From: Gaiellaceae bacterium
GTDB lineage: Bacteria > Actinomycetota > Thermoleophilia > Gaiellales > Gaiellaceae
Assembly: GCA_026002995.1 (NCBI GenBank)
Contig: BPGK01000001.1
Location: forward strand, 806,001 to 870,000
Direction of reading: 5' to 3'
DNA: 64,000 nt
The notes beneath the pieces were generated by a model. That model had not been told where the DNA came from and made no database searches. It worked only from the letters and a program-made list of their open reading frames with translations. The position numbers and the translations under genes are program-made. This document shows, one piece after another, positions 1-64,000 of the stretch (positions within the stretch are counted from its first letter, which is position 1; the number at the start of each line of letters is the position of its first letter).

Positions 1-276
1 CCCGGGATCCGACGGCTGCTCCACGGGGAGCTGACGATCGACCGCGGCGACGGGGCCCCGTGCACGTATCGAGCGGGCAAGGCCTGGTTCGAGGGCGCCG
101 ACGACCCGGTGCTCGCGACCGCCTCGCCGACGGAGGAGACAGCGTTCGTTCGCGTCCTCCTCCTCCCCGCGGCGTGGGCCGGACGGCGCACGATCCGCTA
201 CGTCGAGCCGGGGGACGAGGAGCGCCCGAAGCTCCAGCGTGCGACGATCCTCCTCGAGGAGCCTCTGCCACGATGA
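1..276 (+). CDS. Cupin-domain protein, C-terminal part (cut by window start)
   Basis: The frame is open from base 1 and ends at TGA 274-276, giving 91 residues. The segment reads as the second half of a small beta-barrel: a tract with WFEGADDP, then FVRVLLLP and a terminal IRYVEPGDEERP stretch, which resembles the end of small cupin proteins where a late turn holds the metal or substrate site. The N-terminal metal-binding half lies outside the window, so substrate and metal cannot be judged. Its stop overlaps the ATG of the next gene by 4 bases (ATGA), suggesting translational coupling in one operon. Confidence 0.6.
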   Translation, partial: PGIRRLLHGELTIDRGDGAPCTYRAGKAWFEGADDPVLATASPTEETAFVRVLLLPAAWAGRRTIRYVEPGDEERPKLQRATILLEEPLPR

Positions 277-1922
277 GGCGAACGGGCGGTCGTATCCTCG
301 TCGACCAGCTCGAGCTGAACGGCGCCGACCTCGCGTTCTGCCTCCCGGGCGAGAGCTTCCTGCCGGTGCTCGACGCGCTCCACGACTCCCCGATCCGGCT
401 CGTCTCGTGTCGCCACGAGCAGGGAGCCGCGAACGCCGCCGAGGCGTACGGCAAGCTCACCGGGCGACCGGGAATCTGCATCGTGACGCGCGGGCCCGGT
501 GCGACACAGGCCGCGGTCGGCGTCCACACGGCGCGCCAGGACTCGACGCCGATGCTCCTGCTCGTGGGCCAGGTCCCTCGGGGATTCCGAGGTCGCGAGG
601 CGTGGCAGGAGCTCGACTACGCCGAGAGCTTCCGCGGGATCGCGAAGGCCGCCTGGGAGATCGACGCGGTGGAGCGGATCCCCGAGCACGTCGCGCGGGC
701 GTACTCGCTCGCGCTCTCGGGGCGTCCGGGCCCGGTGGTGCTCGCGTTGCCGGAAGACGTGCTCGCCGAGGAGGCGGAGGTCGCCGACGGCGCCCCCGTC
801 GAGGTCGAGCACGCCGCTCCACGGCCCGAGGACCTCGCGCGGCTGGCCGAGCTGCTCGCGCGGGCAGAGCGCCCGCTCGTCGTCGTCGGCGAGGGCGGGT
901 GGACCGCCCGGACCGGCCAAGACATCCTCGCCTTCTGCGAGACGAGCGAGCTTCCGATCGCCTGCTCCTTTCGCTGCCAGGACTTCGTCGACAACCGCTC
1001 GCCGTCGTACGTCGGCGTCCTCGGTGTGGCGATGGACGACGCGCTCGCGGCAAGGCTCCGCGACGCGGACCTCGTGCTCGCAGTCGGCGGCCGGCTCGGC
1101 GAGGTGCCGACACGCCGGTACACGTTGCTCGAGCCGCCACGGCCGCGCCAGACGCTCGTCCACGTCCACCCTGATCCCAGCGAGATCGGGCGTGTGTACG
1201 AGCCGGAGCTCGGGATCGTCTCCTCGCTCGAGGCGTTCGCGCGCGAGCTCGTGGAGATGGGCGTGACGGCTCCGCGCTGGCGCGCGTGGACGCGCGCGGC
1301 CCGCGCCGACTACGAAGCGAACCTGCGCCACGAGCCGATGGAAGGCCCGGTCGACCTCGGGGAGATCATGGCCTTCCTGCGAGGGCGGCTACCTCCGGAC
1401 GCGATCCAGACCTGCGGGGCCGGCAACTTCACCGTGTGGGCGCACCGGTTCGCCGAGTTCACGCAGTTCGGCACGCAGGCGTGCCCACGCTCGGGCTCGA
1501 TGGGCTACGGCCTCGCGGCCGCGATCGCAGCGAAGCTCGTACACCCCGACCGGATCGCCCTCTGCTTCACGGGCGACGGCGACTTCGTCATGAGCTCCCC
1601 CGAGCTTGCGACTGCGATCCAGTACGAGCTCCCGATCGTCGTTCTCCTCGTGAACAACGGGATGTACGCGACGGTACGGATGCACCAAGAGCGCGCGTAC
1701 CCGGGCCGCGTGATCGGCACCGACCTCCGCAACCCCGACTTCCCCGCTCTCGCGCGCGCGTACGGCGCCTTCGGCGAGCGGGTGGAGCGCACCGATCAGT
1801 TCGAGGCCGCGTTCGAGCGCGCGCTCGCCTCGGGGAGGCCCGCGGTGCTCGAGCTGCCGGTCGACCCCGAGCGGATCAGCCCGCGGGTGCGGCTCAGCGA
1901 GCTGCGAGCGAGGGCGTCGTGA
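273..1922 (+). CDS. Thiamine-pyrophosphate enzyme, acetolactate synthase large-subunit-like
   Basis: 549 residues from ATG 273, chosen because it overlaps the upstream stop and begins the conserved N-terminal domain (a longer open frame exists but is not family-like). Visible parts: N-terminal pyrimidine-binding domain with LPGESFLPVLDAL and the catalytic glutamate in CRHEQGAANAAEAY, a central Rossmann-like domain, and a C-terminal pyrophosphate domain with GDGDFVMSSPELATA followed by VNNG (the GDG...N metal/TPP motif). The family decarboxylates pyruvate or 2-oxo acids. It lacks a partner regulatory subunit (ilvN/H) here, so it is probably a catabolic or specialised relative rather than the ilvB of branched-chain synthesis. 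The GTG of ridA overlaps its stop. Confidence 0.85.
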   Translation: MRRTGGRILVDQLELNGADLAFCLPGESFLPVLDALHDSPIRLVSCRHEQGAANAAEAYGKLTGRPGICIVTRGPGATQAAVGVHTARQDSTPMLLLVGQVPRGFRGREAWQELDYAESFRGIAKAAWEIDAVERIPEHVARAYSLALSGRPGPVVLALPEDVLAEEAEVADGAPVEVEHAAPRPEDLARLAELLARAERPLVVVGEGGWTARTGQDILAFCETSELPIACSFRCQDFVDNRSPSYVGVLGVAMDDALAARLRDADLVLAVGGRLGEVPTRRYTLLEPPRPRQTLVHVHPDPSEIGRVYEPELGIVSSLEAFARELVEMGVTAPRWRAWTRAARADYEANLRHEPMEGPVDLGEIMAFLRGRLPPDAIQTCGAGNFTVWAHRFAEFTQFGTQACPRSGSMGYGLAAAIAAKLVHPDRIALCFTGDGDFVMSSPELATAIQYELPIVVLLVNNGMYATVRMHQERAYPGRVIGTDLRNPDFPALARAYGAFGERVERTDQFEAAFERALASGRPAVLELPVDPERISPRVRLSELRARAS

Positions 1923-2305
1923 GGCAGGAGATTCGCGTGGAGGGGCTCGCGGAGCCGATCTCGCACTTCACGGACGCCGTCCGCGCCGGCGACCTCCTCT
2001 TCGTCTCGGGAATCGTTGCGGTGGATGCGGAGGGGCGGCTCGTCGGCGGCGAGGACGTCGTCGCGCAGACGCGGCAGGTGTTCGAGAACATGCGGGTCGT
2101 GCTCGCCGCTGCAGGGTGCGGCTTCGAGGACGTCGTGAAGGTGACGGTGTTCCTGACCGACATCGCCGATCGGCCCCGGATCAACCCGCTGCGGCAGGAG
2201 GTCTTCGGCCCGACGCGCCCTGCGTCGACGCTCGTCGAGGTCTCGCGTCTCGCCGTGGAGGGCGCGAAGGTCGAGATCGAGTGCGTGGCGCTCGTGCCGC
2301 GATGA
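1919..2305 (+). CDS. RidA/YjgF family enamine/imine deaminase
   Basis: 128 residues from GTG 1919, which overlaps the TGA of the TPP enzyme (GTGA). The chain shows the family's fold signature: DLLFVSGIVAVDAEGR near the N-terminus, a central QTRQVFENMRVVLAAAG helix, VKVTVFLTDI, and the C-terminal RPASTLVEVSRLA segment carrying the arginine that binds the carboxylate. RidA proteins hydrolyse reactive enamines such as 2-aminoacrylate; homologues are often coupled to 2-oxo-acid or amino-acid enzymes, which fits the neighbour. The substrate here is inferred only. Confidence 0.9.
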   Translation: MRQEIRVEGLAEPISHFTDAVRAGDLLFVSGIVAVDAEGRLVGGEDVVAQTRQVFENMRVVLAAAGCGFEDVVKVTVFLTDIADRPRINPLRQEVFGPTRPASTLVEVSRLAVEGAKVEIECVALVPR

Positions 2306-2308
2306 GCC

Positions 2309-2758
2309 GTGGCGGAGACCACCCTCTACCTCTTCGACGGCTCGAACCTCTTCCACGCGGGCGCCTTCGCGACGCGCGACGAGCTCGTCGACCAGCTCGC
2401 GAGCTTCGTCGCCCTGCGCGGGGCGCGGGGCATCGTCGTCTTCGACGGCGTGGGAGCCGATCGCGAGCTCGGCGCGCTCTCGGTGCGCTTCGCCGCGCAC
2501 GCCGACGACGTCCTCGAGCGCCTCGCCGTCGAGCATCGAGGCACTGCGAGCGTGCGTCTCGTCTCCTCCGACCGCGTGCTCAGGGGCGTCTCGGGGCAGG
2601 AGGTCGAGAAGACGTCGTCGCGTCGCTTCCTCGCGGAGCTCGCTCCCACGGAGCATCGAGAGCAGCCTCGGCGCGGCGCCGGGGGCCGGGTCGGCGATCG
2701 CATCGACGATGCGGAGATCCGGGAGCGCCTCGAGCGTCTTCGCCGCGGTCGGGGCTAG
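2309..2758 (+). CDS. YacP-like NYN-domain ribonuclease
   Basis: 149 residues from GTG 2309, three bases after the ridA stop. The N-terminus shows the NYN/PIN-like core: YLFDGSNLFH with the first acidic residue, IVVFDG in the middle strand, and VRLVSSDRVLRGVSG, the late aspartate motif of the YacP (Rae1) subfamily. Family members cleave RNA on the ribosome or in decay complexes. The C-terminal ~35 residues are basic and low in complexity. It is likely the last gene of the operon, since the next gene is convergent on the other strand 52 bases downstream. Confidence 0.75.
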   Translation: MAETTLYLFDGSNLFHAGAFATRDELVDQLASFVALRGARGIVVFDGVGADRELGALSVRFAAHADDVLERLAVEHRGTASVRLVSSDRVLRGVSGQEVEKTSSRRFLAELAPTEHREQPRRGAGGRVGDRIDDAEIRERLERLRRGRG

Positions 2759-2810
2759 CGGAGAGGAGGGTTGCCCCGCGGTCCGGCGAAGAGGAATCGG
2801 CAGCGTGTCG

Positions 2811-4019
2811 CTACTCGCTTCGAAGGAACGCGAGCACTGCGAGAACGCGCCGGTGGGCGTCCGTCGAGGCGGGGAGGTCCAGCTTGGCGAAGATGCTCGT
2901 GACGTGCTTCTCGACCGCGCGTAGCGTCACGAAGAGCGCGTCCGCGATCGCCTGGTTGGAGCGGCCCTCGGCCATCAGCTCGAGCACCTCGCGCTCGCGT
3001 GGCGTGAGCTCGGCGAGCGGGTCGTGCTCGCGGCGCCGCCCGACGAGCTCGCTCACGACGGCCGGGTCGAGAGCCGACCCGCCTCCGGCGACGCGGCGCA
3101 CCGAAGCTGCGAACTCCTCGACGTCGGAGACCCGGTCCTTCAGGAGGTATCCGACCCCCTCGGCGCTCTCAGAGAGCAGGTACAGCGCGTAGCCCGCCTC
3201 GACGTACTGCGAGAGCACGAGCACGCCCGTTCCGGGGAAGCGCTCGCGGATCTCGGCGGCCGCGCGCAGCCCCTCGTCCGTGTGTGTCGGGGGCATGCGG
3301 ATGTCCACGACGGCGACGTCGGGCTTGTGCATGGCGACGTGTCGGAGGAGATCCTCGGCCGTGCCCGACTGTGCCACGACGTCGAAGCCCGACTCGCCGA
3401 GCAGGCGGGCGACCCCCTCGCGCAGCAGCACCGAGTCGTCGGCGAGCACGACCCGGATCGAGCTCCCGAGGGTCGCGACCGTGTTGCGAAGTGGGGGGAA
3501 GTCCCGCGGGAGGTCCTCCGCCAGGAGCTGCCGGATCCGTACGTCCTCGGGGAGCCCGTTGATGCGGTGCTCACCGAGGTCACGGCTGGCGACGCCGTCG
3601 AGCTGCTCGACCGTGGCGGCCGATGCGAGGATCTGGCCGCCGTGGCCGGCGTTCGCGATGCGCGATGCCCGCACGACGTCGATCCCGGTGTATCCCTCCT
3701 CGCCGAACGACGGCGTGCCCGTGTGGAGGCCGATGCGGATGCGCACGGACGTCCCGTCTTGCCACGGATGGTCGCGCATCGCACGCTGTGCGGCGAGCGC
3801 CGCGGCGACCGCGTCGGCGGCAGACTCGAACACGGCGAGCACCTCGTCACCCACCGACTCGACCTCGGCGCCGCGGTGCGCGATCACCGCGTCACGCAAC
3901 GCCTTTCGAACGTCTCCGATCACTCTCGGGTAGTCGACGCGCTCGTCCTGCTGCAGTCGCGTCGAGCCCTCGAGGTCGGCGAGGAGGAACGTCACCGTGC
4001 CGGTCGGAAGGGAGCTCAC
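2811..4019 (-). CDS. Fusion regulator: class III nucleotidyl cyclase homology domain + REC + LuxR HTH
   Basis: 402 residues from GTG 4019, two bases after the kinase stop. Residues 8-165 form a class III cyclase homology domain with both metal aspartates (D15 in LADLEGS, D58 in VGDEVLAVF). The usual adenine-selecting lysine is E54 and the transition-state asparagine position is V116, so it may not make cAMP, or may only sense. Residues 188-310 are a receiver domain with D194/D195, phosphoacceptor D239 (VVDIRMP) and K294. Residues 335-395 are a NarL/LuxR helix-turn-helix (LTPREREVLELMAEG). It is very probably the output regulator of the kinase encoded just upstream. Whether the cyclase part binds a nucleotide cannot be read from sequence. 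Confidence 0.88.
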   Translation of the reverse strand: MSSLPTGTVTFLLADLEGSTRLQQDERVDYPRVIGDVRKALRDAVIAHRGAEVESVGDEVLAVFESAADAVAAALAAQRAMRDHPWQDGTSVRIRIGLHTGTPSFGEEGYTGIDVVRASRIANAGHGGQILASAATVEQLDGVASRDLGEHRINGLPEDVRIRQLLAEDLPRDFPPLRNTVATLGSSIRVVLADDSVLLREGVARLLGESGFDVVAQSGTAEDLLRHVAMHKPDVAVVDIRMPPTHTDEGLRAAAEIRERFPGTGVLVLSQYVEAGYALYLLSESAEGVGYLLKDRVSDVEEFAASVRRVAGGGSALDPAVVSELVGRRREHDPLAELTPREREVLELMAEGRSNQAIADALFVTLRAVEKHVTSIFAKLDLPASTDAHRRVLAVLAFLRSE

Positions 4020-4020
4020 C

Positions 4021-7000
4021 TCAAGAGTCTACGAGCGTGCCCGCCTCGTTCGGGAGGAAGCGTGACGCCTGCGCCTCCTGGTGCAGCAGGGGGATCTCTG
4101 CCCTAACGGTCGTTCCCTGCCCCTCGGTGCTCTCGACGAGGAGCACGCCGTCGAGCGCCGCGACCCGGTCGGCGAGGCCCCGGAGGCCGGTGCCCGCCTC
4201 CGGGTCCGCGTCCCCGATCCCGTCGTCCGAGACCTCGACGACGACGGTTCTGTTCGCCCGCTCGACCGTCACCGATGCGGAGGTCGCCTGCGCGTACTTC
4301 GCCACGTTGGTAAGGGACTCGGCGACCACGTAGTAGATGGCAGCCTCGACCTGCTGCGGAAGCGAGCCGGCGTCGACGTCGAGCTCCACCGGGATCGGCG
4401 TGCGAGCCGCGAGCGCCTCGAGCGCCGGCTCGAGGCCGCGGTCCGTGAGAACGGCGGGGTGGATTCCGCGCGCGAGCTCGCGCAGCTCCTCGAGCGCCTG
4501 CATGAGCTCCTCTCGCGCCGAGGCGAGCACCGTCGCGGCGGAGCCCGGGTCGCCTCCTCCGAGTTTCGACTCGGCGAGCCTGAGGGCGATCGAGAGGGCG
4601 ACCAGGCGCTGCTGCGCTCCGTCGTGGAGGTTCCGCTCGAGCCTGCGGCGCGCCTGATCCTCGGCTTCGAGAATGCGCGCTCGCGAGGCACGGAGCTCTT
4701 CCTCCTGGCGGCGCCGGACGGTGACGTCGGTGCCGCTCACCAGCGTGAGGCTCCGGCCGCCCGGGTCGAGGACGTGCCGCGCCGTCCAGGCGACGGTGTG
4801 CTCCCCGCCGTCGCGGTCGAGCCACACCGACTCGCGCTCGGGCTGCGGGATGCCGTTCGCGGCGTTCGCGATCGCCATGCGCGCGATGTAGTCGTCCTCG
4901 CGCCCGATGAGCCCAAGGAAGCTCCGCCCGACGATCTCCTCCTCGGCCCACCCGAAGGTGGTGAGGAAGGCGCGGTTGTTGTTTTGCGGGACGACGACGC
5001 CGTTCGGATCCACGGTCACGAGGAAGCTCGATGCCGCCTCAGTGATGGCGCGCAGGAGATCGCGCTGGCGGCCCACCTCGACCTCGCGCTCCATTCGCTC
5101 GGTGACGTCGACCCCGCTGATGAGGAAGAGCCTGCGCTCGTCGATCCGCGGCAGCGGCGTGCAGGTCCAGGCGATAAGGAGCTCCTTGCCGCCGCGCGTC
5201 GTCCACCGGTGATCGTGCTCGGGCACGGCCTCTCCGGCGACGACGCGCTCCACGATGTCGCGCACCTCGGCGGCGTGATCCGGCGCGACGTAGCGCTCCC
5301 AGAAGACGTGGCCTCCCGTCTCGTCCGTCTCGTACCCGAGCGTTCGCTCGAACGCGAGGTTCGTGGCGAGATCCTGCACGATGCCCCGGTCGTCGACGAG
5401 GCAGAGGATGCTCGGAGCCGTGTTGGCGATCGCATTCAGGAAGACGCGCTCACGCTCCTTCTCCTCCTCGAGGCGGTTCCGCTCGGTGATGTCGCTCAGG
5501 ATGGCCATCTGGCCGACCACGGTCCCGTCGGCGCTCCGGATCGGGGCCGTCGAGAGCTCGACGTCCACCAGCGTGCCGTCGCTGCGCATGCGCTTCGTCT
5601 CGAAGCCGGTGCGTGCTCCGCCTCCGATCCCCTCGTCGATGATCTCGCGAAACTCGTCCTCGCGCTCGGGCGGGATGAGGGGTGTCCGCGAGCCGATGAC
5701 GTCCAAGGCCTTCCACCCGAAGATGCGCTCGGCCGCCGGGTTCCAGCCCTGTACGAGCTGCGCGTTGTCGACCTCGATGATCGCGACCGGCGCGCTCTCG
5801 ATGACCGCGCGAAGGCGCTCTGCGCCGGCGCGCGCCTCCTCCTCCCGCCGCTTCCGCTCGGTGATGTCGACGCCGCCGGCGACGAGTCGCACGACCGCTC
5901 CGTCCTCGTCGAGGACCGGAGCGCTACGCCAGTAGATGACGCGATCCTCGCCCCGGGCGTTCGTGAACGCGTTCTCGTACTCGGCCGGCGGGAAGTCGGG
6001 CGCCGCCGCAGCGAAGCGCGCGACCATCTCCTCGCGCTCGTCGTCGGCGATGAAGACCTCCCAGAAGAAGCGTCCGAGCACATCGGAGGCGTCGTCGTAG
6101 CCGCTGGCAGCGACGGCGGAGGGGTTGGCCGTGAGCAGACGGCCCTGCGTGTCGACCGTCGTGAGGAGCGCGGGGGAGGTCCCCGTCAGCATGTCGGCGA
6201 GACGGATCTCCGCTCGCAGCTCGGCCTGCAGGCGCTCGTTCGAGATGGCGAGCCCCGCCGCGGCCATCACCCCGTCGACGAGCTCGGGCTCGTGCAGGAG
6301 CGAGGCGTCGCACGTGAGGGCGGCGACCCGGGCGCTGTTGCGGTCGACGAATCGGACTGCTCGTCCGGGTGTCTCGACGGGCGCCGGGACCGAGCGCCCC
6401 TGCGGGTCGACCCAGCCGGTGCCTTCGATGCCGTCTCGCGACTCGAGCTGGAACGCGAGCTCGACCGTGGGGTCACCGAGGGCGGTCGCGAGCGCGTCCC
6501 GGAGCGGGACGCCGCTCTCGAGGGCCATGACGACCTCGGCCACCGACGAGCGCGCGAGGCGTGTCCGGAGGATCCCGAAGAGGAACGCGAGCGGGACGGT
6601 CGTGAACACGAGGTAGAAGAGGACGAGGAGGTCCTCCGCCGCGCGGCCCGACACCTGGTCGGCGATCACGAACAGCCCCGCCGCGGCGAGCGTCGTCGAC
6701 GCGGCGCCGAGCACCGGGGAGAGGAGACGTCGAAGCGCCGGTGTCGCCTGTTGCCAGCGCCGGGTGAGGATGGCGATGACGACGACGATGAGCACGAGGC
6801 TCCCGACCGCGGCCAGAGTGCGCGCAGCCGCCACGAGCTCGGGCTGGTCGGCGACGAACAGCGCGCTCTCGGGGCAGGTCTCGCAGCGGTCTGGTTCGGG
6901 TGTGCGGTCGAACAGCACCTCGATGAGCGTCGTCCCCGTCACCAGAAGCCCGGCTGCGATCGGCAGGCCTCGCTCGAGACGCGTCTCGAGCCGGCCCGTG

Positions 7001-7323
7001 GGGTAGCCGAGCACGAGTGCGCCGAAGGGCACCCAGACGAGCCCGCCGACCACGAGCCCCAGCGTGAAGAGCCAGGAGTCCCCAGAATCCACGAGCGCTC
7101 CGAGCAGCCAGATGTAGCCGACTGCGGCGAGGTAGAGCCCGGTCCGGTTTTCGGGGCGTCGAAGGAGCGCAACGAGCCCGCTGATCACGAAGACGACGCC
7201 GGCCGGGATCGCGATCCCGAAGCTGTCGACGCCGACCTGCTCGCTCGTCGCGGCGATCCAAACGGCCAGCGCTGTCTCGAGCGTAAGCAGCGCCAACCCG
7301 AATGCGAGCGTAAGCCTGCTCAC
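4021..7323 (-). CDS. NarL-type sensor histidine kinase with 8 TM helices and four PAS domains
   Basis: 1100 residues from GTG 7323 (overlaps the upstream REC stop by 4). Residues ~1-255 hold about eight hydrophobic helices. A GAF-like segment with conserved AGLAISNERLQAE follows (~270-370). Four PAS/PAC units come next, three ending in DITER/DVTER-type PAC motifs and the last in DVTVRRR (~372-490, 497-620, 630-745, 755-870). The dimerisation domain is HisKA_3 with RRLERNLHDGAQQR, phosphorylated histidine at H900. The ATPase domain has ESLTNVAKYA (N box) and DDGIGDADPEAGTGLRGLADR (G boxes). The soluble PAS row suggests sensing of redox, light or small ligands, but no specific cofactor residue is diagnostic. 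Cognate output: the cyclase-REC-LuxR protein 2 bases downstream and/or the REC protein upstream. Confidence 0.92.
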   Translation of the reverse strand: MSRLTLAFGLALLTLETALAVWIAATSEQVGVDSFGIAIPAGVVFVISGLVALLRRPENRTGLYLAAVGYIWLLGALVDSGDSWLFTLGLVVGGLVWVPFGALVLGYPTGRLETRLERGLPIAAGLLVTGTTLIEVLFDRTPEPDRCETCPESALFVADQPELVAAARTLAAVGSLVLIVVVIAILTRRWQQATPALRRLLSPVLGAASTTLAAAGLFVIADQVSGRAAEDLLVLFYLVFTTVPLAFLFGILRTRLARSSVAEVVMALESGVPLRDALATALGDPTVELAFQLESRDGIEGTGWVDPQGRSVPAPVETPGRAVRFVDRNSARVAALTCDASLLHEPELVDGVMAAAGLAISNERLQAELRAEIRLADMLTGTSPALLTTVDTQGRLLTANPSAVAASGYDDASDVLGRFFWEVFIADDEREEMVARFAAAAPDFPPAEYENAFTNARGEDRVIYWRSAPVLDEDGAVVRLVAGGVDITERKRREEEARAGAERLRAVIESAPVAIIEVDNAQLVQGWNPAAERIFGWKALDVIGSRTPLIPPEREDEFREIIDEGIGGGARTGFETKRMRSDGTLVDVELSTAPIRSADGTVVGQMAILSDITERNRLEEEKERERVFLNAIANTAPSILCLVDDRGIVQDLATNLAFERTLGYETDETGGHVFWERYVAPDHAAEVRDIVERVVAGEAVPEHDHRWTTRGGKELLIAWTCTPLPRIDERRLFLISGVDVTERMEREVEVGRQRDLLRAITEAASSFLVTVDPNGVVVPQNNNRAFLTTFGWAEEEIVGRSFLGLIGREDDYIARMAIANAANGIPQPERESVWLDRDGGEHTVAWTARHVLDPGGRSLTLVSGTDVTVRRRQEEELRASRARILEAEDQARRRLERNLHDGAQQRLVALSIALRLAESKLGGGDPGSAATVLASAREELMQALEELRELARGIHPAVLTDRGLEPALEALAARTPIPVELDVDAGSLPQQVEAAIYYVVAESLTNVAKYAQATSASVTVERANRTVVVEVSDDGIGDADPEAGTGLRGLADRVAALDGVLLVESTEGQGTTVRAEIPLLHQEAQASRFLPNEAGTLVDS

Positions 7324-7679
7324 TCCAGGAGCTCGCGGACCGCCTCGCCCGAGAGGTCGGCCTTCGAGATGAAGCCTCGGGCGTGGCTCTGCCGGATCAG
7401 ATCGTCGTAGTCGGTGGCATCCCGGGTGGAGACGAGGACGATGCTCGGTCGAGCGCCGCTCGCGCCCAGTCTCTTGCTGACGTCGAAGCCCGTCGCGTCC
7501 GGGAGGTGCACATCGAGGAGGACGACGTCCGGATCCAGCCTGGCCACCTCGGCGAGAGCGGACGCTCCGTCGTCAGCCTCCCCGACGACCTCGAACCCAT
7601 CCGCCTCGAGCATGGCGCGAGCGCTCGCGCGGAAGCTCGGGTGGTCGTCGACGATGAGCACGCGCGTCACGTTCGCCAT
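7320..7679 (-). CDS. Single-domain response regulator (REC only)
   Basis: 119 residues from ATG 7679; a longer open frame upstream is not family-like. It has D11/D12, phosphoacceptor D56 (DVVLLDVHLPD), the switch threonine/serine in VLVSTRD and the conserved lysine in GFISKADLSG. There is no output domain. It is first in a minus-strand operon, overlapping the kinase GTG by 4 bases, so it may act as a phosphate sink, a phosphorelay carrier or a protein-protein switch for the same kinase. The upstream region is shared with divergent sigH. Confidence 0.9.
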   Translation of the reverse strand: MANVTRVLIVDDHPSFRASARAMLEADGFEVVGEADDGASALAEVARLDPDVVLLDVHLPDATGFDVSKRLGASGARPSIVLVSTRDATDYDDLIRQSHARGFISKADLSGEAVRELLE

Positions 7680-7740
7680 CGTCGCAGACCCTGGCGCATC
7701 CCGCGGTACGGGAGACCGTAGTGCGATACGAACACGAGTT

Positions 7741-7822
7741 CCTAGCATCGTGCAGTCTTCGCAAAACACTTGTAACGCGTGCAAAACAGTGCTAGGTTCT
7801 CCCTCAACCTCAAGGTGAGGTT
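7741..7822 (+). promoter_or_regulatory. Structured promoter region of sigH
   Basis: A sigma-A-type promoter can be read: -35 TTGTAA at 7770-7775, a 17-bp spacer, -10 TAGGTT at 7793-7798, start expected near 7805. Around it: direct repeats gcaaaacact (7761-7770) and gcaaaacagt (7781-7790), exactly 20 bp apart; inverted arms cctagca (7741-7747) and tgctagg (7790-7796); and a perfect 7-bp palindrome aacctca/tgaggtt at 7806-7822 at the predicted RNA start. The arrangement looks like regulator sites plus a 5' hairpin. The REC-kinase operon is transcribed away from the same 210-bp gap. No regulator is identified. Confidence 0.55.
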
Positions 7823-7889
7823 CGATCGATGCAGTACGGGTTGAGACGATCAAGAGCCGCATAACGAAGCCGAAATCGGGGGTAGCCGT

Positions 7890-8555
7890 ATGTCCGCTCG
7901 CACCGCAGTCGCACCGAAGAGCTCGCACAAAGCTCAACGAGAGCTGGAGGATCTACAGCTCGTCCTCAAGGCTCGCAACGGCAACCAGCAGGCGCTCGAC
8001 ACCCTCCTGCGCCGGTATGCGGGGTTCGTTCGCCTGAAGGCGAGCTCGTACTTCCTCGCCGGCGGCGAGGCCGACGATCTCGTCCAGGAGGGCATGATCG
8101 GCCTCTACAAGGCGGTGCGCGACTTCCGGCCCGACAAGGAGACGTCGTTCCGCTCGTTTGCGGAGCTCTGCGTGACGCGGCAGATCATCACCGCGATCAA
8201 GACCGCGACGCGCTACAAGCACGCGCCGCTCAACACGTACGTCTCCTTCAGCCACACGCCGGCGGGGCAGGACTCCGAGGGCGACTGCACGCTCGGCGAT
8301 GCGCTCCCCGGCCCAAGCGTCCACGACCCGTCGGTGTGCGTGATCTCGACCGAGGAGCTCGAGAGCCTCGTCTTCTCACTCGGCACGGGCCTCTCGTCGC
8401 TCGAGTCGCAGGCGCTGCGCCTGTACCTCGAAGGGAACTCCTACGAGCAGATGGCTGCGGAGCTCGGCTGCGACACGAAGACGATCGACAACGCGCTCCA
8501 ACGCGTGAAGCGCAAGATCATCGCGCACCAGCGCTCGCGTGAAGTCCTCGCGTAG
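7890..8555 (+). CDS. sigH: Sigma-70 family factor, SigH/Spo0H-like
   Basis: 221 residues from ATG 7890, preceded by a G-rich stretch (ggggg) 7-11 bases upstream. Region 2 (~20-120) has EADDLVQEGMIGLYKAVRDF and SFAELCVTRQIITAIKTATR; region 4 (~165-215) has SSLESQALRLYLEGNSY and TIDNALQRVKRK. These strings are close to Bacillus subtilis SigH (Spo0H), much closer than to group IV ECF factors. In Bacillus it drives transition-state and early sporulation genes; here no sporulation genes are in the window, so its regulon is unknown. No anti-sigma gene is adjacent, but a kinase/REC system is divergent. A predicted leader of about 85 nt carries a hairpin. Confidence 0.9.
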   Translation: MSARTAVAPKSSHKAQRELEDLQLVLKARNGNQQALDTLLRRYAGFVRLKASSYFLAGGEADDLVQEGMIGLYKAVRDFRPDKETSFRSFAELCVTRQIITAIKTATRYKHAPLNTYVSFSHTPAGQDSEGDCTLGDALPGPSVHDPSVCVISTEELESLVFSLGTGLSSLESQALRLYLEGNSYEQMAAELGCDTKTIDNALQRVKRKIIAHQRSREVLA

Positions 8556-8581
8556 CCGCGCCTGGCGCGCGGAGGCCCGCA

Positions 8582-8654
8582 AGCCGGAGGTGGGACTCGA
8601 ACCCACGGCCGCTCGCTTACAAGGCGAGTGCTCTACCAGCTGAGCTACTCCGGC
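8582..8654 (-). tRNA. tRNA-Thr (anticodon UGU)
   Basis: The complementary strand folds as a full cloverleaf: 7-bp acceptor GCCGGAG/CTCCGGC, D arm GCTC-AGCTGGTA-GAGC, anticodon stem CTCGC/GCGAG enclosing loop CTTGTAA with anticodon TGT, variable loop, and T arm GTGGG-TTCGAGT-CCCAC. The discriminator base is U. CCA is not encoded. The anticodon reads ACA (threonine), a rare codon in this GC-rich DNA. It lies tail-to-tail with sigH, 26 bp apart. Confidence 0.95.
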
Positions 8655-8747
8655 AGCGCTCACAGCGTACGCCCTCCGCGGCCGGCGCTTCCCTTGTTCG
8701 ACCGGTCCGGCTTGCGGGAGCCCATCCTGCGGTTAGATACTCCTGCG

Positions 8748-10019
8748 ATGCAGACCAGGGGCACGACAGCGAGCGACCGGATCCTCGCCGAGCGCGCGCG
8801 CTACGTCTCCCGGGGAATGGCGACCCCCAAGCTCGTCGTGGCGCACGCCGAGGGCGCGCGCCTGACCGATCCCGACGGCCGGGTGTTCATCGACTTCGCC
8901 GGGGGCATCGGCTGCCAGAACACCGGCCACCGGCTTCCCGCGGTCGTGGAGGCGATCAAGGAGCAGGCCGACCGCTACCTCCACCAGTGCTTCATGGTCG
9001 GGGTCTACGAGCCCTACGTGGAGGTGTGCAAGCGGCTCGCCGAGCTCTCGCCGTGCGCGGGCGACGAGCAGCGATCGATCCTCGTCAACTCCGGGGCGGA
9101 AGCGGTCGAGAACGCGGTGAAGATCGCGCGGGCGGCGACAGGCCGGCCCGCGGTCGTCGTCTTCGACGGCGCCTTCCACGGCCGCACGCTGCTCGCGATG
9201 ACGATGACAAGCAAGGTGAAGCCGTACAAGGCGGGCTTCGGCCCCTTCGCGCCGGAGGTCTACCGCGCGCCGGCGCCGTACCCCTACCACGGCATCTCCT
9301 CGGATGACGCGATCGCGGCGCTCGAGCACCTGTTCAAGGCGGACGTCGACCCCTCGACGGTCGCCTGCGTCGTCCTCGAGCCGGTCCAGGGTGAGGGCGG
9401 CTTCGTCGTCATGCCGCCCGACTACCCCGCGCGGCTCCAGGCGCTGTGCCGAGAGCACGGCATCCTGTACGTCGACGACGAAGTGCAGGCCGGCGTCGGG
9501 CGTACCGGGAAGATGTGGGCGATCGAGCACTACGAGGGCGTGGAGCCCGACCTGATCGTGTCCGGGAAGTCGATCGGCGGTGGGCTCCCCCTCGCGGGGG
9601 TGACCGGGCGCGCCGAGGTCATGGACGCCGTGCCCCCCGGGGGGCTCGGCGGCACCTTCGGCGGCAACCCGCTCTCCTGCGTCGCGGCGCTCGCGGTGCT
9701 CGACACGGTGGCCGACGACGGCTTCCTCGAGCGCGCGACCGAGCTCGGCGAGCGGCTGCGGGCTCGGCTCGAGGAGATCGCGAAGCGGAGGCCTGAGATC
9801 GGCGAGGTGCGCGGCCTCGGGCCGATGCTCGCGCTCGAGCTCGTCGAACGGACTCCGGACCGCGCGCAGGCCGTCGTGGCGGCGGCGTTCGAGCGCGGTC
9901 TCGTCCTCCTCTCGTGCGGCCTCTACGGCAACGTGATCCGCCTGCTTCCGCCGCTGACGATCGCAGACGAGGATCTCGACGAGGGGCTCGCGGTCCTGGA
10001 GGAGTCGCTTGCCGCCTGA
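8748..10019 (+). CDS. Class III PLP aminotransferase, 4-aminobutyrate aminotransferase-like
   Basis: 423 residues from ATG 8748; a GATACT box ends 7 bases before the ATG, the leaderless-type spacing seen through the window. Family marks: [13 protein letters not shown], the cofactor-phosphate segment [28 protein letters not shown], the PLP-contacting aspartate in [20 protein letters not shown], and the Schiff-base lysine in [13 protein letters not shown]. It should transfer the amino group of GABA (or a related omega-amino acid) to 2-oxoglutarate. It overlaps the ABC importer genes that follow, so the likely pathway is uptake of polyamines or their products followed by transamination. Confidence 0.88.
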
Positions 10020-11040
10020 CGAGGTGCCGGATGTTCGCGTCTCCGGCCTCACGAAGCGCTACGGAGAGGTCGTCGCCGTCGACGCGATCGACCTCGAGAT
10101 CGCCCCCGGGGAGTTCTTCACGATGCTCGGCCCTTCCGGGTCGGGGAAGACGACGACGTTGCGGATGATCGCGGGCTTCGAGATCCCCGACGAGGGAACG
10201 ATCGAGCTGGCGGGCGAGGACGTCTCTCGGCTCCCCCCGTACGATCGCCCCGTCAACACGGTCTTCCAGGACTACGCGCTCTTCCCGCACATGACGGTGC
10301 AGCAGAACGTCGAGTACGGGCTCATGGTCAAGCGCGTGCCGAAAGGCGAGCGGCGGAAGCGCGCCGAGGAGGCGCTCGAGATGGTTCGCCTCGCGGGGTA
10401 CGGCGAGCGCAAGCCGAGCCAGCTCTCCGGCGGCCAGCGCCAGCGTGTCGCGCTCGCGCGAGCGATTGTGAACCGTCCGCGCGTGCTGTTGCTCGACGAG
10501 CCGCTCGGCGCGCTCGACCTCAAGCTCCGCCAGCAGATGCAGGTCGAGCTCAAATCGATCCAGCGCGAGGTCGGCATCACGTTCGTCTACGTGACGCACG
10601 ACCAGGAGGAGGCCTTGACGATGTCCGACCGCATTGCCGTCTTCAACCAGGGTCGAGTCGAGCAGGTCGGCCCGCCGGCCGCGGTCTACGAACATCCGCA
10701 GAGCGAGTTCATCGCCGGGTTCGTGGGCGTGTCGAACGTGATCGCGAGGGACGGGCGCCGGTACACCGTGCGGCCGGAGAAGATCCGGCTCGTGGAGAAC
10801 GGCAGCGAGCCGGAGCCGGGATGGCACGTCGAGCCGGGCGTCGTGCAAGACGTCCAGTACGTCGGTGCGTTCACGCGCTACCACGTCGCGCTCGATCGCG
10901 GCGGCGAGCTCCAGGTGCTCGCCCAGAACCTCGCGGAGGGATCGAGTCAGGTGCTCGAGGCGAAAGGACGTCGGCTGCGGGTGCAGTGGCGTCCGGAGCA
11001 GGAGTCGGTCATCGACGAATCGGAGGGAGGATCCGAATGA
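10009..11040 (+). CDS. potA: ABC transporter ATPase, spermidine/putrescine (PotA) type
   Basis: 343 residues from TTG 10009, overlapping the aminotransferase by 11 bases; GTG 10024 is an equally good in-frame start. Walker [11 protein letters not shown] loop [13 protein letters not shown], signature [14 protein letters not shown], Walker [13 protein letters not shown] and H loop [14 protein letters not shown] are all present. The C-terminal ~100 residues form the TOBE regulatory domain usual for PotA-type ATPases. It energises the two permeases encoded after the binding protein. Confidence 0.92.
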
Positions 11041-12236
11041 GAAGGAGGAACCAGCGCGCGATCGTCTGGGTCGCGCTCGGGCTGCTCGTGGCGGCCCTGT
11101 CCGTCGTCGCAGCCGGGTGCGGCGGCGGCGGCGACGGCGAGGCGTCGACTGAGATCGAAGGTCTCGGCAGCTCGCTCGAGGAGATTCGGGAGAAGGCGCG
11201 CGAGGAGGGCGAGGTCAACCTCGTCATCTGGCCCGGCTACGCGGTGCTCACGGACGAGTTCACTGCCGCGACCGGCTGCAAGGTGAACACGAAGGACGGT
11301 GCGAGCTCGGACGACATGATCGCCCTGCTCCAGTCCGGCGCGTACGACGGCGGCTCCTTCTCCGGGAACGCCACCGTCCGTCTCATGGCGACGGGCGACG
11401 TCGCGCCGATCAACACCGAGTTCATCACGAACTGGGACGACATCCAGGAGGGCATCAAGAACCAGGACTACAACTCGCTCGACGGGCAGGCGTACGGGGT
11501 CCCGCACGGCCGTGGCCCGAACTACCTCATGTTCCGCACGGACGTCGTGCCCGAGGACACCAACTCGTGGGGCGTCATCTGGGAGGACGAGGAGCTCGAG
11601 CGCTACAAGGGCAAGATCTCGATCTACGACGACTCGATCTTCATCGCCGACGCTGCGCTCTGGCTCAAGGCGACCCGTCCGGAGCTCGGGATCGACAACC
11701 CCTACCAGCTCACGCAGGAGCAGTTCGACGCGGCGGTCGAGCTGCTGAAGAAGCAGGCGCCGTACGTCGGCGAGTACTGGCCGGGAGACGTCGTCAAGCA
11801 GATCCAGTCGTACACGAACGGCGACAGCGTCGTCGGAACGACGTGGCCGTACCAGTACGTGCAGCTCACCGCGGCGAACGTGCCGGTGAAGGCGCTGAAG
11901 CCGAAGGAGGGGACGACCGGCTGGTCGGACACGTGGATGATCTACTCGAAGGCCGCCCATCCGAACTGCATGTACCTGTGGATGGATCACATGGCCTCGC
12001 CCGAGGCGCAGGCCACGGTCGCCGAGGGCTTCGGCGAGGCGCCCGTCAACCTCAAGGCGTGCGACCTGACCAAGGACCCGAACCACTGCGACACCTACCA
12101 CGCGGACGACGAGACGTGGTGGGAGGACGTCTACTACTGGACGACGCCGCAGGAGGACTGCGCGGACGACGACGACTCCACGACGTGCATGACCCAGGCG
12201 GACTGGAAGGCCGCCTGGACGGAGATCCGAGGGTAG
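11037..12236 (+). CDS. Extracellular solute-binding lipoprotein, PotD-like
   Basis: 399 residues from ATG 11037 (overlaps potA stop, ATGA). A signal peptide with basic start MRRRNQR, a hydrophobic core and lipobox VVAAGC indicates a lipoprotein; a glycine-rich linker follows. The mature part has [11 protein letters not shown] near the start and [17 protein letters not shown] in the second lobe, as in spermidine/putrescine-type periplasmic binding proteins. The C-terminal ~40 residues are unusually acidic with several cysteines and tryptophans ([10 protein letters not shown]...). It delivers substrate to the permeases downstream; the exact polyamine is not readable. Confidence 0.88.
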
Positions 12237-12258
12237 GGACGGGACCGAGGCCCCGCTC

Positions 12259-13155
12259 GTGACCTCGGTCTCGATCGACGAGGCGTCGCTCCGGCAGAGC
12301 CCGGGGCGGCGCCTCTCGACGTTCTTCTACCGGCACCCGCGGCTTCGCCTGTGGACGCTCCTGGCGCTGCCCGTCCTCTGGCTCGGGGTCGTCTACATCG
12401 GGTCGCTCCTCGTCTTGCTCCTCTCGGCCTTCTGGACGGCCGATCCGTTCACGGCGAAGCTCGTCCACGAGTTCACGCTCGACAACCTCCGGCGCGTCTT
12501 CGAGACCCCGGTGTACCGGGATGTCGCCTTCCGCACGATCCGGATGGCCGCGCTCGTGACCCTCGCCTGCGCCGTGCTCGCCTTCCCGCTCGCGTACTAC
12601 ATGGCGCGGATCGCCTCGCCGCGCGTTCGGAACCTCCTCGTCGTCGCCGTGCTCATGCCGCTCTGGGGGAGCTACCTCGTGAAGGCGTACGCCTGGCGGA
12701 CGATCCTCTCCGGCGAAGGCGCGATCAACTGGGCGCTCGGGCCCTTCGGCGTCTCCTTCAACGGCTACTCGAACACCGGTCTCTGGCTCGTCTTCACGTA
12801 CCTGTGGCTGCCGTTCATGGTGCTGCCGATCTACGCGGGGCTCGAGCGCATCCCGCAGTCGCTGCTCGAGGCCTCCGCCGACCTCGGGGCGCGCTCGATG
12901 CGGACGTTCTTCCGCGTCACGCTTCCCCTCGTGTTCCCGGCCGTCGTCGCCGGCTCGATCTTCACCTTCTCGCTCACGCTCGGCGACTACATCGCGCCGA
13001 CGCTCATCTCGAGCGATCAGTTCATCGGTACGGTGATCTACCGCGAGTACGGCACCGCGCTCCCCTTCGCCGCGGCGTACGCGATGGTGCCGATCGTCGT
13101 CATCGTCGCCTACCTCCTCGTGGCGCGGAAGTTGAAGGCGTTCGAGTCGCTCTGA
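12259..13155 (+). CDS. ABC permease, PotB-like
   Basis: 298 residues from GTG 12259. After a short cytoplasmic N-terminus there are six hydrophobic segments. The EAA loop, EASADLGARSMRTFFRVTLPLV, is typical of PotB/AfuB-type permeases and contacts the ATPase. Its stop overlaps the second permease start by one base (TGATG). It is the first channel half of the importer encoded from 10009 to 13994. Confidence 0.9.
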   Translation: MTSVSIDEASLRQSPGRRLSTFFYRHPRLRLWTLLALPVLWLGVVYIGSLLVLLLSAFWTADPFTAKLVHEFTLDNLRRVFETPVYRDVAFRTIRMAALVTLACAVLAFPLAYYMARIASPRVRNLLVVAVLMPLWGSYLVKAYAWRTILSGEGAINWALGPFGVSFNGYSNTGLWLVFTYLWLPFMVLPIYAGLERIPQSLLEASADLGARSMRTFFRVTLPLVFPAVVAGSIFTFSLTLGDYIAPTLISSDQFIGTVIYREYGTALPFAAAYAMVPIVVIVAYLLVARKLKAFESL

Positions 13156-13994
13156 TGGTCGAGTCGCGTCTCACCAGGCTCTTCCTGCGCCTCGGGGCCG
13201 GGGTCACCCTGTTCTTCATCTACTTCCCGCTCTTCGTCATCGCGCTCTACGCGTTCAACGAGAAGGTGACGCAGCGCTGGCCGATCGAGGACTGGAGCAC
13301 GAAGTGGTTCTCGGTCGCCTTCCACAACGAGAGCGTGCGGGAGGCGCTCGAGCACTCGGTACTCGCCGGCCTCGGCGCGACCGCGATCGCGCTCGTCCTC
13401 GGGACGCTCGCCTCGATGGCGATCGCGCGCCACCGCTTCTTCGGCCGTGAGGTGATGACCTTCGCCGTCATCCTCCCGATCGCGCTGCCGGGCATCGTCA
13501 CCGGCCTTGCGCTCCAGGCGACGATCAAGGACGTCCTCAGTCCGCTCGGAGTCAAGTTCGGCCTCGCGACCATCGTCATCGGGCACGCGACCTTCTGCGT
13601 CGTCGTCGTCTACAACAACGTCCTCGCCCGGCTCCGCCGGACGGCGGGGAACCTCGACGAGGCCTCGGCCGATCTCGGCGCGGACAGCTGGCAGACGTTC
13701 CGCTACGTCATGTTCCCGCAGCTGCGGACCGCGCTCCTCGCCGGGGGCCTGCTCGCGTTCGCCCTCTCCTTCGACGAGATCATCGTCACCATCTTCACCG
13801 CCGGCGCGATCCAGACCTTGCCGATCTGGATGTACGCGACGCTCTTCCGGCCGACCGAGCTCCCGATCGTGAACGTCGTCGCGCTCTTCGTCATCCTCGT
13901 GTCGGTGATCCCGGTCTACCTCGCGCAGAGGCTCGCCGGCGGTACCGGTGTTGCCGGCGGGACGACGCAACGTCCGGCGCGGCGGGAGCCGTAG
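13155..13994 (+). CDS. ABC permease, PotC-like
   Basis: 279 residues from ATG 13155, which overlaps the preceding stop. Six hydrophobic segments and the EAA motif EASADLGADSWQTFRYVMFPQL place it as the second permease. The C-terminal 20 residues are basic and glycine-rich and run right up to a palindromic repeat patch, so the tail may have been extended by repeat DNA. It completes a four-part importer (ATPase, binding protein, two permeases). Confidence 0.9.
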   Translation: MVESRLTRLFLRLGAGVTLFFIYFPLFVIALYAFNEKVTQRWPIEDWSTKWFSVAFHNESVREALEHSVLAGLGATAIALVLGTLASMAIARHRFFGREVMTFAVILPIALPGIVTGLALQATIKDVLSPLGVKFGLATIVIGHATFCVVVVYNNVLARLRRTAGNLDEASADLGADSWQTFRYVMFPQLRTALLAGGLLAFALSFDEIIVTIFTAGAIQTLPIWMYATLFRPTELPIVNVVALFVILVSVIPVYLAQRLAGGTGVAGGTTQRPARREP

Positions 13995-13996
13995 GG

Positions 13997-14220
13997 GCGA
14001 GGCTTGCCTCGCCCTCTCCTGCCCCAGGCGCCTCCGTCGATGACAGGCGACCCAAGGGTCGCCCCTACGGACGCACCCCCGCAACTGGGGGTCAGGTCTC
14101 CCGTGTTGCAGCGAGGGAAGGCATCGAGCACGCGCGCAACGAAAGGGACCTGACCCCCGGTGTTGCGCGGTACGCCTCGACCGTCCACCACCCGTGGGGA
14201 CGAGGCTTGCCTCGCCCTCC
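13997..14220 (+). repeat. Cluster of small palindromic repeats (REP/MITE-like)
   Basis: Three nested elements lie between potC and msrA. (a) gcgaggcttgcctcgccct occurs at about 14000 and again at about 14199, each a short palindrome. (b) ggcgaccc-aa-gggtcgcc at 14046-14063. (c) An inverted pair with the core gggggtcaggtc near 14087-14098 and gacctgaccccc near 14147-14158; both outer ends read gcaac/gttgc, so the unit is roughly 14081-14166. A relative of (b) recurs at 55051-55070. They could fold as hairpins and end potC transcription. No transposase is adjacent. Confidence 0.6.
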
Positions 14221-14242
14221 CTGCCCGTCCTGCGCCCGCGTC

Positions 14243-14899
14243 TCAGGTGGCCGTCGCGCCCGTGCCGATCGGGCACGAGACGCCTGTCCCCCCGAGGCCG
14301 CAGTACCCGTTCGGGTTCGCGGCGAGGTACTGCTGGTGGTAGGGCTCGGCGTAGTAGAAGGCGCCCGCAGGCGCGATCTCGGTCGTGATCTCGCCGTAGC
14401 CTGCCCGCGAGAGCTCGACCTGGAAGCGGTCCCGTGAAGCGAGCGCTGCGTCGCGCTGCGCCTCGCTCGTCCAGTAGATCGCCGAGCGGTACTGCGTCCC
14501 GACGTCGTTTCCCTGCCGCATCCCCTGCGTCGGGTCGTGTCCCTCCCAGAAGATCCGGAGCAGCTCCTCGTAGCTCGTGACACCCGGGTCGAAGACGCAG
14601 AGGACGACCTCGGCGTGCCCGGTGCGACCGGAGCAGACCTCCTCGTAGGTCGGGTTCGGCGTGAGGCCGCCCGAGTAGCCGACCGCGGTCGTGAAGACGC
14701 CAGGAGCCTGCCAGAACATCCGCTCGGCTCCCCAGAAGCACCCCATCCCGAAGATGGCCTGCTCCGTGCCCTCGGGGAACGGCGGGGTCAGGGGCGTGCC
14801 GAGCACGAGGTGCGCCGCGGGCACGCGCATCGGCTCGTCGCGGCCGGGGAGGGCGTCCTCCGGGAGGGGCAAGGCGAGCGGCTTTCGGCTGAAGAGCAC
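14243..14899 (-). CDS. msrA: Peptide-methionine (S)-S-oxide reductase MsrA
   Basis: 218 residues from GTG 14899, set by a TACCGT box (14911-14906) ending 6 bases upstream and by the usual N-terminal extension ([17 protein letters not shown]) seen in this MsrA subfamily. The catalytic cysteine is in [14 protein letters not shown]; other family strings are [40 protein letters not shown] and the C-terminal [20 protein letters not shown], whose cysteines can act as recycling residues. It reduces methionine-S-sulfoxide in oxidised proteins using thioredoxin. It is monocistronic here. Confidence 0.95.
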
Positions 14900-15106
14900 C
14901 CCTCTACGGTAGCGAGAGAGATCGCCGCGAGCTCGTCGCGTCTCGGCGCGCCCGACCTGGGCAGTCGAGGCACCCCGCCGATCGTGGCTGCGCGGGACGC
15001 TCGCCACGGTTGTCCACGTCGTCACCGCCTGGCAACAACGTCGATGCCCTCGCCGCGCAGCGGCGCAGAGACGATCGCCCTGACGACGGAATCGAACGGA
15101 AGGAGC

Positions 15107-16510
15107 ATGTCGATGCGAAGGACGTTGCGCCCTCTGACAGGCGCGCTGCTCGTGGCGGCGGTGGTTTCGAGCGTCGCCCTCGCCGCGGCGATCACCGCCC
15201 CGAGCAAGGCCGAGCTCGCTGCGGACGCCGTGCCGATCGGGAGTGGTCTCGGTCGGGAGTGGTTCCTCGGCGGCTTCAGCGACCTCTACCCCGAAGGCGC
15301 GTCGGGGAAGGAGTACTGGACGATCACGGACCGCGGCCCGAACCTCGACGGCGGCGTTGACGGCACGCCTTGCGACCGCGGCACGAAGGTGTACCCGGTT
15401 CCGACCTTCTCCCCGGAGATCGTGCGCATCGGCCTCAAGGACGGCACGATCAAGATCAAGGAGCGCATCCCGCTCTCCTTCGCGACCGGACCCGCCGTCG
15501 GCACCTCGGTGCGACCGGTTCCGAAGAACGAGCGCTCTCTCGACGCGAGTTGCCAGTGGCTTGGGACGACGCCGCGGGGTGTGGACAGCGAGGGCGTCGT
15601 CGTCGATCCGCGTGACGGCAGCTTCTGGGTCGCCGACGAGTACCTGCCGAGCATCCTCCACGTGCGCGCAGACGGCCGCGTGCTGACGCGCATCGTCCCC
15701 GCCGGCACCGAGACGAGCGCACAGGGCGCAGGCGCCGTCGTCGTGGGGGGCTTCCCGGAGACGATCGGCGTCAACTTCCGGCCGAACCGCGGGTTCGAGG
15801 GGGTCGCCATCTCGCCGGACGGCCGCACGCTGTACACGGCGCTCCAGAGCCCGATGGACTATCGGCCGACCGGAAGCGCGCCACCGGGCCCGAATCCCCG
15901 CAACTCGCTCGCGCTGCGCGTTTTCCGGCTTGACATCACGAGCCCCTCGGTTCCGCAGGTGACGGGGCAGTGGGTCTACTCGCTGGACAAGGGGACGGGG
16001 AACGCGCCGCTCGCGGACAAGGTGTCCGCGCTCGTGTGGCTCGGCCGCGATCTCATCGCTGTCGAGGAGCGCGACGACCCGGCGAACGACCCGAACGACA
16101 ACCCCCAGAACACGACGAACACGAGGCTGTACGTGGCGAACCTCGCTGCCGTCCCGCCGATTCCGCCGGACAGCGTCTGGAACGGGCCGACCGGCCCCGC
16201 GACGGGCGGCAAGAGCCTCGAGCAGTGGTATGTGCCCGGCCAGGGAGCGGGCGCGCCCGCCTCCCTTCCGGCGCCGGTGCCCAAGTGCCTCTGGGCCGAC
16301 GTCGCAGCGCTCCTTCGGGAGGCCGGTTTCACCGACCCGAACGAGCCGTTCCGGGCCGGGAACGGGAAGATCGAGGGTGTCGCCTACACCCCACGGCGGG
16401 GCGCGAACCCCGCTCTCCTCGCGGTGCTGAACGACAACGACTTCGGCTTGGTCGTGCCCATCCGGGAGCAGCTCAACGTCCTCGCTGCGCCGGCCGCGTG
16501 CCGACCCTGA
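15107..16510 (+). CDS. Secreted esterase-like/phytase-like beta-propeller protein
   Basis: 467 residues from ATG 15107, with a clear ribosome site (ggaagga) before it; this is one of few genes here with a classic Shine-Dalgarno. A signal peptide occupies residues ~1-30 (cut likely after LAAA). The rest matches the 'esterase-like activity of phytase' family: TDRGPNLDG early on, [22 protein letters not shown] in the centre, [11 protein letters not shown], and [11 protein letters not shown] near the end. Substrate is unknown; members are annotated from weak phytase/esterase activity. It ends in a strong terminator. Confidence 0.8.
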
Positions 16511-16522
16511 GGAGCCCGGAGG

Positions 16523-16560
16523 CGCCGCCCCCGGTGCCGCGAGCGGCACCGGGGGCGGCG
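16523..16560 (+). terminator. Strong GC hairpin terminator
   Basis: An 18-base perfect inverted repeat (16523-16540 with 16543-16560, effectively a 17-bp stem and CGAG loop) begins 13 bases after the phytase-like stop. It is followed by ttctc rather than a U tract, as is common in high-GC actinobacteria. Confidence 0.8.
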
Positions 16561-16661
16561 TTCTCAACGTCCTCCTTGCCGGGTCGACTCGGTTCACGAG
16601 GCCAGGCCGGCGATGGCGCCACGATCGTCGATTCTGCGCGCCGTCCGGGGCGCGCGTCTCG

Positions 16662-17024
16662 TCACGGCTTCGGCGCCGCCTCCCAGCCGTCGTACGTGGC
16701 CCCGGTCTCCTCGGCGATGCGCTCGAAGGCGGCTCGGAAGGCCCCCACGGTCGTGGCGTGGACGACACGCTCGGCTGCCGCTCGGATCGTCCACGTCTCG
16801 GCCTCGTCGGTGGGCGCGACGACGGCGACCTCGTAGCCGAGGTCGCGCGCCGCGGAGGCCGCCGCGCGCGCGGTCGTCTCGTCGCTGGCCATGAGCACGT
16901 GCACGATGCGTCGCGCCCGGGCGAGATCCGCCCCTCGGGCCTCGAGCTGGCGGAGCGCGAGCCGATCGGCGTCCTCGGGCGTCTCCGGGGCGCTGAGGTT
17001 CCGGATCCGGTCGAGGAGCCCCAT
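16662..17024 (-). CDS. RraB-like regulator of ribonuclease E activity
   Basis: 120 residues from ATG 17024. The first ~15 residues are an amphipathic lead ([20 protein letters not shown]), then an RraB-type alpha/beta domain with [26 protein letters not shown] and the terminal YDGWEAAP, which is characteristic. In gamma-proteobacteria RraB binds and inhibits RNase E; in actinobacteria the partner is unproven. It is the last gene of a four-gene operon starting with a VapBC-type toxin-antitoxin pair, and its ATG overlaps the stop of the PLP enzyme by one base. Confidence 0.72.
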
Positions 17025-17989
17025 CAGGCTCGCGCGAGCGCCTGCTCGAGGTCGGCCCAGAGCGCGTCGGGATCCTCGAGCCCGACCGACAGCCGTAGCA
17101 GGCCGGGCGAGACGCGATCGCCCTCCCAGCGCGAGCGCGCCTCGATGCGCGACCTCACGCCGCCGAGGCTCGTCATGTTCGCGATCAGCCGCGTCCCCGT
17201 CTCCACGCGACGCGCGGCGTTCGCATCCACGACGTCGAAGGAGAGGAGCGCTCCGAACCCCGGGTAGCGCACCCTTTCGACGGCGGGGTGATCGCGCAGC
17301 CGTTCGACGATCGCGCGGGCGCTCGCAGTCTGTCGCGCGAGCCGGACTTCGAGCGTCTGGAGGCCCCGCAACAGCAGCCAGGCGACGTCCGGCGCGCATA
17401 CGCAGCCGGTGCGGGTCCGGTGCTCGCGGAGCCGCGCGGCGATCTCCGTGTTCCGTGTGACCACAGCGCCCACGAGCGCGTCGTCGTGGCCGGCGAGGTA
17501 CTTCGTCGCGGAGTGGACGACGACGTCGCAGCCGTGGTCGAGCGGACGGACGTTCAGCGGCGTGGCGGCGGTCGCGTCGCAGACGACGAGCGCCGGGTGG
17601 GCGCAGGCCGCCTCGAAGTCCGGCATCGTGAGGAACGGGTTCGAGGGCGCCTCGAGCCAGATGAGATCGACGTCGTTCGGGGGCGGCCCCGTCTGGTCGA
17701 ACTCGACGTGGCGCACGCCCCAGCGCGCGAGCTCGTCGAGCATGACGCCCGTTCCGTAGTACGCGCCGGCGGCGAGGGCGACCGTCTGTCCGGGCTCGAG
17801 CAGGGCGAGAACGATCGCGGTCGAGGCCGCCGTGCCCGACGCGAAGAGGAGCGCCTCGCCGCCGTCCAGCTCGCCGAGCCGGCGCTCGGCCTCGGCGACC
17901 GTCGGGCTCGAGAAGCGAGCGTACGTGAACGCCCCCGGCTCGCCGTCCTCGTACGGCCAGGTCGTCGAGCGTTCGAGCGGTGTCGTCAC
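17024..17989 (-). CDS. Short Cys/Met-metabolism PLP enzyme (cystathionine gamma-lyase/synthase family)
   Basis: 321 residues from GTG 17989, overlapping the vapC stop by 4 bases. The fold-type I core is clear: YARFSSPTVAEAERRLGELD, LFASGTAASTAIVLALL, aspartate in LVVCDATAATP and the PLP lysine in VVHSATKYLAGHDDALVG; the C-terminus has LLRLSVGLEDPDALWADLEQAL. Typical members have 380-400 residues; this one lacks part of the N-terminal arm that shapes the neighbouring subunit's active site, and has a compact C-terminal domain. It probably cleaves or exchanges the side chain of a homoserine- or cysteine-derived amino acid; the exact reaction is not predictable. Confidence 0.82.
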   Translation of the reverse strand: MTTPLERSTTWPYEDGEPGAFTYARFSSPTVAEAERRLGELDGGEALLFASGTAASTAIVLALLEPGQTVALAAGAYYGTGVMLDELARWGVRHVEFDQTGPPPNDVDLIWLEAPSNPFLTMPDFEAACAHPALVVCDATAATPLNVRPLDHGCDVVVHSATKYLAGHDDALVGAVVTRNTEIAARLREHRTRTGCVCAPDVAWLLLRGLQTLEVRLARQTASARAIVERLRDHPAVERVRYPGFGALLSFDVVDANAARRVETGTRLIANMTSLGGVRSRIEARSRWEGDRVSPGLLRLSVGLEDPDALWADLEQALARA

Positions 17990-18372
17990 CAAACCACCCG
18001 TGCGGGGTCGTGGCGGGCGAGCCGCCGATCCGCCGTGACGAGACTGGCGCCGTTCGCCAATGCGGTCGCGTAGATGATCCGATCCGCCGGATCGCCGGGG
18101 AACGGCGGGGGCAGCATGCCCGCGACGCTCGCGACGTCGGACGTGAGCGTCAGCTCGACCACGCCTGCGGGGGCCAGAGCCCTCCGTACCCACGTGCGGA
18201 GGTCGGGGAGGAGGCGGATGCGCCCCAGCCGCTCGAGGGTCGCCAGCTCCCAGACACTGATCGTCGACACTCCGACCTCGCCGTCTCGCTCGATGGCCTG
18301 CGCTGCCGCGTCGGAGAGTCGCGGATCCCCGTCTGTCCACCACACCCACGCATGCGTGTCGAGGACGTTCAC
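17986..18372 (-). CDS. VapC-type PIN-domain toxin ribonuclease
   Basis: 128 residues from GTG 18372, which overlaps the antitoxin stop by 4. The acidic PIN residues are all visible: D5 ([11 protein letters not shown]), E42 (SVWELATLERLGR), D97 (GDPADRIIYATA) and D115 (LVTADRRL). VapC toxins cut tRNA or rRNA when freed from the antitoxin. The overlap with the PLP gene downstream means the toxin is translated in the same operon as two non-toxin genes. Confidence 0.88.
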   Translation of the reverse strand: MNVLDTHAWVWWTDGDPRLSDAAAQAIERDGEVGVSTISVWELATLERLGRIRLLPDLRTWVRRALAPAGVVELTLTSDVASVAGMLPPPFPGDPADRIIYATALANGASLVTADRRLARHDPARVVW

Positions 18373-18593
18373 TCGCGCTCGACGTCCCACGCCTCTCCGG
18401 TGGAGAACAAGAGCTCGTCGTCGTCCACGAGGTAGACGACGCTGCCCTCGAGCGAGGGTGGCTTCTCGGCGGGCTCGATCCGGGCGACCGGCTTGCCGCG
18501 CTTCGTGACGACGATCGTCTCGCCGGTCTCCGCGACCTCGTCGAGCAGGCGCAGGCACTGGGCCTTGAACCGGGCCGCCGGGATCGTGCGCAT
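18369..18593 (-). CDS. Phd/YefM-family antitoxin
   Basis: 74 residues from ATG 18593; a TACCCT box (18605-18600) ends 6 bases upstream. The N-terminal DNA-binding half has the Phd/YefM pattern [19 protein letters not shown] and [17 protein letters not shown]; the acidic C-terminus ([16 protein letters not shown]) would wrap the toxin. It pairs with the VapC gene that overlaps its stop, and likely autoregulates through the direct repeats upstream. Confidence 0.85.
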
Positions 18594-18599
18594 GCGGAC

Positions 18600-18634
18600 A
18601 GGGTACCGCCGAAGTGGTCATCCGACAGTGGTCA
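18600..18634 (-). promoter_or_regulatory. Toxin-antitoxin operon promoter with direct-repeat operator
   Basis: Minus-strand -10 box TACCCT lies at 18605-18600. Upstream are two exact 9-bp direct repeats (agtggtcat on the plus strand) at 18613-18621 and 18627-18635, 14 bp apart, covering the -10/-35 spacer and -35 area. This is where Phd-type antitoxins bind their own promoter. The divergent carboxylase promoter (TAGGCT 18659-18664) is only 25 bp away and could be affected. Confidence 0.5.
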
Positions 18635-18672
18635 TTTTCGGGCATGCCTCCGCGGCAGTAGGCTGCGCCGCA

Positions 18673-20238
18673 ATGGACGAGACCCACGAGACCACCGAGG
18701 CGAAGCTCCGCTGGCTGGAGGAGCTCCGCGAGCAGGCCCTTCACGCCGCGGACCCTCGCCACGTCGAGCGCCAGCGCTCGCGGGGGAAGCTACTTGCGCG
18801 CGAGCGGATCGAGAGACTGCTCGACCCCGGCTCGTTCGTCGAGCTCGACCGCTTCGTGCGTCACCGCGAGGTCGAGTTCGGGATGCGCGAGAACCGTCCC
18901 TGGGGCGACGCGGTGGTCACGGGCTACGGGACGATCTTCGGGCGGAAGGTGTTCGTCTTCTCGCAGGACTTCACGATCTTCGGCGGCTCGCTGTCGGAGG
19001 TGTTCGCAGAGAAGGTGTGCAAGGTGATGGACCTCGCCGTCCGCTACGGCTGTCCGGTGATCGGGATCAACGACTCGGGGGGCGCGCGGATCCAGGAGGG
19101 CGTCGTCTCGCTCGCCGGCTACGCCGAGATCTTCTGGCGCAACGTCCAGGCCTCGGGCGTCGTCCCGCAGATCTCCCTGATCATGGGGCCGTGCGCCGGC
19201 GGGGCCGTGTACTCGCCTGCGATCACCGACTTCGTGCTCATGGTCGAGGGGACGAGCTACATGTTCATCACGGGCCCCGACGTCGTGAAGACTGTCACGG
19301 GCGAGGAGGTCAGCTTCGAGGAGCTCGGCGGCGCGGCGACGCACGCGACGCGCTCGGGAGTCGCTCACTTCACGCACCCCGACGAGGAGACGTGCCTCGA
19401 GGAGGCGCGCTACCTGCTCTCGTTCTTGCCGCAGAACAACCTCGAGTCGCCCCCGTATACGCCCCCGTCCGACCCGATCGACCGCGAGGACCCCTCGCTC
19501 GACACGATCATCCCCGACAGCCCCAACAAGCCGTACGACATGAAGCAAGTGATCGAGCGAGTCTTCGACGACGGCGAGTTCCTCGAGGTGCAGCCCCACT
19601 GGGCCGAGAACATCGTGTGCGGGTTCTCGCGCCTCGCCGGCCACGTGGTGGGGGTGGTCGGAAACCAGCCCAGTGCGCTCGCCGGCGTCCTCGACATCGA
19701 CGCGTCGGTGAAAGCCGCGCGCTTCGTGCGCACGTGCGATGCGTTCAACATCCCGCTCGTGACCCTCGTCGACGTGCCCGGGTTCCTGCCGGGAACGGCG
19801 CAGGAGTGGGGCGGAATCATCAGGCACGGGGCGAAGCTGCTGTACGCGTACGCGGAGGCGACCGTGCCCAAGCTCACCGTGATCACGAGGAAGGCGTACG
19901 GCGGCGCGTACGACGTCATGTCCTCGAAGCACATCCGTGCCGACTTCAACGTCGCCTGGCCGACGGCGGAGGTCGCCGTCATGGGGCCGGAGGGCGCGGT
20001 CAACATCGTCTTCCGCCACGAGCTCGCGACCGCCGCGGATCCCGACGCGCGCCGTGCCGAGCTGATCTCCGAGTACAAGGAGCGGTTCGCGAACCCGTAC
20101 ACGGCCGCCGAGCGCGGCTACGTCGACGACGTCATCGAGCCGCGGCGCACGCGTCCGGTGCTGGTGAGCGCGCTCGAGACGGCCCTGACGAAGCGCGAGC
20201 CGAAGCCGAAGCGCAAGCACGGGAACATCCCGCTCTGA
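18673..20238 (+). CDS. Acyl-CoA carboxylase carboxyltransferase (beta) subunit, PccB-like
   Basis: 521 residues from ATG 18673; TAGGCT (18659-18664) ends 8 bases before. N-terminal half: [33 protein letters not shown], the acyl-CoA oxyanion glycines in [14 protein letters not shown] and [17 protein letters not shown] (propionyl-CoA carboxylase-type). C-terminal half: biotin-site [21 protein letters not shown] and [14 protein letters not shown]. It moves CO2 from carboxybiotin to acetyl-/propionyl-CoA. The matching biotin-bearing alpha subunit is at 26728, 6.5 kb away, so the complex is split. Confidence 0.93.
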
Positions 20239-20243
20239 GGCGG

Positions 20244-20273
20244 CGGGGCTCCGGCCTCTCGGTCGGAGCCCCG
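20244..20273. terminator. Bidirectional hairpin terminator
   Basis: A perfect 10-bp inverted repeat cggggctccg (20244-20253) / cggagccccg (20264-20273) with a 10-base loop lies between the convergent carboxylase and the secreted-protein gene. It could stop transcription from both sides. Confidence 0.7.
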
Positions 20274-20286
20274 TCCCGGCGGTGCG

Positions 20287-20721
20287 CTACCCGTGGCCCA
20301 TGCCCTTCTTCGGGGCGACGACGGCCGTGCGCGCCTCGAGAGGCTTCCCGTGCCGTGCGTACGTCGCGTGGTCGTTCGTGTTGAGGGTCAGGCGCACGGT
20401 GTGTCGGCCGTGCTCGAGGCCGCCGACGAAGAGCCACGGTCCGAGCATCACGGTGAGCTTCTTCCCGTCCACGTAGACGTGGATATGGCCCTCGCCGGGC
20501 ACGTGGCGCCCGTCGATTGCCCGCGGCGTGAAGCGGAAGCCCTTCGTCTTCGCGTGGATGACCATCCCCTTCGCGGTCGGGAATGCTTCGACCGCGATCG
20601 ACATCCCCGCAGGCGCGGGAACCGTCTTGTCTCCGTGCGCCGACGAGGGCACGGCGACGGCGAGCGCGATCCCCGCGATCGAGAGCATGGCGGCAGCTCG
20701 CCCGAGCATCGTTCGTGTCAT
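20287..20721 (-). CDS. Secreted small beta protein of unknown function
   Basis: 144 residues from ATG 20721, preceded by a strong ribosome site (aaggagga). A signal peptide (about 1-28, ending in SSAHG) is followed by a compact domain with RHVPGEGHIHVYVDGKKL, LEHGRHTVRLTLNTNDHATY and a lysine/glycine tail (KKGMGHG). The histidine-rich GHIHVYVDG / GRHTV pattern is typical of secreted proteins that resemble copper- or ligand-binding beta sandwiches, but no metal site is proven. It is probably unlinked to the membrane gene upstream. Confidence 0.65.
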   Translation of the reverse strand: MTRTMLGRAAAMLSIAGIALAVAVPSSAHGDKTVPAPAGMSIAVEAFPTAKGMVIHAKTKGFRFTPRAIDGRHVPGEGHIHVYVDGKKLTVMLGPWLFVGGLEHGRHTVRLTLNTNDHATYARHGKPLEARTAVVAPKKGMGHG

Positions 20722-20743
20722 CGGAAGACTCCTCCTTGTCCAT

Positions 20744-20765
20744 GGGCGCGCCTCGCCGCGCGCCC
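20744..20765 (-). terminator. Weak hairpin after the membrane-protein gene
   Basis: A 7-bp inverted repeat gggcgcg (20744-20750) / cgcgccc (20759-20765) with an 8-base loop sits just past the stop of the gene at 20770-21360 and before the ribosome site of the secreted-protein gene. Termination is only suggested. Confidence 0.35.
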
Positions 20766-20769
20766 GTGC

Positions 20770-21360
20770 TCACGCGATGGACACGGCGTGAGGCGGGGCG
20801 CGGGGCGCCGCTCCGCCTGCGAGCAGGCTGTCACGAAGCCCGGCGCGGTCGCGAGACGCCGGGCACGGAAGCGAGCCTTCGCTTCGAGGCGCCGGACGCG
20901 GCGTTCCGATCCGTGCCGCCGCGAGCGCGCTCGAGGCGCCCAGGACGAGGCGGGCGAGGAGCCAGGTGGCGAGGGCGAAGGGAAGCTGGAGCGCGAGGCC
21001 GACGAGCACCGCCCGCTCGGCGAGAGTCGAGCCGGCTCCTGCGCCGGCGAGGAGCCGCTCGCTGTGCTCCTGGAGGAGGTACCCGCCGGGAGCGAGGAGG
21101 ACGAAGGGCCAGCACGGCACGTGCGTCGTGCAGGGGCCGTGGACGAAGGCGAGGACGAGCTCGATCGCCAGCCCGACCGCGAGCACGACGAGGAGCGCGA
21201 GCCAGATGGCAGCGAGATAGCCGTGCCCACTCTGAGCGAGGAGCGCGGCTCGCTCGCCCGTGCTCGGCTCGGCGATCCGGTACGCGATTCCGTGCGCGGC
21301 GAGCACGCCGAGCGCCGCGATGGGCACCGCAAGCGCGAGGAGCCGAAGCCGGGAGCGCAT
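20770..21360 (-). CDS. Four-helix membrane protein of unknown function
   Basis: 196 residues from ATG 21360; TACGAT (21374-21369) ends 8 bases upstream. About four hydrophobic helices span ~8-25, ~48-75, ~85-100 and ~120-150, with HGPCTTHVPCWPFVLLAPGG between two of them (two cysteines and a histidine that could bind a metal). The C-terminal ~45 residues are soluble, proline- and arginine-rich. No family is recognised. Its promoter and the neighbouring MFS gene point to separate transcription. Confidence 0.6.
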   Translation of the reverse strand: MRSRLRLLALAVPIAALGVLAAHGIAYRIAEPSTGERAALLAQSGHGYLAAIWLALLVVLAVGLAIELVLAFVHGPCTTHVPCWPFVLLAPGGYLLQEHSERLLAGAGAGSTLAERAVLVGLALQLPFALATWLLARLVLGASSALAAARIGTPRPAPRSEGSLPCPASRDRAGLRDSLLAGGAAPRAPPHAVSIA

Positions 21361-21406
21361 CGTGCGCGATCGTACCGCGGGCGCGGGAACGCTCCTCGCC
21401 CTATCG

Positions 21407-22597
21407 TCAGCGCCTCGCCAGTGCGAGCCCGGCGAGCGCGACGAGCATCCACAGCGTGAGGTAGGCGAAGGCCGCCTCGGGCGAGACGAGCGTCCAGAGG
21501 GCTCCCGCGAGAGCGCTGGCCGCGAGGTTGCCGAAGCTCTGCGCCGCCCCGAGGAGCCCGAACGCCGAGCCGCGGAGCTCGACGGGCGCGAGCGAGGCGA
21601 CGGCCGCGCTCTCGCTCGTCTCGACGAGGCCGATGCCGACGCCGGCCAGCACGAAGAGCACGCCGAGGAGGACGACGTCCGCCCCCGCCACCGCGAAGCC
21701 GGCGTACGCGAGCGCGAACGCGGCGACTCCGGCGCCGAGCACGCGCAGGGGCCCGGTGCGGTCGAGCCAGTGCCCACCCGGAAGCGAGGCGAGCGTGGCG
21801 GCAACGTTGTACGCCACGTAGAGCGCGATCGCGATCTGCACCGCGCTGTCCTCGCCACGTCCGGGCGTGAGCAGCTCTGTCGCGCGCAGCACGAGGAGCG
21901 TCGCGGCGACGTTTCCGACCTCGAAGGCGCCGACGGCGACGAAGAGTTGCCCGAGCCGACCGCGGAGCACCGGTCGCACGCGGACGCGGAAGGGCTCGTG
22001 CGCACGGCGCCCTCCTCGAGGCGCTTCGCGGACGGCGAGCAGGATCGCGCCGACGGCGAGGAGCCCCGGGACGATCGAGAGCAGGATCGCGCTCCGGACG
22101 CCGACCGCCGCCACGAGCCCCAGCGCGAGCAGCGGTCCGCCGATCGCGCCCAGGTTGTCCATCGTCCGCTCAAACCCGTACGCGCGTCCGTATGCCGAGG
22201 GGTGGACGAGGTCGGCGAGGAGCGCGTTCCGAGACGGAGTGCGGAGCCCACGGGCGACCCATGCGCCCGTGCGGAGCACGCCGACCTGCCAGGCGCTCGT
22301 CGCGAGGCCGATCGCGGAGCTGAGCACCGCGGTTGTCGCGTACCCGCCGACGACGGTTCGGCGGCGGCGCTCGGGGTCGTCGGCTGGCGCGCCGCCGACG
22401 AGCTTCGCCGCGCCCGCGAGCCCGTCCGCGATCCCCTCGATGACGCCGAGGGCCGCCGCCGGGGCGCCGAGCGTGCTCGTGAGGAAGGCGGGGAGGAGCG
22501 ACGTCGGCACCTCGTGTCCGAGGTCGGAGAGGGCGCTCGCGGCGCCCACGCTGCCGACGCCGCGTGTCAGCCACCGCTCTCGCCTCCGCTCGCGCAT
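21407..22597 (-). CDS. Major facilitator superfamily transporter
   Basis: 396 residues from ATG 22597; TAGGCT (22610-22605) ends 7 bases upstream. Roughly 12 hydrophobic helices are visible, with a loop 2-3 motif region (GGAPADDPERRRRTVVGGY) and RGLRTPSRNALLADLV after helix 4, a pattern of MFS exporters. The C-terminal half carries LAPVELRGSAFGLLGAAQSFGN. The substrate is unknown. It is divergent from the molybdate regulator and shares a 53-bp control region with it, so it may be regulated by that protein. Confidence 0.85.
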   Translation of the reverse strand: MRERRRERWLTRGVGSVGAASALSDLGHEVPTSLLPAFLTSTLGAPAAALGVIEGIADGLAGAAKLVGGAPADDPERRRRTVVGGYATTAVLSSAIGLATSAWQVGVLRTGAWVARGLRTPSRNALLADLVHPSAYGRAYGFERTMDNLGAIGGPLLALGLVAAVGVRSAILLSIVPGLLAVGAILLAVREAPRGGRRAHEPFRVRVRPVLRGRLGQLFVAVGAFEVGNVAATLLVLRATELLTPGRGEDSAVQIAIALYVAYNVAATLASLPGGHWLDRTGPLRVLGAGVAAFALAYAGFAVAGADVVLLGVLFVLAGVGIGLVETSESAAVASLAPVELRGSAFGLLGAAQSFGNLAASALAGALWTLVSPEAAFAYLTLWMLVALAGLALARR

Positions 22598-22604
22598 CGG
22601 CCGG

Positions 22605-22642
22605 AGCCTACTCGTGACAGGATACTGTCTGTTCTCTAGGAT
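22605..22642. promoter_or_regulatory. Divergent promoters with a palindromic operator (MFS / molybdate regulator)
   Basis: Rightward promoter: GTGACA (22614-22619), 17-bp spacer, TAGGAT (22637-22642), ATG 8 bases later. Leftward -10 TAGGCT (22610-22605), ATG 7 bases later. A perfect palindrome gacag-gata-ctgtc at 22616-22629 sits inside both spacers, where a bound repressor would block both promoters. The adjacent HTH regulator is the natural candidate. Confidence 0.6.
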
Positions 22643-22650
22643 TCAATCTC

Positions 22651-23688
22651 ATGTCCGGCGCTCTCCGTGAGGCGCGTCGCCGTGTCGGGCTCTCGCAGGC
22701 CGAGCTCGCGGTGCGCGCGGGCGTCTCCCGTGCGCTCGTCTCCGCGATCGAGTCGGGACGACACGTCCCGAGCGTGGGCGCCGCGCTGCGGATCGCGGAG
22801 GCGCTCGGGACGACGGTCGAAGCGCTCTTCTCGGCGTCAGGTCGTCGCACGGACGTCGTCGGGATCGACGGGAAGCCGCTCCGCCCCGGGGCGCTCGGGC
22901 GTGTCGGGCGCGTCGGCGACGTGGCCGTCGCCGCGCCGCTCGCCGCCCGGTCGGCCCTGCTCTGGCCCGTGCCCGACGTCGTCGGAGACGACGCGGGCGC
23001 GAGCCTCCTGCCCGGCGCGGTCGCCGACGGCTTCGTCGTCGCGGGCTGCGAGCCCGCGCTCGGGATCGCCGAAGGCATGCTCGGTTCGCGCGGTCCGGCT
23101 CGTCTCGTCGTCGTCCCGTGCTCGACGGCGGCAGCGCTCGACGGCCTCGTCTCTGGGCGCTGTCATGCCGCCGTCGTCCACGGCCGGCCCGACGACGTCG
23201 CGACCCTCGAGGTCGAGGGGGTCGACCGCTGGCACGTCGCGCGCTGGCGGGTCGGGCTCGCCTACCGGTCCGAGCGCCGGGCGGCGATCGAGGAGCTCGC
23301 TGCGCAACCGGTCGTGTCCCGCGAGGAGGGAGCGGCGAGCCAGCGCGCGCTCGAGCGGGCCGTGGCGGCGGTCGCGGTCAGGCCGGCGCGCCGCGGAGCG
23401 GTTGCCGCGGGGCACCTCGACGCCGCGCGCATCGGCGTGTACACCGGGATGCCCGCCGTGACCTACGAACCGGCCGCAGAGCGGTTCGGGCTCCGCTTCC
23501 TGTCGCTCGAGTCGCACGTCGTGGAGCTCTGGATCGCTGGCGTGTGGCGCGAGCATCCGGGCGCCCTCGCTCTCGTCGAGCTGCTCGCCTCGACCGCGTT
23601 CAGGCGCCGGATCGAGGCGATCGGCGCCTACGACCTCGGCGGCTGCGGCTCCGAGCTTTCGTCTCGTCGAGCGGAGCCGGCGACATGA
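22651..23688 (+). CDS. XRE-type HTH regulator with a substrate-binding (molybdate-type) domain
   Basis: 345 residues from ATG 22651, leaderless-type promoter. Residues ~5-60 are a Cro/XRE helix-turn-helix (GLSQAELAVRAGVSRALVSAIESG). The remaining ~270 residues form a periplasmic-binding-protein-like fold (VVAGCEPALGIAEGML, CHAAVVHG, YTGMPAVTYEPAAERFGLRFL), known in regulators placed before modABC. It probably senses molybdate or a related oxyanion or cofactor and controls the operon (modA starts inside its stop) and the divergent MFS gene. Confidence 0.85.
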   Translation: MSGALREARRRVGLSQAELAVRAGVSRALVSAIESGRHVPSVGAALRIAEALGTTVEALFSASGRRTDVVGIDGKPLRPGALGRVGRVGDVAVAAPLAARSALLWPVPDVVGDDAGASLLPGAVADGFVVAGCEPALGIAEGMLGSRGPARLVVVPCSTAAALDGLVSGRCHAAVVHGRPDDVATLEVEGVDRWHVARWRVGLAYRSERRAAIEELAAQPVVSREEGAASQRALERAVAAVAVRPARRGAVAAGHLDAARIGVYTGMPAVTYEPAAERFGLRFLSLESHVVELWIAGVWREHPGALALVELLASTAFRRRIEAIGAYDLGGCGSELSSRRAEPAT

Positions 23689-24497
23689 GGCCGGAGTTGC
23701 GAGCGCGCGCGCTCGTCGCCGTGCTCACCGCCGCGCTCGGGGGAGCGGCGCTCATCGGCGCCTTCACGGTCGCCGGGACGGAGTCGGCGCCGAGCGCGAC
23801 GAGCGACGAGGAGATCCTCGTCGCCGCCGCGTCCGATCTCCAATTCGCGTTCGGCGAGCTCGGCAGGGCGTTCACGGAGGCGACGGGCGTTGACGTCCGG
23901 TTCACGTTCGGGTCGTCCGGGCAGCTCGCGCAGCAGATCGTGAACGGCGCGCCGTACGACCTCTTCGCCTCGGCGAACGTCCGCTACGTCGACGACGTGA
24001 TCGCCTTCGGCCGCGGAGACGCGGCGACGAAGCAGACGTACGCGTACGGTCGGATCGTCATCTGGTCGCCGAAGGTCCGCTACCGATCGCTCGCCGCGCT
24101 CCGCGACCCGCGGATCCGGTACATCGCGATTGCCAACCCGGAGCACGCGCCGTACGGGCTCGCTGCGCAGCAGGCGCTGAGGCGCGCGCGCGTCTACTCC
24201 GCCGTGCGGCGCAAGCTCGTGTACGGGGAGAACATCGCGGACACGCTCCGCCTCGTGACGTCGGGAAACGCGGACGTCGGGATCGTGGCCCTCTCGCTCG
24301 CCGTCGTCGCGGCTGGGCGCTACACGGAGATCCCACCGCGGCGATACGCGCCGCTCGAGCAGGCGCTCGTGGTGACTTCGACCGGCCCGCGAGGCACCCT
24401 CGCCCAGCGATTCGCGCGCTTCGTCATGAGCGACGCCGGGCGCAGAGTGATGCGGCGCTACGGCTTCCTCTTCCCGGGGGAGCGGCTCGGCACGTAG
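23685..24497 (+). CDS. modA: Molybdate-binding protein ModA
   Basis: 270 residues from ATG 23685, overlapping the regulator stop by 4. A signal-like N-terminus (RALVAVLTAALGGAALIGAFTVA) precedes the mature protein, which has ILVAAASDLQFAFGEL, VRFTFGSSGQLAQQIVNGAPYDLFASA and the second-lobe YGENIADTLRLVTSGNADVGIVALSL. These strings carry the serine/valine contacts to MoO4/WO4 known for ModA. No lipobox cysteine is present, so it may be anchored by an uncleaved helix or secreted. Confidence 0.92.
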   Translation: MRPELRARALVAVLTAALGGAALIGAFTVAGTESAPSATSDEEILVAAASDLQFAFGELGRAFTEATGVDVRFTFGSSGQLAQQIVNGAPYDLFASANVRYVDDVIAFGRGDAATKQTYAYGRIVIWSPKVRYRSLAALRDPRIRYIAIANPEHAPYGLAAQQALRRARVYSAVRRKLVYGENIADTLRLVTSGNADVGIVALSLAVVAAGRYTEIPPRRYAPLEQALVVTSTGPRGTLAQRFARFVMSDAGRRVMRRYGFLFPGERLGT

Positions 24498-24501
24498 CGC
24501 C

Positions 24502-25164
24502 GTGGTGGACTGGTCGGATCCGCTCCTGCTCTCGCTGCGTGTCTCGCTCTTGGCGACGGCTCTGACCGGGATCGTCGGGGTCGGCGGCGCGTGGGTCATC
24601 GCTCGCACCTCGTTGCCGGGACGGCGGGTGTTGGAGGTGGTAGCGACGCTTCCGATCGTCCTCCCGCCGACCGTGCTCGGCTACTACCTCCTCGTCGCGC
24701 TCGGCCGCACGAGCCCAATCGGACGGGTCTGGGAGAGTGTCTTCGGCCAGCCGCTCGTCTTCACCTGGCAAGGGGCCGTCGTAGCCGCGTCGATCGCCTC
24801 GCTGCCCTACTGCCTGCGTACGGCTCGGGCCGCGATCTCCGAGGTCGACGTCCGCTACGAGCAGGCTGCGCGCACGATGGGGCTCCCGGAGTGGCGGATC
24901 GCGCTCCAGGTCACGCTGCCGCTGGCGCGGCGTGGAATCCTCGCCGGGCTCGCGCTCGCCTTCGCGCGTGCGCTCGGCGACTTCGGCGCGACACTGATGG
25001 TCGCGGGAAACATCCCCGGCCGCACGCGCACGATGCCGATCGCGATCTACGACGCGGTGCAAGCCGGGAACGACGCGCGCGCGCTGTACCTGTCCGTCGT
25101 GCTCTCGCTCGTCGCGGTGTCCGTCCTCGCGGCCGTCACGCTCCTCGAGAGGCGTCCGGCGTGA
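24502..25164 (+). CDS. modB: Molybdate ABC permease ModB
   Basis: 220 residues from GTG 24502, five bases after the modA stop. Five to six hydrophobic segments and the EAA loop QAARTMGLPEWRIALQVTLPLARRG mark a ModB permease; PIVLPPTVLGYYLLVALG is the typical entry helix. It forms the homodimeric channel fed by ModA and driven by the ATPase encoded in the overlapping downstream gene. Confidence 0.93.
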   Translation: MVDWSDPLLLSLRVSLLATALTGIVGVGGAWVIARTSLPGRRVLEVVATLPIVLPPTVLGYYLLVALGRTSPIGRVWESVFGQPLVFTWQGAVVAASIASLPYCLRTARAAISEVDVRYEQAARTMGLPEWRIALQVTLPLARRGILAGLALAFARALGDFGATLMVAGNIPGRTRTMPIAIYDAVQAGNDARALYLSVVLSLVAVSVLAAVTLLERRPA

Positions 25165-25964
25165 GCGCGCTCGCCGTCTCGTTGCGCCACCGGCTCGAGC
25201 GCTTCGAGCTCGACGTCCGCTTCGAGGTACCGGTGGGGCTGACCGTCCTCTTCGGACCGTCGGGAGCCGGGAAGTCGCTGACGCTCGCGCTCGTCGCCGG
25301 CCTGCGCCGCGCCGATGCGGGACGCGTCGAGCTCTCGGGGCGGACGCTCTTCGACTCCGAGCGAGGCGTCGACCTGCCGACGAGGCAGCGACGGGTCGGA
25401 TTCGTCTTCCAGGATGCGCTCCTCCTCCCGCACCGTTCGGTGCTCGACAACGTCGCCTTGGCCGTCCGAGACGAGCGCTCTCGGCGTTCGCGGCGCGCTC
25501 GCGCCCACGCGCTCCTCGAGGAGGTCGGGGCGGTCGAGCTCGCTCCGGCGCGGCCGTCGACGCTCTCGGGGGGGCAGCGACAGCGGGTCGCGCTCGCGCG
25601 CGCGCTCGCCGGCTCGCCCGACCTCCTCCTCCTCGACGAGCCCCTGAGCGCCTTGGACGATCCCGTGCGTGAGCGTCTGCGTCGTCTCGTGCGCGAGGTC
25701 GTCGAGAGTCACCGCGTCCCGGCGCTCTTCGTCACGCACGACCGCGACGAGGCCGCTGTGCTCGCAGACGCGCTCGTCCGCCTCCGCGCCGGCAGGGTGG
25801 AGGAGGTCGTCGAGCGCGGCGGCGTCGGGGAGGCGCTTGCGAGGAGCAGCGGGGCGGAGCGCGAGCTCGCAGCGGCGCACGCACGGATCCGCGAGCTCGA
25901 GCGCGCGCTCGCGGATGCAGGGAGGGCCACTTCCGTGGTCGAACGGCGAGCCCACGCCGAGTAG
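25161..25964 (+). CDS. modC: Molybdate ABC ATPase ModC, lacking the TOBE domain
   Basis: 267 residues from GTG 25161 (overlaps modB stop by 4). Walker A FGPSGAGKSLTL, Q loop VFQDALLLPH, signature [17 protein letters not shown], Walker B LLLLDEPLSALDD and H loop FVTHDRDEAA are intact. ModC usually has ~350 residues with a C-terminal molybdate-binding TOBE domain; here it is replaced by a short alpha-helical, coiled-coil-prone tail (AHARIRELERALADAG). Feedback inhibition by bound molybdate should therefore be absent or supplied elsewhere. Confidence 0.9.
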   Translation: MSALAVSLRHRLERFELDVRFEVPVGLTVLFGPSGAGKSLTLALVAGLRRADAGRVELSGRTLFDSERGVDLPTRQRRVGFVFQDALLLPHRSVLDNVALAVRDERSRRSRRARAHALLEEVGAVELAPARPSTLSGGQRQRVALARALAGSPDLLLLDEPLSALDDPVRERLRRLVREVVESHRVPALFVTHDRDEAAVLADALVRLRAGRVEEVVERGGVGEALARSSGAERELAAAHARIRELERALADAGRATSVVERRAHAE

Positions 25965-25974
25965 GCTGCTCCGA

Positions 25975-26211
25975 GTGACCCGGCGACCGAAGAGCCCGCA
26001 AGCGCAGACGAGGCTCGAGCTGAGCCCCGACGCCGGAGAAGGTGTCCTCGACGCGCTCCGGTTCGCCCTCGAGCGGGCAGGCTTCGATCTCGACGGGTCT
26101 CCCGCTGCGTACCGCAGCGCGTGGACGAGCGCCGGCCGGATCGAGGCGACCGAGCCGCTCGAGGTCTACGCGCGCTCGCCGCGGAGCACGCCCGGTGCGA
26201 CTCGGGCGTAG
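25975..26211 (+). CDS. Small hypothetical protein
   Basis: 78 residues from GTG 25975. A TAGGCT box (25962-25967, overlapping the modC stop) ends 7 bases before, which supports a separate leaderless transcript. The chain reads LELSPDAGEGVLDALRFALERAGFDL, then a basic tail YARSPRSTPGATRA. No known domain is recognised. Its last 46 bases overlap the 3' end of pgsA on the other strand, so antisense interference between the two mRNAs is possible. Confidence 0.55.
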   Translation: MTRRPKSPQAQTRLELSPDAGEGVLDALRFALERAGFDLDGSPAAYRSAWTSAGRIEATEPLEVYARSPRSTPGATRA

Positions 26212-26705
26212 TCGAGCCCCGAGACCCACGTCGCCACGACCGCGGTGAGGAGTGCCCACCAGGCGACATCCGAGCTCCACGTGCCCGCGGCCGCGAATCC
26301 GGCGATGGCGGCGGCAAGCGCCTGGACCCACGTCTTGAGGCGCCCGAGGTCACGGGCCCCGAGGACGACGCCCCGTTCCACCGCCGCCAGGCGCAGGCCG
26401 GAGACGAGGATCTCGCGCACGACGATGAGCGCGACCATCCACGCAGGCGCTACCCCCTCGCCGACGAGCATCACGAGTGCCGCGAGGACGAGCACCTTGT
26501 CGGCGACCGGGTCGAGGAGCTTCCCGAGCGCTGTCGAGACGCCGCGGCGGCGCGCGAGCCACCCGTCGACCTGATCGGTCGCCATCGCGAGCACGAAGAC
26601 GGCGGTCGCCCAGTATGCGTGGTCGGGGAAGTCCCAGGCGAACAAGAGGACGACCACCGGAACGGCGACGATGCGCACGACCGTGAGCTGATCCGGGAGG
26701 CTCAC
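26166..26705 (-). CDS. pgsA: CDP-diacylglycerol-glycerol-3-phosphate phosphatidyltransferase family
   Basis: 179 residues from GTG 26705, set by TATTCT (26719-26714) 8 bases upstream. The CDP-alcohol phosphotransferase motif D-x2-DG-x2-AR-x8-G-x3-D-x3-D is present as TDQVDGWLARRRGVSTALGK and the following LDPVADK. Several hydrophobic helices surround it. The enzyme makes phosphatidylglycerophosphate, or a related CDP-alcohol product, at the membrane. It is divergent from the carboxylase alpha gene, 22 bases apart. Confidence 0.9.
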   Translation of the reverse strand: MSLPDQLTVVRIVAVPVVVLLFAWDFPDHAYWATAVFVLAMATDQVDGWLARRRGVSTALGKLLDPVADKVLVLAALVMLVGEGVAPAWMVALIVVREILVSGLRLAAVERGVVLGARDLGRLKTWVQALAAAIAGFAAAGTWSSDVAWWALLTAVVATWVSGLDYARVAPGVLRGERA

Positions 26706-26727
26706 CGTAGGAGAGAATACGCGGCCG

Positions 26728-28524
26728 ATGCCGTACTTCTCGAAGGTCCTCGTCGCGAACCGAGGGGAGATCGCCGTGCGCGTCTTCCGCACGCTCCGCG
26801 AGCTCGAGATCGGCACCGTCGCCGTCTACTCGGAGCCCGACCGCGACGCGCTGCATGTCGCGATGGCAGACGAGGCGTACCTCGTGGGCCCCGGGCCCGC
26901 GGCCGAGAGCTACCTGCGCGGCGACCGGATCATCGAGTGCGCGCTCCGGGCCGGAGCGGAGGCGATCCATCCGGGGTACGGGTTCCTCGCCGAGAACGCG
27001 GACTTCGCGCGCGCGGTCGGGGAGGCAGGGCTGACCTGGATCGGACCGCCTCCCGAGGCGATCGAGGCGATGGGCTCGAAGGTCGCGGCGAGACGCCGCA
27101 TGCAGGCGTCCGGCGTGCCGATTATCCCGGGGACGACCGAGCCCGTGACGAGCGCCGCGGAGGTCGTCGCGGTCGCGGAGGAGATCGGATACCCGATCGC
27201 GATCAAGGCCTCGGCCGGCGGCGGTGGGAAGGGCTTCCGGGTGGCGTACGGGCGCGAGGAGGTGGAGCGTGCCTTCGAGACGGCGAGTCGCGAGGGCGAG
27301 GCGTACTTCGCCGACCCCTCCGTCTACGTCGAGCGCTACCTCGACGACCCGCGCCACGTCGAGGTGCAGGTCCTCGCGGACGACCACGGGAACGTCATCC
27401 ACCTCGGCGAGCGCGACTGCACGATCCAGCGGCGGCACCAGAAGCTCGTCGAGGAGACGCCCTCGCCGGCCGTCGACCCCGAGCTCCGGGAGCGCATCGG
27501 GCGGATCGCGGTCGAGGCTGCGCGCGCGACCGGCTACCGCTCCGCGGGAACGATCGAGGGCCTCCTCGCTCCCGACGGCTCCTACTACTTCCTCGAGATG
27601 AACACGCGCGTGCAGGTCGAGCACACCGTGACCGAGATGGTCACCGGTATCGACATCGTGCGCGAGCAGGTGCGGATCGCGGCAGGCGAAGCCCTCTCCC
27701 TGCGGCAGGAGGACGTCGTGCTGCGTGGCCATGCGTTCGAGTGTCGAATCAACGCCGAGGACGTGACTCGGGGCTTTCTGCCGACCCCTGGCCGGATCAC
27801 CGCCTACCGCGAGCCCGGAGGCATCGGGGTGCGGGTCGACTCCGGTGTCCGCGCGGGCGACGAGGTCTCGGGGCTCTACGACCCGCTCGTCGCGAAGCTG
27901 ATCGTGCACGACGCCGATCGCGAGAGCGCGCGCCGGAGGATGCTGCGGGCGCTCGACGAGCTCGTCATCGAAGGTCCCACGACCCTCATCGGCTTCCACC
28001 GCGCCCTCCTCACCTCGCCCTGCTTCATCGCCGGAGAGACGTGTCGAGGCGTGGTCGAGTCGGAAGAGCTGGCGCAGCGCGCGCACGAGCTGTCGCAGAG
28101 TTCGTTGGCGCATTTGGCAACAACTGTAGCGGCGGCGTCGGACGGACGTCCGGCCCGGCGGCGAGACCGAGTGCTCTCGCTCGAGCTCGACGGGCGGCGC
28201 CACGAGCTCCGCCTGCACCTCGAGGAGCCTCCCTGGATCGAGCTGGCGCGCCGGCATCGAGAGCGCAGCAGAGGGATCGCGGGCGAGGCGACGAGCGTCG
28301 TCGCGAGCCCCATGCAGGGCACGGTGCTTGCCGTGACGGTGTCGAACGGCGATCGGGTCGAGGCCGGCTCGCTGCTCTGCGTCGTCGAGGCGATGAAGAT
28401 GGAGAACGAGATCGTCGCGCACCGCGACGGCGTTGTCGACGGGCTGAGCATCGCCCCCGGCGATCAAGTCGCGAGCGGTCAGCGCCTCTGCCGGCTCGTC
28501 CCCGATGGAGCAGGCGACGGCTGA
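26728..28524 (+). CDS. Acetyl/propionyl-CoA carboxylase alpha subunit (biotin carboxylase + BCCP)
   Basis: 598 residues from ATG 26728. Biotin carboxylase domain ~1-450: VLVANRGEIAVRVFR, IHPGYGFLAENADFA, ATP-grasp loop KASAGGGGKGFRVAY, EMNTRVQVEHTVTEMVTG. A ~75-residue linker follows, then a biotinyl domain with the biotin lysine in VVEAMKMENEIVAHRDG. ATP-driven carboxylation of biotin supplies the transferase subunit at 18673. Partner specificity (acetyl versus propionyl) is not readable. The next gene starts 20 bases inside its end. Confidence 0.94.
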   Translation: MPYFSKVLVANRGEIAVRVFRTLRELEIGTVAVYSEPDRDALHVAMADEAYLVGPGPAAESYLRGDRIIECALRAGAEAIHPGYGFLAENADFARAVGEAGLTWIGPPPEAIEAMGSKVAARRRMQASGVPIIPGTTEPVTSAAEVVAVAEEIGYPIAIKASAGGGGKGFRVAYGREEVERAFETASREGEAYFADPSVYVERYLDDPRHVEVQVLADDHGNVIHLGERDCTIQRRHQKLVEETPSPAVDPELRERIGRIAVEAARATGYRSAGTIEGLLAPDGSYYFLEMNTRVQVEHTVTEMVTGIDIVREQVRIAAGEALSLRQEDVVLRGHAFECRINAEDVTRGFLPTPGRITAYREPGGIGVRVDSGVRAGDEVSGLYDPLVAKLIVHDADRESARRRMLRALDELVIEGPTTLIGFHRALLTSPCFIAGETCRGVVESEELAQRAHELSQSSLAHLATTVAAASDGRPARRRDRVLSLELDGRRHELRLHLEEPPWIELARRHRERSRGIAGEATSVVASPMQGTVLAVTVSNGDRVEAGSLLCVVEAMKMENEIVAHRDGVVDGLSIAPGDQVASGQRLCRLVPDGAGDG

Positions 28525-29398
28525 GCCTGGTCGTCGGCGGCCACCGGGGTGCTCCGCGCTCTCCCGGGCCGCCGGCGAGCCGCTGCACGCGACCGCTCCG
28601 CACGCGACCGAGTGGCTCCTGCTCGAGGTGCGTGGCGCCTGGAAGCGAGACGTCGCGAGCGGCGAGGGACTCGATCCGCGCGCACGGGCGGCGGTGCTCG
28701 CCTGGCGCGAGGGCGGCGCGCAGGACAGTCGCCGCGTCCTCTACGTGCGTCGCCCCGGGCGATCGACAGGGGCTCTCCTCGCGTTTCTCGTCGCGGCGGG
28801 CGAGGAGCGAAGAGCGGTGCGCCGACTCGAGCTCTCCGGGCACGACGAGCTCGAAGGTCTCGACCTCGAGGCGGCGGGCGAGCCGCTCGGCTCGAGCCTC
28901 GTCCTCGTCTGCGCGCATGGGAGTCGCGACCGCTGCTGCGCCGCTGCGGGAGCGGCGACCTTCCGTACGCTCGAGCCCATGCTCAGGGAGGACGAGCTCT
29001 GGCTCTCCTCGCACCAGGGTGGCCACCGCTTCGCCGCCAACGTCCTCGTGCTCCCAGCCGGCATTCAGCTCGGCCGTCTCGATCCGATCCTCGCGCGCGA
29101 GGTCGTCGCCCGCGCGATCGAGGGCGAGATCGACCTCGATCGCTACCGCGGCCGCACGTGCTACCCGCCGCCCGTCCAGGCCGCCGAGCTGGCGATCCGC
29201 GCGGCGACGGGAGCGACGCGGCTCGACGCCCTCCAACTCCTTCGCCGGGACGTCGAGGCGGGCACCGTCTGCTTCCGGGAGCCGAGCGGCCGCGAGCACG
29301 TCGCCGTCGTCGAGACGACGACGGGCCCCGCGGTTCCCGCGAGCTGCGGCGCGACGCCCGAGCCGCAGCCGCGCTTCAGCGCGCGCGTGCTCCCCTAG
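28505..29398 (+). CDS. Sucrase/ferredoxin-like (thioredoxin-fold) protein
   Basis: 297 residues from ATG 28505, overlapping the carboxylase by 20 bases. The C-terminal half holds the family signature: VLVCAHGSRDRCCAAAGAAT and WLSSHQGGHRFAANVLVLPAG, with the cysteine and histidine residues expected to bind a [2Fe-2S] cluster. Members (Aim32/sucrase-ferredoxin-like) occur in yeast and actinobacteria; no reaction is established, but a redox role is likely. Confidence 0.8.
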   Translation: MEQATAEPGRRRPPGCSALSRAAGEPLHATAPHATEWLLLEVRGAWKRDVASGEGLDPRARAAVLAWREGGAQDSRRVLYVRRPGRSTGALLAFLVAAGEERRAVRRLELSGHDELEGLDLEAAGEPLGSSLVLVCAHGSRDRCCAAAGAATFRTLEPMLREDELWLSSHQGGHRFAANVLVLPAGIQLGRLDPILAREVVARAIEGEIDLDRYRGRTCYPPPVQAAELAIRAATGATRLDALQLLRRDVEAGTVCFREPSGREHVAVVETTTGPAVPASCGATPEPQPRFSARVLP

Positions 29399-29401
29399 CC
29401 G

Positions 29402-29998
29402 TCACGAGCGGAGCCGGTAGGCGGAGTCGGTGATCCAGACGACCTGTTCCTCCAGGCCTTCCGGGACCTTGCCGACCGCCGTGAGCGCTCCGAAGACCAC
29501 GCGGGCCCAGGCCCCGGCCGCGAGCGCGCCGGGCGCCGAGATCGTGCCCTCCCACGCCGCGCCCGGCTCGAGGACGGCGGGGAGCTCCGGCTCGTAGTCC
29601 TGCGCCGCTCGCACCCTGGGCAGGTTGCCCTCGGCGTTGCGTCGCTCGAGCTCCGCGAGCTCACCGCTCGAGAAGAGCATGAGACCGAATGCCCGGTCGA
29701 GCGTCGCGCGAGGGTCGCCGACGGAGTAGGCGACCGAGGTGCGGTTCTCGAGGCCGATCCGGGCAGCCCAGCCATCTCGCGTGACCTCGAGCCACTCGAC
29801 GCGGAAGACGAGCTGCTGCCCGCTGGGACCGTAGCTCTCGCGCCAGTCGAGCTCCCCACGCTGCGGCGGGGCGGGCGCGCCGACGACGGGCGCCTGCTCG
29901 GACCCGCGGTCGCGGAGCCGATCCGCCGTCGACGAGAAGGCGAAGCCCGCGAGCGCCGCTCCGAGGGCGATCAGAACGAACATCGCGGTCCGACTCAC
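29402..29998 (-). CDS. Membrane-anchored protein of unknown function
   Basis: 198 residues from GTG 29998. One N-terminal hydrophobic helix (FVLIALGAALAGFAFSS) with a short cytoplasmic start, then a proline-rich linker and an exported beta domain (LVFRVEWLEVTRDGWAARIGLENRTSVAYSVG ... in parts) with a fibronectin-like look. No catalytic motif is visible. It is convergent with the preceding gene (3 bases between stops) and divergent from sucC. Confidence 0.6.
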   Translation of the reverse strand: MSRTAMFVLIALGAALAGFAFSSTADRLRDRGSEQAPVVGAPAPPQRGELDWRESYGPSGQQLVFRVEWLEVTRDGWAARIGLENRTSVAYSVGDPRATLDRAFGLMLFSSGELAELERRNAEGNLPRVRAAQDYEPELPAVLEPGAAWEGTISAPGALAAGAWARVVFGALTAVGKVPEGLEEQVVWITDSAYRLRS

Positions 29999-30065
29999 GC
30001 CGCGCCATGCTCGCACACGAGAAGCTGCTCGGAGCCGACCTGCGGCCGGTAGACTCGCCCGCGCT

Positions 30066-31217
30066 TTGGATCTGTACGAGTTCCAGGGGAAGGAGCTGTT
30101 CCGCTCCTTCGGCATCCCGGTGTCGGAGGGACGGCTCGCCACGAGCCCGCTCGAGGCGCGTGAGGCGGCCACGGCGCTGGGTTGTCCGGTGGTCGTGAAG
30201 GCGCAGGTGCTCGTGGGGGGGCGCGGGAAGGCGGGCGGGATCAAGCTCGCCGCGACGCCGGCCGAGGCCGAGGAGCGCGCGCGCGAGATCCTGGGGATGG
30301 ACATTCGCGGGCACACGGTGCACCGGGTGTGGGTCGAGCGGGCCTCGGAGATCGCCCGCGAGTACTACCTCTCGATCACCTTCGATCGCAGCGCGAAGAA
30401 GCCGCTCTTCATGTTCACGACCGAGGGCGGCGTCGACATCGAAGAGGTGGCCGCGACCAAGCCGGACGCCCTCGTCCGGCTGCACGTCGACCCGCTCGAG
30501 GGCTACCGGCCCTGGCAGGGCCGGCACCTCGTCTACGGAGCCGGCGTCTCGGACGCCGCCGAGCGGAGGCAGATCGAGGAGATCGTCGGGCGGCTCTACG
30601 AGACGTTCGAGCGTTGCGAGGCGATGCTCTGCGAGATCAACCCGCTCGTCGTGACGACGGACGGCGACGTGCGCGCGCTCGACGCGAAGGTCACGGTCGA
30701 CGACAACGCGCTCTTCCGCCAGCCGGAGATCGCCGAGATGCGCGATCTCGCGGCCGCCGACCCCCTCGAAGCGCTTGCGCGCGAGAAGGGCGTCACGTAC
30801 GTGAAGCTCGACGGTGAGGTGGGCGTCCTCGGGAACGGGGCCGGGCTGACGATGGCGACGGTCGACGTCGTGACCTTCGTCGGTGGTCGGCCGGCGAACT
30901 TCTGCGACCTCGGCGGCGGTGGCGACGCACAGGGTGTCGTGGACGCGCTCGAGGTGATCACGAGCGACCCGCAGGTGCGGGCCATCTTCTTCAACATCTT
31001 CGGCGGGATCACGCGCTGCGACGAGGTGGCGCGCGGGATCCTGCAGGCGCTCGAGCAACTCGAGCTCGAGCTGCCGATCGTCGTTCGGCTCGACGGCACG
31101 AATGCGGCGGAGGGCCGCAGGATCCTGGAGGAGGCGGCGCGACCGAACGTCTACGCGGAGGCGACCATGCTCGACGGCGCACGCCGGGCCGTCGAGCTCG
31201 CGGGAGCGGCGTCGTAG
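30066..31217 (+). CDS. sucC: Succinyl-CoA synthetase beta subunit
   Basis: 383 residues from TTG 30066; TAGACT (30050-30055) ends 10 bases upstream, giving a leader of only 3-4 nt. ATP-grasp N-domain: LYEFQGKELFRSFGIPV and VVKAQVLVGGRGKAGGIKLA. C-domain: GNGAGLTMATVDVV and FNIFGGITRCDEVARGI. It binds the nucleotide and forms succinyl phosphate/CoA with SucD, in the TCA cycle. sucD overlaps its stop by one base. Confidence 0.96.
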   Translation: MDLYEFQGKELFRSFGIPVSEGRLATSPLEAREAATALGCPVVVKAQVLVGGRGKAGGIKLAATPAEAEERAREILGMDIRGHTVHRVWVERASEIAREYYLSITFDRSAKKPLFMFTTEGGVDIEEVAATKPDALVRLHVDPLEGYRPWQGRHLVYGAGVSDAAERRQIEEIVGRLYETFERCEAMLCEINPLVVTTDGDVRALDAKVTVDDNALFRQPEIAEMRDLAAADPLEALAREKGVTYVKLDGEVGVLGNGAGLTMATVDVVTFVGGRPANFCDLGGGGDAQGVVDALEVITSDPQVRAIFFNIFGGITRCDEVARGILQALEQLELELPIVVRLDGTNAAEGRRILEEAARPNVYAEATMLDGARRAVELAGAAS

Positions 31218-32089
31218 TGGCCATCCTCGTCGGAGCCGAGACACGCCTCCTCGTCCAGGGGCTCACGGGGTCGGAAGGACGGTTCCACGGTCTCCGCAAC
31301 CGGGCCTACGGGACCCGGCTCGTCGCGGGCGTCACGCCCGGAAAGGGTGGGCAGGACGTCGAGGGGGTGCCGATCTTCGACACCGTCGCGGCGGCCGTGG
31401 CCGCGACCGACGCCAACACCGCGATGGTCTTCGTGCCGGCGCCCTTCGCGGCGGACGCGATGTACGAGGCGATCGCCGCCGGGATCCGTACCGTGGTCTG
31501 CATCACCGAGGGCGTCCCGGCACACGAGATGCTCGACCTCTACGCGCACGTCCGCGCTCGGGGGGTCACCCTGATCGGCCCGAACTGCCCCGGGGTCCTC
31601 TCGCCCGGCAAGGCCAACGTGGGGATCATCCCAGCCGAGATCTTCCGCGAGGGGTCGGTCGGGCTCGTCTCGCGCTCGGGGACGCTCACCTACCAGATCG
31701 GTCACGAGCTCACCCAGCTCGGCCTCGGCAACTCGACCATCGTCGGGATCGGCGGTGACCCGATCGTCGGCTCGTCGTTCATCGACATCCTCGCTCGCTT
31801 CGAGGCCGACGAGCAGACGGAGCAGGTCGTGATGGTGGGGGAGATCGGCGGCGACGAGGAGGAGAAGGCCGCGGCGTTCATCGAGGCGGAGATGTCGAAA
31901 CCCGTCGTCGCCTACATCGCGGGCTTCACGGCGCCTCCCGGCAAGACGATGGGGCACGCCGGCGCGATCATCTCTGGCTCGTCGGGGACGGCACAAGCGA
32001 AGAAGGAGGCGCTCGAGGCGCGCGGCATCCGCGTCGGCACGACGCCGACCGAGACCGCCGAGCTCGTCGCCGAGCTCGCGCGGGGCTGA
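31217..32089 (+). CDS. sucD: Succinyl-CoA synthetase alpha subunit
   Basis: 290 residues from GTG 31217. CoA-binding Rossmann part: VQGLTGSEGRFHGLRNRAYG and GVTPGKGGQ. Ligase part: IGPNCPGVLSPG, and the phospho-histidine in GKTMGHAGAIISG. It carries the phosphorylated histidine that relays phosphate between succinyl phosphate and the nucleotide. The gene pair is followed by a small cupin gene 7 bases later. Confidence 0.97.
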   Translation: MAILVGAETRLLVQGLTGSEGRFHGLRNRAYGTRLVAGVTPGKGGQDVEGVPIFDTVAAAVAATDANTAMVFVPAPFAADAMYEAIAAGIRTVVCITEGVPAHEMLDLYAHVRARGVTLIGPNCPGVLSPGKANVGIIPAEIFREGSVGLVSRSGTLTYQIGHELTQLGLGNSTIVGIGGDPIVGSSFIDILARFEADEQTEQVVMVGEIGGDEEEKAAAFIEAEMSKPVVAYIAGFTAPPGKTMGHAGAIISGSSGTAQAKKEALEARGIRVGTTPTETAELVAELARG

Positions 32090-32096
32090 CGCTGCG

Positions 32097-32441
32097 GTGC
32101 ACGTCCGGAACCGCGACCGCGACGCCCGTCCGTTCACGACGCTCGACGGCTCCACCATCCGCGAGTACCTGCACAGCGAGCGCCAGTCGCTCGCGGAGGC
32201 GACGCTCGCTCCGGGCCAAGCGACGCGACGCCACTACCACGCGCAAAGCGAGGAGGTCTACCTCCTCCTCGAGGGCGGCGGGAGGATGGAGATCGACGGC
32301 GAGGAGCGCGAGGTCGGCGCCGGCGACGCGGTCCTGATCCCTCCGGGCGCGTGGCATCGGCTGGCTGCCGGGCCGGAGGGGGCTCGGCTGCTCTGTTGCT
32401 GTGCTCCGCCGTACGCGGACGCGGACACGTTCTTCGCGTAG
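32097..32441 (+). CDS. Small cupin protein
   Basis: 114 residues from GTG 32097. Single cupin barrel: motif 1 is RRHYHAQSEEVYLLLEGGGRMEID (two histidines and a glutamate as likely metal ligands), motif 2 is AGDAVLIPPGAWHRL with the last histidine. A CCC run near the C-terminus is unusual. Substrate and metal are unknown. It probably shares a transcript with sucCD. Confidence 0.8.
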   Translation: MHVRNRDRDARPFTTLDGSTIREYLHSERQSLAEATLAPGQATRRHYHAQSEEVYLLLEGGGRMEIDGEEREVGAGDAVLIPPGAWHRLAAGPEGARLLCCCAPPYADADTFFA

Positions 32442-32886
32442 TCGAGCGCCTCGGGGCGTTCAGGGATCGGGCGAGGATCCGTGGACGTCGCAGAGAGCGC
32501 GACGTCGATCGCGCGGAGAAGGCGAAGTCGACACGAAGCCGCGTGTGAGCAAGACCGAGAGGCCTTTGAGAAGCGGATAAGCGCGCGGAGAACGCGAAGT
32601 CGACACGAAGCCGCATGCCTCCCGTGAGCGATTCCCCGCTACGCTGACCGCAGGGATCCTGGGGATCCCCTGGGGGGCGTTGGGGGCGCTGGGAGTCCGG
32701 CCGCGGCGCCGCAGTGGGAATCGAGTTCGGCGCTCGTCGGGGACGGGAGGCGGTCGCGCTGGGTGGCTTCGGCGAGCAAGGCCGGTGGACGGAGCATCTC
32801 GCAGCCCTCTCGCAGTCCGACCGCGTCCCTCGAGCACGGTGGCGGTACCCGATCGACACCCCGCGGGCGACCGATACGCTCCACTC
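32442..32886 (+). repeat. Non-coding stretch with a 35-bp direct repeat
   Basis: No convincing gene lies in these 445 bases. Two near-identical 35-bp copies, sharing the core cgaagtcgacacgaagccgc, run 32511-32545 and 32583-32617 (72 bp apart, two mismatches: g/c and g/a). Further on is a G-rich palindromic patch around 32651-32680 (gggatcctggggatcccc). The last 12 bases hold the promoter of the next gene, TACGCT at 32875-32880. Confidence 0.6.
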
Positions 32887-33981
32887 GTGCCGGACCAGCC
32901 CGTCTCCTTCGCCCGTGGCGCGCCCGCCCCGGAGCTGATCCCCGCTTCCGAGCTCGCGGACTGCGCGCACGCCGTCGCGCTCCGCGAGGGCGCGAGCGTC
33001 TTCTCGTACGGCCCGGGCGGCGGCTACGGGCCGCTCCGCGAGTGGGTCGCCGAGCGCCACGGCGTCGAGTCACGTCGCGTGGTGTTGACGGTCGGCGGGC
33101 TGCTCGGCTTCGTCCTCTACGCCGGGGAGCTGCTGCGACGCCGTCCCGGCCGCGTCCTCGTCGAGGGGCCGACGTACGACCGCCCGCTGAAGGTGCTCGC
33201 GCGCGAAGGGGCGGAGGTGGTCCCGCTGCCGATGGACGACGAGGGTCTCGATCCGGATGGGCTCGCGCGCGAGCTCGAGCGCAACGCGGCGCCGGCATCG
33301 TTCCTGTATACGATTCCGACCTTCCAGAACCCGAGTGGGAGAACGCTCTCTGCGGAGCGGCGGCGGCGGATCGTCGAGATCGTGACCGCGCACGGGCTCC
33401 CCGTCCTCGAGGACGACCCGTACGGCCTCGTCCGCTACGAAGGCGAGCCGCAGCCGAGCCTCCACGAGCTCGAAGGGGGTCGGCTCGTGACGTACACGTC
33501 GTCGTTCTCGAAGACGGTCGCCCCCGGGCTGCGCACCGGGTACTTCGTCCTCCCCGAGGACGAGGCGGAGCCGTTCGAGGAGCGCGCGGTGTCGACGTAC
33601 ATCTCGCCGCCGTTCCTCGCGCAGGCGACGATCGCCGAGTTCATCGAGCGCGGTCGCTTCCAGCCGAACCTCGAGCGCGTCCGCGACGGGCTCCGCGCCC
33701 GGCGAGACGCGATGCTCGGAGCGCTCGAGCGGTCGTTCCCGGCGACGGCGTCGTGGAGCCGCCCGCAGGGGGGCTACTTCCTCTGGCTCGATCTCGGCCC
33801 AGGCGGCGATGCAGCGAGCCTCGCGGCCCGCGCCGCCGAGGCGGGCGTCGCGATCGTGCGCGGCAGCGACTTCTTCCCGCCCGGCTCGTCGGCGGGCACC
33901 TCCGCCGCGAGACTCGCGTTCAGCTTCGAGCCGCCCGAGCGAATCGCCGACGGGATCGCGCGGCTCGCGGAGCTCCTCTAG
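32887..33981 (+). CDS. Class I/II PLP aminotransferase (2-aminoadipate/LysN-like)
   Basis: 364 residues from GTG 32887; TACGCT ends 6 bases upstream, which fixes the start within a longer open frame. Fold-type I marks: VSFARGAPAPELIP, YGPGGGYGPLREWVA, TIPTFQNPSGRTLSAERR, aspartate in VLEDDPYGLVRY, the PLP lysine in TYTSSFSKTVAPGLRTGY, and LAFSFEPPERI at the end. This subgroup includes 2-aminoadipate and aromatic/branched-chain aminotransferases and the enzymatic part of MocR regulators, but no HTH domain is attached. Substrate unknown. Confidence 0.87.
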   Translation: MPDQPVSFARGAPAPELIPASELADCAHAVALREGASVFSYGPGGGYGPLREWVAERHGVESRRVVLTVGGLLGFVLYAGELLRRRPGRVLVEGPTYDRPLKVLAREGAEVVPLPMDDEGLDPDGLARELERNAAPASFLYTIPTFQNPSGRTLSAERRRRIVEIVTAHGLPVLEDDPYGLVRYEGEPQPSLHELEGGRLVTYTSSFSKTVAPGLRTGYFVLPEDEAEPFEERAVSTYISPPFLAQATIAEFIERGRFQPNLERVRDGLRARRDAMLGALERSFPATASWSRPQGGYFLWLDLGPGGDAASLAARAAEAGVAIVRGSDFFPPGSSAGTSAARLAFSFEPPERIADGIARLAELL

Positions 33982-34248
33982 CTACGCCGCCTCCCGGTGC
34001 CGCCGCCAGCGGTCGAAGATCAGGCCGGCCGCGAATCCGATCCCGAGACACAGGAGGATGAGCACGATCTTCGAGATCCGGGCCGAGAAGAAGACGAAGC
34101 TGACGCGCACCTCCTCGCGGTTGAGGAGGACGATCAAGAGCGCGTAGGCGGCGAGGACGCCGAACGCGATCAGCGCCCACGGTGTCCCCTTCTCCGGGGT
34201 TGCGGTCGAGCTCCGCCCGGCCGGCGTCGAGGAGCCGCTCTCGGTCAC
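33982..34248 (-). CDS. LapA/DUF1049-like two-helix membrane protein
   Basis: 88 residues from GTG 34248; TAGGAT (34261-34256) ends 7 bases upstream. A proline/serine/threonine-rich N-terminus precedes two hydrophobic helices (WALIAFGVLAAYALLIVLL and KIVLILLCLGIGFAAGLIF) joined by NREEVRVSFVFFS, the typical LapA-domain loop, ending in a basic tail. E. coli LapA works in LPS assembly; in actinobacteria the role is unknown. Its stop abuts the aminotransferase stop. Confidence 0.75.
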   Translation of the reverse strand: MTESGSSTPAGRSSTATPEKGTPWALIAFGVLAAYALLIVLLNREEVRVSFVFFSARISKIVLILLCLGIGFAAGLIFDRWRRHREAA

Positions 34249-34258
34249 GAGCCGGATC

Positions 34259-34486
34259 CTACGCCACCTGCTCGGCCGCCAGGGTGACCGGCAGTGTGCG
34301 AGCGACGAGGCGAGGGTGAGCGGGTGGGACGAGTCCCCTACCGTTGGCCGCTCGGAACGTCGGGCAGACCGTGTTCCCGGGGATGGCGCAGAGGCCTTCT
34401 CGACGGAAGTAGCAGTCCTCGCAGGTGACCTGGCGGCGCTCTCTCGACGGCGTTGCGGCTCGCACGGCAGCCCGCATTCTGGCCAT
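34259..34486 (-). CDS. Small cysteine-motif protein
   Basis: 75 residues if started at ATG 34486; ATG 34477 or 34531 are alternatives and no clear ribosome site decides. The core is VTCEDCYFRREGLCAIPGN then TVCPTFR: four cysteines spaced C-x2-C-x8-C-x7-C, fit for zinc or an Fe-S cluster. No family name is known to me. Its stop codon overlaps the promoter of the LapA-like gene, so the two are probably linked. Confidence 0.5.
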   Translation of the reverse strand: MARMRAAVRAATPSRERRQVTCEDCYFRREGLCAIPGNTVCPTFRAANGRGLVPPAHPRLVARTLPVTLAAEQVA

Positions 34487-34570
34487 GCGACTCGGGCGAG
34501 ACAAGCCCTCCGCGGGAGGAAACTCTCGCATTTTGCGCGTGTTCTCAGATCCGAGAAAAGCCCTGGAAAA

Positions 34571-35581
34571 TCAGCACTTCAAGCCGGCTGTTCTCAGAGC
34601 GCGCAACGCCTGTTGAAAACTCTCCACAGGGATCACCCGGAGCCCCTCTGCGTAGCGCCGCGCCTCCTCGGCGTTCTCGCCGGCCGGGACGAGGAAGGCA
34701 TCCACATCCGCTCGGCGCGCTCCGACGGTCTTCTGCTCGACACCCCCGACGCGGATGACGCTCCCGTCGAGCGCGAGCTCCCCGGTGGCTGCGATCCGGC
34801 AGCCGCCGGTGACCTCCTTCCCGAGCAGCCGGGTGATCTCGAGCGCGAACGGGAGCCCCGCGGACGGGCCTCCGACGCGGCCGAGGTCGATGTCGACGTC
34901 GATCGGGAGCTCGATGTCGGCCGCCTGGTCGATCGTGATCCCGATGAAGGGGCGCTCCGGATCGCGCGGGCTCTCGATCGTCGTCAGCGTGACGTCGTGC
35001 GTCGCGCCTGCGTGGCGGACGGTCAGCCGAACGGGGTCGCCGGGCTCACGCCGCGAGATGGCGTCCTGGAGCTCCGTCGGCGTCAGCACCGTCTCGCCGT
35101 CGACTGCGACGACGACGTCTCCCGTTGCGAGCTCTGCCTCCGCGGGCGTACCGGCGAGGACGCCGGTCACGAGGACGCCGAGTGGGCGCGCCCGCACGTC
35201 GTACCCGAGGGCGCGCAAGGCGACGAGCGCGGCGACCTCCTCGGAGCGCTCCATCTCCTTCCGCACCTGCGCGTCCCTCTCGGCCTCGGAGGTGCCCTCG
35301 GGCAGGAGCGCCTCCTCGGGCACGACGGTCGAGCTCTCCGGTCTCGTGAAGGGGAGAACCCGCTCGAGCGTGGTGAGGCGACGGACTGACACGTCGACGT
35401 AGTAGACGCTGCCGTCGTCGGTCGGCCGGGCACCCTCGACCGTGACGTGTCCGGCGAGCGGCTTTGCCGTGTTCGGCACGAACACGAACTCGCTCGCGGG
35501 GATGGCCCAGAGCACGAGCCCGAGCGCCAGCCCGACGGCTCCGAGGGCCATCGCCGCGATGCTCGCGCGCCGGAGCGTCAC
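34571..35581 (-). CDS. PDZ-domain protease with Lon-type (S16) Ser-Lys active site
   Basis: 336 residues from GTG 35581, four bases after the SDR stop. One membrane helix (~10-30), an extracytoplasmic region, a PDZ domain at ~130-205 (LGVLVTGVLAGTPAEAE, GDVVVAVDG) and a Lon proteolytic domain at ~210-330. The catalytic dyad is Ser240 (GRVGGPSAGLPFALEI) and Lys284 (GGVEQKTVGAR). This is the YlbL-like architecture: a membrane-tethered peptidase thought to clear or process envelope proteins. Confidence 0.88.
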   Translation of the reverse strand: MTLRRASIAAMALGAVGLALGLVLWAIPASEFVFVPNTAKPLAGHVTVEGARPTDDGSVYYVDVSVRRLTTLERVLPFTRPESSTVVPEEALLPEGTSEAERDAQVRKEMERSEEVAALVALRALGYDVRARPLGVLVTGVLAGTPAEAELATGDVVVAVDGETVLTPTELQDAISRREPGDPVRLTVRHAGATHDVTLTTIESPRDPERPFIGITIDQAADIELPIDVDIDLGRVGGPSAGLPFALEITRLLGKEVTGGCRIAATGELALDGSVIRVGGVEQKTVGARRADVDAFLVPAGENAEEARRYAEGLRVIPVESFQQALRALRTAGLKC

Positions 35582-35585
35582 GGGC

Positions 35586-36326
35586 TCAGAGGCTGCGGAG
35601 GATCCCGCCGTCGACGGGAATGACGGCGCCCGTGATGTACGAGGCGCGATCGGACGCGAGGAACGCGACGACGTCACCGACCTCACGCGGGGTGCCGAGC
35701 CGGCGCAGCGGGACGGCAAGGAGATCCTCCGGAGAGGGCCCGTCCGGCCAGACCTCGCGGATCCGGTCGGTGTCGATCCGTCCCGGGGCGATGGAGTTGA
35801 CGGTGATGCCCTTCGGTCCGAGCTCGCGCGCGAGCGACTTCGCCCAGCCGATCACTCCGGGACGGACTGCGTTCGAGAGCGCGAGGTCGTCGATCGGCTC
35901 GCGCACGGTCGTCGAGGTGATGTTGACGATGCGCCCGCGTCCGCAGCGCTCGAGATACGGGAGGCAGAGCCCGGTCAGCCGGACCACCGACAGGAGCAGG
36001 AGCGCGACGGCGTCCTCGACCCGCTCCGGCGTGAGCTCGCTGGCGCGCATGCGGGGCGGGCCCCCGGAGTTGTTGACGAGCACGTCGATCCCACCGTGCG
36101 CCTCGACCGCCGTCGCGACGAGCCGTTCGACGTCGGCGGGGTTACGGACGTCTCCGGCGACCGCGATCCCGCCCAGACGCACGGCCTCGCGCTCGAGCAG
36201 CTCCCGTCGCCGCGCGAAGAGGACGACGTTCGCCCCCGCCTCGACGAGCGACTCGGCGACGCCGAGCCCGATGCCCGAGGAGGCGCCGCAGACGATCGCC
36301 GTTCGGTCGCGCAGGTCGATGTGCAT
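35586..36326 (-). CDS. Short-chain dehydrogenase-like protein with altered catalytic residues
   Basis: 246 residues from ATG 36326. The NAD(P) site is normal (CGASSGIGLGVAESL, NNSGGP) and Ser138 (NITSTT) is kept. The catalytic YxxxK, however, reads SNAVR: Tyr is Ser151 and Lys is Arg155. A known SDR subgroup has this S-N-x-x-R variant. It probably still binds NAD(P)H, but the reaction is uncertain. It lies between mdh (33 bases upstream) and the protease gene (4 bases downstream), probably one operon. Confidence 0.85.
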   Translation of the reverse strand: MHIDLRDRTAIVCGASSGIGLGVAESLVEAGANVVLFARRRELLEREAVRLGGIAVAGDVRNPADVERLVATAVEAHGGIDVLVNNSGGPPRMRASELTPERVEDAVALLLLSVVRLTGLCLPYLERCGRGRIVNITSTTVREPIDDLALSNAVRPGVIGWAKSLARELGPKGITVNSIAPGRIDTDRIREVWPDGPSPEDLLAVPLRRLGTPREVGDVVAFLASDRASYITGAVIPVDGGILRSL

Positions 36327-36359
36327 GGCAGCGTGCGGCCTCGGCGCGAGAGTCGCCCC

Positions 36360-37286
36360 CTACGACCTCTTCAGGATGGAGACGACCTCGCGGACTGCGG
36401 CCGCCGAGGCGCGGAGCATCTTCTTCTCCTCGGGCGTGAGTTTGAGTCGCACGACCTCCTCGACGCCGCCTGCGCCGAGCTTCACGGGGACGCCCATGTA
36501 GAGGCCTGTGATGCCGTATTCGCCCTCGAGGTAGGCCGTGCACGGAAGCACGCGCTTCTCGTCCAGGCAGATCGCGTCCACCATCTGGGCCGCGGCTGCG
36601 CCGGGCGCGTACCAGGCCGAGGTCCCGAGGAGGTTCACGATCTCGCCGCCTCCGAACTTCGTCCGCTCGACGAGCTTGGCGATGCGCGAGCGCGAGAGGA
36701 GCTCCGAGAGTGGGACCCCGCCGACCGTGGTCGCGGAGACCACCGGCACCATCTGGTCTCCGTGCCCCCCGAGCACCATCGCGGTCACGTCCTTCACCGA
36801 GACGTCGAGCTCCTGCGAGATGAAGGCCGCGAACCGGGCCGTGTCGAGGATCCCCGCCATCCCGACGACGCGGTTCCGCGGGAAGCGCGAGACGGCTTTG
36901 GCGACGTGGCACATCGCATCGAGCGGGTTGGAGACGACGACGATCACGGCCTCGCGCGAACGGCGCACGGCCTCCTTCGTTACGGAGGCGACGATCGCCT
37001 CGTTCGTCGTCACGAGGTCGTCCCGGCTCATGCCGGGGGAACGCGGCTTCCCGGCGGTGATCACGATCACGTCCGAGCCGTCGGTGGCGTCGTAGTCGTT
37101 CGCGCCGACGACCGTTGGCTCGTACCCGAGCACGGCGCCTGCCTGGTTCATGTCGAGCGCCTTGCCCTGCGGGAAGTTCGGGATGATGTCGACCAGGACG
37201 ACGTCTGCGTAGTCGCGCCGCGCGAGCTCTTGCGCGCAGGTCGCGCCGACGTTCCCGGCGCCGATGACGGTCACTTTCTTGCGCAT
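36360..37286 (-). CDS. mdh: Malate dehydrogenase (LDH-like type)
   Basis: 308 residues from ATG 37286, preceded by gcgagg as a modest ribosome site. NAD-binding VTVIGAGNVGATCAQELARR; substrate arginine in TAGKPRSPGMSRDDL; VVSNPLDAMCHVA; GMAGILDTARF; catalytic histidine in LGGHGDQMVPVVS. The arginine-rich active-site loop is that of malate rather than lactate dehydrogenases. It oxidises malate to oxaloacetate, and citrate synthase is divergently transcribed 121 bases away. Confidence 0.95.
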   Translation of the reverse strand: MRKKVTVIGAGNVGATCAQELARRDYADVVLVDIIPNFPQGKALDMNQAGAVLGYEPTVVGANDYDATDGSDVIVITAGKPRSPGMSRDDLVTTNEAIVASVTKEAVRRSREAVIVVVSNPLDAMCHVAKAVSRFPRNRVVGMAGILDTARFAAFISQELDVSVKDVTAMVLGGHGDQMVPVVSATTVGGVPLSELLSRSRIAKLVERTKFGGGEIVNLLGTSAWYAPGAAAAQMVDAICLDEKRVLPCTAYLEGEYGITGLYMGVPVKLGAGGVEEVVRLKLTPEEKKMLRASAAAVREVVSILKRS

Positions 37287-37387
37287 GGTCGGTCCTCGCT
37301 TTCTCGGGCCGTCCCGTCTCCGGGAGTCGGGGTCACGCGATGGCCCGTAGGCGGCGCGATCGTACCTGTGTCCGCGCGCGAGTCGGG

Positions 37388-37401
37388 TCAGGTAGCGTCC
37401 G
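37388..37401 (+). promoter_or_regulatory. Citrate synthase promoter core
   Basis: tcaggtagcgtccg contains the -10 box TAGCGT (37393-37398) 8 bases before GTG 37407. The same 14 bases occur at 48391-48404 before sdhA, also 8 bases from its GTG. No convincing -35 box is seen at either site. Confidence 0.6.
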
Positions 37402-37406
37402 TGCCC

Positions 37407-38498
37407 GTGAGCACCTCGGACTTCAAGCCCGGCCTCGAGGGCGTCGTCGCGGTCGAGACGGAGATCGCGGAGCCGGACCGAGAGGGCGGCGCGCTCCGCT
37501 ACCGCGGCGTCGACATCGAAGAGCTCGTCGGCCGCGTCCGCTACGAGCAGGTCTGGGGCCTCCTCGTGGACGAGCGCCTCGAGCCGGGAATGCCCGACCC
37601 CGAGCCGTACGAGCCACCGGGCTTGACCGGAGCTGCTCCCGCCGATGCGCAGGCCGAGATCGCGCGCCTGTCTGGGGTGTGGGGGTTGCGAAAGCTCACA
37701 GAGATCTCCGATGAAGAGGCTCGCGACGACCTCGCGCGGCTCTCCGCGCAGGTGATGGCAATCGTCGCCCGCTCGGCTCGCGTCGCGGACGGTGCGGAGG
37801 AGCCCGTCCCGGACGAGGTCGTCGCAGCAGGCGCGAGCGCCGCCGAGAAGTTCCTGCTCCGCTGGCGGGGGGTGGCCGATCCTCGCCACGTGACCGCCAT
37901 CGACACGTACTGGATCTGCACGGCCGAGCACGGCTTGAACGCGTCGACCTTCACCGCGCGGATCGCGGCCTCGACTGGCGCGGACGCCGGCGCGGCGCTG
38001 TCCTCGGCGATCGGGACGCTCTCGGGCCCCCTCCACGGCGGAGCGCCCGCCCACGTCATCCCCATGATCGACGAGGTGGCGGCAATGGGCGATCCGGAGC
38101 GCTACGTCGTCGAGCTGCTCGACAAGGGGGAGCGGATCATGGGCTTCGGCCACCGTGTCTACCGCGCGGAGGATCCGCGGGCGCGGCTCCTCCGTCGCAC
38201 CGCCGAAGAGCTCGGCTCGCCGCGCGTCGAGACCGCGAAGGCGCTCGAGCGCGCCGCGCTCTCCGAGCTCTCGCGGCGGCATCCGGAGCGCGTCCTCGCG
38301 ACGAACGTCGAGTACTGGGCGGCCGTCGTCCTCGATGTCGCCGAGATCCCGGCGGCTCTGACGCCCGCGATGTTCGCGTGCGCGCGGGTGGCGGGCTGGT
38401 CGGCGCACATCCTCGAGCAGAAACGCGTCGGGCGTCTCATCCGGCCGTCCGCCCGCTACGTCGGGCCCGGACCGCGTCCGCTCGCCTCGCTCGCATGA
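37407..38498 (+). CDS. gltA: Citrate synthase
   Basis: 363 residues from GTG 37407, chosen over GTG 37401 because only it gives the usual 8-base gap from the -10 box. The conserved string LVDERLEPG is followed by the three catalytic residues: His in CTAEHGLNASTFTARI, His in ERIMGFGHRVYRAEDPRA, Asp in VEYWAAVVLDVAEIP. SGPLHGGAPAHVIPMI is also present. It condenses oxaloacetate with acetyl-CoA; 2-methylcitrate synthase is a close alternative because the sequences are similar. The HEAT-repeat gene overlaps its stop. Confidence 0.93.
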   Translation: MSTSDFKPGLEGVVAVETEIAEPDREGGALRYRGVDIEELVGRVRYEQVWGLLVDERLEPGMPDPEPYEPPGLTGAAPADAQAEIARLSGVWGLRKLTEISDEEARDDLARLSAQVMAIVARSARVADGAEEPVPDEVVAAGASAAEKFLLRWRGVADPRHVTAIDTYWICTAEHGLNASTFTARIAASTGADAGAALSSAIGTLSGPLHGGAPAHVIPMIDEVAAMGDPERYVVELLDKGERIMGFGHRVYRAEDPRARLLRRTAEELGSPRVETAKALERAALSELSRRHPERVLATNVEYWAAVVLDVAEIPAALTPAMFACARVAGWSAHILEQKRVGRLIRPSARYVGPGPRPLASLA

Positions 38499-38992
38499 CG
38501 CTCGCCGAGGCGGCTGCGCAGGCGGACGCGCTCGCGCAGGCCGGCGATCAGCGCGCGCTCGCGACGTTGCGCTCGCAGTGGGACGAGGAGATCGAGGCCG
38601 CGGCGCGCGACGGCGACTACCGCGTGCGGGCGCAGGCCTACCGCGCCATCGCTCAGTTCCGCTTCCGCCAGAAGCTCGAGCTCCTGCGGCGGGGGCTCGA
38701 GGACGAGAGCCCCGCGGCGCGGGGCTCCGCCCTCATCGCGCTCGAGGCGCTGTCGCGCGACCACCCGGGCGACGTGAACCAGTTCCGATCGCTCCTGCAC
38801 GAGCTCGTCGCCCGCGATCCGAACGTCGCCGTCCGCAGGCTCGCGATCGTCTGTCTGCGGAACGGGCCGCACCAGCGCGACACCGTGCAGCTCCTCGAGG
38901 GGATCGCCGAGGACGAGGACGCCGACGGGGACCTCCGCCGGACGGCGAGGACGGTCGCGACCGCGCTCGTGCGGAAGTCGCGGACGAAGTAG
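38495..38992 (+). CDS. HEAT-repeat protein
   Basis: 165 residues from ATG 38495 (overlaps gltA stop by 4). The chain is almost all helical with repeated two-helix units, e.g. [48 protein letters not shown] proteins act as scaffolds; no partner is known. It is tied into a gltA - HEAT - purE - purK operon. Confidence 0.65.
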
Positions 38993-38996
38993 GCTC

Positions 38997-39497
38997 ATGG
39001 CGGTGGGCGCAGCGCCTGTTGTCGGGATCGTCATGGGCTCCCGGTCGGACTGGGAGACGATGCGTCATGCGGCGGAGACCCTCGACGAGCTCGTCGTCCC
39101 CTACGAGGCGGAGGTCGTCTCCGCGCACCGGACGCCGGACAAGCTCTTCGCGTACGCGGCGAGCGCCGAGGAGCGCGGGCTGCAGGTCATCGTCGCGGGA
39201 GCGGGGGGCGCGGCCCACCTCCCGGGGATGACCGCCGCCAAGACGACGCTCCCCGTGCTCGGCGTCCCCGTCGAGTCGCACGCCCTGCACGGGCTCGACT
39301 CACTCCTCTCCATCGTGCAGATGCCGGCGGGCGTCCCGGTGGGGACGCTCGCGATCGGGCGCGCGGGCGCGATCAACGCGGCGCTCCTCGCTGCGGCGAT
39401 CGTCGCCCGGGGCGACGTCGGGGTGCGAGAGCGGCTCGCGGCCTACCGGGCGCGTCAGACCGAGTCCGTCCTCGCCTCGCCCGATCCCACTGCGTGA
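38997..39497 (+). CDS. purE: N5-carboxyaminoimidazole ribonucleotide mutase
   Basis: 166 residues from ATG 38997; GTG 39003 (164 residues) would be 7 bases after a TAGGCT box (38990-38995) and may be the true leaderless start. PurE marks: [22 protein letters not shown], the histidine in [23 protein letters not shown] and the C-terminal [12 protein letters not shown]. It moves the carboxyl group of N5-CAIR to make CAIR in purine synthesis. purK overlaps its stop by 4 bases. Confidence 0.95.
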
Positions 39498-40525
39498 GCG
39501 GGCGCGCGACCGTCGTCGGCTGCATCGGCGGGGGGCAGCTCGGCCGCATGCTCGCGCTCGCCGGGGCGCCGCTCGGGATCCGGATGCGCTTCCTCGATCC
39601 GGCTGCCGATGCGTGCGCGGGTCACGTCGGCGAGCTCCTCGTCGGCCCCTACGACGATCCCGCGCTGCTCGACCGGCTCGCTGCCGGTGCCGACGCGGTC
39701 ACGTACGAGTTCGAGAACGTCCCGCCGGAGGCCGCGCGCCGCGTCGGTGCGCTACCCGACGTGCGCGCCCTCGAGCGCGGTCAGGACCGACTCGTCGAGA
39801 AGGAGCTCTTCCGAGCGCTCGGCATTCCCACCGCGCGCTTCGGCTCGCTCGAGGACGTCGGCGTACCCGCGCTCGTCAAGTCGCGCCGGCTCGGTTACGA
39901 CGGCAAGGGTCAGCGGCTCGTGGAGGCGGTCGGCTCGATCGGGGAGGACGAGCTCGCCGAGGAGCTCGTCCCCTTCGACCGCGAGCTCTCGGTGATCGCC
40001 GTCCGCTCGCGGGACGGCGAGACGGCTTTCTACCCCGTGACCGAGAACGAGCACCGCGGTGGGATCCTCGCGGTCTCGCGTGCGCCCGCGCCCGACGCGC
40101 CGCAGCGCGAGGCCGAGGAGATCGCGACGCGCCTGCTCGACGAGCTCGGCTACGTCGGCGTGGTCACCGTCGAGCTCTTCGAGGTCGAGGGGAGGCTGCT
40201 CGCGAACGAGTTCGCGCCCCGCGTGCACAACTCGGGGCACTGGACGATCGACGGCGCCGTGACGAGCCAGTTCGAGAGCCACCTGCGCGCGATCCTCGGT
40301 CTGCCGCTCGGGGAGACGCGGCCGCTCGGGAGCGCGACGATGGTGAACCTCGTCGGCTCGCTCCCTCCGCTCGAGCGCCTCCTGGCCGTTCCCGGAGCGC
40401 ACGTCCACCTGTACGGGAAGGAGCCGCGCCCCGGCCGCAAGCTGGGCCACGTGACGCTCGTCGACGCGGACGAGCAGGCGGTCGCTGAGGTCGTCGCCCT
40501 CGCCGAGCGCGCGTGGGTCGTGTAG
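39494..40525 (+). CDS. purK: N5-carboxyaminoimidazole ribonucleotide synthase
   Basis: 343 residues from GTG 39494. ATP-grasp enzyme: [73 protein letters not shown]. It uses ATP and bicarbonate to make N5-CAIR for PurE. It ends 7 bases from the stop of a convergent Xer recombinase. Confidence 0.95.
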
Positions 40526-40532
40526 CGGCGGC

Positions 40533-41444
40533 CTACCCGGTGGGCTCCGCCTCCGGCGTCCGCCGGCGGGCGTGCGGGTGCGCCTGGAAGTAGGCCTCGC
40601 GCCGACGGCGATCGGACACGTGGGTGTAGCGCTCCGTCGTTCCGAGGTCGGCGTGGCCGAGCATCTCCTGCACGGAGCGCAGGTCGGCGCCACCCTCGAG
40701 CAGGTGGGTCGCGAAGGAGTGGCGGAGGAGATGGGGGTGGACGCGCTCCGGCTCGAGACCCGCCTTCGCGGCGAGCTTGCGCAGGACGAGGAAGGCGCCC
40801 GCGCGGGTGAGCGGCCCTCCACGTGCGTTCAAGAAGAGCTCAGGCCGGTAGCGACGATCGAGGTGGGGGCGTCCCATCGCGAGGTAGCGACGGACGGCCT
40901 CGGCCGCCGGGCGCCCGAGCGGAACGATGCGCTCCTTGCCGCCCTTGCCGACGACCCGAACGATCCGCTCGTCGAGGTCGACGGCGCCCTTCTCGAGACC
41001 GATCGCCTCGGAGACGCGGAGGCCCGCCCCGTACAGGAGCTCGACGAGCGCGCGGTCGCGTCGAGCGCGCGGCGTCGTCCCGTCCGCCGCCGCGATCAAG
41101 CGCTCGATCTCGGCCGGCGAGAGCGCGCGTGGAAGCCGGCGCGCGCGCCGAGGTAACTGGATCGAGGCTGCAGGGTTCTCGGTTCTCCGGCCGATAAGGA
41201 GCTCGTGGCGGAAGTACGCGCGGACTGCGGACACCCTGCGGGCGATCGTCGAGGCGGCGAGCCCGTCGGCGCGCATCGACGCGATCCAGCGCTCGATGTC
41301 GCTCGTGTCGGCGTCTGTCGGCGCCCCGTCGCGGAAGGCGGCGAACGCCGCGAGGTCGCGCCGGTAGGCGTCCACCGTGCGCGGCGAGCAACGCGCGGCG
41401 AGCGCGAGGAGGAAGCGCTGGACGTCGGGATCAGGGGCGTTCAC
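40533..41444 (-). CDS. Tyrosine recombinase, XerD-like
   Basis: 303 residues from GTG 41444. N-terminal SAM-like domain (~8-95), then the catalytic domain: Arg in LYGAGLRVSEAIGL, Lys in GKGGKERIVPLG, HLLRHSFATHLLEGG, LGHADLGTTERYTHV with the nucleophile Tyr. This set is complete. It should act on dif sites at the chromosome terminus with a partner Xer; a second recombinase lies 1.3 kb away. Confidence 0.9.
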   Translation of the reverse strand: MNAPDPDVQRFLLALAARCSPRTVDAYRRDLAAFAAFRDGAPTDADTSDIERWIASMRADGLAASTIARRVSAVRAYFRHELLIGRRTENPAASIQLPRRARRLPRALSPAEIERLIAAADGTTPRARRDRALVELLYGAGLRVSEAIGLEKGAVDLDERIVRVVGKGGKERIVPLGRPAAEAVRRYLAMGRPHLDRRYRPELFLNARGGPLTRAGAFLVLRKLAAKAGLEPERVHPHLLRHSFATHLLEGGADLRSVQEMLGHADLGTTERYTHVSDRRRREAYFQAHPHARRRTPEAEPTG

Positions 41445-41491
41445 GGCGTCCCGAGGGATTCGGCGGTCGTCCCGCGGCTCCTCTCGCCGGG

Positions 41492-41497
41492 TACCGT
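41492..41497 (+). promoter_or_regulatory. Leaderless-type -10 box TACCGT before a CTG start
   Basis: TACCGT is followed by 7 bases and then CTG 41505, the first codon of a signal peptide. This spacing matches the other leaderless promoters in the window. Confidence 0.5.
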
Positions 41498-41504
41498 TGG
41501 CTCC

Positions 41505-42446
41505 CTGCGCCCGCGCGCCGTCGTCACTCTGCTTGCCCTGGCCGCGCTCGCCGCAGCGGCGGCACCGGCCCCCGCGGAGGCCTCGCAGCTCATCGCGCGG
41601 AACACCTCGACGGAGCGGCTCGCGGTCTCGCGCGACGGCAAGGCGCTCGTCACCTACCACAGTCGCGGCCAGCTCCGCCGAGTGCTCGCCTGGGGCGCGG
41701 TGAACGCCCTTCCGCCGAGCCCGTCGCGACCCCAGGTCGCGTTCACGCTCGACTACTCGGGAGGGTGGGGGAGCGTCGGGAAGCCGGTCTGGAAGACGTT
41801 CCGCAACGTCTGCGGTCCCTACCGCGGCCCGCAGCTCCCGTACCTCGTCGCCGCCTGCACCGCGCCGGACGGCTCGCACTGGGCGCTCCAGCGCTGGCGC
41901 CGAAGTCAGGCCAACTACGGGCTCCCGCCCTGGAAGAAGGGACACGGGGACCTCGAGCTCCGCCTCTCGCACTGGACCGGGCCGGTCGCCGTTCTCGAGG
42001 CGTGGACGGACTGGTACTACAACGGCCGCTGGCACCACCTCTTCGGGAGGCTCACCTATCGCGGACGGCCCGTGCACGGCTTCGCCACGACCCCGAACGG
42101 AGAGCCGCTCGACTCCTACGGCCGCGTGCTCTATCTCGACGTCCTCGACTCCGCGCTCGGGCCCGGCTGGCGGCGTGAGAACGGCTTCGTCGCGAGACGG
42201 CCGACGGGAGCGTTCTGCTACGGCTTCGTCCCCCACACGGCGCCCACCGGCGAGCGCCGCCCGGCGGCGAACGGGCGGCGCTACCGGCTCTCGGTGAGCG
42301 GGCCCGGCGTGACCCCCGACGTGGTCTGGGAGGGCGAGGGCGTGCCGGACTTCGACCCCGAGGATCCCGCGCACCGCGAGCACGAGGAGCGGATGACCGC
42401 GCTCCAGCGCGAGCTCTTCGGCGGCCACCCCGGCTGCCGGCCGTAG
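41505..42446 (+). CDS. Secreted protein of unknown function (probable CTG start)
   Basis: 313 residues if translation starts at CTG 41505. The reading frame is open far upstream, but no ATG/GTG/TTG lies near; the next GTG codons are beyond the signal peptide. From CTG the chain begins MRPRAVVTLLALAALAAAAA, a textbook signal peptide, and a TACCGT box lies 7 bases before. The mature part is rich in Trp/Tyr (WTDWYYNGRWHHLFG, GRPVHGFATTPNGEP) and is probably a compact exported domain. No known family. It is divergent from the Xer gene. Confidence 0.7.
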   Translation: MRPRAVVTLLALAALAAAAAPAPAEASQLIARNTSTERLAVSRDGKALVTYHSRGQLRRVLAWGAVNALPPSPSRPQVAFTLDYSGGWGSVGKPVWKTFRNVCGPYRGPQLPYLVAACTAPDGSHWALQRWRRSQANYGLPPWKKGHGDLELRLSHWTGPVAVLEAWTDWYYNGRWHHLFGRLTYRGRPVHGFATTPNGEPLDSYGRVLYLDVLDSALGPGWRRENGFVARRPTGAFCYGFVPHTAPTGERRPAANGRRYRLSVSGPGVTPDVVWEGEGVPDFDPEDPAHREHEERMTALQRELFGGHPGCRP

Positions 42447-42756
42447 TCTCACCTCGCTGCGCGGGGCGCTCGAGGGGCGGCGCGAGCTCGCGAGCGAGCA
42501 GCTCCGACGCTCGGAGCGCGAGGAGGCAGCCGGCGCTCCTCGACGCCTACGCTCTCGTCGCCTTCCCCGCGGACGAACCTGCGGCGGACGATGCCGAGCG
42601 ATCGGTGCTCGCCCGCGCTGTTCGGCGCACCGCCGAGCTTCGCGCTCGCCCCGAGGAGCGACAGGCCGGCGGACCGGGTCGCGACGGCCGATCCTGCGAT
42701 CCTGTGGATGGCCGAGGCCGAGGGAATCGCCCGGCCGCGCTCCCGCAGCCTCGAGC
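42447..42756. other. Probable decayed coding fragment
   Basis: The 310 bases between two genes show coding-like stretches in two plus-strand frames: ALEGRRELASEQLRRSE early, then PALLDAYALVAFPADEPA after a frame change at about 42535. They could be one small gene broken by a frameshift. No intact gene or promoter is supported. Confidence 0.3.
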
Positions 42757-43614
42757 TCAGCTCCGCGGGTGCGCGCGGTCGTAGACGCGGCGGAGTCGGC
42801 GCGCGTCGACGTGGCTGTAGACCTGGGTCGTCGAGAGCGAGGAGTGCCCGAGCAGCTCCTGGATCGTCCGGAGATCGGCTCCGCCCTCGAGCAGGTGCGT
42901 CGCGAAGGCGTGTCGGAGGCGGTGCGGGTGGCGTACGAGCCGCCGCACCGTGCTCGTCTCGAGCCGTCGACCGCGGGCCGAGAGGAAGAGAGCGCTCTCG
43001 GCTCCCCGCGCGAGCGCCGGGCGACCGGAACGGAGGTAGCGGGCGAGGTGGAGCGCGGCCTCCTCGCCGAGCGGCACGACGCGCTCTTTCCCTCCCTTCC
43101 CGCGCACGTGCACGGACTCCCGCTCGAAGTCGACGTCCCCGAGATCGAGCCCTACGGCCTCGGCGCTCCGGAGACCGCAGGAGTAGAGGAGCTCGAGCAG
43201 CGCGCGGTTGCGGAGCGCGAGCGGCGACGCGCCGCCAACGCGCTCGAGCAGCGCCTCGACCTCGGCGACCTTCGGGGCGTCCGGGAGTCGTCGGCCTCGC
43301 CGGGGAGTCGGAACCCCGTCGGGAACGCGGGCCGGGCCGCGCGTGAACCGCAGGAAGCTCCGCACGGCGGCGAGCCTGCGCGCGATCGAGACGGGAGCGA
43401 GTCGCCGTCGGCCGCTTCCGAGCTCGGCGACCCAGTCGGCGAGCACGTGCGCATCGACGTCGTCGAGCGCGAGCTCCCGCGCCTGGAGCCAGCGCAGGAA
43501 CGCTCGGAGGTCGGTGCGGTAGGCGCGCGCCGTCGCCTCCGCCAGCCCGCCGTGCTCCAGGAAGCGCTCGACTGCGGTCTCCGCGTCCACGGCCCCGGGT
43601 TCGCCGCGAGGCAC
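42757..43614 (-). CDS. Tyrosine recombinase, XerC-like
   Basis: 285 residues from GTG 43614; GTG 43590 is an alternative start. N-terminal domain ~10-100; catalytic domain has Arg in LYSCGLRSAEAVGLDL, Lys in GKGGKERVVPLG, HRLRHAFATHLLEGG, LGHSSLSTTQVYSHV with the nucleophile Tyr. All residues are present. With the recombinase at 40533 it may form the XerC/XerD pair. It is divergent from the ABC exporter, 31 bases apart. Confidence 0.88.
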   Translation of the reverse strand: MPRGEPGAVDAETAVERFLEHGGLAEATARAYRTDLRAFLRWLQARELALDDVDAHVLADWVAELGSGRRRLAPVSIARRLAAVRSFLRFTRGPARVPDGVPTPRRGRRLPDAPKVAEVEALLERVGGASPLALRNRALLELLYSCGLRSAEAVGLDLGDVDFERESVHVRGKGGKERVVPLGEEAALHLARYLRSGRPALARGAESALFLSARGRRLETSTVRRLVRHPHRLRHAFATHLLEGGADLRTIQELLGHSSLSTTQVYSHVDARRLRRVYDRAHPRS

Positions 43615-43645
43615 GAGGAGCCTCCCCGCAGGCAGTCTTCGGGTC

Positions 43646-45472
43646 GTGCCCGGTAGACGCTGGGAGACGTTCGTTGCCGAGGAGCCGCCCGAGCGGCCGG
43701 CCGATCCCGCGGTCCGCAAGGCGAACGCGCGCCGCATCGTCGCGCTCTTCCGGCCCTATCGCCGCCGACTCGCGGCGGTCTTCGCGATCATCGTGCTATC
43801 GGCCGGCATCGGCATCGTCTCGCCGTTCCTGCTCCGCGAAGTCCTCGACGTCGCGATCCCCGAGCAGCGGGTCGGACTGCTCACTGCGCTCGTCGCCGGG
43901 ATGGTCGCGATCCCGATCGTGACCGGCGTCCTCGGCGTCTGGCAGACGCTGCTCTCGAACCAGGTCGGTCAGCGCGTTATGCACGACCTGCGCACGCAGG
44001 TCTACCGTCACCTGCAGCGGCTCTCGCTCGCCTTCTTCACCCGGACGCGCACGGGCGAGGTGCAGAGCCGCATCGCGAACGACATCGGCGGCATCGAGAA
44101 CGTCGTCACCTCGACCGCGACCTCGGTGCTCTCGAACGTGACCACCGTCCTCGCGACCGTGGTCGCGATGGTGCTGCTCGACTGGCGGCTCGCCGTCTTC
44201 GCGCTCGCGTTGCTGCCGCTCTTCGTCTGGCTGACGAAGCGCGTCGGCGCGGAGCGCAAGAAGGTGACCGCCGAGCGCCAGGCATCCCTCGCCGACGTTT
44301 CCTCGATCGTCCAGGAGTCGCTCTCCGTGTCCGGGATCCTGCTCGGGAAGACGATGGGGCGGACCGACGACCTCGCCGAGCGCTTCTCCGCGGAGTCGGC
44401 GCGTCTCGCCGAACTCGAGGTGCGCAGCCGCATGACCGGGCGCTGGATGATGGCTGCGATCCAGACCTCGTTCGCGGTCATGCCGGCCCTCGTCTACTGG
44501 TTCGCGGGCATCGCGATCGCGCACGGATCGGACACGATCACGATCGGGACGCTCGTCGCGTTCACGACGCTCCAGGCGCGGCTCTTCTTCCCCATCGGCA
44601 GCCTGCTCAACGTCCAGCTCGACGTACAGTCCTCGCTTGCGCTCTTCGATCGAATCTTCGAGTACCTCGATCAGGAGGTCGACATCGTCGAGGGCACGCG
44701 CACGCTCGAGGTGCCGCGGGGCGAGGTCCGGCTCGAGCACGTCTGGTTCCGCTACGACGACGCGGCGTGGACGCTTAGGGACGTCTCTTTCACCGTGCCC
44801 CCCGGCACGAAGACGGCGCTCGTCGGCGAGACCGGCTCCGGGAAGACGACGTGCGCGTACCTCGTCGCTCGCCTCTACGACGCGACCCGGGGCACCGTGT
44901 CGATCGACGGCGTCGACGTGCGCGAGCTCACGTTCGCGTCGCTCGCCGCCACCGTTGGAGTCGTCTCGCAGGAGACCTACCTCTTCCATGCGACGGTGCG
45001 CGAGAACCTCCGCTTCGCAAAGCCGGACGCGACCGACGAGGAGATCGAGGAGGCGGCTCGGGCGGCGCAGATCCACGAGTTGATCGCGACGCTGCCGGAC
45101 GGCTACGAGACGGTGGTCGGCGAGCGCGGCTACCGCTTCTCCGGAGGCGAGAAGCAGCGGATCGCTATCGCGCGGACGATCCTGCGCAACCCGCCGGTGC
45201 TCGTCCTCGACGAAGCCACCTCCTCACTCGACCCGCAAACGGAGCGGCTCGTCCAGGAGGCGCTCGAGCGGCTGGCGGAAGGGCGTACGACGATCGCGAT
45301 CGCGCACCGGCTCTCGACCGTGCGCGACGCCGACCAGATCGTCGTCCTCGAGCGCGGACGGGTCGTGGAAGTCGGGCCCTTCGACGAGCTCCTCGCCCTC
45401 GGCGGGCGGTTCGCCGCGCTCGCGGCGCGGGACGGCATCGGCGTCGTGCCCGCCGCAGGAGGCGTACGATAG
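43646..45472 (+). CDS. ABC exporter, fused membrane and ATPase domains
   Basis: 608 residues from GTG 43646. Six hydrophobic helices in ~45-330, with an ABC_membrane core ([23 protein letters not shown]), then an ATPase: Walker [18 protein letters not shown] loop [21 protein letters not shown], signature [16 protein letters not shown], Walker [14 protein letters not shown] loop [10 protein letters not shown]. It would work as a dimer exporting lipid, peptide or drug. Its stop codon overlaps the -10 box of the pckA leader. Confidence 0.92.
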
Positions 45473-45477
45473 GCGCG

Positions 45478-45501
45478 ATGTCGACGCGGATCCGCTCGTG
45501 A
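45478..45501 (+). CDS. Putative 7-codon leader peptide MSTRIRS of pckA
   Basis: TACGAT (45465-45470) is followed by 7 bases and then ATG 45478; the frame reads MSTRIRS and stops at TGA 45499-45501, which overlaps the pckA GTG 45498 (GTGA). The spacing is that of the leaderless genes here, so the ribosome would load at this ATG and pass to pckA by coupling. Without it, pckA would have a 27-base gap from its only visible promoter. It is too short to be supported by homology. Confidence 0.45.
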
Positions 45502-47093
45502 TCGCGACCGTGCCCGACCGCTCGTCGCTCGCCGTCCACGGGATCGACGAGGTGCGAGGCACCGTGTACTGGCATCCTACGACCTCTCAGCTCTACTCTC
45601 ACGCCCTCCTGCGCGGCGAGGCGCGGCTCGCCGAGGGCGGCCCGCTCGTCGTCGACACGGGCCTCCATACGGGGCGCTCGCCGAAGGACAAGTACATCGT
45701 CCGCGAGCCCGGCTCGGAGAGCCGCATCTGGTGGGGCGAGGTGAACGCCGAGATCTCGGAGGCGCGCTTCGCGGGGCTCCGCGAGAAGGTGATGGCGAGG
45801 CTCTCGGAGAACGACGTCTACGTCGTGGATGCCTTCGCGGGCGCGGATCCAGCGCACCGCCTCTCCGTGCGCGTGCTCACCGAGAGCCCCTGGCATGCGC
45901 TCTTCGCGAAGACGCTCTTCATCACGCCGACGGACGAGGAGCTCGAGGGCTTCGCTCCCGACGCGCTCGTGCTGCATGCCCCGTCGGTCTCGGCGGTCCC
46001 GGAGGAGGACGGCACCCGGAGCGAGACGTTCGTCTGCCTGCACCCGACGAAGGCGGAGGTCGTCATCGGCGGCACCTACTACGCAGGCGAGATCAAGAAG
46101 TCGATCTTCACGCTCCTGAACGACCGGCTGCCGCTCGAGGGGGTCTTCCCGATGCACTGCTCCGCGAACGTCGGCGCGGACGAGCGGGTTGCCGTCTTCT
46201 TCGGCCTCTCGGGTACCGGGAAGACGACGCTCTCCGCCGATCCGGAGCGCCGGCTCGTGGGCGACGACGAGCACGGCTGGTCGGACGAGGGGATCTTCAA
46301 CTTCGAGGGTGGCTGCTACGCGAAGGTGATCCGGCTCTCCCCGGAGGCAGAGCCCGACATCTACCGCACGACCCGAACCTTCGGGACCGTCCTCGAGAAC
46401 GTCGCCGTGGACGAGCGCGGGATCCTCGACCTCGACGACGACTCGAAGACGGAGAACACGCGGGCGGCGTACGAGCTCGAGCAGATCCCGAACGCGCTTC
46501 CCGAGAAGCGCGCCGGCCACCCGAGCGCGGTCGTCTTCCTCACCGCCGACGCCTTCGGCATCCTCCCGCCGCTCGCGCGGCTCACCCGCGCCCAGGCGCT
46601 CTACTGGTTCCTCTCCGGCTTCACGGCGAAGCTCGCAGGAACGGAGATCGGCGTCGTCGAGCCGCAGCCGACGTTCTCCGCGTGCTTCGGCGCGCCCTTC
46701 CTCCCGCAGCCGCCGAGCGTATACGTGCGCATGCTCGGCGAGAAGCTCGCCGCGCATCCGCACGTCAACGTTTGGCTCGTCAACACCGGCTGGACGGGCG
46801 GGCCGTTCGGGGTGGGAAGCAGGATGCCGATCCAGGCGACGCGGAGGCTCCTCCACGCCGCCCTCTCGGGAGAGCTCGACGGGGTCGAGTACCGGGTCGA
46901 CGAGGTCTTCGGATTGGAGGTGCCCGTCGAGGTGCACGGCGTCGACAGCTCGCTGCTCGACCCGCGCTCGACCTGGAGCGATCCGGGCGCGTACGACGCG
47001 AAGGCGCGTGAGCTCGCGGCCCTCTTTCGCGCGAACTTCGAGCGCTTCCCGGACGTCGACCCGAAGGTCGCCGCCGCCGGGCCGCGGCTCTGA
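45498..47093 (+). CDS. pckA: Phosphoenolpyruvate carboxykinase (ATP)
   Basis: 531 residues from GTG 45498. Key strings: [34 protein letters not shown], the kinase P loop [38 protein letters not shown], and the C-terminal [19 protein letters not shown]. These are ATP-type (not GTP-type) PEPCK marks. It converts oxaloacetate to PEP in gluconeogenesis or anaplerosis, linking the nearby TCA genes to glycolysis. Confidence 0.96.
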
Positions 47094-47155
47094 GCGCCTC
47101 GTCTGGTAACGGCGTTCTTACCCGCCTCTCAGGCTGGGACAGCTATAAGGGCCGA

Positions 47156-48232
47156 GTGGCGCTGAGACGCCTCCGCCCGCTCGCTGCGCTGCTCGTCGTC
47201 CTCCTCGCCGCGCTCTCGGCGGGCGGGGCCGCCGGGAGCGCGAGAACCCCGAGCTATCCCTCCACGACGAGGGCGCTCCTCGCCGCACCGCACGGGACGC
47301 TCGATGTCGCGCGACTCGCCCGCAGCTCGACGACCTGGCGCGGCGGACCCGTCACGACGTCAACGGGCGAGACGGTCCGCGTCTTCGTGTCCGACTCCCT
47401 ACCTGCGGAGGCCGTGACGCCCGAGGAGCGGGCGGAGTTCCTCGCGAGCCTCACCCACGGCCCCGAACTCTCGCTCCTCACAGCGTACTTCGCGACTCTC
47501 GAGGAGGTTCAGGAGGTCTGCGGCCGCCGGGCGCTCGGGTGCTACGGGCGGAACCAGATGTTCGTACCGGGCACCGACGAGGGCCTTGCGCTCACGGGCG
47601 CGACCGCCGACGAGGTCGTCCGCCACGAGTACGGCCATCACGTCGCCTTCCACCGCTCGAACACGCCCTGGCTCGCGCTCGACTGGGGGCCGAAGCGCTG
47701 GGCGAGCGCGGTCGACGTCTGCGCGCGGGTCGCGCGGAACGAGGCGTACCCCGGCAACCAGGGCACGAACTACCGCTTGAACCCCGGTGAGGCGTGGGCG
47801 GAGACCTATCGGCTCATGGACGAGCGCAGGGCGGGAATTACGACGGCGACGTGGTCGATCGTCGCGCCGTCGTTCTACCCCGGCGAGCCCGCGCTTCAGG
47901 CGGCCGAGGCGGACGTGCTCGATCCCTGGACGGCGCCCAGGGGCGTCTCGTACCGGCGCACGTTCGGTCGCTCGACGAGGAAGGTCTGGCTCATCCCGAT
48001 CGCGACCCCGCTCGACGGGACGCTGCGTGCGACGGTGACGCTGCCGCGCAACGGGACGCATGAGGTGACGCTCCTGACCGCGAGTCGCAAGACGGTGCTC
48101 GCGCGCGCGACGCGCTCGAGCCCCCGCGTACGCCAACTGACCGCCACTGTGTGCGGCCAGAGGAGTGTCGTGCTCCGAGTTGTCCAACGCGGGGCGCTCG
48201 GCCCGGTCGCGGTGTCGGTCAGCGTGCCGTGA
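47156..48232 (+). CDS. Secreted HExxH metallopeptidase-like protein
   Basis: 358 residues from GTG 47156; TATAAG (47144-47149) ends 6 bases upstream. Signal peptide ~1-28. The zinc motif is HEYGH (His157, Glu158, His161) in DEVVRHEYGHHVAFHR; Glu212 or Glu216 in NPGEAWAETYRLMDE is a plausible third ligand, as in gluzincin-type sites. The ~120-residue C-terminal part looks like a beta-sandwich (WLIPIATPLDGTLRATVTLP). Peptidase activity is inferred from the motif only. Confidence 0.75.
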   Translation: MALRRLRPLAALLVVLLAALSAGGAAGSARTPSYPSTTRALLAAPHGTLDVARLARSSTTWRGGPVTTSTGETVRVFVSDSLPAEAVTPEERAEFLASLTHGPELSLLTAYFATLEEVQEVCGRRALGCYGRNQMFVPGTDEGLALTGATADEVVRHEYGHHVAFHRSNTPWLALDWGPKRWASAVDVCARVARNEAYPGNQGTNYRLNPGEAWAETYRLMDERRAGITTATWSIVAPSFYPGEPALQAAEADVLDPWTAPRGVSYRRTFGRSTRKVWLIPIATPLDGTLRATVTLPRNGTHEVTLLTASRKTVLARATRSSPRVRQLTATVCGQRSVVLRVVQRGALGPVAVSVSVP

Positions 48233-48369
48233 GCGTCCGGCTCACGCCGGCGCTCGCCGCTCTCGTCTCGATTGCGCTCCTCGGAGAAGCGCGCCCCGTC
48301 TCGGCCGAGTGGCTCCGATGCGCGAACGAGCGTCTCGAGGGCGCGACGTTCGTTCGCGTCCGTCGGTAA
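48229..48369 (+). CDS. Small putative secreted peptide
   Basis: 46 residues from GTG 48229, overlapping the metallopeptidase stop (GTGA). It begins [23 protein letters not shown], a plausible signal peptide, then a 21-residue charged segment with one cysteine ([13 protein letters not shown]). The tight overlap suggests translation from the same mRNA. Length is too short for homology. Confidence 0.4.
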
Positions 48370-48409
48370 CCCGCGTTCGCGCCTGAGCGATCAGGTAGCG
48401 TCCGCGGTC

Positions 48410-50107
48410 GTGGAGGTGATGTACGACGTCGTCGTCGTCGGAGCCGGTTGCGCGGGCATGCGGGCGGCGATCGAGGCGTACGACACGGGCGCCTCGGTTG
48501 GCGTCGTCTCCAAGCTCCACCCGACCCGCAGCCACTCCGGGGCTGCCGAGGGCGGCATCAACGCTGCGCTCGGGAACACGGCCGAGGACTCGCCCGAGAA
48601 GCACGCCTTCGACACGGTCAAGGGCTCCGACTACCTCGGCGACCAGGACGCGATCGAGATCTTCACGGCCGAGGCGCCCGGCGACATCTACCAACTCGAG
48701 CACTGGGGCTGCGTCTTCTCGCGGAACGAGGAGGGCAAGCTCGCGCAGCGCCCGTTCGGCGCCGCGGGCTCGCCGCGCACGGTCTACTCGGCAGACATCA
48801 CGGGGCACGTCCTCGTCCACGTCCTCTACGAGCAGCTCATGAAGCGGATGGAGGAGGGCTCGCTCGTCGTGCACGAGGAGTCCTTCGCCTGGCGGCTCAT
48901 GGTCGAGGACGGGCGTTGCGTGGGCGTTGTCTGCTGGGACCTCGTCCGCGGCGGCGTGAAGCTCGTCACCGGCCGCTCGGTGGTGCTCGCCACGGGCGGC
49001 ATGGGGCGTATCTACCGCGCCACCACGAACGCGTACTCCTGTAACGGCGACGGGATGGCGATGGCACTCCACGCCGGGCTGCCGCTCAAGGACATGGAGT
49101 TCATGCAGTTCCATCCGACGACCCTCTACCCGAGCGGCGTGCTCATCACCGAAGGCTGCCGCGGGGAGGGTGGCTACCTGCTGAACCGCGATGGCGAGCG
49201 GTTCATGGCTCGGTACGCCCCGAACGCGCTCGAGCTCGCCTCCCGCGACGTCGTGTCCCGTGCCGAGACGACCGAGATCGAGGCCGGACGCGGGATCAAC
49301 GGCTCGGTGCTGCTCGACCTCCGCCACCTCGGGGCGGAGAAGATCCTCACCCGCCTGCCGGGCTCGCGCGAGCTCGCGATGACGTTCGCGGGCGTCGATC
49401 CCATCTACGACCCGATTCCGGTCCGTCCGGGCGCCCACTACATGATGGGCGGGGTGGCGACGGACAACTGGGGGGCGACGGAGCTCGAAGGGCTGTACGC
49501 GGCAGGCGAAGTCGCCTGCGTGTCAGTCCACGGGGCAAACCGACTGGGCGGGAACTCGCTCATGGAGACGATCACGTTCGGACGCCGCGCCGGCCGGGCG
49601 GCGGCCGAGCACGCGCTCGCCTCGGGCCGGCGCGGCGAGGTCTCGGATGCGCCGGCGCGCGACGCCGAGCGCGACCTCGCGCAGCTTCTCTCGCGCACCG
49701 ACGGCGAGCGTCCCTGGAAGATCCGCGACGAGCTCGGCGCCTCGATGCTCGAGAACTTCGGGGTCTTCCGCTACCCGGACCGCATGGAGCGTCAGCTCGA
49801 GCTCATCCAGGAGCTCCGGGAGCGCTACCGCAACGTCGTCGTCGAGGACAAGGGGGAGATCTTCAACACCGATCTCACGCAGGCGCTCGAGCTCGGGTAC
49901 ATGCTCGACCTCGCCTGGTGCATGGTGCAGGCCGGCCTCGCTCGCGAGGAGAGCCGCGGCGCGCATTCCCGGCCAGCCGACTTCCCCGAGCGCGACGACG
50001 AGCGCTTCCTCAAGCACTCGATCAGTCGTTGGGGGGACGACGGCCCGGAGCTCTCGTACGAGGAGGTGCGCATGACCCGCTGGCAGCCCGAGGTTCGGAC
50101 GTACTGA
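48410..50107 (+). CDS. sdhA: Succinate dehydrogenase/fumarate reductase flavoprotein subunit
   Basis: 565 residues from GTG 48410; TAGCGT (48396-48401) ends 8 bases upstream, in the promoter core shared with gltA. FAD-binding [17 protein letters not shown]; the covalent-FAD histidine in [16 protein letters not shown]; substrate site [30 protein letters not shown] and [21 protein letters not shown]. No twin-arginine signal, so it is cytoplasmic. It oxidises succinate (or reduces fumarate). Confidence 0.94.
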
Positions 50108-50211
50108 TGAAGGCGACGACCGCAGCGATCCGGGCGAGCCGAGGGTCGGTTCCCACCGGCGAGGCTTCCCTCACCCTCGCCTCGTTCGCGCCCGGGAGAC
50201 CCGGTCGATGA
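50107..50211 (+). CDS. Bridging micro-ORF between sdhA and sdhB
   Basis: 34 codons. Its ATG 50107 overlaps the sdhA stop (TGATG) and its TGA 50209-50211 overlaps the sdhB ATG 50208 (ATGA). Peptide begins [18 protein letters not shown]. The exact double overlap across a 100-base gap suggests that it couples translation of sdhB to sdhA, whether or not the peptide works. No family is recognised. Confidence 0.4.
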   Translation: MKATTAAIRASRGSVPTGEASLTLASFAPGRPGR

Positions 50212-51317
50212 AGGTCGCGCTCAAGATCTGGCGCTACGACGGCGCCACCGGCGAGAAGGCGCTCCGCGAGTACGAGATCGAGGCCCCCGAGGAGGCGACG
50301 CTCCTCGACTGCCTCGACATCATCAAGGACCGCCACGACGGGACGCTCGCCTACCGGAAGAGCTGCCGCATGATGATCTGCGGCTCGTGCGGGATGCGGA
50401 TGGACGGCGCGGCGGTCCTCGCCTGCAAGACGCGGATGGCGGAGATCGCCGCGTCCGGCCACGTGCCCGTCATCTCGGCGATGGGCAACCTCCCCGTGCT
50501 CAAGGACCTCGTCGTGGACATGACGCCGTTCTGGCAGAAGATCCGCGCGGTCAAGCCGTGGCTCGACACAGGCTACGTCGAGCCCCCGGAGAAGGAGTTC
50601 GTCGTCCCGCAGGCGGAGATGGACGTGATCCACAAGGAGTCGCTCTGCATCATGTGCGGCTGCTGCGTGTCGGAGTGCAACTCGATGGAGGCCGACCCCG
50701 ACTTCCTCGGCCCGGCGGCGCTCGCGAAGGGGTTCCGCTTCGTCGGGGATCCGCGCGACCGCGCGACGGTCGAGCGCCTCCAGGCGTACTCGGACGAGCA
50801 CGGGATCTGGGACTGCACGCGCTGCTACTTCTGCAACGAGCGCTGTCCGAAAGGCGTCGATCCCCGTGACGCGATCGCGAAGCTCGGCGCCGAGGCGATG
50901 CGGGAGGGGATCGACTCCGACATGGGCGCGCGCCACGCGAAGTGGTTCGTGACCTCCGCCAAGACGACCGGCTGGCTGCGCGAGACCGAGCTCGTCCCCA
51001 AGACGCAGGGCGTCGTTCGCTCGCTCAAGGAGATCGGCTTCGCCATGAGCCTGCTGCGCAGGGGCAAGGTGCCGCCGCCCTTCCCGCCCCACGTCGCGAA
51101 GGACGTCGACGAGGCGCGGCAGCTCTACGAGCTCGTCGAGCGCGAGGGGCACGAGGGCGCGAGGGGCATCGTCCAGCTCGAGAAGCCGCTCGCGCGGCTC
51201 GAGCGCCACGAGGCTGGCTACGAGGAGGCCGCCGCCCGCGGCCCGTACGGGCCGGGGTCGTTCCCGAAGCCGTACCTGCCAGGCGAGAACGAGTCGACGG
51301 AGGAGGGCGCTGCGTGA
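50208..51317 (+). CDS. sdhB: Succinate dehydrogenase/fumarate reductase iron-sulfur subunit
   Basis: 369 residues from ATG 50208, longer than the ~240-residue norm. [2Fe-2S] site CRMMICGSCGMRMDGAAVLAC; [4Fe-4S]/[3Fe-4S] sites CIMCGCCVSECN and CTRCYFCNERCPKG. The extra C-terminal ~120 residues (GFAMSLLRRGKVPPPFPP, YGPGSFPKPYLPGENEST) are typical of SdhB proteins that pair with a CCG-domain subunit. It passes electrons from SdhA to that subunit. Confidence 0.93.
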   Translation: MKVALKIWRYDGATGEKALREYEIEAPEEATLLDCLDIIKDRHDGTLAYRKSCRMMICGSCGMRMDGAAVLACKTRMAEIAASGHVPVISAMGNLPVLKDLVVDMTPFWQKIRAVKPWLDTGYVEPPEKEFVVPQAEMDVIHKESLCIMCGCCVSECNSMEADPDFLGPAALAKGFRFVGDPRDRATVERLQAYSDEHGIWDCTRCYFCNERCPKGVDPRDAIAKLGAEAMREGIDSDMGARHAKWFVTSAKTTGWLRETELVPKTQGVVRSLKEIGFAMSLLRRGKVPPPFPPHVAKDVDEARQLYELVEREGHEGARGIVQLEKPLARLERHEAGYEEAAARGPYGPGSFPKPYLPGENESTEEGAA

Positions 51318-52198
51318 GGAAGGTCGCGTACTACAAGGGGTGCCTGGCATCCCTCTCGGCGAAGGAGCTCGACGTCGCGACTCGGGCACTCGCGCCGAAG
51401 GTCGGGCTCGAGCTCGAGGAGCTCGAGTCGGTCACCTGTTGCGGGGCGGGCGACATCCACGAGGCCGAGCCGGACTACTACCTCCACCTCAACGCCCGCA
51501 TCCTCGCCTACGCGGAGGCGACGGGGACGGACACGCTCATGACGGTCTGCAACGTCTGCACGCTCAACCTGCGCCAGGCGAACCACGCGCTCAAGGGTGA
51601 CGAGGCGCTGCTCGCACGCGTGAACGACAACCTCGTCTCCGTCGGCGCGCCGGCGTACTCGGGATCGGTCGACGTCCTCCACTTCCTCTGGCTGGTCGCG
51701 GCGGGCGAGGGCTACGAGCTGCTCAAGCGGGCTGCGCACCGGGGCCTGCAAGGGCTCAAGATCGCCCCCTTCTACGGATGCCAGATTCTCCGCCCCTCGA
51801 AGCTCCTCGGGTTCGACGATCCCGACCGTCCCGAGTCGCTCGAGCGCATCATCGAGGCGTGCGGCGGCGAGGCGATCGACTATCCGGCGAAGGTGAAGTG
51901 CTGCGGCTTCCCGATCATCCAGGCCCGCGAGGACGTCGCCCTCGCCGAACTCGTCCAGCCGATCGAGCAGGCGAAGGAGGCCGGCGCGGACGCCATGGTC
52001 ACGCCCTGTCCGCTCTGTCACCTCTCGCTCGATGCCTGGCAGTCGAAGCTGCGCAAGCAGACCGGCAAGGACTTCCAGATGCCGGTGCTCCACCTGTCGC
52101 AGCTCATCGGCGTCGCCGCGGGTCTCAGCGAGTCGGAGCTGAAGTTCAAGCGCCACGTGGTCTCGGTCGAGCCCGTGGTCGAGAAGCTCGCGGTCTGA
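51314..52198 (+). CDS. CCG-domain (HdrB-like) subunit, SdhE/MfrE type
   Basis: 294 residues from GTG 51314 (overlaps sdhB stop by 4). Two cysteine-rich CCG domains: VTCCGAGDIHEAE with TVCNVCTLNL, and KCCGFPIIQ with TPCPLCHLSLDAW. This family binds a non-cubane [4Fe-4S] cluster in heterodisulfide reductase and in E-type succinate:quinone reductases (SdhE, MfrE). No hydrophobic sdhC/sdhD anchors are present downstream, so this subunit should deliver electrons to or from quinone at the membrane surface. Confidence 0.88.
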   Translation: MRKVAYYKGCLASLSAKELDVATRALAPKVGLELEELESVTCCGAGDIHEAEPDYYLHLNARILAYAEATGTDTLMTVCNVCTLNLRQANHALKGDEALLARVNDNLVSVGAPAYSGSVDVLHFLWLVAAGEGYELLKRAAHRGLQGLKIAPFYGCQILRPSKLLGFDDPDRPESLERIIEACGGEAIDYPAKVKCCGFPIIQAREDVALAELVQPIEQAKEAGADAMVTPCPLCHLSLDAWQSKLRKQTGKDFQMPVLHLSQLIGVAAGLSESELKFKRHVVSVEPVVEKLAV

Positions 52199-52254
52199 CC
52201 GCGGCCGCTCGACCCGCGCGCGCGCCGCGGCGCGTGGCGGAACGCTGATCTCCG

Positions 52255-53073
52255 GTGTGGTGGCTCGTCCTCATCGGTGCGCTCCTCGTCGCGACGGTTC
52301 TCGCCTGGGGCTGGTTCGAGGCCGGGTGGCTCCGGCGGCGCGTGCTCGAGGTGGAGCTCGAGGGAGTTCCCGCGGAGCTCGACGGGCTGCGCATCGCCCA
52401 CCTCTCCGACTTCCATCTGGGGGTGCCCTCGCGCGGGCGACGCGCGGTCGAGCAGGCCGTTGCGTGGGTCTCGGAGCGCCGTCCCGACCTCGTCTGCATC
52501 ACGGGCGACCTCGTCTCGCGCCGCTCGGGCCTCCCGCTGCTCGAGGAGCTCCTCCGGCGGCTCGACGGCTGCTACGTCGTTCTCGGCAACCACGACCTCG
52601 CCTCGAGCCGCGACCCCTTCTCCCAGCGCGTCGAGCCCGAGGAGCTCGCGGGGATCGACGGGGTCGTTCTGCTGACTGACGAGTCGACCGACGTCTCTCT
52701 TCGCGGGCGCACGGTGCAGCTCGTCGGCGTCGATCCCCGTACCTACGCGGCCCGTGCCGCGAGACCGCATGCGCTGACTGACGAGTCAGCCGACGTCCGC
52801 ATCTGCCTCTGTCACTACCCCGGAATCGTGCGCCGCATCCCCTCGGGTGCGTTCCAGCTCGTGCTCGCCGGACACCTCCACGCCGGCCAGATCGTCGTCC
52901 CCTTCCCGGGCAGGAGGTTGCGACTCGCGCACCTACGCGCCCGCGATGTCGAGGGGCTCTACCGCTACGGCTCGACGACGCTCCACGTCTCGCCCGGTCT
53001 CGGGACGACGTTCGTTCCCTTCCGCTTCTTCGCGCGCCCGGAGGTCACGGAGCTGGTTGTACGATCGCGCTGA
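52255..53073 (+). CDS. Metallophosphoesterase, YkuE-like
   Basis: 272 residues from GTG 52255. One N-terminal membrane helix (WWLVLIGALLVATVLAWGW), then the calcineurin-like site: AHLSDFHLG, ITGDLVSRR, VLGNHDLAS, CLCHYPGIV and LAGHLHAGQI. All metal ligands are present. Substrates of YkuE-type enzymes are unclear (UDP-DAG-type lipids in some). The next gene's ATG overlaps its stop (TGATG). Confidence 0.9.
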   Translation: MWWLVLIGALLVATVLAWGWFEAGWLRRRVLEVELEGVPAELDGLRIAHLSDFHLGVPSRGRRAVEQAVAWVSERRPDLVCITGDLVSRRSGLPLLEELLRRLDGCYVVLGNHDLASSRDPFSQRVEPEELAGIDGVVLLTDESTDVSLRGRTVQLVGVDPRTYAARAARPHALTDESADVRICLCHYPGIVRRIPSGAFQLVLAGHLHAGQIVVPFPGRRLRLAHLRARDVEGLYRYGSTTLHVSPGLGTTFVPFRFFARPEVTELVVRSR

Positions 53074-53387
53074 TGGAGGACAGGTCGCTCGTCTCCCCCG
53101 AGGTTCTCGCGCGCTACGCGGGCGACGCGGCGCTCGAGGTGGACGGCGTCGCCGCCCTCGCCGACGGCGGTCTCCAGCGCGCGAAGGCGGTCGCCGTCGA
53201 GGGCGACGGAGAGACGCTTGCGATCACGCTCCACCTCGAGCTGGAGTGGGGGCGCTCTGCGCGGGAGGTGGGCGAGGAGGCTCGGCGCCGGGTCGGCGAG
53301 TACCTCCGGAGCATGGCCGGGGTGACGCCGGCGTCCCTCGACGTCGTCTTCGAGTCGGTCGGCTCTCCTCCGCCTGCCGAGCGATGA
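53073..53387 (+). CDS. Asp23/Gls24 family envelope stress protein
   Basis: 104 residues from ATG 53073; an internal promoter TACGAT (53060-53065) ends 7 bases upstream. Asp23/Gls24 marks: VLARYAGDAALEVDGVAALAD, LAITLHLELEWGRSAREVGEEARRRV, DVVFESV. Such proteins bind the membrane or act in envelope stress. It is followed by an overlapping acetyltransferase-like gene. Confidence 0.8.
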   Translation: MEDRSLVSPEVLARYAGDAALEVDGVAALADGGLQRAKAVAVEGDGETLAITLHLELEWGRSAREVGEEARRRVGEYLRSMAGVTPASLDVVFESVGSPPPAER

Positions 53388-54004
53388 CGACGCGGCTCGC
53401 TGCGCTCACCGGAGCGACTCTCGAGACGGCGCCGGCCGTTTGCCGCACGTGCGTCTGGTGGCAGACGCGAGGGAACCGCGAGCCCGAGAAGCGCGAGTGG
53501 GTCGAGCGGGCGGAGGGCGAGTGGGGAGCCTGGGGAACCCTCTATCGCGACGACGACGGCCGGGTGCTCGGCACGATGCAGTACGGCCCCGCTCGACTGT
53601 TCCCGCGCGCCTGGGATCTCCCAGCCGGCCCGCCGTCCGACGACGCCGTGCTCGTCACCTGCGCCTATCTCGTTCCCGACGCTCAGCCCTGGGTCGAGCA
53701 GTCTCTCTTCCTCGCGGCGATCGGGGAGGCGCGAGACAAGGGCGCCGACGCGCTCGAGGCCTTCGCCTACCGCTACCGAGACGACGCAGGGTCGTCCGAG
53801 CGCTTCCTCGTCCACCGCACGGTCTTCCCGCGGGACTTCCTCGCCGACTTCGGCTTTCGCACCGTGCGCTCGTCCGGTCGGATCGAGCTCGCGCGACTCG
53901 AGCTCGGCGGAGTCCAGCCCGTGGCCAGGGGCACGCGCGAGAAGGTCTTGGACGCCGTCAAGGAGGCGTTTCAGCCGACGCCCGCGCCGGCGCGTCCCGG
54001 ATGA
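53384..54004 (+). CDS. GNAT-type acetyltransferase-like protein with N-terminal CxxC
   Basis: 206 residues from ATG 53384, overlapping the Asp23 stop by 4. The N-terminus has CRTCVWWQT, a possible metal or redox site. The middle looks like a GNAT fold: VLGTMQYGPARLFPRAWDLPAG, VTCAYLVPDAQPWVEQSLFLAAIGEARDKGADALEAFAY in parts, DFLADFGFRTV. The acetyl-CoA pyrophosphate loop is weak. Substrate unknown. Confidence 0.65.
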   Translation: MTTRLAALTGATLETAPAVCRTCVWWQTRGNREPEKREWVERAEGEWGAWGTLYRDDDGRVLGTMQYGPARLFPRAWDLPAGPPSDDAVLVTCAYLVPDAQPWVEQSLFLAAIGEARDKGADALEAFAYRYRDDAGSSERFLVHRTVFPRDFLADFGFRTVRSSGRIELARLELGGVQPVARGTREKVLDAVKEAFQPTPAPARPG

Positions 54005-54012
54005 GAGGACGC

Positions 54013-54957
54013 CTATGCGCGCGTGGCCAGCGCGCGCTCTGCGACGAGCTCGGCGATCTGGATCGCGTTCAGCGCGGCGCCCTTGCGCAGGTTGTCGCTG
54101 ATGAGGAAGAAGGCGATGCCGTTCGCCGCCGCCGGATCCTCGCGGATGCGCCCCACGAGGACGACGTCCGCTCCGACAGCGTCCGCGTGCTCCGGTACGT
54201 CCCCGACGCGGAGGCCGGGGGCGCTCTCGAGGATGCGTCTCGCCTCTGCGGCGCGGAGCGGCTTCTCGGTCTCGACCCACACCGCCTCCGCGTGGCCGAT
54301 CATCGTCGGCACTCGCACGCAGCTCGCGCTGACCGGCAACTCCGGAAGCTCGAGGATCTTGCGGGTCTCGTCGCGGAGCTTCGCCTCCTCGTCGAACTCG
54401 ACGCCGTTGAACTCCCAGTCCATGCGCAGCAGGTGGTCGTCCGGCCGCTCGGTACGCAGCGCCTCCATCGCCTCGGCGCCCGCTCCGGAGACCGACTGGT
54501 AGGTCGCGACCCGCACGGCGCGCAGGCCAGCGGCGTCGCGAATGGGCGCGAGCGCCATCGTCAGCGGGATCGTGCAGCAGTTGGGGTTCGCGACGATCCC
54601 CGTGTGCTCGAGCGCCCGCGCTCCGTTCACCTCCGGAACGACGAGCGGGATCCCGTCCTGGAGGCGGAAGGCCGAGGACTTGTCGACGCAGACGGCGCCC
54701 CCGGCAACGGCGTGCGGCACGAGCTCCCGGCTGGCCGACGTTCCGACGGAGAAGAGGCAGATGTCCAGGTCGCCCGCAGCGAGTGACTCTGGCGTCGCCT
54801 CCTCGACCTCGAGTCCCTCGACCGTCGCGCCCGCCGAGCGCGCCGAGGCGAACGCCCGAACAGCGCGATACCCCCGCTTCGCGAGCAGCCCGAGCGTCAC
54901 CCGGCCGACGGCTCCGGTCGCGCCGATGACTCCGACTCTCAGCTCACGTGGATCCAC
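54013..54957 (-). CDS. asd: Aspartate-semialdehyde dehydrogenase
   Basis: 314 residues from GTG 54957; TACACT (54969-54964) ends 6 bases upstream. NADP site VGVIGATGAVGRVTLGLL; catalytic cysteine in IVANPNCCTIPLTMALAPI (a second Cys replaces the usual Ser); YQSVSGAGAEAMEAL; substrate segment SASCVRVPTMIGHAEAVWVE. It reduces aspartyl phosphate for lysine, threonine and methionine synthesis. It is convergent with the GNAT-like gene (8 bases between stops). Confidence 0.95.
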   Translation of the reverse strand: MDPRELRVGVIGATGAVGRVTLGLLAKRGYRAVRAFASARSAGATVEGLEVEEATPESLAAGDLDICLFSVGTSASRELVPHAVAGGAVCVDKSSAFRLQDGIPLVVPEVNGARALEHTGIVANPNCCTIPLTMALAPIRDAAGLRAVRVATYQSVSGAGAEAMEALRTERPDDHLLRMDWEFNGVEFDEEAKLRDETRKILELPELPVSASCVRVPTMIGHAEAVWVETEKPLRAAEARRILESAPGLRVGDVPEHADAVGADVVLVGRIREDPAAANGIAFFLISDNLRKGAALNAIQIAELVAERALATRA

Positions 54958-55050
54958 CGTGCAAGTGTACGGAGCGGCGCCTCCCGCTCCTCTCGGGAAC
55001 CGACGCTCGCAGGGCCGAGGCGTGTCGCCAGCGCCTGACCTCGGGGACGC

Positions 55051-55070
55051 GGGCGACCCAGGGTCGTCCC
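55051..55070 (+). repeat. Short palindrome related to the 14046 repeat
   Basis: gggcgacccagggtcgtccc is a short palindrome related to ggcgacccaagggtcgcc at 14046-14063. Both lie after a coding gene and are flanked by a similar ...cctatgac/ccctacgg end, which suggests a dispersed repeat family. Confidence 0.5.
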
Positions 55071-55083
55071 TATGACGGCGTCC

Positions 55084-55464
55084 CGGGGGAACCCATGGTT
55101 CCCCCGTGAGCCCCCTCCTTCTCGAAGAGCTTGCAGGAAGCGGCACCAAGAACACTGAACCGGCTGACAAAAACACTGAACCGGCTGACCCGAAGGCCCG
55201 CCGGCAACTAGCACGGGGGAACCCATGGTTCCCCCGTGAGCCCCCTCCTTCTCGAAGAGCTTGGAGGAAGCGGCACCAAGAACACTGAACCGGCTGACAA
55301 AAACACTGAACCGGCTGACCCGAAGGCCCGCCGGCAACTAGCACGGGGGAACCCATGGTTCCCCCGTGAGCCCCCTCCTTCTCGAAGAGCTTGGAGGAAG
55401 CGGCACCAAGAACACTGAACCGGCTGACAAAAACACTGAACCGGCTGACCCGAAGGCCCGCCGG
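55084..55464 (+). repeat. 130-bp tandem repeat, about 2.9 copies
   Basis: Unit starts at 55084, 55214 and 55344 (period exactly 130) and breaks off at 55464. Copies are identical apart from one base (gcaggaag in copy 1, ggaggaag in 2 and 3). Each begins with inverted arms gggggaacc-cat-ggttccccc and contains two 21-bp steps of aacactgaaccggctgac. The only open frames through it are repeats of themselves and unlikely to be genes. It fills most of a ~595-bp gap (54958-55552) with no gene. Confidence 0.9.
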
Positions 55465-55552
55465 TTCAGTGGCCGCACTCTACGACGCCGCTGGCGCGGA
55501 TGCAAGTCACCGGTTCACGAGAAAGACGCACTTTGCGCGAAAATCGTGCGCG

Positions 55553-56143
55553 TCACATCTCGCGGCGACCGGCCAGCGCGCGCCCGAGGGTGACCTCGTC
55601 CGCGTACTCGAGGTCCCCTCCCACCGGAAGGCCGCTCGCGAGTCGGGTCACGCGCACTCTGCCTCGGAGCCGGTCGGCGATGTAGCTCGCGGTCGCCTCG
55701 CCCGTCATCGTCGGGTTCGTCGCGAGGACTACCTCTTCCACCCCGTCGTCTGCGACCCGCTCGAGGAGGCCGTCGATCCGCAGATCGGCGGGCTCGACGC
55801 CGTCGAGCGGCGAGAGCGCCCCGCCGAGCACGTGATAGAGGCCGCGGTACTCACCCGTTCGCTCGATGGAGACGACATCCACGGGCTGCTCGACGACGCA
55901 GATGCGCGACCGGTCGCGGCGCGGGTCGGAGCAGATCTCGCACAGCTCCTCCTCGGTGAGGTTCCCGCACGTCCGGCAGAAGCGGACGCGCGTCTTTACC
56001 TCCTCGATCGCCCGGGCGAGCTCGAGGGCGTCCTCGGGCCGCGCGGAGAGGAGGTGGAATGCGAGCCGCTGCGCCGTGCGCCGCCCGATCCCGGGCAGCT
56101 TCGTCAGCTGCGCGACGAGGTTCTCGACCGCAGGGCTCAGCAT
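55553..56143 (-). CDS. recR: Recombination protein RecR
   Basis: 196 residues from ATG 56143; TTG 56146 one codon upstream is 6 bases from TAGGCT (56158-56153) and could be the true start. HhH region LPGIGRRTAQRLAFHLL, zinc finger CRTCGNLTEEELCEIC, Toprim core ICVVEQPVDVVSIER, YHVLGGALSPLDGV and NPTMTGEATASYI. It loads RecA in gap repair with RecO. The usual neighbours dnaX and ybaB are not upstream; decayed DNA is. Confidence 0.95.
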   Translation of the reverse strand: MLSPAVENLVAQLTKLPGIGRRTAQRLAFHLLSARPEDALELARAIEEVKTRVRFCRTCGNLTEEELCEICSDPRRDRSRICVVEQPVDVVSIERTGEYRGLYHVLGGALSPLDGVEPADLRIDGLLERVADDGVEEVVLATNPTMTGEATASYIADRLRGRVRVTRLASGLPVGGDLEYADEVTLGRALAGRREM

Positions 56144-56195
56144 CAACTTGTGAGCCTATCGAGGGCGTTGAGGCACCGTGTCGCGTGATGCTCGA

Positions 56196-56818
56196 TCGCC
56201 TACGACGAACGCCGTACAAGCGCTCCTGACGCTCTGCTCCCAGCGGAGATGCGGCCGGATTCCTTCGAGCGCCTGAACGAGAGTGCGAGTGACTCGTCGG
56301 ATTCGACTCCCATGCCGAGGAGCTTCACAAGTTCCGCCGGACGCTCGAGGTCTGCGAATCCCGACCGTACGGGCGAGTGCTCGGGCTCGGCTTCTCGATC
56401 GACTCCTTCACCGACCTCCTCGCCGAGCGCTCGGCGAGCGTCCTCGCGGTCGATGCCCCCGCTCACGCAGTGCGGCGTGCGTCTCGACGTCCACGTCGCC
56501 ATCAGCACGTTCGTTGCGAGCGCTGTGCGCTTCCGGCCGAGTTCCCGCGCGAGCGGTTCGACCTCGTCGTCGCCTCGGACGTCCTCTACTACCTCTTGAC
56601 TGGGGCGGTCGTCGATGTTCTCGACGCGTCGAGGAGGCTCTCGAGCCGGGGGCGCGTTCGTTGCCGCCCACTACGTGCCGCGAATGGGCAGCATTCTCAA
56701 CGGAGACGAGGTGCACTCTCTCCTCGCCATGCGCACTAGGCTCACGCATGTTGTCGCCGAGCGAACGGAGTTCGGCGAGCGCCGAGCGTGCCGCATCGAT
56801 CGCTTCGAGCAGCGGTGA
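56196..56818 (+). pseudogene. Frameshifted SAM-dependent methyltransferase (NodS-like) remnant
   Basis: Methyltransferase motifs are split over three frames. About 56198-56300 reads AYDERRTSAPDALLPAE; ~56310-56640 reads EELHKFRRTLEVCE, the SAM loop GRVLGLGFSIDSFTDLLAER, LAVDAPAHAV and RFDLVVASDVLYYL; after ~56650 the frame shifts again to GGAFVAAHYVPRMGSILNGD and ends RFEQR at TGA 56816-56818. At least two frameshifts break it. It resembles small N-methyltransferases of the NodS kind. Confidence 0.65.
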
Positions 56819-56820
56819 TC

Positions 56821-57864
56821 TCAGCTCGTGTCAGGAGCCACGTCGTCCGTGGGCGGTGGTGCTCGCTCGAGCCAGGCCTCTCGCCAGAGGGGTAGGTGTT
56901 CTCGGGCGCAGAACCATGCTCCCGATGTGAGGCGCCCCGTACACACGACGCCCTCGAGCGAGACGCAGTCGTTCTTGATCTCGATCAGCCTTCCAGTTCT
57001 CTCGTCGATAAGGCGCTCGACCCGTTGACGGACGCGATAGGTCTTGCCGCATCGCGGCGCCATCTCGAGGGTGAAGAGCAGGCCCCGGTGGGCGCCACGC
57101 TCATCGAGGGTTCGCCCGATCTCCACGGGCGACCTCACCCGTACCCACTCTCCCGGCTGGAGGTCGAGCTTCTCCCCGTCGACCCGGCGCTCTCCGGCCA
57201 CTGGTACAGGGAGATCGCTGACGAGTCCGAGCTTGCGGCCGATCTTCCGAAGCAACGCTCCGGCACCCACGGAGACGAGCTCTAGGAGACTGATGTTCCG
57301 GACGCGAACTTCGCGAACGTACTGACCGAGCGCCTTCTCTGGGATCGGGGTGCTTGCCCGGGTCGCCTCGGTCGCCTGGCAGCGATAGCGCGTCTCCTCG
57401 GAATCCGGATCCGCTCTCGTCGTATTCGCCTCGAGAAGCGTGCGGAGCTGCGTGCAGTCCCCGGAGGGGGCGGCACCATGATCGCTCGAGGCGTGCTCCA
57501 GCCAGGCCTCCTTCCAGAAGATCCGGCACTCGGCTTGACATCCTGCGTGGGCGGACCCGTCACAACGGGCACCGTCGAGGAGAACCGCTCCGGTCACTCT
57601 GCGACTCCTCGACTCTTGACCGAAGTAGTCGCAGATCTTCTCGAGACGCTTGTACACCGTCAGCGTCTGGCCGATGTACTTCGTCATCTCGGGCATGAAC
57701 GGAACACCCTCGAGAGCGCCGGTCTCGTCGAGGGTCGCGAGGATCTCATGGGCGGGCCTCACGCGCACGACGTCCCCCGGTCGGAGCTCACCGGGAACGA
57801 CGGCGCGACCACGGCTACGCTTGGCCGGCACCCTCGCATCATCGTGAATCGGACGGCGTCTCAC
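56821..57864 (-). CDS. Internally duplicated protein of a polysaccharide locus
   Basis: 347 residues from GTG 57864 (a longer frame upstream overlaps the aminotransferase gene). Two ~100-residue repeats: A ~24-124 (ELRPGDVVRVRPAHEILATL ... CRIFWKEAWLEHA) and B ~234-334 (DLQPGEWVRVRSPVEIGRTL ... LPLWREAWLERA), joined by a linker with YRCQATEATRAS and QYVREVRVRNISLLELV. Each repeat starts with an SH3-like strand pattern and ends with a cysteine-rich W-(K/R)-EAWLE motif. Homologues occur in exopolysaccharide gene clusters, but no activity is known. It is 28 bases after the aminotransferase. Confidence 0.75.
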   Translation of the reverse strand: MRRRPIHDDARVPAKRSRGRAVVPGELRPGDVVRVRPAHEILATLDETGALEGVPFMPEMTKYIGQTLTVYKRLEKICDYFGQESRSRRVTGAVLLDGARCDGSAHAGCQAECRIFWKEAWLEHASSDHGAAPSGDCTQLRTLLEANTTRADPDSEETRYRCQATEATRASTPIPEKALGQYVREVRVRNISLLELVSVGAGALLRKIGRKLGLVSDLPVPVAGERRVDGEKLDLQPGEWVRVRSPVEIGRTLDERGAHRGLLFTLEMAPRCGKTYRVRQRVERLIDERTGRLIEIKNDCVSLEGVVCTGRLTSGAWFCAREHLPLWREAWLERAPPPTDDVAPDTS

Positions 57865-57892
57865 AAGTCGAGCGCTTTGTCCCAGCTGCGGC

Positions 57893-59287
57893 TCAGTTGA
57901 AGCGCCGATACACGGGCTTGACCGGCGAACCAACGAGATAACGCTCGAAGCCATCCTGAAGCGCTCGGTTGTACACCTCGAGAGCCTCGCTGAACTGCTC
58001 GACGGTCCAGGAGAGCGTTTCGTCGTCGTGTGAGTAGCTGACGACAAGAGAAGGGGCGAGGATTCCTCGGCGAACGAGTTCCTGCATGAGCAGGGTACGG
58101 AACTCTTGCGAGGGAAGGCCGTCCGCGCTCCGTGTTTCGTAGACGAGGTTGCTGTCCCGGCCTAGGACGCGCACGAAGTCGGCAACTCCGGTAGCTCGCG
58201 CAGCCTCCTCGATCCCTTCTCGAAGGCGGCGTCCGGCGTCATGGAGGACGTCGATCACATCGTGCTCGACGTACGCGTCCATGGTCGCGATTGCGGCCGC
58301 CAGAGCGTGCGTCTCCGCTCCGTGCGTCGTCGAGAGCAGGAATACCCGCTCCTTGTGGTGTCGGAGCCCCCCGAGCTCCATGAGCTCGCGTCGACCCACG
58401 AGCGCGGACACCGAAAACCCGTTCGCCAGGCCTTTGCCGAAGATCGACAGGTCAGGACTGACTCCATAGAGAGTCTGCGCTCCTCCCAGATGCCAGCGGA
58501 ATCCCGTGATGGTCTCGTCGAGGATGAGAACCGCGCCCTCGCGGCGGCACAGATCCTCCACGCGGCGGAGGAAGCCGTCGGCAGGAGGATCCGTGCGCTC
58601 TGGCTCCAGAACTACGCATGCAACCTCCCCAGCGTGGTTGGCAAAGATCGTCTCGAGGCTCGCGAGATCGTTGTATCTGAACGTGACGGAGAGCTCGCGG
58701 ACGGCGTTGGGGATGCCGGCGTCCATCGGCGTCGTAACCATGGCCCAGTCGTCGTACGAGAAGAACGGGTGGTCGTTGCACAGCGCGACGAGGTCGCGCC
58801 CCGTGTACGCGCGCGCCAACCTCACGGCGGCGGTCGTCGCCGTGGAGCCGTCCTTCGTGAACTTGACCATCTCGGCGCTCGGAACGAGCTCGAGTAGACG
58901 CTCGGCGCACTCGAGCTCCGTGATGCTCGGCCGAGTGAAGTTCGATCCCCGTGCGAGCGCCGTTTCGACGGCCTTGATGACAGGGGGGAATGCATGTCCG
59001 AGGGTCACGGCTCGTAGTCCGGAGCCGTACTCGACGAACTCCCTGCCGCTGACATCCCAGACTCGACAGCCCTCGCCGCGGGCTATCGCGACCGGGGCCT
59101 CGGCTGGAAACTGATCGTCTCCCTTGGCGTACGTGTGCGCCCCGCCCGGTATGAGCGCGTGGAGACGCTCTCGCAGATATGCCGAGCTCCGGTGGTCGCT
59201 CTCGGCTGTCGCGCGACTTGAGTGCAGTGCCAACCCGGCAGGGGCCCTGACCTCGGGACGTGCACGCTCGCTGACGTGTTTGGTCAC
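57893..59287 (-). CDS. Class III aminotransferase (glutamate-1-semialdehyde aminomutase-like)
   Basis: 464 residues from GTG 59287; TAGCGT (59299-59294) ends 6 bases upstream. GGAHTYAKGDDQFP, VEYGSGLRAVTLGHAFP, the phosphate-binding MVKFTKDGSTATTAAVRLAR, aspartate in VLILDETITGFRWHLGGAQ and the PLP lysine in SIFGKGLANGFSVSALVG. Genes of this type in polysaccharide clusters transfer an amino group onto a sugar or side-chain precursor; true GSA aminomutase is less likely given the setting. Confidence 0.85.
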   Translation of the reverse strand: MTKHVSERARPEVRAPAGLALHSSRATAESDHRSSAYLRERLHALIPGGAHTYAKGDDQFPAEAPVAIARGEGCRVWDVSGREFVEYGSGLRAVTLGHAFPPVIKAVETALARGSNFTRPSITELECAERLLELVPSAEMVKFTKDGSTATTAAVRLARAYTGRDLVALCNDHPFFSYDDWAMVTTPMDAGIPNAVRELSVTFRYNDLASLETIFANHAGEVACVVLEPERTDPPADGFLRRVEDLCRREGAVLILDETITGFRWHLGGAQTLYGVSPDLSIFGKGLANGFSVSALVGRRELMELGGLRHHKERVFLLSTTHGAETHALAAAIATMDAYVEHDVIDVLHDAGRRLREGIEEAARATGVADFVRVLGRDSNLVYETRSADGLPSQEFRTLLMQELVRRGILAPSLVVSYSHDDETLSWTVEQFSEALEVYNRALQDGFERYLVGSPVKPVYRRFN

Positions 59288-59293
59288 GAACAG

Positions 59294-59337
59294 ACGCTAC
59301 TCGAGGATATGTCGGGTGACAATGGGCCGAGTAAGGT
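59294..59337. promoter_or_regulatory. Divergent leaderless-type promoters
   Basis: Minus -10 TAGCGT (59299-59294) lies 6 bases from GTG 59287, plus -10 TAAGGT (59332-59337) lies 7 bases from ATG 59345. Both genes of the polysaccharide locus would be controlled from this 57-bp gap. Confidence 0.55.
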
Positions 59338-59344
59338 GACGACC

Positions 59345-60604
59345 ATGGTAAGCGCATCTCCTGTGTCGAGCCTCGCTCACGGCAGGCGGTGTCGGTTCTG
59401 CGAGGCGCCCGTCGAGTTGACCGTGGTCGATCTCGGGATGTCACCTCTGTGCGAAAGCTTCCTCCGCGCAGATCAGCTCCACCTCATGGAGCCCTTCTAC
59501 CCGCTCCACGTGTACGCGTGCGAGCGCTGCTGGCTCGTGCAGCTCGAGGAGTTCGTGCCTCCCAACGAGATCTTCTCGGAGTACGCCTATTTCTCCGGTT
59601 ACTCGACCTCCTGGGTCGAGCACGCACGCCGATACGTGGACGCGATTCGCGCCGCGCTCGACCTCGGGCCTCACGACCTCGTCGTCGAGCTCGGATCGAA
59701 CGATGGCTATCTCCTCCAACACTTCTTGGGGCACGGGATCCCCCTGCTCGGCATCGAGCCGGCCGCGAATGTCGCCAAGGTCGCAGAAGGCCGGGGTGTG
59801 CCAACGCTCGTCGCCTTCTTCGGAGCGGAGGTCGCTCGCGACCTCGTTGCCAGGGGTCAACGGGCGCGGCTTGTCATCGGCAACAACGTGCTCGCCCAAG
59901 TGCCGGACCTGAACGACTTCGTAACCGGTGTGAAGATCCTGCTGCGCGAAGACGGCACAGCGACCTTCGAGTTCCCACACCTCCTCCGTCTCTTGGAGGG
60001 GGTGCAGTACGACACGATCTACCACGAGCACTTTTCCTACTTCTCCCTCTGGACAGTCGACCAGATCTTCCGAGCGCACGAGCTCGCTATCTACGACGTC
60101 GAGGAGCTGCCGACACACGGGGGTTCTCTGCGCGTGTACGTCCAGCACGTGGATGGGCCGCACCCGACGCAGTCGACCGTGTCGACGCTTCTCGCCGTCG
60201 AACAGGAAGCCGGTCTGAGGTCCGCAGCACGTTATCGGCGCTTCGCAGACGAGGTCGTGGACTCAAAGCACGCGCTGCTCGACCTCCTCATCCGACTCAA
60301 GCGCGAAGGGAGACGTGTCATCGGTTACGGGGCTCCTGGGAAGGGGAATACGCTTCTGAACTACTGTGGAGTTCGAACTGATCTGCTCGAGTACACGGTC
60401 GATCGCAACCCCTACAAGCACGGCCTCTTCACTCCCGGGACACACATCCCCATTCACCCCCCCGACGTGATCGCGGAGACGAGGCCGGACTACATCCTCG
60501 TCCTCCCGTGGAACCTCATCGACGAGATCTCGGAGGCGCTTGCCTACACGCGCGCCTGGGGGGCGAGGCTTATCGTGCCGATTCCGCTCGCTCGGATCCT
60601 GTAG
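59345..60604 (+). CDS. Sugar C-methyltransferase (NovU/TylC3-like)
   Basis: 419 residues from ATG 59345, set by the -10 box. N-terminal zinc-binding part CRFCEAPVE ... YACERCWLVQLEEFV (four cysteines); SAM domain VVELGSNDGYLLQHFLGHG and ATFEFPHLLRLLEGVQYDTIYHEHFSYFSL in parts; C-terminal domain RVIGYGAPGKGNTLLNYCG and YTVDRNPYKHGLFTPGTHI. It C-methylates a dTDP/UDP-keto-sugar at C3 or C5, giving branched sugars. Confidence 0.9.
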   Translation: MVSASPVSSLAHGRRCRFCEAPVELTVVDLGMSPLCESFLRADQLHLMEPFYPLHVYACERCWLVQLEEFVPPNEIFSEYAYFSGYSTSWVEHARRYVDAIRAALDLGPHDLVVELGSNDGYLLQHFLGHGIPLLGIEPAANVAKVAEGRGVPTLVAFFGAEVARDLVARGQRARLVIGNNVLAQVPDLNDFVTGVKILLREDGTATFEFPHLLRLLEGVQYDTIYHEHFSYFSLWTVDQIFRAHELAIYDVEELPTHGGSLRVYVQHVDGPHPTQSTVSTLLAVEQEAGLRSAARYRRFADEVVDSKHALLDLLIRLKREGRRVIGYGAPGKGNTLLNYCGVRTDLLEYTVDRNPYKHGLFTPGTHIPIHPPDVIAETRPDYILVLPWNLIDEISEALAYTRAWGARLIVPIPLARIL

Positions 60605-60744
60605 CCAGCGTCATTGCCGGGGCGAGCGAGGGAGGACGAGTTGCGACCCGCTCGATGCCCGTTGCGTTGCGGTGCCGAGGGTGTCGATCGCGGCTCTTGA
60701 CCGTACCCGTTCGTCTGTCTACTCGCTCTGAGAGTCGGGTTGCC
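60605..60744 (+). other. Gap after the C-methyltransferase
   Basis: No gene is seen in this 140-base stretch. It may include the outer end of the IS3 remnant that follows. Confidence 0.4.
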
Positions 60745-61105
60745 TCAGGTCCTCCACTCTGCCGCGTAGGTGGCGGGGGTCTTCGAGCCGAGGCTCGAGT
60801 GCGGCCTCAGCTGGTTGGAGGTGTCTCTCCGCTCTGGCGCTCGAGCGCCGACATCTGGTCGGGCGCTCCGCGCGCAGCCTCGCTCGGTGCTGACCCGTGA
60901 TCTGGCACGCCCGCCGCTCAGAGAGGCCGAGACGGCCCTCGAGCGCCCTCACGGCTTCACGTCTTGGCGACGGGCGTCATCACATTTCCCTTTCGCGATC
61001 TCCTTCAGGGCGTCGATCTCTCGAGAGCTCGTCGGCGACCATCCGCTTCAGCTTGGCGTTCTCGCGCTCGAGCTCCTTCGGGCGTGTGCCGCTGGCGTCT
61101 TCTCT
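60745..61105 (-). mobile_element. IS3-family insertion sequence remnant
   Basis: On the minus strand three pieces of an IS3 transposase can be read in order: orfA end RPKELERENAKLKRMVADEL and DALKEIAKGKCDDARRQD; orfB start ALEGRLGLSERRACQITGQH; then, after a deletion of the DDE core and a frame change, the orfB C-terminus PHSSLGSKTPATYAAEWRT ending at TGA (60747-60745). The catalytic middle is missing, so it cannot move. Further upstream sequence to ~61260 may be more of it. Confidence 0.7.
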
Positions 61106-61269
61106 GCCCCACCGCTTTGATTCTCAGGGGGCCACGTCATCTCCGCCTCGACGCCGAGCCAGCGCGCTGCGTGTGACGTCTGCCGCCTCGCTGGCGGAAC
61201 CGGGAGCCCCTCTCGATCGCTACGAGGCTCACCTTCAGGAGCGCCCCGAACGCAACGAGCAGAATGCGT
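61106..61269 (-). other. Gap between IS3 remnant and glycosyltransferase
   Basis: No gene is supported. Likely residual IS and flanking sequence. Confidence 0.35.
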
Positions 61270-62235
61270 TTACGTCTCTTCAAGCTTGCTCTTCACTGCG
61301 TCGACGATGACGCGAGCTCGTCGCTCCCAGCCGTGCTCTCGATGCGCGATCTCGAATGCCTCGATCCGTTTGGTTTCGAACTCCGGATCGGCATCAGCAG
61401 ACGCGAGGACTTCCTCCAGGTCGGAGCCATCGGCCCTACACTCGACGATCGCGTGCCGCGGGAATAAGGCTTCGAACTCGCCCGAGCGAGGGAGCACTCC
61501 GAGCAGGCGGCAGCCGGCTCCGACTCCCTCGAGGTAGCGCGAGGTGAGCGGGCTGAAGGATCCGGTTCGGCGCCTGTCGTTCAAGTCGGGTGGTGTGACC
61601 AGAAAGTAGCGAGAGCGCGCTGCGATCTCTCGTAGCTCAGCCACGGTCTCGGGATCGTTCGGGCGCTGGGAGAACCGATACACGAGCCCTCGACGCGAGC
61701 AGATCTCGAGCAATCTCTCGTGGATCGGGGCGTGACGGCGTCCAAGCCAGAAGGCATAGATGTCGCGCTCGAGACCAAGCTCGTCGAACACGGAGCGGGG
61801 GAATCCCAGAGGAAGCCAGCGTGCGTCGAGACCGGAGCTTCTCGACCGAACGGCATCCGATGCCTCGCGGTAGGAGAAGAACGCGATCGCGACGCGCTGC
61901 GAGTCGAGCAGGCGTTCGAGATCGGGAACGACGCTCTCGAACGCGTCGACGGAGAGAACCGCCCGCAGAGCCAGGGGGCGCACGTACGCGAGCGCCCACA
62001 CGGGAATGGGTGGACGGAGGTGCAGCTGAGCCCAGAAGACCGCGTCCGCGCTACGCACCGTTCGGGCTCTCGATAGCCAGCCGGTGATGGATGCCCCTAC
62101 GGGGCGGCGCAGGCCAGGCGGGGCGACGAGCGTGACGCCGGGTAGCTCGGCAAGTGCCTCCTCTAGCGCCATCGCGGAGTTGCGGAGCGAGATCGGCTGG
62201 TCGATCGCACGTTGCGACAGGACTACGAGCTTCAT
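61270..62235 (-). CDS. CgeB-like glycosyltransferase family protein
   Basis: 321 residues from ATG 62235; TACGTT (62247-62242) ends 6 bases upstream. N-terminus MKLVVLSQRAIDQP; the last third matches CgeB/GT1-like glycosyltransferases: SFSPLTSRYLEGVGAGCRLL, then a pattern in which a glutamate and basic residues contact the sugar nucleotide. N-terminal Rossmann part is diverged. Donor and acceptor unknown. Divergent from the next glycosyltransferase. Confidence 0.65.
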   Translation of the reverse strand: MKLVVLSQRAIDQPISLRNSAMALEEALAELPGVTLVAPPGLRRPVGASITGWLSRARTVRSADAVFWAQLHLRPPIPVWALAYVRPLALRAVLSVDAFESVVPDLERLLDSQRVAIAFFSYREASDAVRSRSSGLDARWLPLGFPRSVFDELGLERDIYAFWLGRRHAPIHERLLEICSRRGLVYRFSQRPNDPETVAELREIAARSRYFLVTPPDLNDRRRTGSFSPLTSRYLEGVGAGCRLLGVLPRSGEFEALFPRHAIVECRADGSDLEEVLASADADPEFETKRIEAFEIAHREHGWERRARVIVDAVKSKLEET

Positions 62236-62293
62236 GCACGTAACGTAATGGCCTGCTGGTCTGAGCTCATGCGCGATGATTTTGACGTCCACA

Positions 62294-63655
62294 ATGCGAC
62301 GCACTGCGGTCCTCGTTGCCTACCTGTTCCCACCACTCGGTGGAGTCGGGGTTCAACGGGCTCTCAACCTCTGCAAGTATCTCCCGCTTCAGGGGTATCG
62401 CGTGATCGTCATCACGGGCCCAGGATCCTCAGCGAGCTACTGGACGCCACTCGACCCAACGCTCGGCTTGGTCGATGCGTGCTCCGAGCACGTTCGTGTC
62501 GAGCGCGTGTCGGGCCCCGAGCCGTCACGCGGAGCTACCGGCGCCCGGCTCGATCGAGCCTTGGGCCGTTGGAGCCCGGTTCGTCGCTGGTTCGCAGACG
62601 GTGCCGCAGAGGTCGCTCGCCGTCTCGGGGAGAAGGTGGACGTCGTGCTCACCGAGCTCGGTCCCTATGAGACGGCTCTCGCTGGCCAGCGGGTCGCCTC
62701 AATCGTCGATGCTCCGCTCGTCGTCGACCTCCAGGATCCTTGGGCGCTCGACGAGATGTGGCTCCACGCAACGGTCCTCCATCGCCGTCTCGACCGACGG
62801 AGAATGAAGCAAGTCCTATTCGACGCCGATCGCGTGATCATGAACACGCCCGAGGCCGCGCGCCGTGCCCTCGCCGAGTTCCCCGACCTCCACGGGCGAC
62901 TGACGTCCATCCCGAACGGTTACGACGAGGACGACTTCAAGGGACCGGCACCCGAGCGGAGCGATGGGCGGTTCAGGCTCGTGCACTCGGGCTCCCTGCA
63001 CACGGAGATGGGCTTGCGCCACCGACGCACCTCTTGGCTCCGCCGTGCCCTCGGAGGAATGCCGGTGCCTGGTGTGGACTTCCTGTCGCGGTCGCACTAC
63101 TACCTCGTCGCCGCGCTCGAACTCCTCGCTCGGGAAGCCCCAGAGCTGGCGGCGCTCATCGACGTGCACCTGGTCGGCGTGACGACGGCGATCGATCTCG
63201 AGATCGCGTCCCGGCTTCCGGGCGTCCGAGTCCACGGCTTCGTGTCCCACGAAGAGAGCGTCCGCCTGCTGCGCTCGGCCGACCTCCTGTTCCTCCCCAT
63301 GCACACTCTTCCCCCAGGCATGCGGGCAGGCTTGGTGCCGGCCAAGACGTACGAGTACCTGGCAGCGAGGCGGCCGATCCTTGCGGCGGTCCCCGAGGGG
63401 GACGTGCGCGATCTCCTCTCAGAGTCCGGAGCTGCGACGCTCGTGGCGCCCGACGATGTTGAGGGTCTGGCGCGGGCTCTACAGACTCATGTTCTGGGCT
63501 GGCGCGAGGGACGAGGGTCGGTGCCGGTCTCGGCTGCCGTTCTGGAGCGCCTTACCTATCGGCGCCTCACCGCGTGCGTCGCGCACGTGTTGGAGCACGC
63601 GGCGGAGTTGTGCACGCGACCCTTAGACGTCGACGGGCTCCTCCGAGCCTCATGA
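62294..63655 (+). CDS. Group 1/GT4-type glycosyltransferase
   Basis: 453 residues from ATG 62294 (ATG 62276 is possible but less typical). N-terminal Rossmann start VLVAYLFPPLGGVGVQRALN with the acceptor-side glycine loop; VVDLQDPW; C-terminal donor domain SIPNGYDEDDF, RVHGFVSHEESVRLLRSADLLFLP, and GMRAGLVPAKTYEYLAARRPILA with the E-x7-E pattern. It adds a sugar from a nucleotide donor in surface glycan synthesis. It ends overlapping the flippase stop by 6 bases. Confidence 0.87.
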   Translation: MRRTAVLVAYLFPPLGGVGVQRALNLCKYLPLQGYRVIVITGPGSSASYWTPLDPTLGLVDACSEHVRVERVSGPEPSRGATGARLDRALGRWSPVRRWFADGAAEVARRLGEKVDVVLTELGPYETALAGQRVASIVDAPLVVDLQDPWALDEMWLHATVLHRRLDRRRMKQVLFDADRVIMNTPEAARRALAEFPDLHGRLTSIPNGYDEDDFKGPAPERSDGRFRLVHSGSLHTEMGLRHRRTSWLRRALGGMPVPGVDFLSRSHYYLVAALELLAREAPELAALIDVHLVGVTTAIDLEIASRLPGVRVHGFVSHEESVRLLRSADLLFLPMHTLPPGMRAGLVPAKTYEYLAARRPILAAVPEGDVRDLLSESGAATLVAPDDVEGLARALQTHVLGWREGRGSVPVSAAVLERLTYRRLTACVAHVLEHAAELCTRPLDVDGLLRAS

Positions 63656-64000
63656 CGGATCTCGCCGGAAGGCGTCTCGAGCAGAGCGGAGCCCAATCGT
63701 CAGCAGATCCAGCATGACGTCGCGAGAGAACATGAGAAGTCCACCGATCGTCGTGAGCGCCGCAGCGAGGGCGCCGACCGCTCCCGCGACGAGTGTGGTA
63801 CCGATCTGAGTCGTGACGATCCAACCGACCGCTCCCCCGATCACCGCGACAGACAGGGGCGCGAGGAGCGCGATGGCGATGCGAGCTCCCGCGAGTCTCC
63901 GTACGGCTGGCACGAGGACGGCGCTCTCTGCACCAGCGCCGAGGATCCAACCGATTCCGACGCCGACGCCGCCCACTGCAGGCAGGAGCGCTGCTGCCGA
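63650..64000 (-). CDS. Polysaccharide flippase/MATE-like protein, C-terminal part (cut by window end)
   Basis: The frame is open from base 64000 to the stop at 63652-63650, 116 residues. Three or four hydrophobic helices (AVGGVGVGIGWILGA, IAIALLAPLSVAVIGGAVGWIV, TLVAGAVGALAAALTTIGGLLMF) and a basic C-terminal tail (SARDAFRRDPS) fit the last part of a Wzx/MurJ-like oligosaccharide exporter. The identification rests on context and hydrophobicity. Confidence 0.55.
   Translation of the reverse strand, partial: SAAALLPAVGGVGVGIGWILGAGAESAVLVPAVRRLAGARIAIALLAPLSVAVIGGAVGWIVTTQIGTTLVAGAVGALAAALTTIGGLLMFSRDVMLDLLTIGLRSARDAFRRDPS

Follow-up and report, generated by a model that had tools for sequence, protein, structure and literature searches.

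The hexamer TANNNT stands 6–8 bases before the start codon of many genes on both strands of this locus. The first-pass annotation took these hexamers for -10 boxes of leaderless messages, with transcription beginning at the start codon itself. The question is whether the boxes are promoters, or whether a degenerate hexamer and a common RTG triplet would give as many sites, about 20 per 64 kb, by chance. The window, i.e., the whole stretch of 64,000 nucleotides that was analysed (G000:C1:806001-870000), belongs to a one-contig genome of 2.62 Mb that is 97% complete and has a GC content of about 71%. To the window were added two sets of 20 stretches of 20 kb, for a sample of 864 kb, or 33% of the genome. 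Starts were called with an order-4 three-periodic Markov model of codon structure in which start-codon type was the only other term, and no motif was used. The model was trained on the window plus the first 400 kb; the second 400-kb set, scored with the frozen model, served as an independent replicate. The start calls carry errors. A start was scored as boxed when TANNNT ended 6–8 bases before it, and a broader strict count admitted gaps of 6–10; the background expectation was taken from distances 20–60.

All 17 sites listed by the first-pass annotation proved exact in hexamer, start codon and gap. Its figure of at least 20 genes agrees with a scan that finds 21 instances of TANNNT-N6..8-RTG in the window, though the list itself names only 17; the four unlisted sites (4019-, 28979+, 39003+ and 45478+) are weaker ones. 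The boxes are collected in the following table.

Table. TANNNT boxes of the window and the start codons that they precede.
Box	Position	Strand	Gap	Start	Gene	Remarks
TAGGCT	18659..18664	+	8	ATG 18673	carboxyl transferase	coding-only start identical
TAGGAT	22637..22642	+	8	ATG 22651	HTH regulator	coding-only start identical
TAGGCT	25962..25967	+	7	GTG 25975	78-aa ORF	skipped by gene caller
TACGCT	32875..32880	+	6	GTG 32887	aminotransferase	coding-only start identical; 5/5 orthologues boxed
TAGCGT	37393..37398	+	8	GTG 37407	citrate synthase	coding-only start 6 nt upstream; 2/3 orthologues boxed
TAGCGT	48396..48401	+	8	GTG 48410	succinate dehydrogenase flavoprotein	coding-only start identical
TACGAT	53060..53065	+	7	ATG 53073	Asp23-like	within 3' end of upstream gene
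TAAGGT	59332..59337	+	7	ATG 59345	C-methyltransferase	coding-only start 141 nt downstream
TACCGT	14906..14911	-	6	GTG 14899	methionine sulfoxide reductase	coding-only start identical; TACTGT at gap 8 in G004 orthologue
TACCCT	18600..18605	-	6	ATG 18593	Phd/YefM antitoxin	Pfam domain from residue 1
TACGAT	21369..21374	-	8	ATG 21360		in frame, coding-only start 33 nt downstream
TAGGCT	22605..22610	-	7	ATG 22597	MFS transporter	divergent from 22651
TATTCT	26714..26719	-	8	GTG 26705	CDP-alcohol phosphatidyltransferase	coding-only start identical
TAGGAT	34256..34261	-	7	GTG 34248	88-aa LapA-like protein	coding-only start identical
TACACT	54964..54969	-	6	GTG 54957	semialdehyde dehydrogenase	1/3 orthologues boxed at aligned start (G004, TACACT, gap 7)
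TAGCGT	59294..59299	-	6	GTG 59287	class-III aminotransferase	divergent from 59345
TACGTT	62242..62247	-	6	ATG 62235	glycosyltransferase-like	skipped by gene caller; atypical low-GC region
TAGGCT	56153..56158	-	9	ATG 56143	RecR	absent from first-pass list; 2/3 orthologues boxed at gap 6
TAGACT	30050..30055	+	10	TTG 30066	succinyl-CoA ligase beta	absent from first-pass list; 5/6 orthologues boxed
TACGAT	45465..45470	+	7	ATG 45478	7-codon ORF 45478-45501	ORF stop overlaps GTG 45498 of PEP carboxykinase (pckA)

The listed starts were compared with those called from coding potential alone. Nine of the 17 are identical, one lies 6 nt away, five are in frame and 33–279 nt upstream of the called start, and two (25975 and 62235) are in ORFs that the gene caller left out. 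For several genes an alternative start further upstream is absent: the HTH regulator at 22651, the MFS transporter at 22597 and the class-III aminotransferase at 59287 have in-frame stops at -36, -48 and -12, respectively, and the Phd/YefM antitoxin at 18593 likewise lacks an upstream candidate. The C-methyltransferase at 59345 lies in an atypical low-GC region, and its zinc-binding domain begins at residue 16. In the genome sample, 19 genes had an in-frame boxed RTG in the 150 nt preceding the called start, where 2.6 were expected, which supports the proposal that the box can be used to set start codons.

The bare count of 21 sites in the window is within reach of chance, since an order-2 Markov null gave 11.9 +/- 3.5 with a maximum of 23 in 200 runs. 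Because this excess is modest, counting sites in 64 kb cannot settle the matter, and position-specific controls were used instead. Among coding-only starts, chosen with no knowledge of the motif, 9 of 58 were boxed in the window (0.44 expected), 91 of 391 in the first 400 kb outside it (3.7 expected), and 60 of 375 in the second 400 kb (2.7 expected), so that the two outside samples together gave 151 of 766 against an expectation of 6.4. Over the 864 kb, 160 of 821 starts were boxed, as against 10 of 9001 in-frame ATG or GTG codons lying more than 50 codons inside genes (Fisher p=1.7e-164). TANNNT was nearly missing at distances 0–5 and 11–20 before called starts. Near starts, 116 boxes were found at in-frame ATG or GTG codons and 5 at out-of-frame ones. 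Raw DNA read on both strands without any gene calls also showed the TANNNT-Nd-RTG peak, at d = 6–8 (6–10 for ATG); no such peak preceded TTG or CTG, which is weak evidence given that few genes here start with TTG. By the strict count, 195 of 824 genes (24%) have a box at a gap of 6–10, to which the variant CANNNT makes a slight addition (18 vs 6.4 expected). The predicted histogram peak, which places the first T of the box between -12 and -14, is present genome-wide and again in the replicate sample, and neither shuffled sequence, named by the first-pass annotation as a refuting control, nor displaced sequence reproduced the enrichment. As an explanation of the whole set, chance is refuted by these controls and by the conservation described below, and we give it next to no credence; single sites could still be chance, for example 62235, the weakest of the 17 listed.

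Conservation was scored in syntenic stretches from six further genomes of the family, counting a box at gap 6–10 whose start was near the aligned one. Orthologues were boxed in 36 of 42 cases for the boxed genes of the window but in only 8 of 72 for its other genes. Two genes, 17989 and 45498, account for seven of the 8, and in both it is the window's own promoter that has changed. The CDP-alcohol phosphatidyltransferase has its box at gap 7–9 in 15 of 15 same-family loci, its own locus included, and the succinate dehydrogenase gene is boxed in all same-family loci with an aligned N-terminus. The Asp23-like gene at 53073 is preceded by an identical box in G004 and by TACAAT in G011, and its box is a candidate internal promoter of an operon. 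Among the smaller genes, the 78-aa ORF at 25975 has a relative in G004 (47% identical) with TATCGT at gap 7; the antitoxin orthologue in G007 has TACTCT at gap 6; and the LapA-like gene has TAGGAT at gap 6 in G004, where the start is 30 nt further in.

Box and start codon shift together among orthologues. The carboxyl transferase gene has a box at gap 6–9 in orthologues of the same family and of other families; relative to the aligned protein its start moves from -18 to +6 nt (up to 24 nt), while the gap remains constant at 6–9. The box of this gene is retained in most orthologues of the order, and two genomes have a Shine-Dalgarno (SD)-like leader instead. Similarly, in two sister families GGAGG precedes the start of succinate dehydrogenase, i.e., there is an SD-type leader, and one of the two has TAGGCT further upstream. 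These orthologue sets, as read from their sequences, indicate switching between leaderless and SD modes of the kind previously described by Zheng et al. (PMC3160421). In raw DNA, where samples of about 200 kb from each of the other genomes allow only a rough comparison, the excess of boxed RTG was about 0.22 per kb here, 0.20–0.26 in four more genomes of the order (one from the same genus, one from the same family and two from other families), and 0.11 and 0.06 per kb in the outgroups, an Actinomadura and a Streptomyces.

Gene context and accompanying signals bear on what the boxes do. When in-frame candidates near the start were considered, the boxed share was 52% for divergent genes and 11% for genes that follow an upstream gene by no more than 20 nt. 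Divergent genes must have a promoter of their own, and the high share among them therefore counts for a promoter reading. SD 4-mers are depleted in boxed genes (0.10 per gene vs a background of 0.19); in unboxed genes they number 0.84 per gene close behind another gene and 0.64 in the others, against a background of 0.25–0.27. The 3' end of 16S rRNA has a normal, intact anti-SD. T1, A2 and T6 are conserved in the boxes, the same T, A and T that make up the -10 element in actinobacteria (PMC3898074). No -35 element was revealed by base composition or by best match to TTGACA, for which 181 promoters scored the same at the -35 distance as shifted controls, and an extended -10 (TGN) showed no enrichment (5 of 113 promoters vs 4.2 expected). 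C occupies -1 in 77% of gap-6 genes and in 50% of unboxed genes; C at -1 is a known preference at mycobacterial start sites (PMC4633059).

We are highly confident, judging from these sequence signals, that the boxes act as sigma-A-type promoters of leaderless mRNAs and that the genome uses both leaderless and SD initiation. The boxes would be -10 elements bound by the principal RNA polymerase holoenzyme, presumably of the sigma-A/HrdB type, and transcription would start on the start codon or within a few bases of it. The resulting mRNAs, with neither a 5' untranslated region nor an SD site, would be translated by a leaderless route in which the ribosome recognises the 5'-terminal RTG, and the remaining genes, mainly inside operons, would use SD sites. 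For roughly a quarter of the genes, among them most of those on the first-pass list, the 5' end of the message then probably falls on the start codon or only a few bases from it. The leaderless reading of the first-pass annotation is upheld by the spacing, the restriction to RTG starts, the lack of SD sites, C at -1, and the joint movement of box and start; its claim that transcription begins on the start codon itself needs a reservation, in that genes with gaps of 7–10 may have short leaders.

That reservation is the basis of a refinement compatible with leaderless promoters, which we consider possible though somewhat doubtful: polymerase would start at a fixed distance of about 7 bases after the box, so that gaps of 7–10 would carry leaders of 1–5 bases. 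ATG genes do range over gaps 6–10, and at ATG sites of both gap 6 (0.69) and gap 7 (0.66) an enrichment of C is seen six bases past the box. This hint is weak, since a G directly before ATG is common in the background too (0.55). The gap-8 GTG sites, which have C immediately before GTG (0.64), speak against the refinement. The succinyl-CoA ligase beta genes favour it, in that orthologues starting with TTG hold gap 10, with C-G conserved at bases 7–8 after the box, while the boxed orthologues starting with GTG have gaps of 8–9; the gene at 30066 probably has a short leader. For ATG genes with gaps of 7–10, the start site could thus be 1–5 nt upstream of the start codon, and some of these genes could be near-leaderless.

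It is very improbable that the main transcripts start elsewhere, from a second upstream promoter, or that the hexamer is a translational element. Read-through is possible for the 54 of 195 boxed genes that lie within 50 nt behind a gene of the same direction. However, SD depletion means that a leadered transcript of a boxed gene would have no obvious initiation signal, and both the concentration of boxes at divergent genes and the match of T, A and T to actinobacterial -10 bases (PMC3898074) oppose such an explanation.

The gap was found to depend on the start codon. Among GTG starts, 58 of 101 genes have gap 6 and 43 have gaps of 7–10, while the numbers for ATG are 19 and 73 of 92 (odds ratio 5.2, p=1.9e-7). 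The association was spotted in sample one and then replicated in sample two, with p of about 3e-4 in each. The gap-6 GTG sites were considered as repeat copies, an idea rejected because their maximum pairwise identity is 0.66 over 47 nt. Raw DNA shows the same dependence in a same-genus (p=0.006) and a same-family (p=0.03) genome; it was not seen in 200 kb each of two sister families, a Streptomyces and an Actinomadura, and any rule would accordingly be specific to the lineage. We put at about even the chance that such a rule operates, either because GUG must be the first nucleotides while AUG tolerates a short leader, or because A and G start sites differ in their distance from the box. No report of start-codon-dependent spacing was found in the literature searched.

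The leaderless habit is well known in actinobacteria, and the present genome is a further instance, in an uncultured family. Leaderless genes of Actinobacteria and Deinococcus-Thermus were described from computation by Zheng et al. (2011), who likewise found TANNNT about 12 bp upstream of starts, coexistence with SD initiation, mode switching in orthologues, and middle three bases that carry little information in high-GC genomes; their mean for 86 actinobacterial genomes was 19.2% leaderless (range 2.3–29.8%), so that the 24% or so found here is near the upper end (PMC3160421). Leaderless initiation is already modelled by gene finders (PMC9581028). In the literature searched we found no earlier report of it for this uncultured lineage. 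Mycobacterium tuberculosis shares the TANNNT -10 box, the lack of a -35 consensus, the proportion of about a quarter of genes, the rarity of the extended -10 (7% there, 5 of 113 here), and toxin-antitoxin genes in the leaderless set, here Phd/YefM (Cortes et al. 2013; PMC3898074). In that work 5' ends were mapped, while here they are predicted from sequence, and active-growth genes were depleted, while the boxed set here includes citrate synthase, succinate dehydrogenase and carboxyl transferase, a difference that concerns a few genes only (PMC3898074). Mycobacteria also show restriction to ATG and GTG, C at -1, and upstream mini-ORFs coupled via RTGA (Shell et al. 2015), but the preference of GTG for gap 6 and of ATG for gaps of 7–10 sets this family apart from that description (PMC4633059). 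Coupled leaderless mini-ORFs like the one before pckA number 6 in the genome sample, as compared with 1.75 expected and a maximum of 4 in 12 null bins, which is only suggestive of genome-wide use.

Several consequences would follow. The box may be used in annotation to fix start codons that coding potential misplaces. Succinate dehydrogenase and carboxyl transferase, which apparently lack a leader in one family and carry an SD-type one in another, would be natural pairs for comparing the two modes. The codon-dependent spacing is a cheap, testable detail and is less expected than the rest. In sum, leaderless initiation would be a main mode of expression in an uncultured actinobacterial family, serving about a quarter of its genes and about half of the divergent ones.

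In the plain arrangement, a TANNNT -10 box lies shortly before the start codon and is read as a leaderless promoter. In the window, the GTG start of pckA is overlapped by the TGA of a boxed 7-codon ORF. The orthologue comparison gave a boxed 9-codon counterpart in G003 and similar short ORFs in G009 and G001; in G002, G004 and G006 the box immediately precedes pckA itself. The 7-codon ORF appears to encode a leader peptide, itself leaderless, to which pckA is coupled. A genome-wide surplus of boxed short ORFs of this type is only suggestive.

Features discussed (N7, seven bases between box and start codon)
Feature	Position	Strand	Detail
TACGAT-N7-ATG and 7-codon ORF	45465-45501	+	upstream of PEP carboxykinase (pckA), 45498
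Succinyl-CoA ligase beta start	30066	+	TTG
Cys/Met-metabolism PLP enzyme, PIN-domain gene, Phd/YefM antitoxin	17024-18593	-	

The succinyl-CoA ligase beta gene is a possible short-leader case: its TTG start lies 10 bases past TAGACT in four genomes, and in two others a GTG start lies 8-9 bases past the box.

Divergent leaderless genes stand back to back at 22597/22651, 59287/59345 and 18593/18673. In these pairs only about 53-80 bp separate one start codon from the other, and the two promoters therefore overlap or nearly overlap. At 26705/26728 only 22 bp separate the start codons, and the phosphatidyltransferase box lies inside that gap; the opposite, biotin-carboxylase-type gene must be transcribed from within the phosphatidyltransferase gene, or start very near. 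At 56000-64000, GC falls to about 65% and codon use is atypical; with its glycosyltransferases, C-methyltransferase and aminotransferase, the segment resembles an acquired surface-polysaccharide cluster.

All nine of the closer orthologues of the PLP enzyme gene within the family carry a box. The window's copy lacks one; there the GTG start of the gene and the end of the PIN-domain gene overlap, and the PIN-domain gene is itself preceded by the antitoxin gene. In G007 a box is still present at this locus. The window's PLP enzyme seems to have lost its own leaderless promoter and joined the toxin-antitoxin operon.

Follow-up and report, generated by a model that had tools for sequence, protein, structure and literature searches.

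A Candidate CTG Start on a Leaderless or Near-Leaderless Transcript of a Secreted-Protein Gene in a Gaiellaceae Bacterium

Organization of the Locus

In the window, that is, the whole stretch of 64,000 nucleotides analysed here, the segment 40533-43737 holds a gene for a predicted secreted protein lying between two Xer recombinase genes (Table 1). Since xerC and xerD adjoin each other in other genomes, the secreted-protein gene was probably inserted between them in reverse orientation. The best profile matches of the divergent recombinase were NF001399, above its cut-off, and TIGR02225 (XerD) and TIGR02224 (XerC), both below their cut-offs. This xerD is the neighbour common to all five orthologues of the secreted-protein gene.

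The conserved intergenic block was considered as a promoter of the secreted-protein gene and was rejected: G006 and G003, where the secreted-protein gene is missing at that place, have a similar block before xerD, and the block was therefore assigned to xerD. Read on the minus strand it is AGAGGAGC-N12-GCCGAA, and several species of the genus (L088-L095) have it ahead of xerD, with or without the secreted-protein gene.

Table 1: Features of the locus (positions in the window).
Feature	Position	Strand	Basis or remark
xerD-like tyrosine recombinase, divergent	40533..41444	-	Profile matches and conserved neighbour
GTG, nearest in-frame canonical codon upstream	41205..41207	+	Antisense inside xerD; rejected as start
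Conserved block TTCGGC-N12-GCTCCTCT	41459..41484	.	Intergenic; assigned to xerD
TACCGT, -10-type (TANNNT) element	41492..41497	+	Aligned with TATTCT (G008) and TAGGGT (G004)
7-nt spacer tggctcc	41498..41504	+	N7, inside the N6-N8 peak seen before ATG/GTG in the genome
CTG, putative translation start	41505..41507	+	Aligned with TTG in G008 and ATG in G004; no canonical in-frame alternative
Predicted Sec signal peptide LRPRAVVTLLALAALAAAAAPAPAEA, 26 codons	41505..41582	+	Translation, by inspection
Mature secreted protein and stop	41583..42446	+	No Pfam/NCBIfam family; four invariant cysteines
Second Xer recombinase, xerC-like	42757..43737	-	Flanks the secreted-protein gene on the other side

The CTG at 41505 opens 313 codons that end in TAG (42444-42446). 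The earlier note had placed TACCGT 7 bases before this CTG and had read a signal peptide from it; its coordinates proved exact, and the N-terminus, LRPRAVVTLLALAALAAAAAPAPAEA followed by SQ, looks like a Sec signal peptide on inspection of the translation. Strong conservation of the protein begins immediately afterwards, at SQLIARNT. The statement that ATG, GTG and TTG are missing nearby in frame also held: none occurs between GTG 41205 and GTG 41682, and the TTG at 41497 is out of frame. As had been said of the later GTG codons, the first of them, GTG 41682, falls behind the signal peptide, 59 codons into the protein. Upstream of the CTG the frame is open as far as 41157.

TACCGT was the sole TANNNT in the roughly 250 nt that precede the mature-protein anchor. 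A sigma-70 consensus scan found nothing, and the sequence preceding the CTG, ctcctctcgccgggtaccgttggctcc, holds no Shine-Dalgarno motif. Transcription would be predicted to start at the last spacer base or at the C of the CTG; a purine is missing at this place, where the spacer ends in c-t-c-c and is followed by C. An unusual initiator tRNA as the cause of CTG use was rejected, considering that the initiator tRNA looks ordinary, with the canonical GGGCTCATAACCC present.

The Secreted Protein

No family match was obtained for the protein in Pfam or NCBIfam, and no solved structural relative was found. The AlphaFold model was weak and mainly beta (mean pLDDT 59), with a helix at residues 3-19 in this low-confidence model, and Foldseek gave no usable match with it. 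Homologues are widespread in the family, often with two or three per genome; they form a group within Thermoleophilia that has no database family. The alignment of 46 of them (alignment A3) contained four invariant cysteines, one near the C-terminus, which suggests a disulphide-bonded exported protein. Export is all that we would propose for it.

Comparison with Orthologues

Relatives linked to xerD were found in G004, G005, G007, and G008, with 66-70% protein identity. The earlier note had proposed that translation starts at the CTG and that an alignment of orthologues could check it, and the comparison supports the proposal. In the aligned DNA, the CTG of the window, the TTG of G008, and the ATG of G004 share one column, and TACCGT, TATTCT, and TAGGGT, respectively, occupy one set of columns before them. 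The start contexts are TATTCT-N7-TTG in G008 and TAGGGT-N9-ATG in G004, and the sequence around them has diverged. The distance from GATTCGGC to the start is equal in the window and G008; outside the xerD block, the conspicuously conserved letters of these two are mainly TA...T and TG.

Conserved protein sequence upstream of the CTG, named beforehand as the observation that would count against this start, was not seen in the orthologues. In G004 an in-frame stop lies 5 codons upstream of the ATG; the upstream sequence is therefore non-coding there and the protein begins at the NTG. By this comparison, the start of the protein would be the NTG column that the CTG of the window occupies. Among 51 homologous loci, ATG, GTG, or TTG in the expected start interval was missing only from the window gene and from G007. 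In most homologues from the rest of the family, ATG or GTG stands some 60-90 nt ahead of the mature anchor; the CTG of the window is at -78.

These data also bear on the use of some other start, be it GTG 41205, with a long N-terminal extension, GTG 41682, or an upstream non-NTG codon on a leadered mRNA. The frame is open far upstream of the CTG, 4 of the 5 species maintain it from the xerD block to the gene, and G005 and G007 would need an upstream start or a weak codon. Against this, upstream the frame runs antisense to xerD and meets the stop of G004, two reasons for which GTG 41205 was rejected, and a start at GTG 41682 would cut off the signal peptide and conserved residues. We consider this alternative improbable.

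The remaining two orthologues, those of G005 and G007 (L005/L034; L002/L031), have lost the stretch with the -10 element. In G007 the frame is intact and no NTG start is visible nearby, and in G005 the sole nearby candidate is an ATG that gives a short signal peptide. Either these genes are expressed from other signals or erosion is under way in them.

Erosion could be proposed for the window gene as well: an ancestral TTG or ATG would have mutated to CTG, the gene now being translated poorly or not at all. Only one transition separates TTG from CTG, true switches of a start to CUG are very rare (1 of 2,468 ancestral UUG starts, PMC5622118), and 2 of the 5 xerD-linked orthologues have lost the -10 element, G007 also any NTG start while its frame is still open. 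An open frame is, moreover, weak evidence of recent function in high-GC DNA. On the other hand, the -10 element of the window and its spacing are intact, and all pairs carry a signature of purifying selection: identity with the window was 0.76-0.78 at codon position 1 and 0.76-0.83 at position 2 versus 0.53-0.64 at position 3, a pattern that points to long-term selection and that cannot date a recent loss. Taking into account the loss of the -10 element in G005 and G007 and the pyrimidines at the expected transcription start of the window gene, erosion is to be kept as the main rival, and a serious one, although we hold it to be unlikely.

Frequency of the Motif in the Genome

TANNNT was counted in 864 kb of the genome of the window (71% GC, 758 predicted genes in this sample), where it is scarce, with 0.00058 occurrences per base per strand. 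Its presence at N6-N9 before codons near coding onsets was then compared in frame and out of frame. It preceded 74 of 654 ATG codons in frame versus 5 of 387 out of frame, and 92 of 1293 GTG codons versus 9 of 1166. From this enrichment it follows that leaderless expression is common in this genome. CTG was not enriched behind TANNNT-N6-9 (3/1002 in frame versus 5/1212 out of frame), and leaderless CTG is therefore a rare exception here and no general habit.

The motif before a single CTG is thus not significant genome-wide by itself. What lifts it above chance is that two diverged orthologues have it at the corresponding aligned position, one before TTG and the other before ATG.

Elsewhere in the window, TAGACT-N10-TTG at 30066 is a likely near-leaderless TTG start, of a gene that we take to encode the succinyl-CoA ligase beta subunit (LDLYEFQGKELF...).

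A Second CTG Start in recQ

When further genomes of the family were surveyed in the same way, the DNA-repair gene recQ of G004 emerged, with TATACT-N7-CTG. The gene starts with TATACT-CGC(C/G)CGC-CTG-AC in seven species of the genus (G001, G002, G003, G004, G006, G007, and G008), and at the recQ starts of L194, L196-L199, L201, and L185 and at L163:12765 the CTG stands behind an almost invariant CCTATACTCGCCCGC. In four of the seven (G003, G004, G006, and G008), no in-frame ATG, GTG, or TTG was found from -150 to +60. A 20-nt block, CCTATACTCGCCCGCCTGAC, is invariant in the five species aligned, and the DNA before it varies. The product belongs to the RecQ family (TIGR00614, above its cut-off). 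Within the same comparison, the start reads TATACT-N8-TTG in G010 and is an unrelated GTG in G005, and in other genera (G011, G084, G085, G086, G088, G089, G090, G091, and G092) the same place carries TACACT followed by ATG or GTG at N6-N7, so that the recQ CTG coincides with the start position of the sister genera. Should transcription start at its usual distance, recQ would have a leader of 0-2 nt. The comparison gives strong evidence that, within the genus, a CTG in such a promoter context functions as a start.

This recQ is absent from the genome of the window. Both genes share TANNNT-N7-CTG and lack a canonical alternative, recQ in several species; unlike the window gene, recQ keeps its CTG, together with a nearly invariant block, in seven species, and it is the clearer and stronger case. 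Because recQ of the same genus has a conserved CTG of the leaderless type, the same mechanism gains credibility in the window gene, and the persistence of CTG in such a context across the genus speaks against erosion.

It also bears on a base-call error or a within-population variant, in which the real or common base would give ATG, GTG, or TTG at 41505. That base is read from one assembled genome. However, the assembly is a single contig and 97% complete, and recQ has its CTG in seven separate assemblies, so the CTG of the window needs no error; we regard such an error or variant as very improbable. An indel error acting on the out-of-frame TTG 41497 was rejected, this codon overlapping the last base of the -10 element and G008 aligning without an indel.

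The survey for CTG starts covered stretches of several genomes, about 2 Mb in all. In it, recQ and the window gene were the only conspicuous CTG genes for which no better start was at hand, and such genes are therefore few per genome. The other matches (L125, VanZ-like, L136, L072, L129, L171, L178, and L179) were discarded, having a better canonical start or not fitting the coding onset.

Discussion

Considering the evidence together, we assign a probability of roughly 60% to a leaderless or near-leaderless CTG start of a secreted protein in the window gene. According to this model, the gene is transcribed divergently between xerC and xerD; RNA polymerase would recognise TACCGT as the -10 element and begin 7-8 bases downstream, which would put the 5' end of the mRNA at the CUG or within about two bases of it. 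The initiator tRNA would then start at the CUG, inserting fMet, presumably on a 70S ribosome as on other leaderless messages, and the protein would be exported by Sec. The CTG would thus occupy the place where orthologues carry ATG or TTG. For the genus as a whole, with recQ in at least seven species and the window gene, CUG is rather probably a natural and evolutionarily kept start on leaderless or near-leaderless mRNAs.

There is no agreed account of start-codon choice on leaderless messages, and in the actinobacterial system studied best only AUG and GUG serve. A codon said to fail in that system, kept at a leaderless position with AUG, GUG, or UUG in sister species, offers a natural experiment open to direct testing with reporters. 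There is also a practical side: gene callers that ignore CTG misplace such starts and lose signal peptides.

For Deinococcus deserti, a leaderless-rich bacterium, Baudet and collaborators reportedly claimed in 2010, on the basis of proteomics, that non-canonical starts are used; the likeness would lie in non-canonical starts in a leaderless-rich bacterium.

Leaderless genes with TANNNT about 10 bp before the start have been described in Actinobacteria and Deinococcus-Thermus (Zheng et al. 2011, PMC3160421; PMC12340547), and the abundance of this architecture in the genome of the window agrees with the actinobacterial literature (PMC3160421). The window gene has the same element before its putative start, and no Shine-Dalgarno motif; it differs in its codon, CTG, the leaderless starts sampled here being nearly all ATG or GTG. 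In E. coli, leaderless mRNA is translated inefficiently from non-AUG codons (PMC9031893), UUG is confined to leadered transcripts in C. diphtheriae (PMC5784534), and CTG was not enriched in Ribo-RET of M. tuberculosis (PMC9094748). In mycobacteria, CTG and TTG at the leaderless position were ineffective in reporters and only ATG and GTG worked (Shell et al. 2015, PMC4633059). The window gene shares the actinobacterial leaderless architecture of that system and departs from its ATG/GTG rule, with CTG in the window and TTG and ATG in the orthologues; if true, the use of CUG in the genus would contradict the rule. A conserved CTG of the leaderless type is unusual yet within the ability of ribosomes. 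Leaderless initiation itself is known, and what would be new here is its occurrence at a codon reported to be inactive in mycobacteria.
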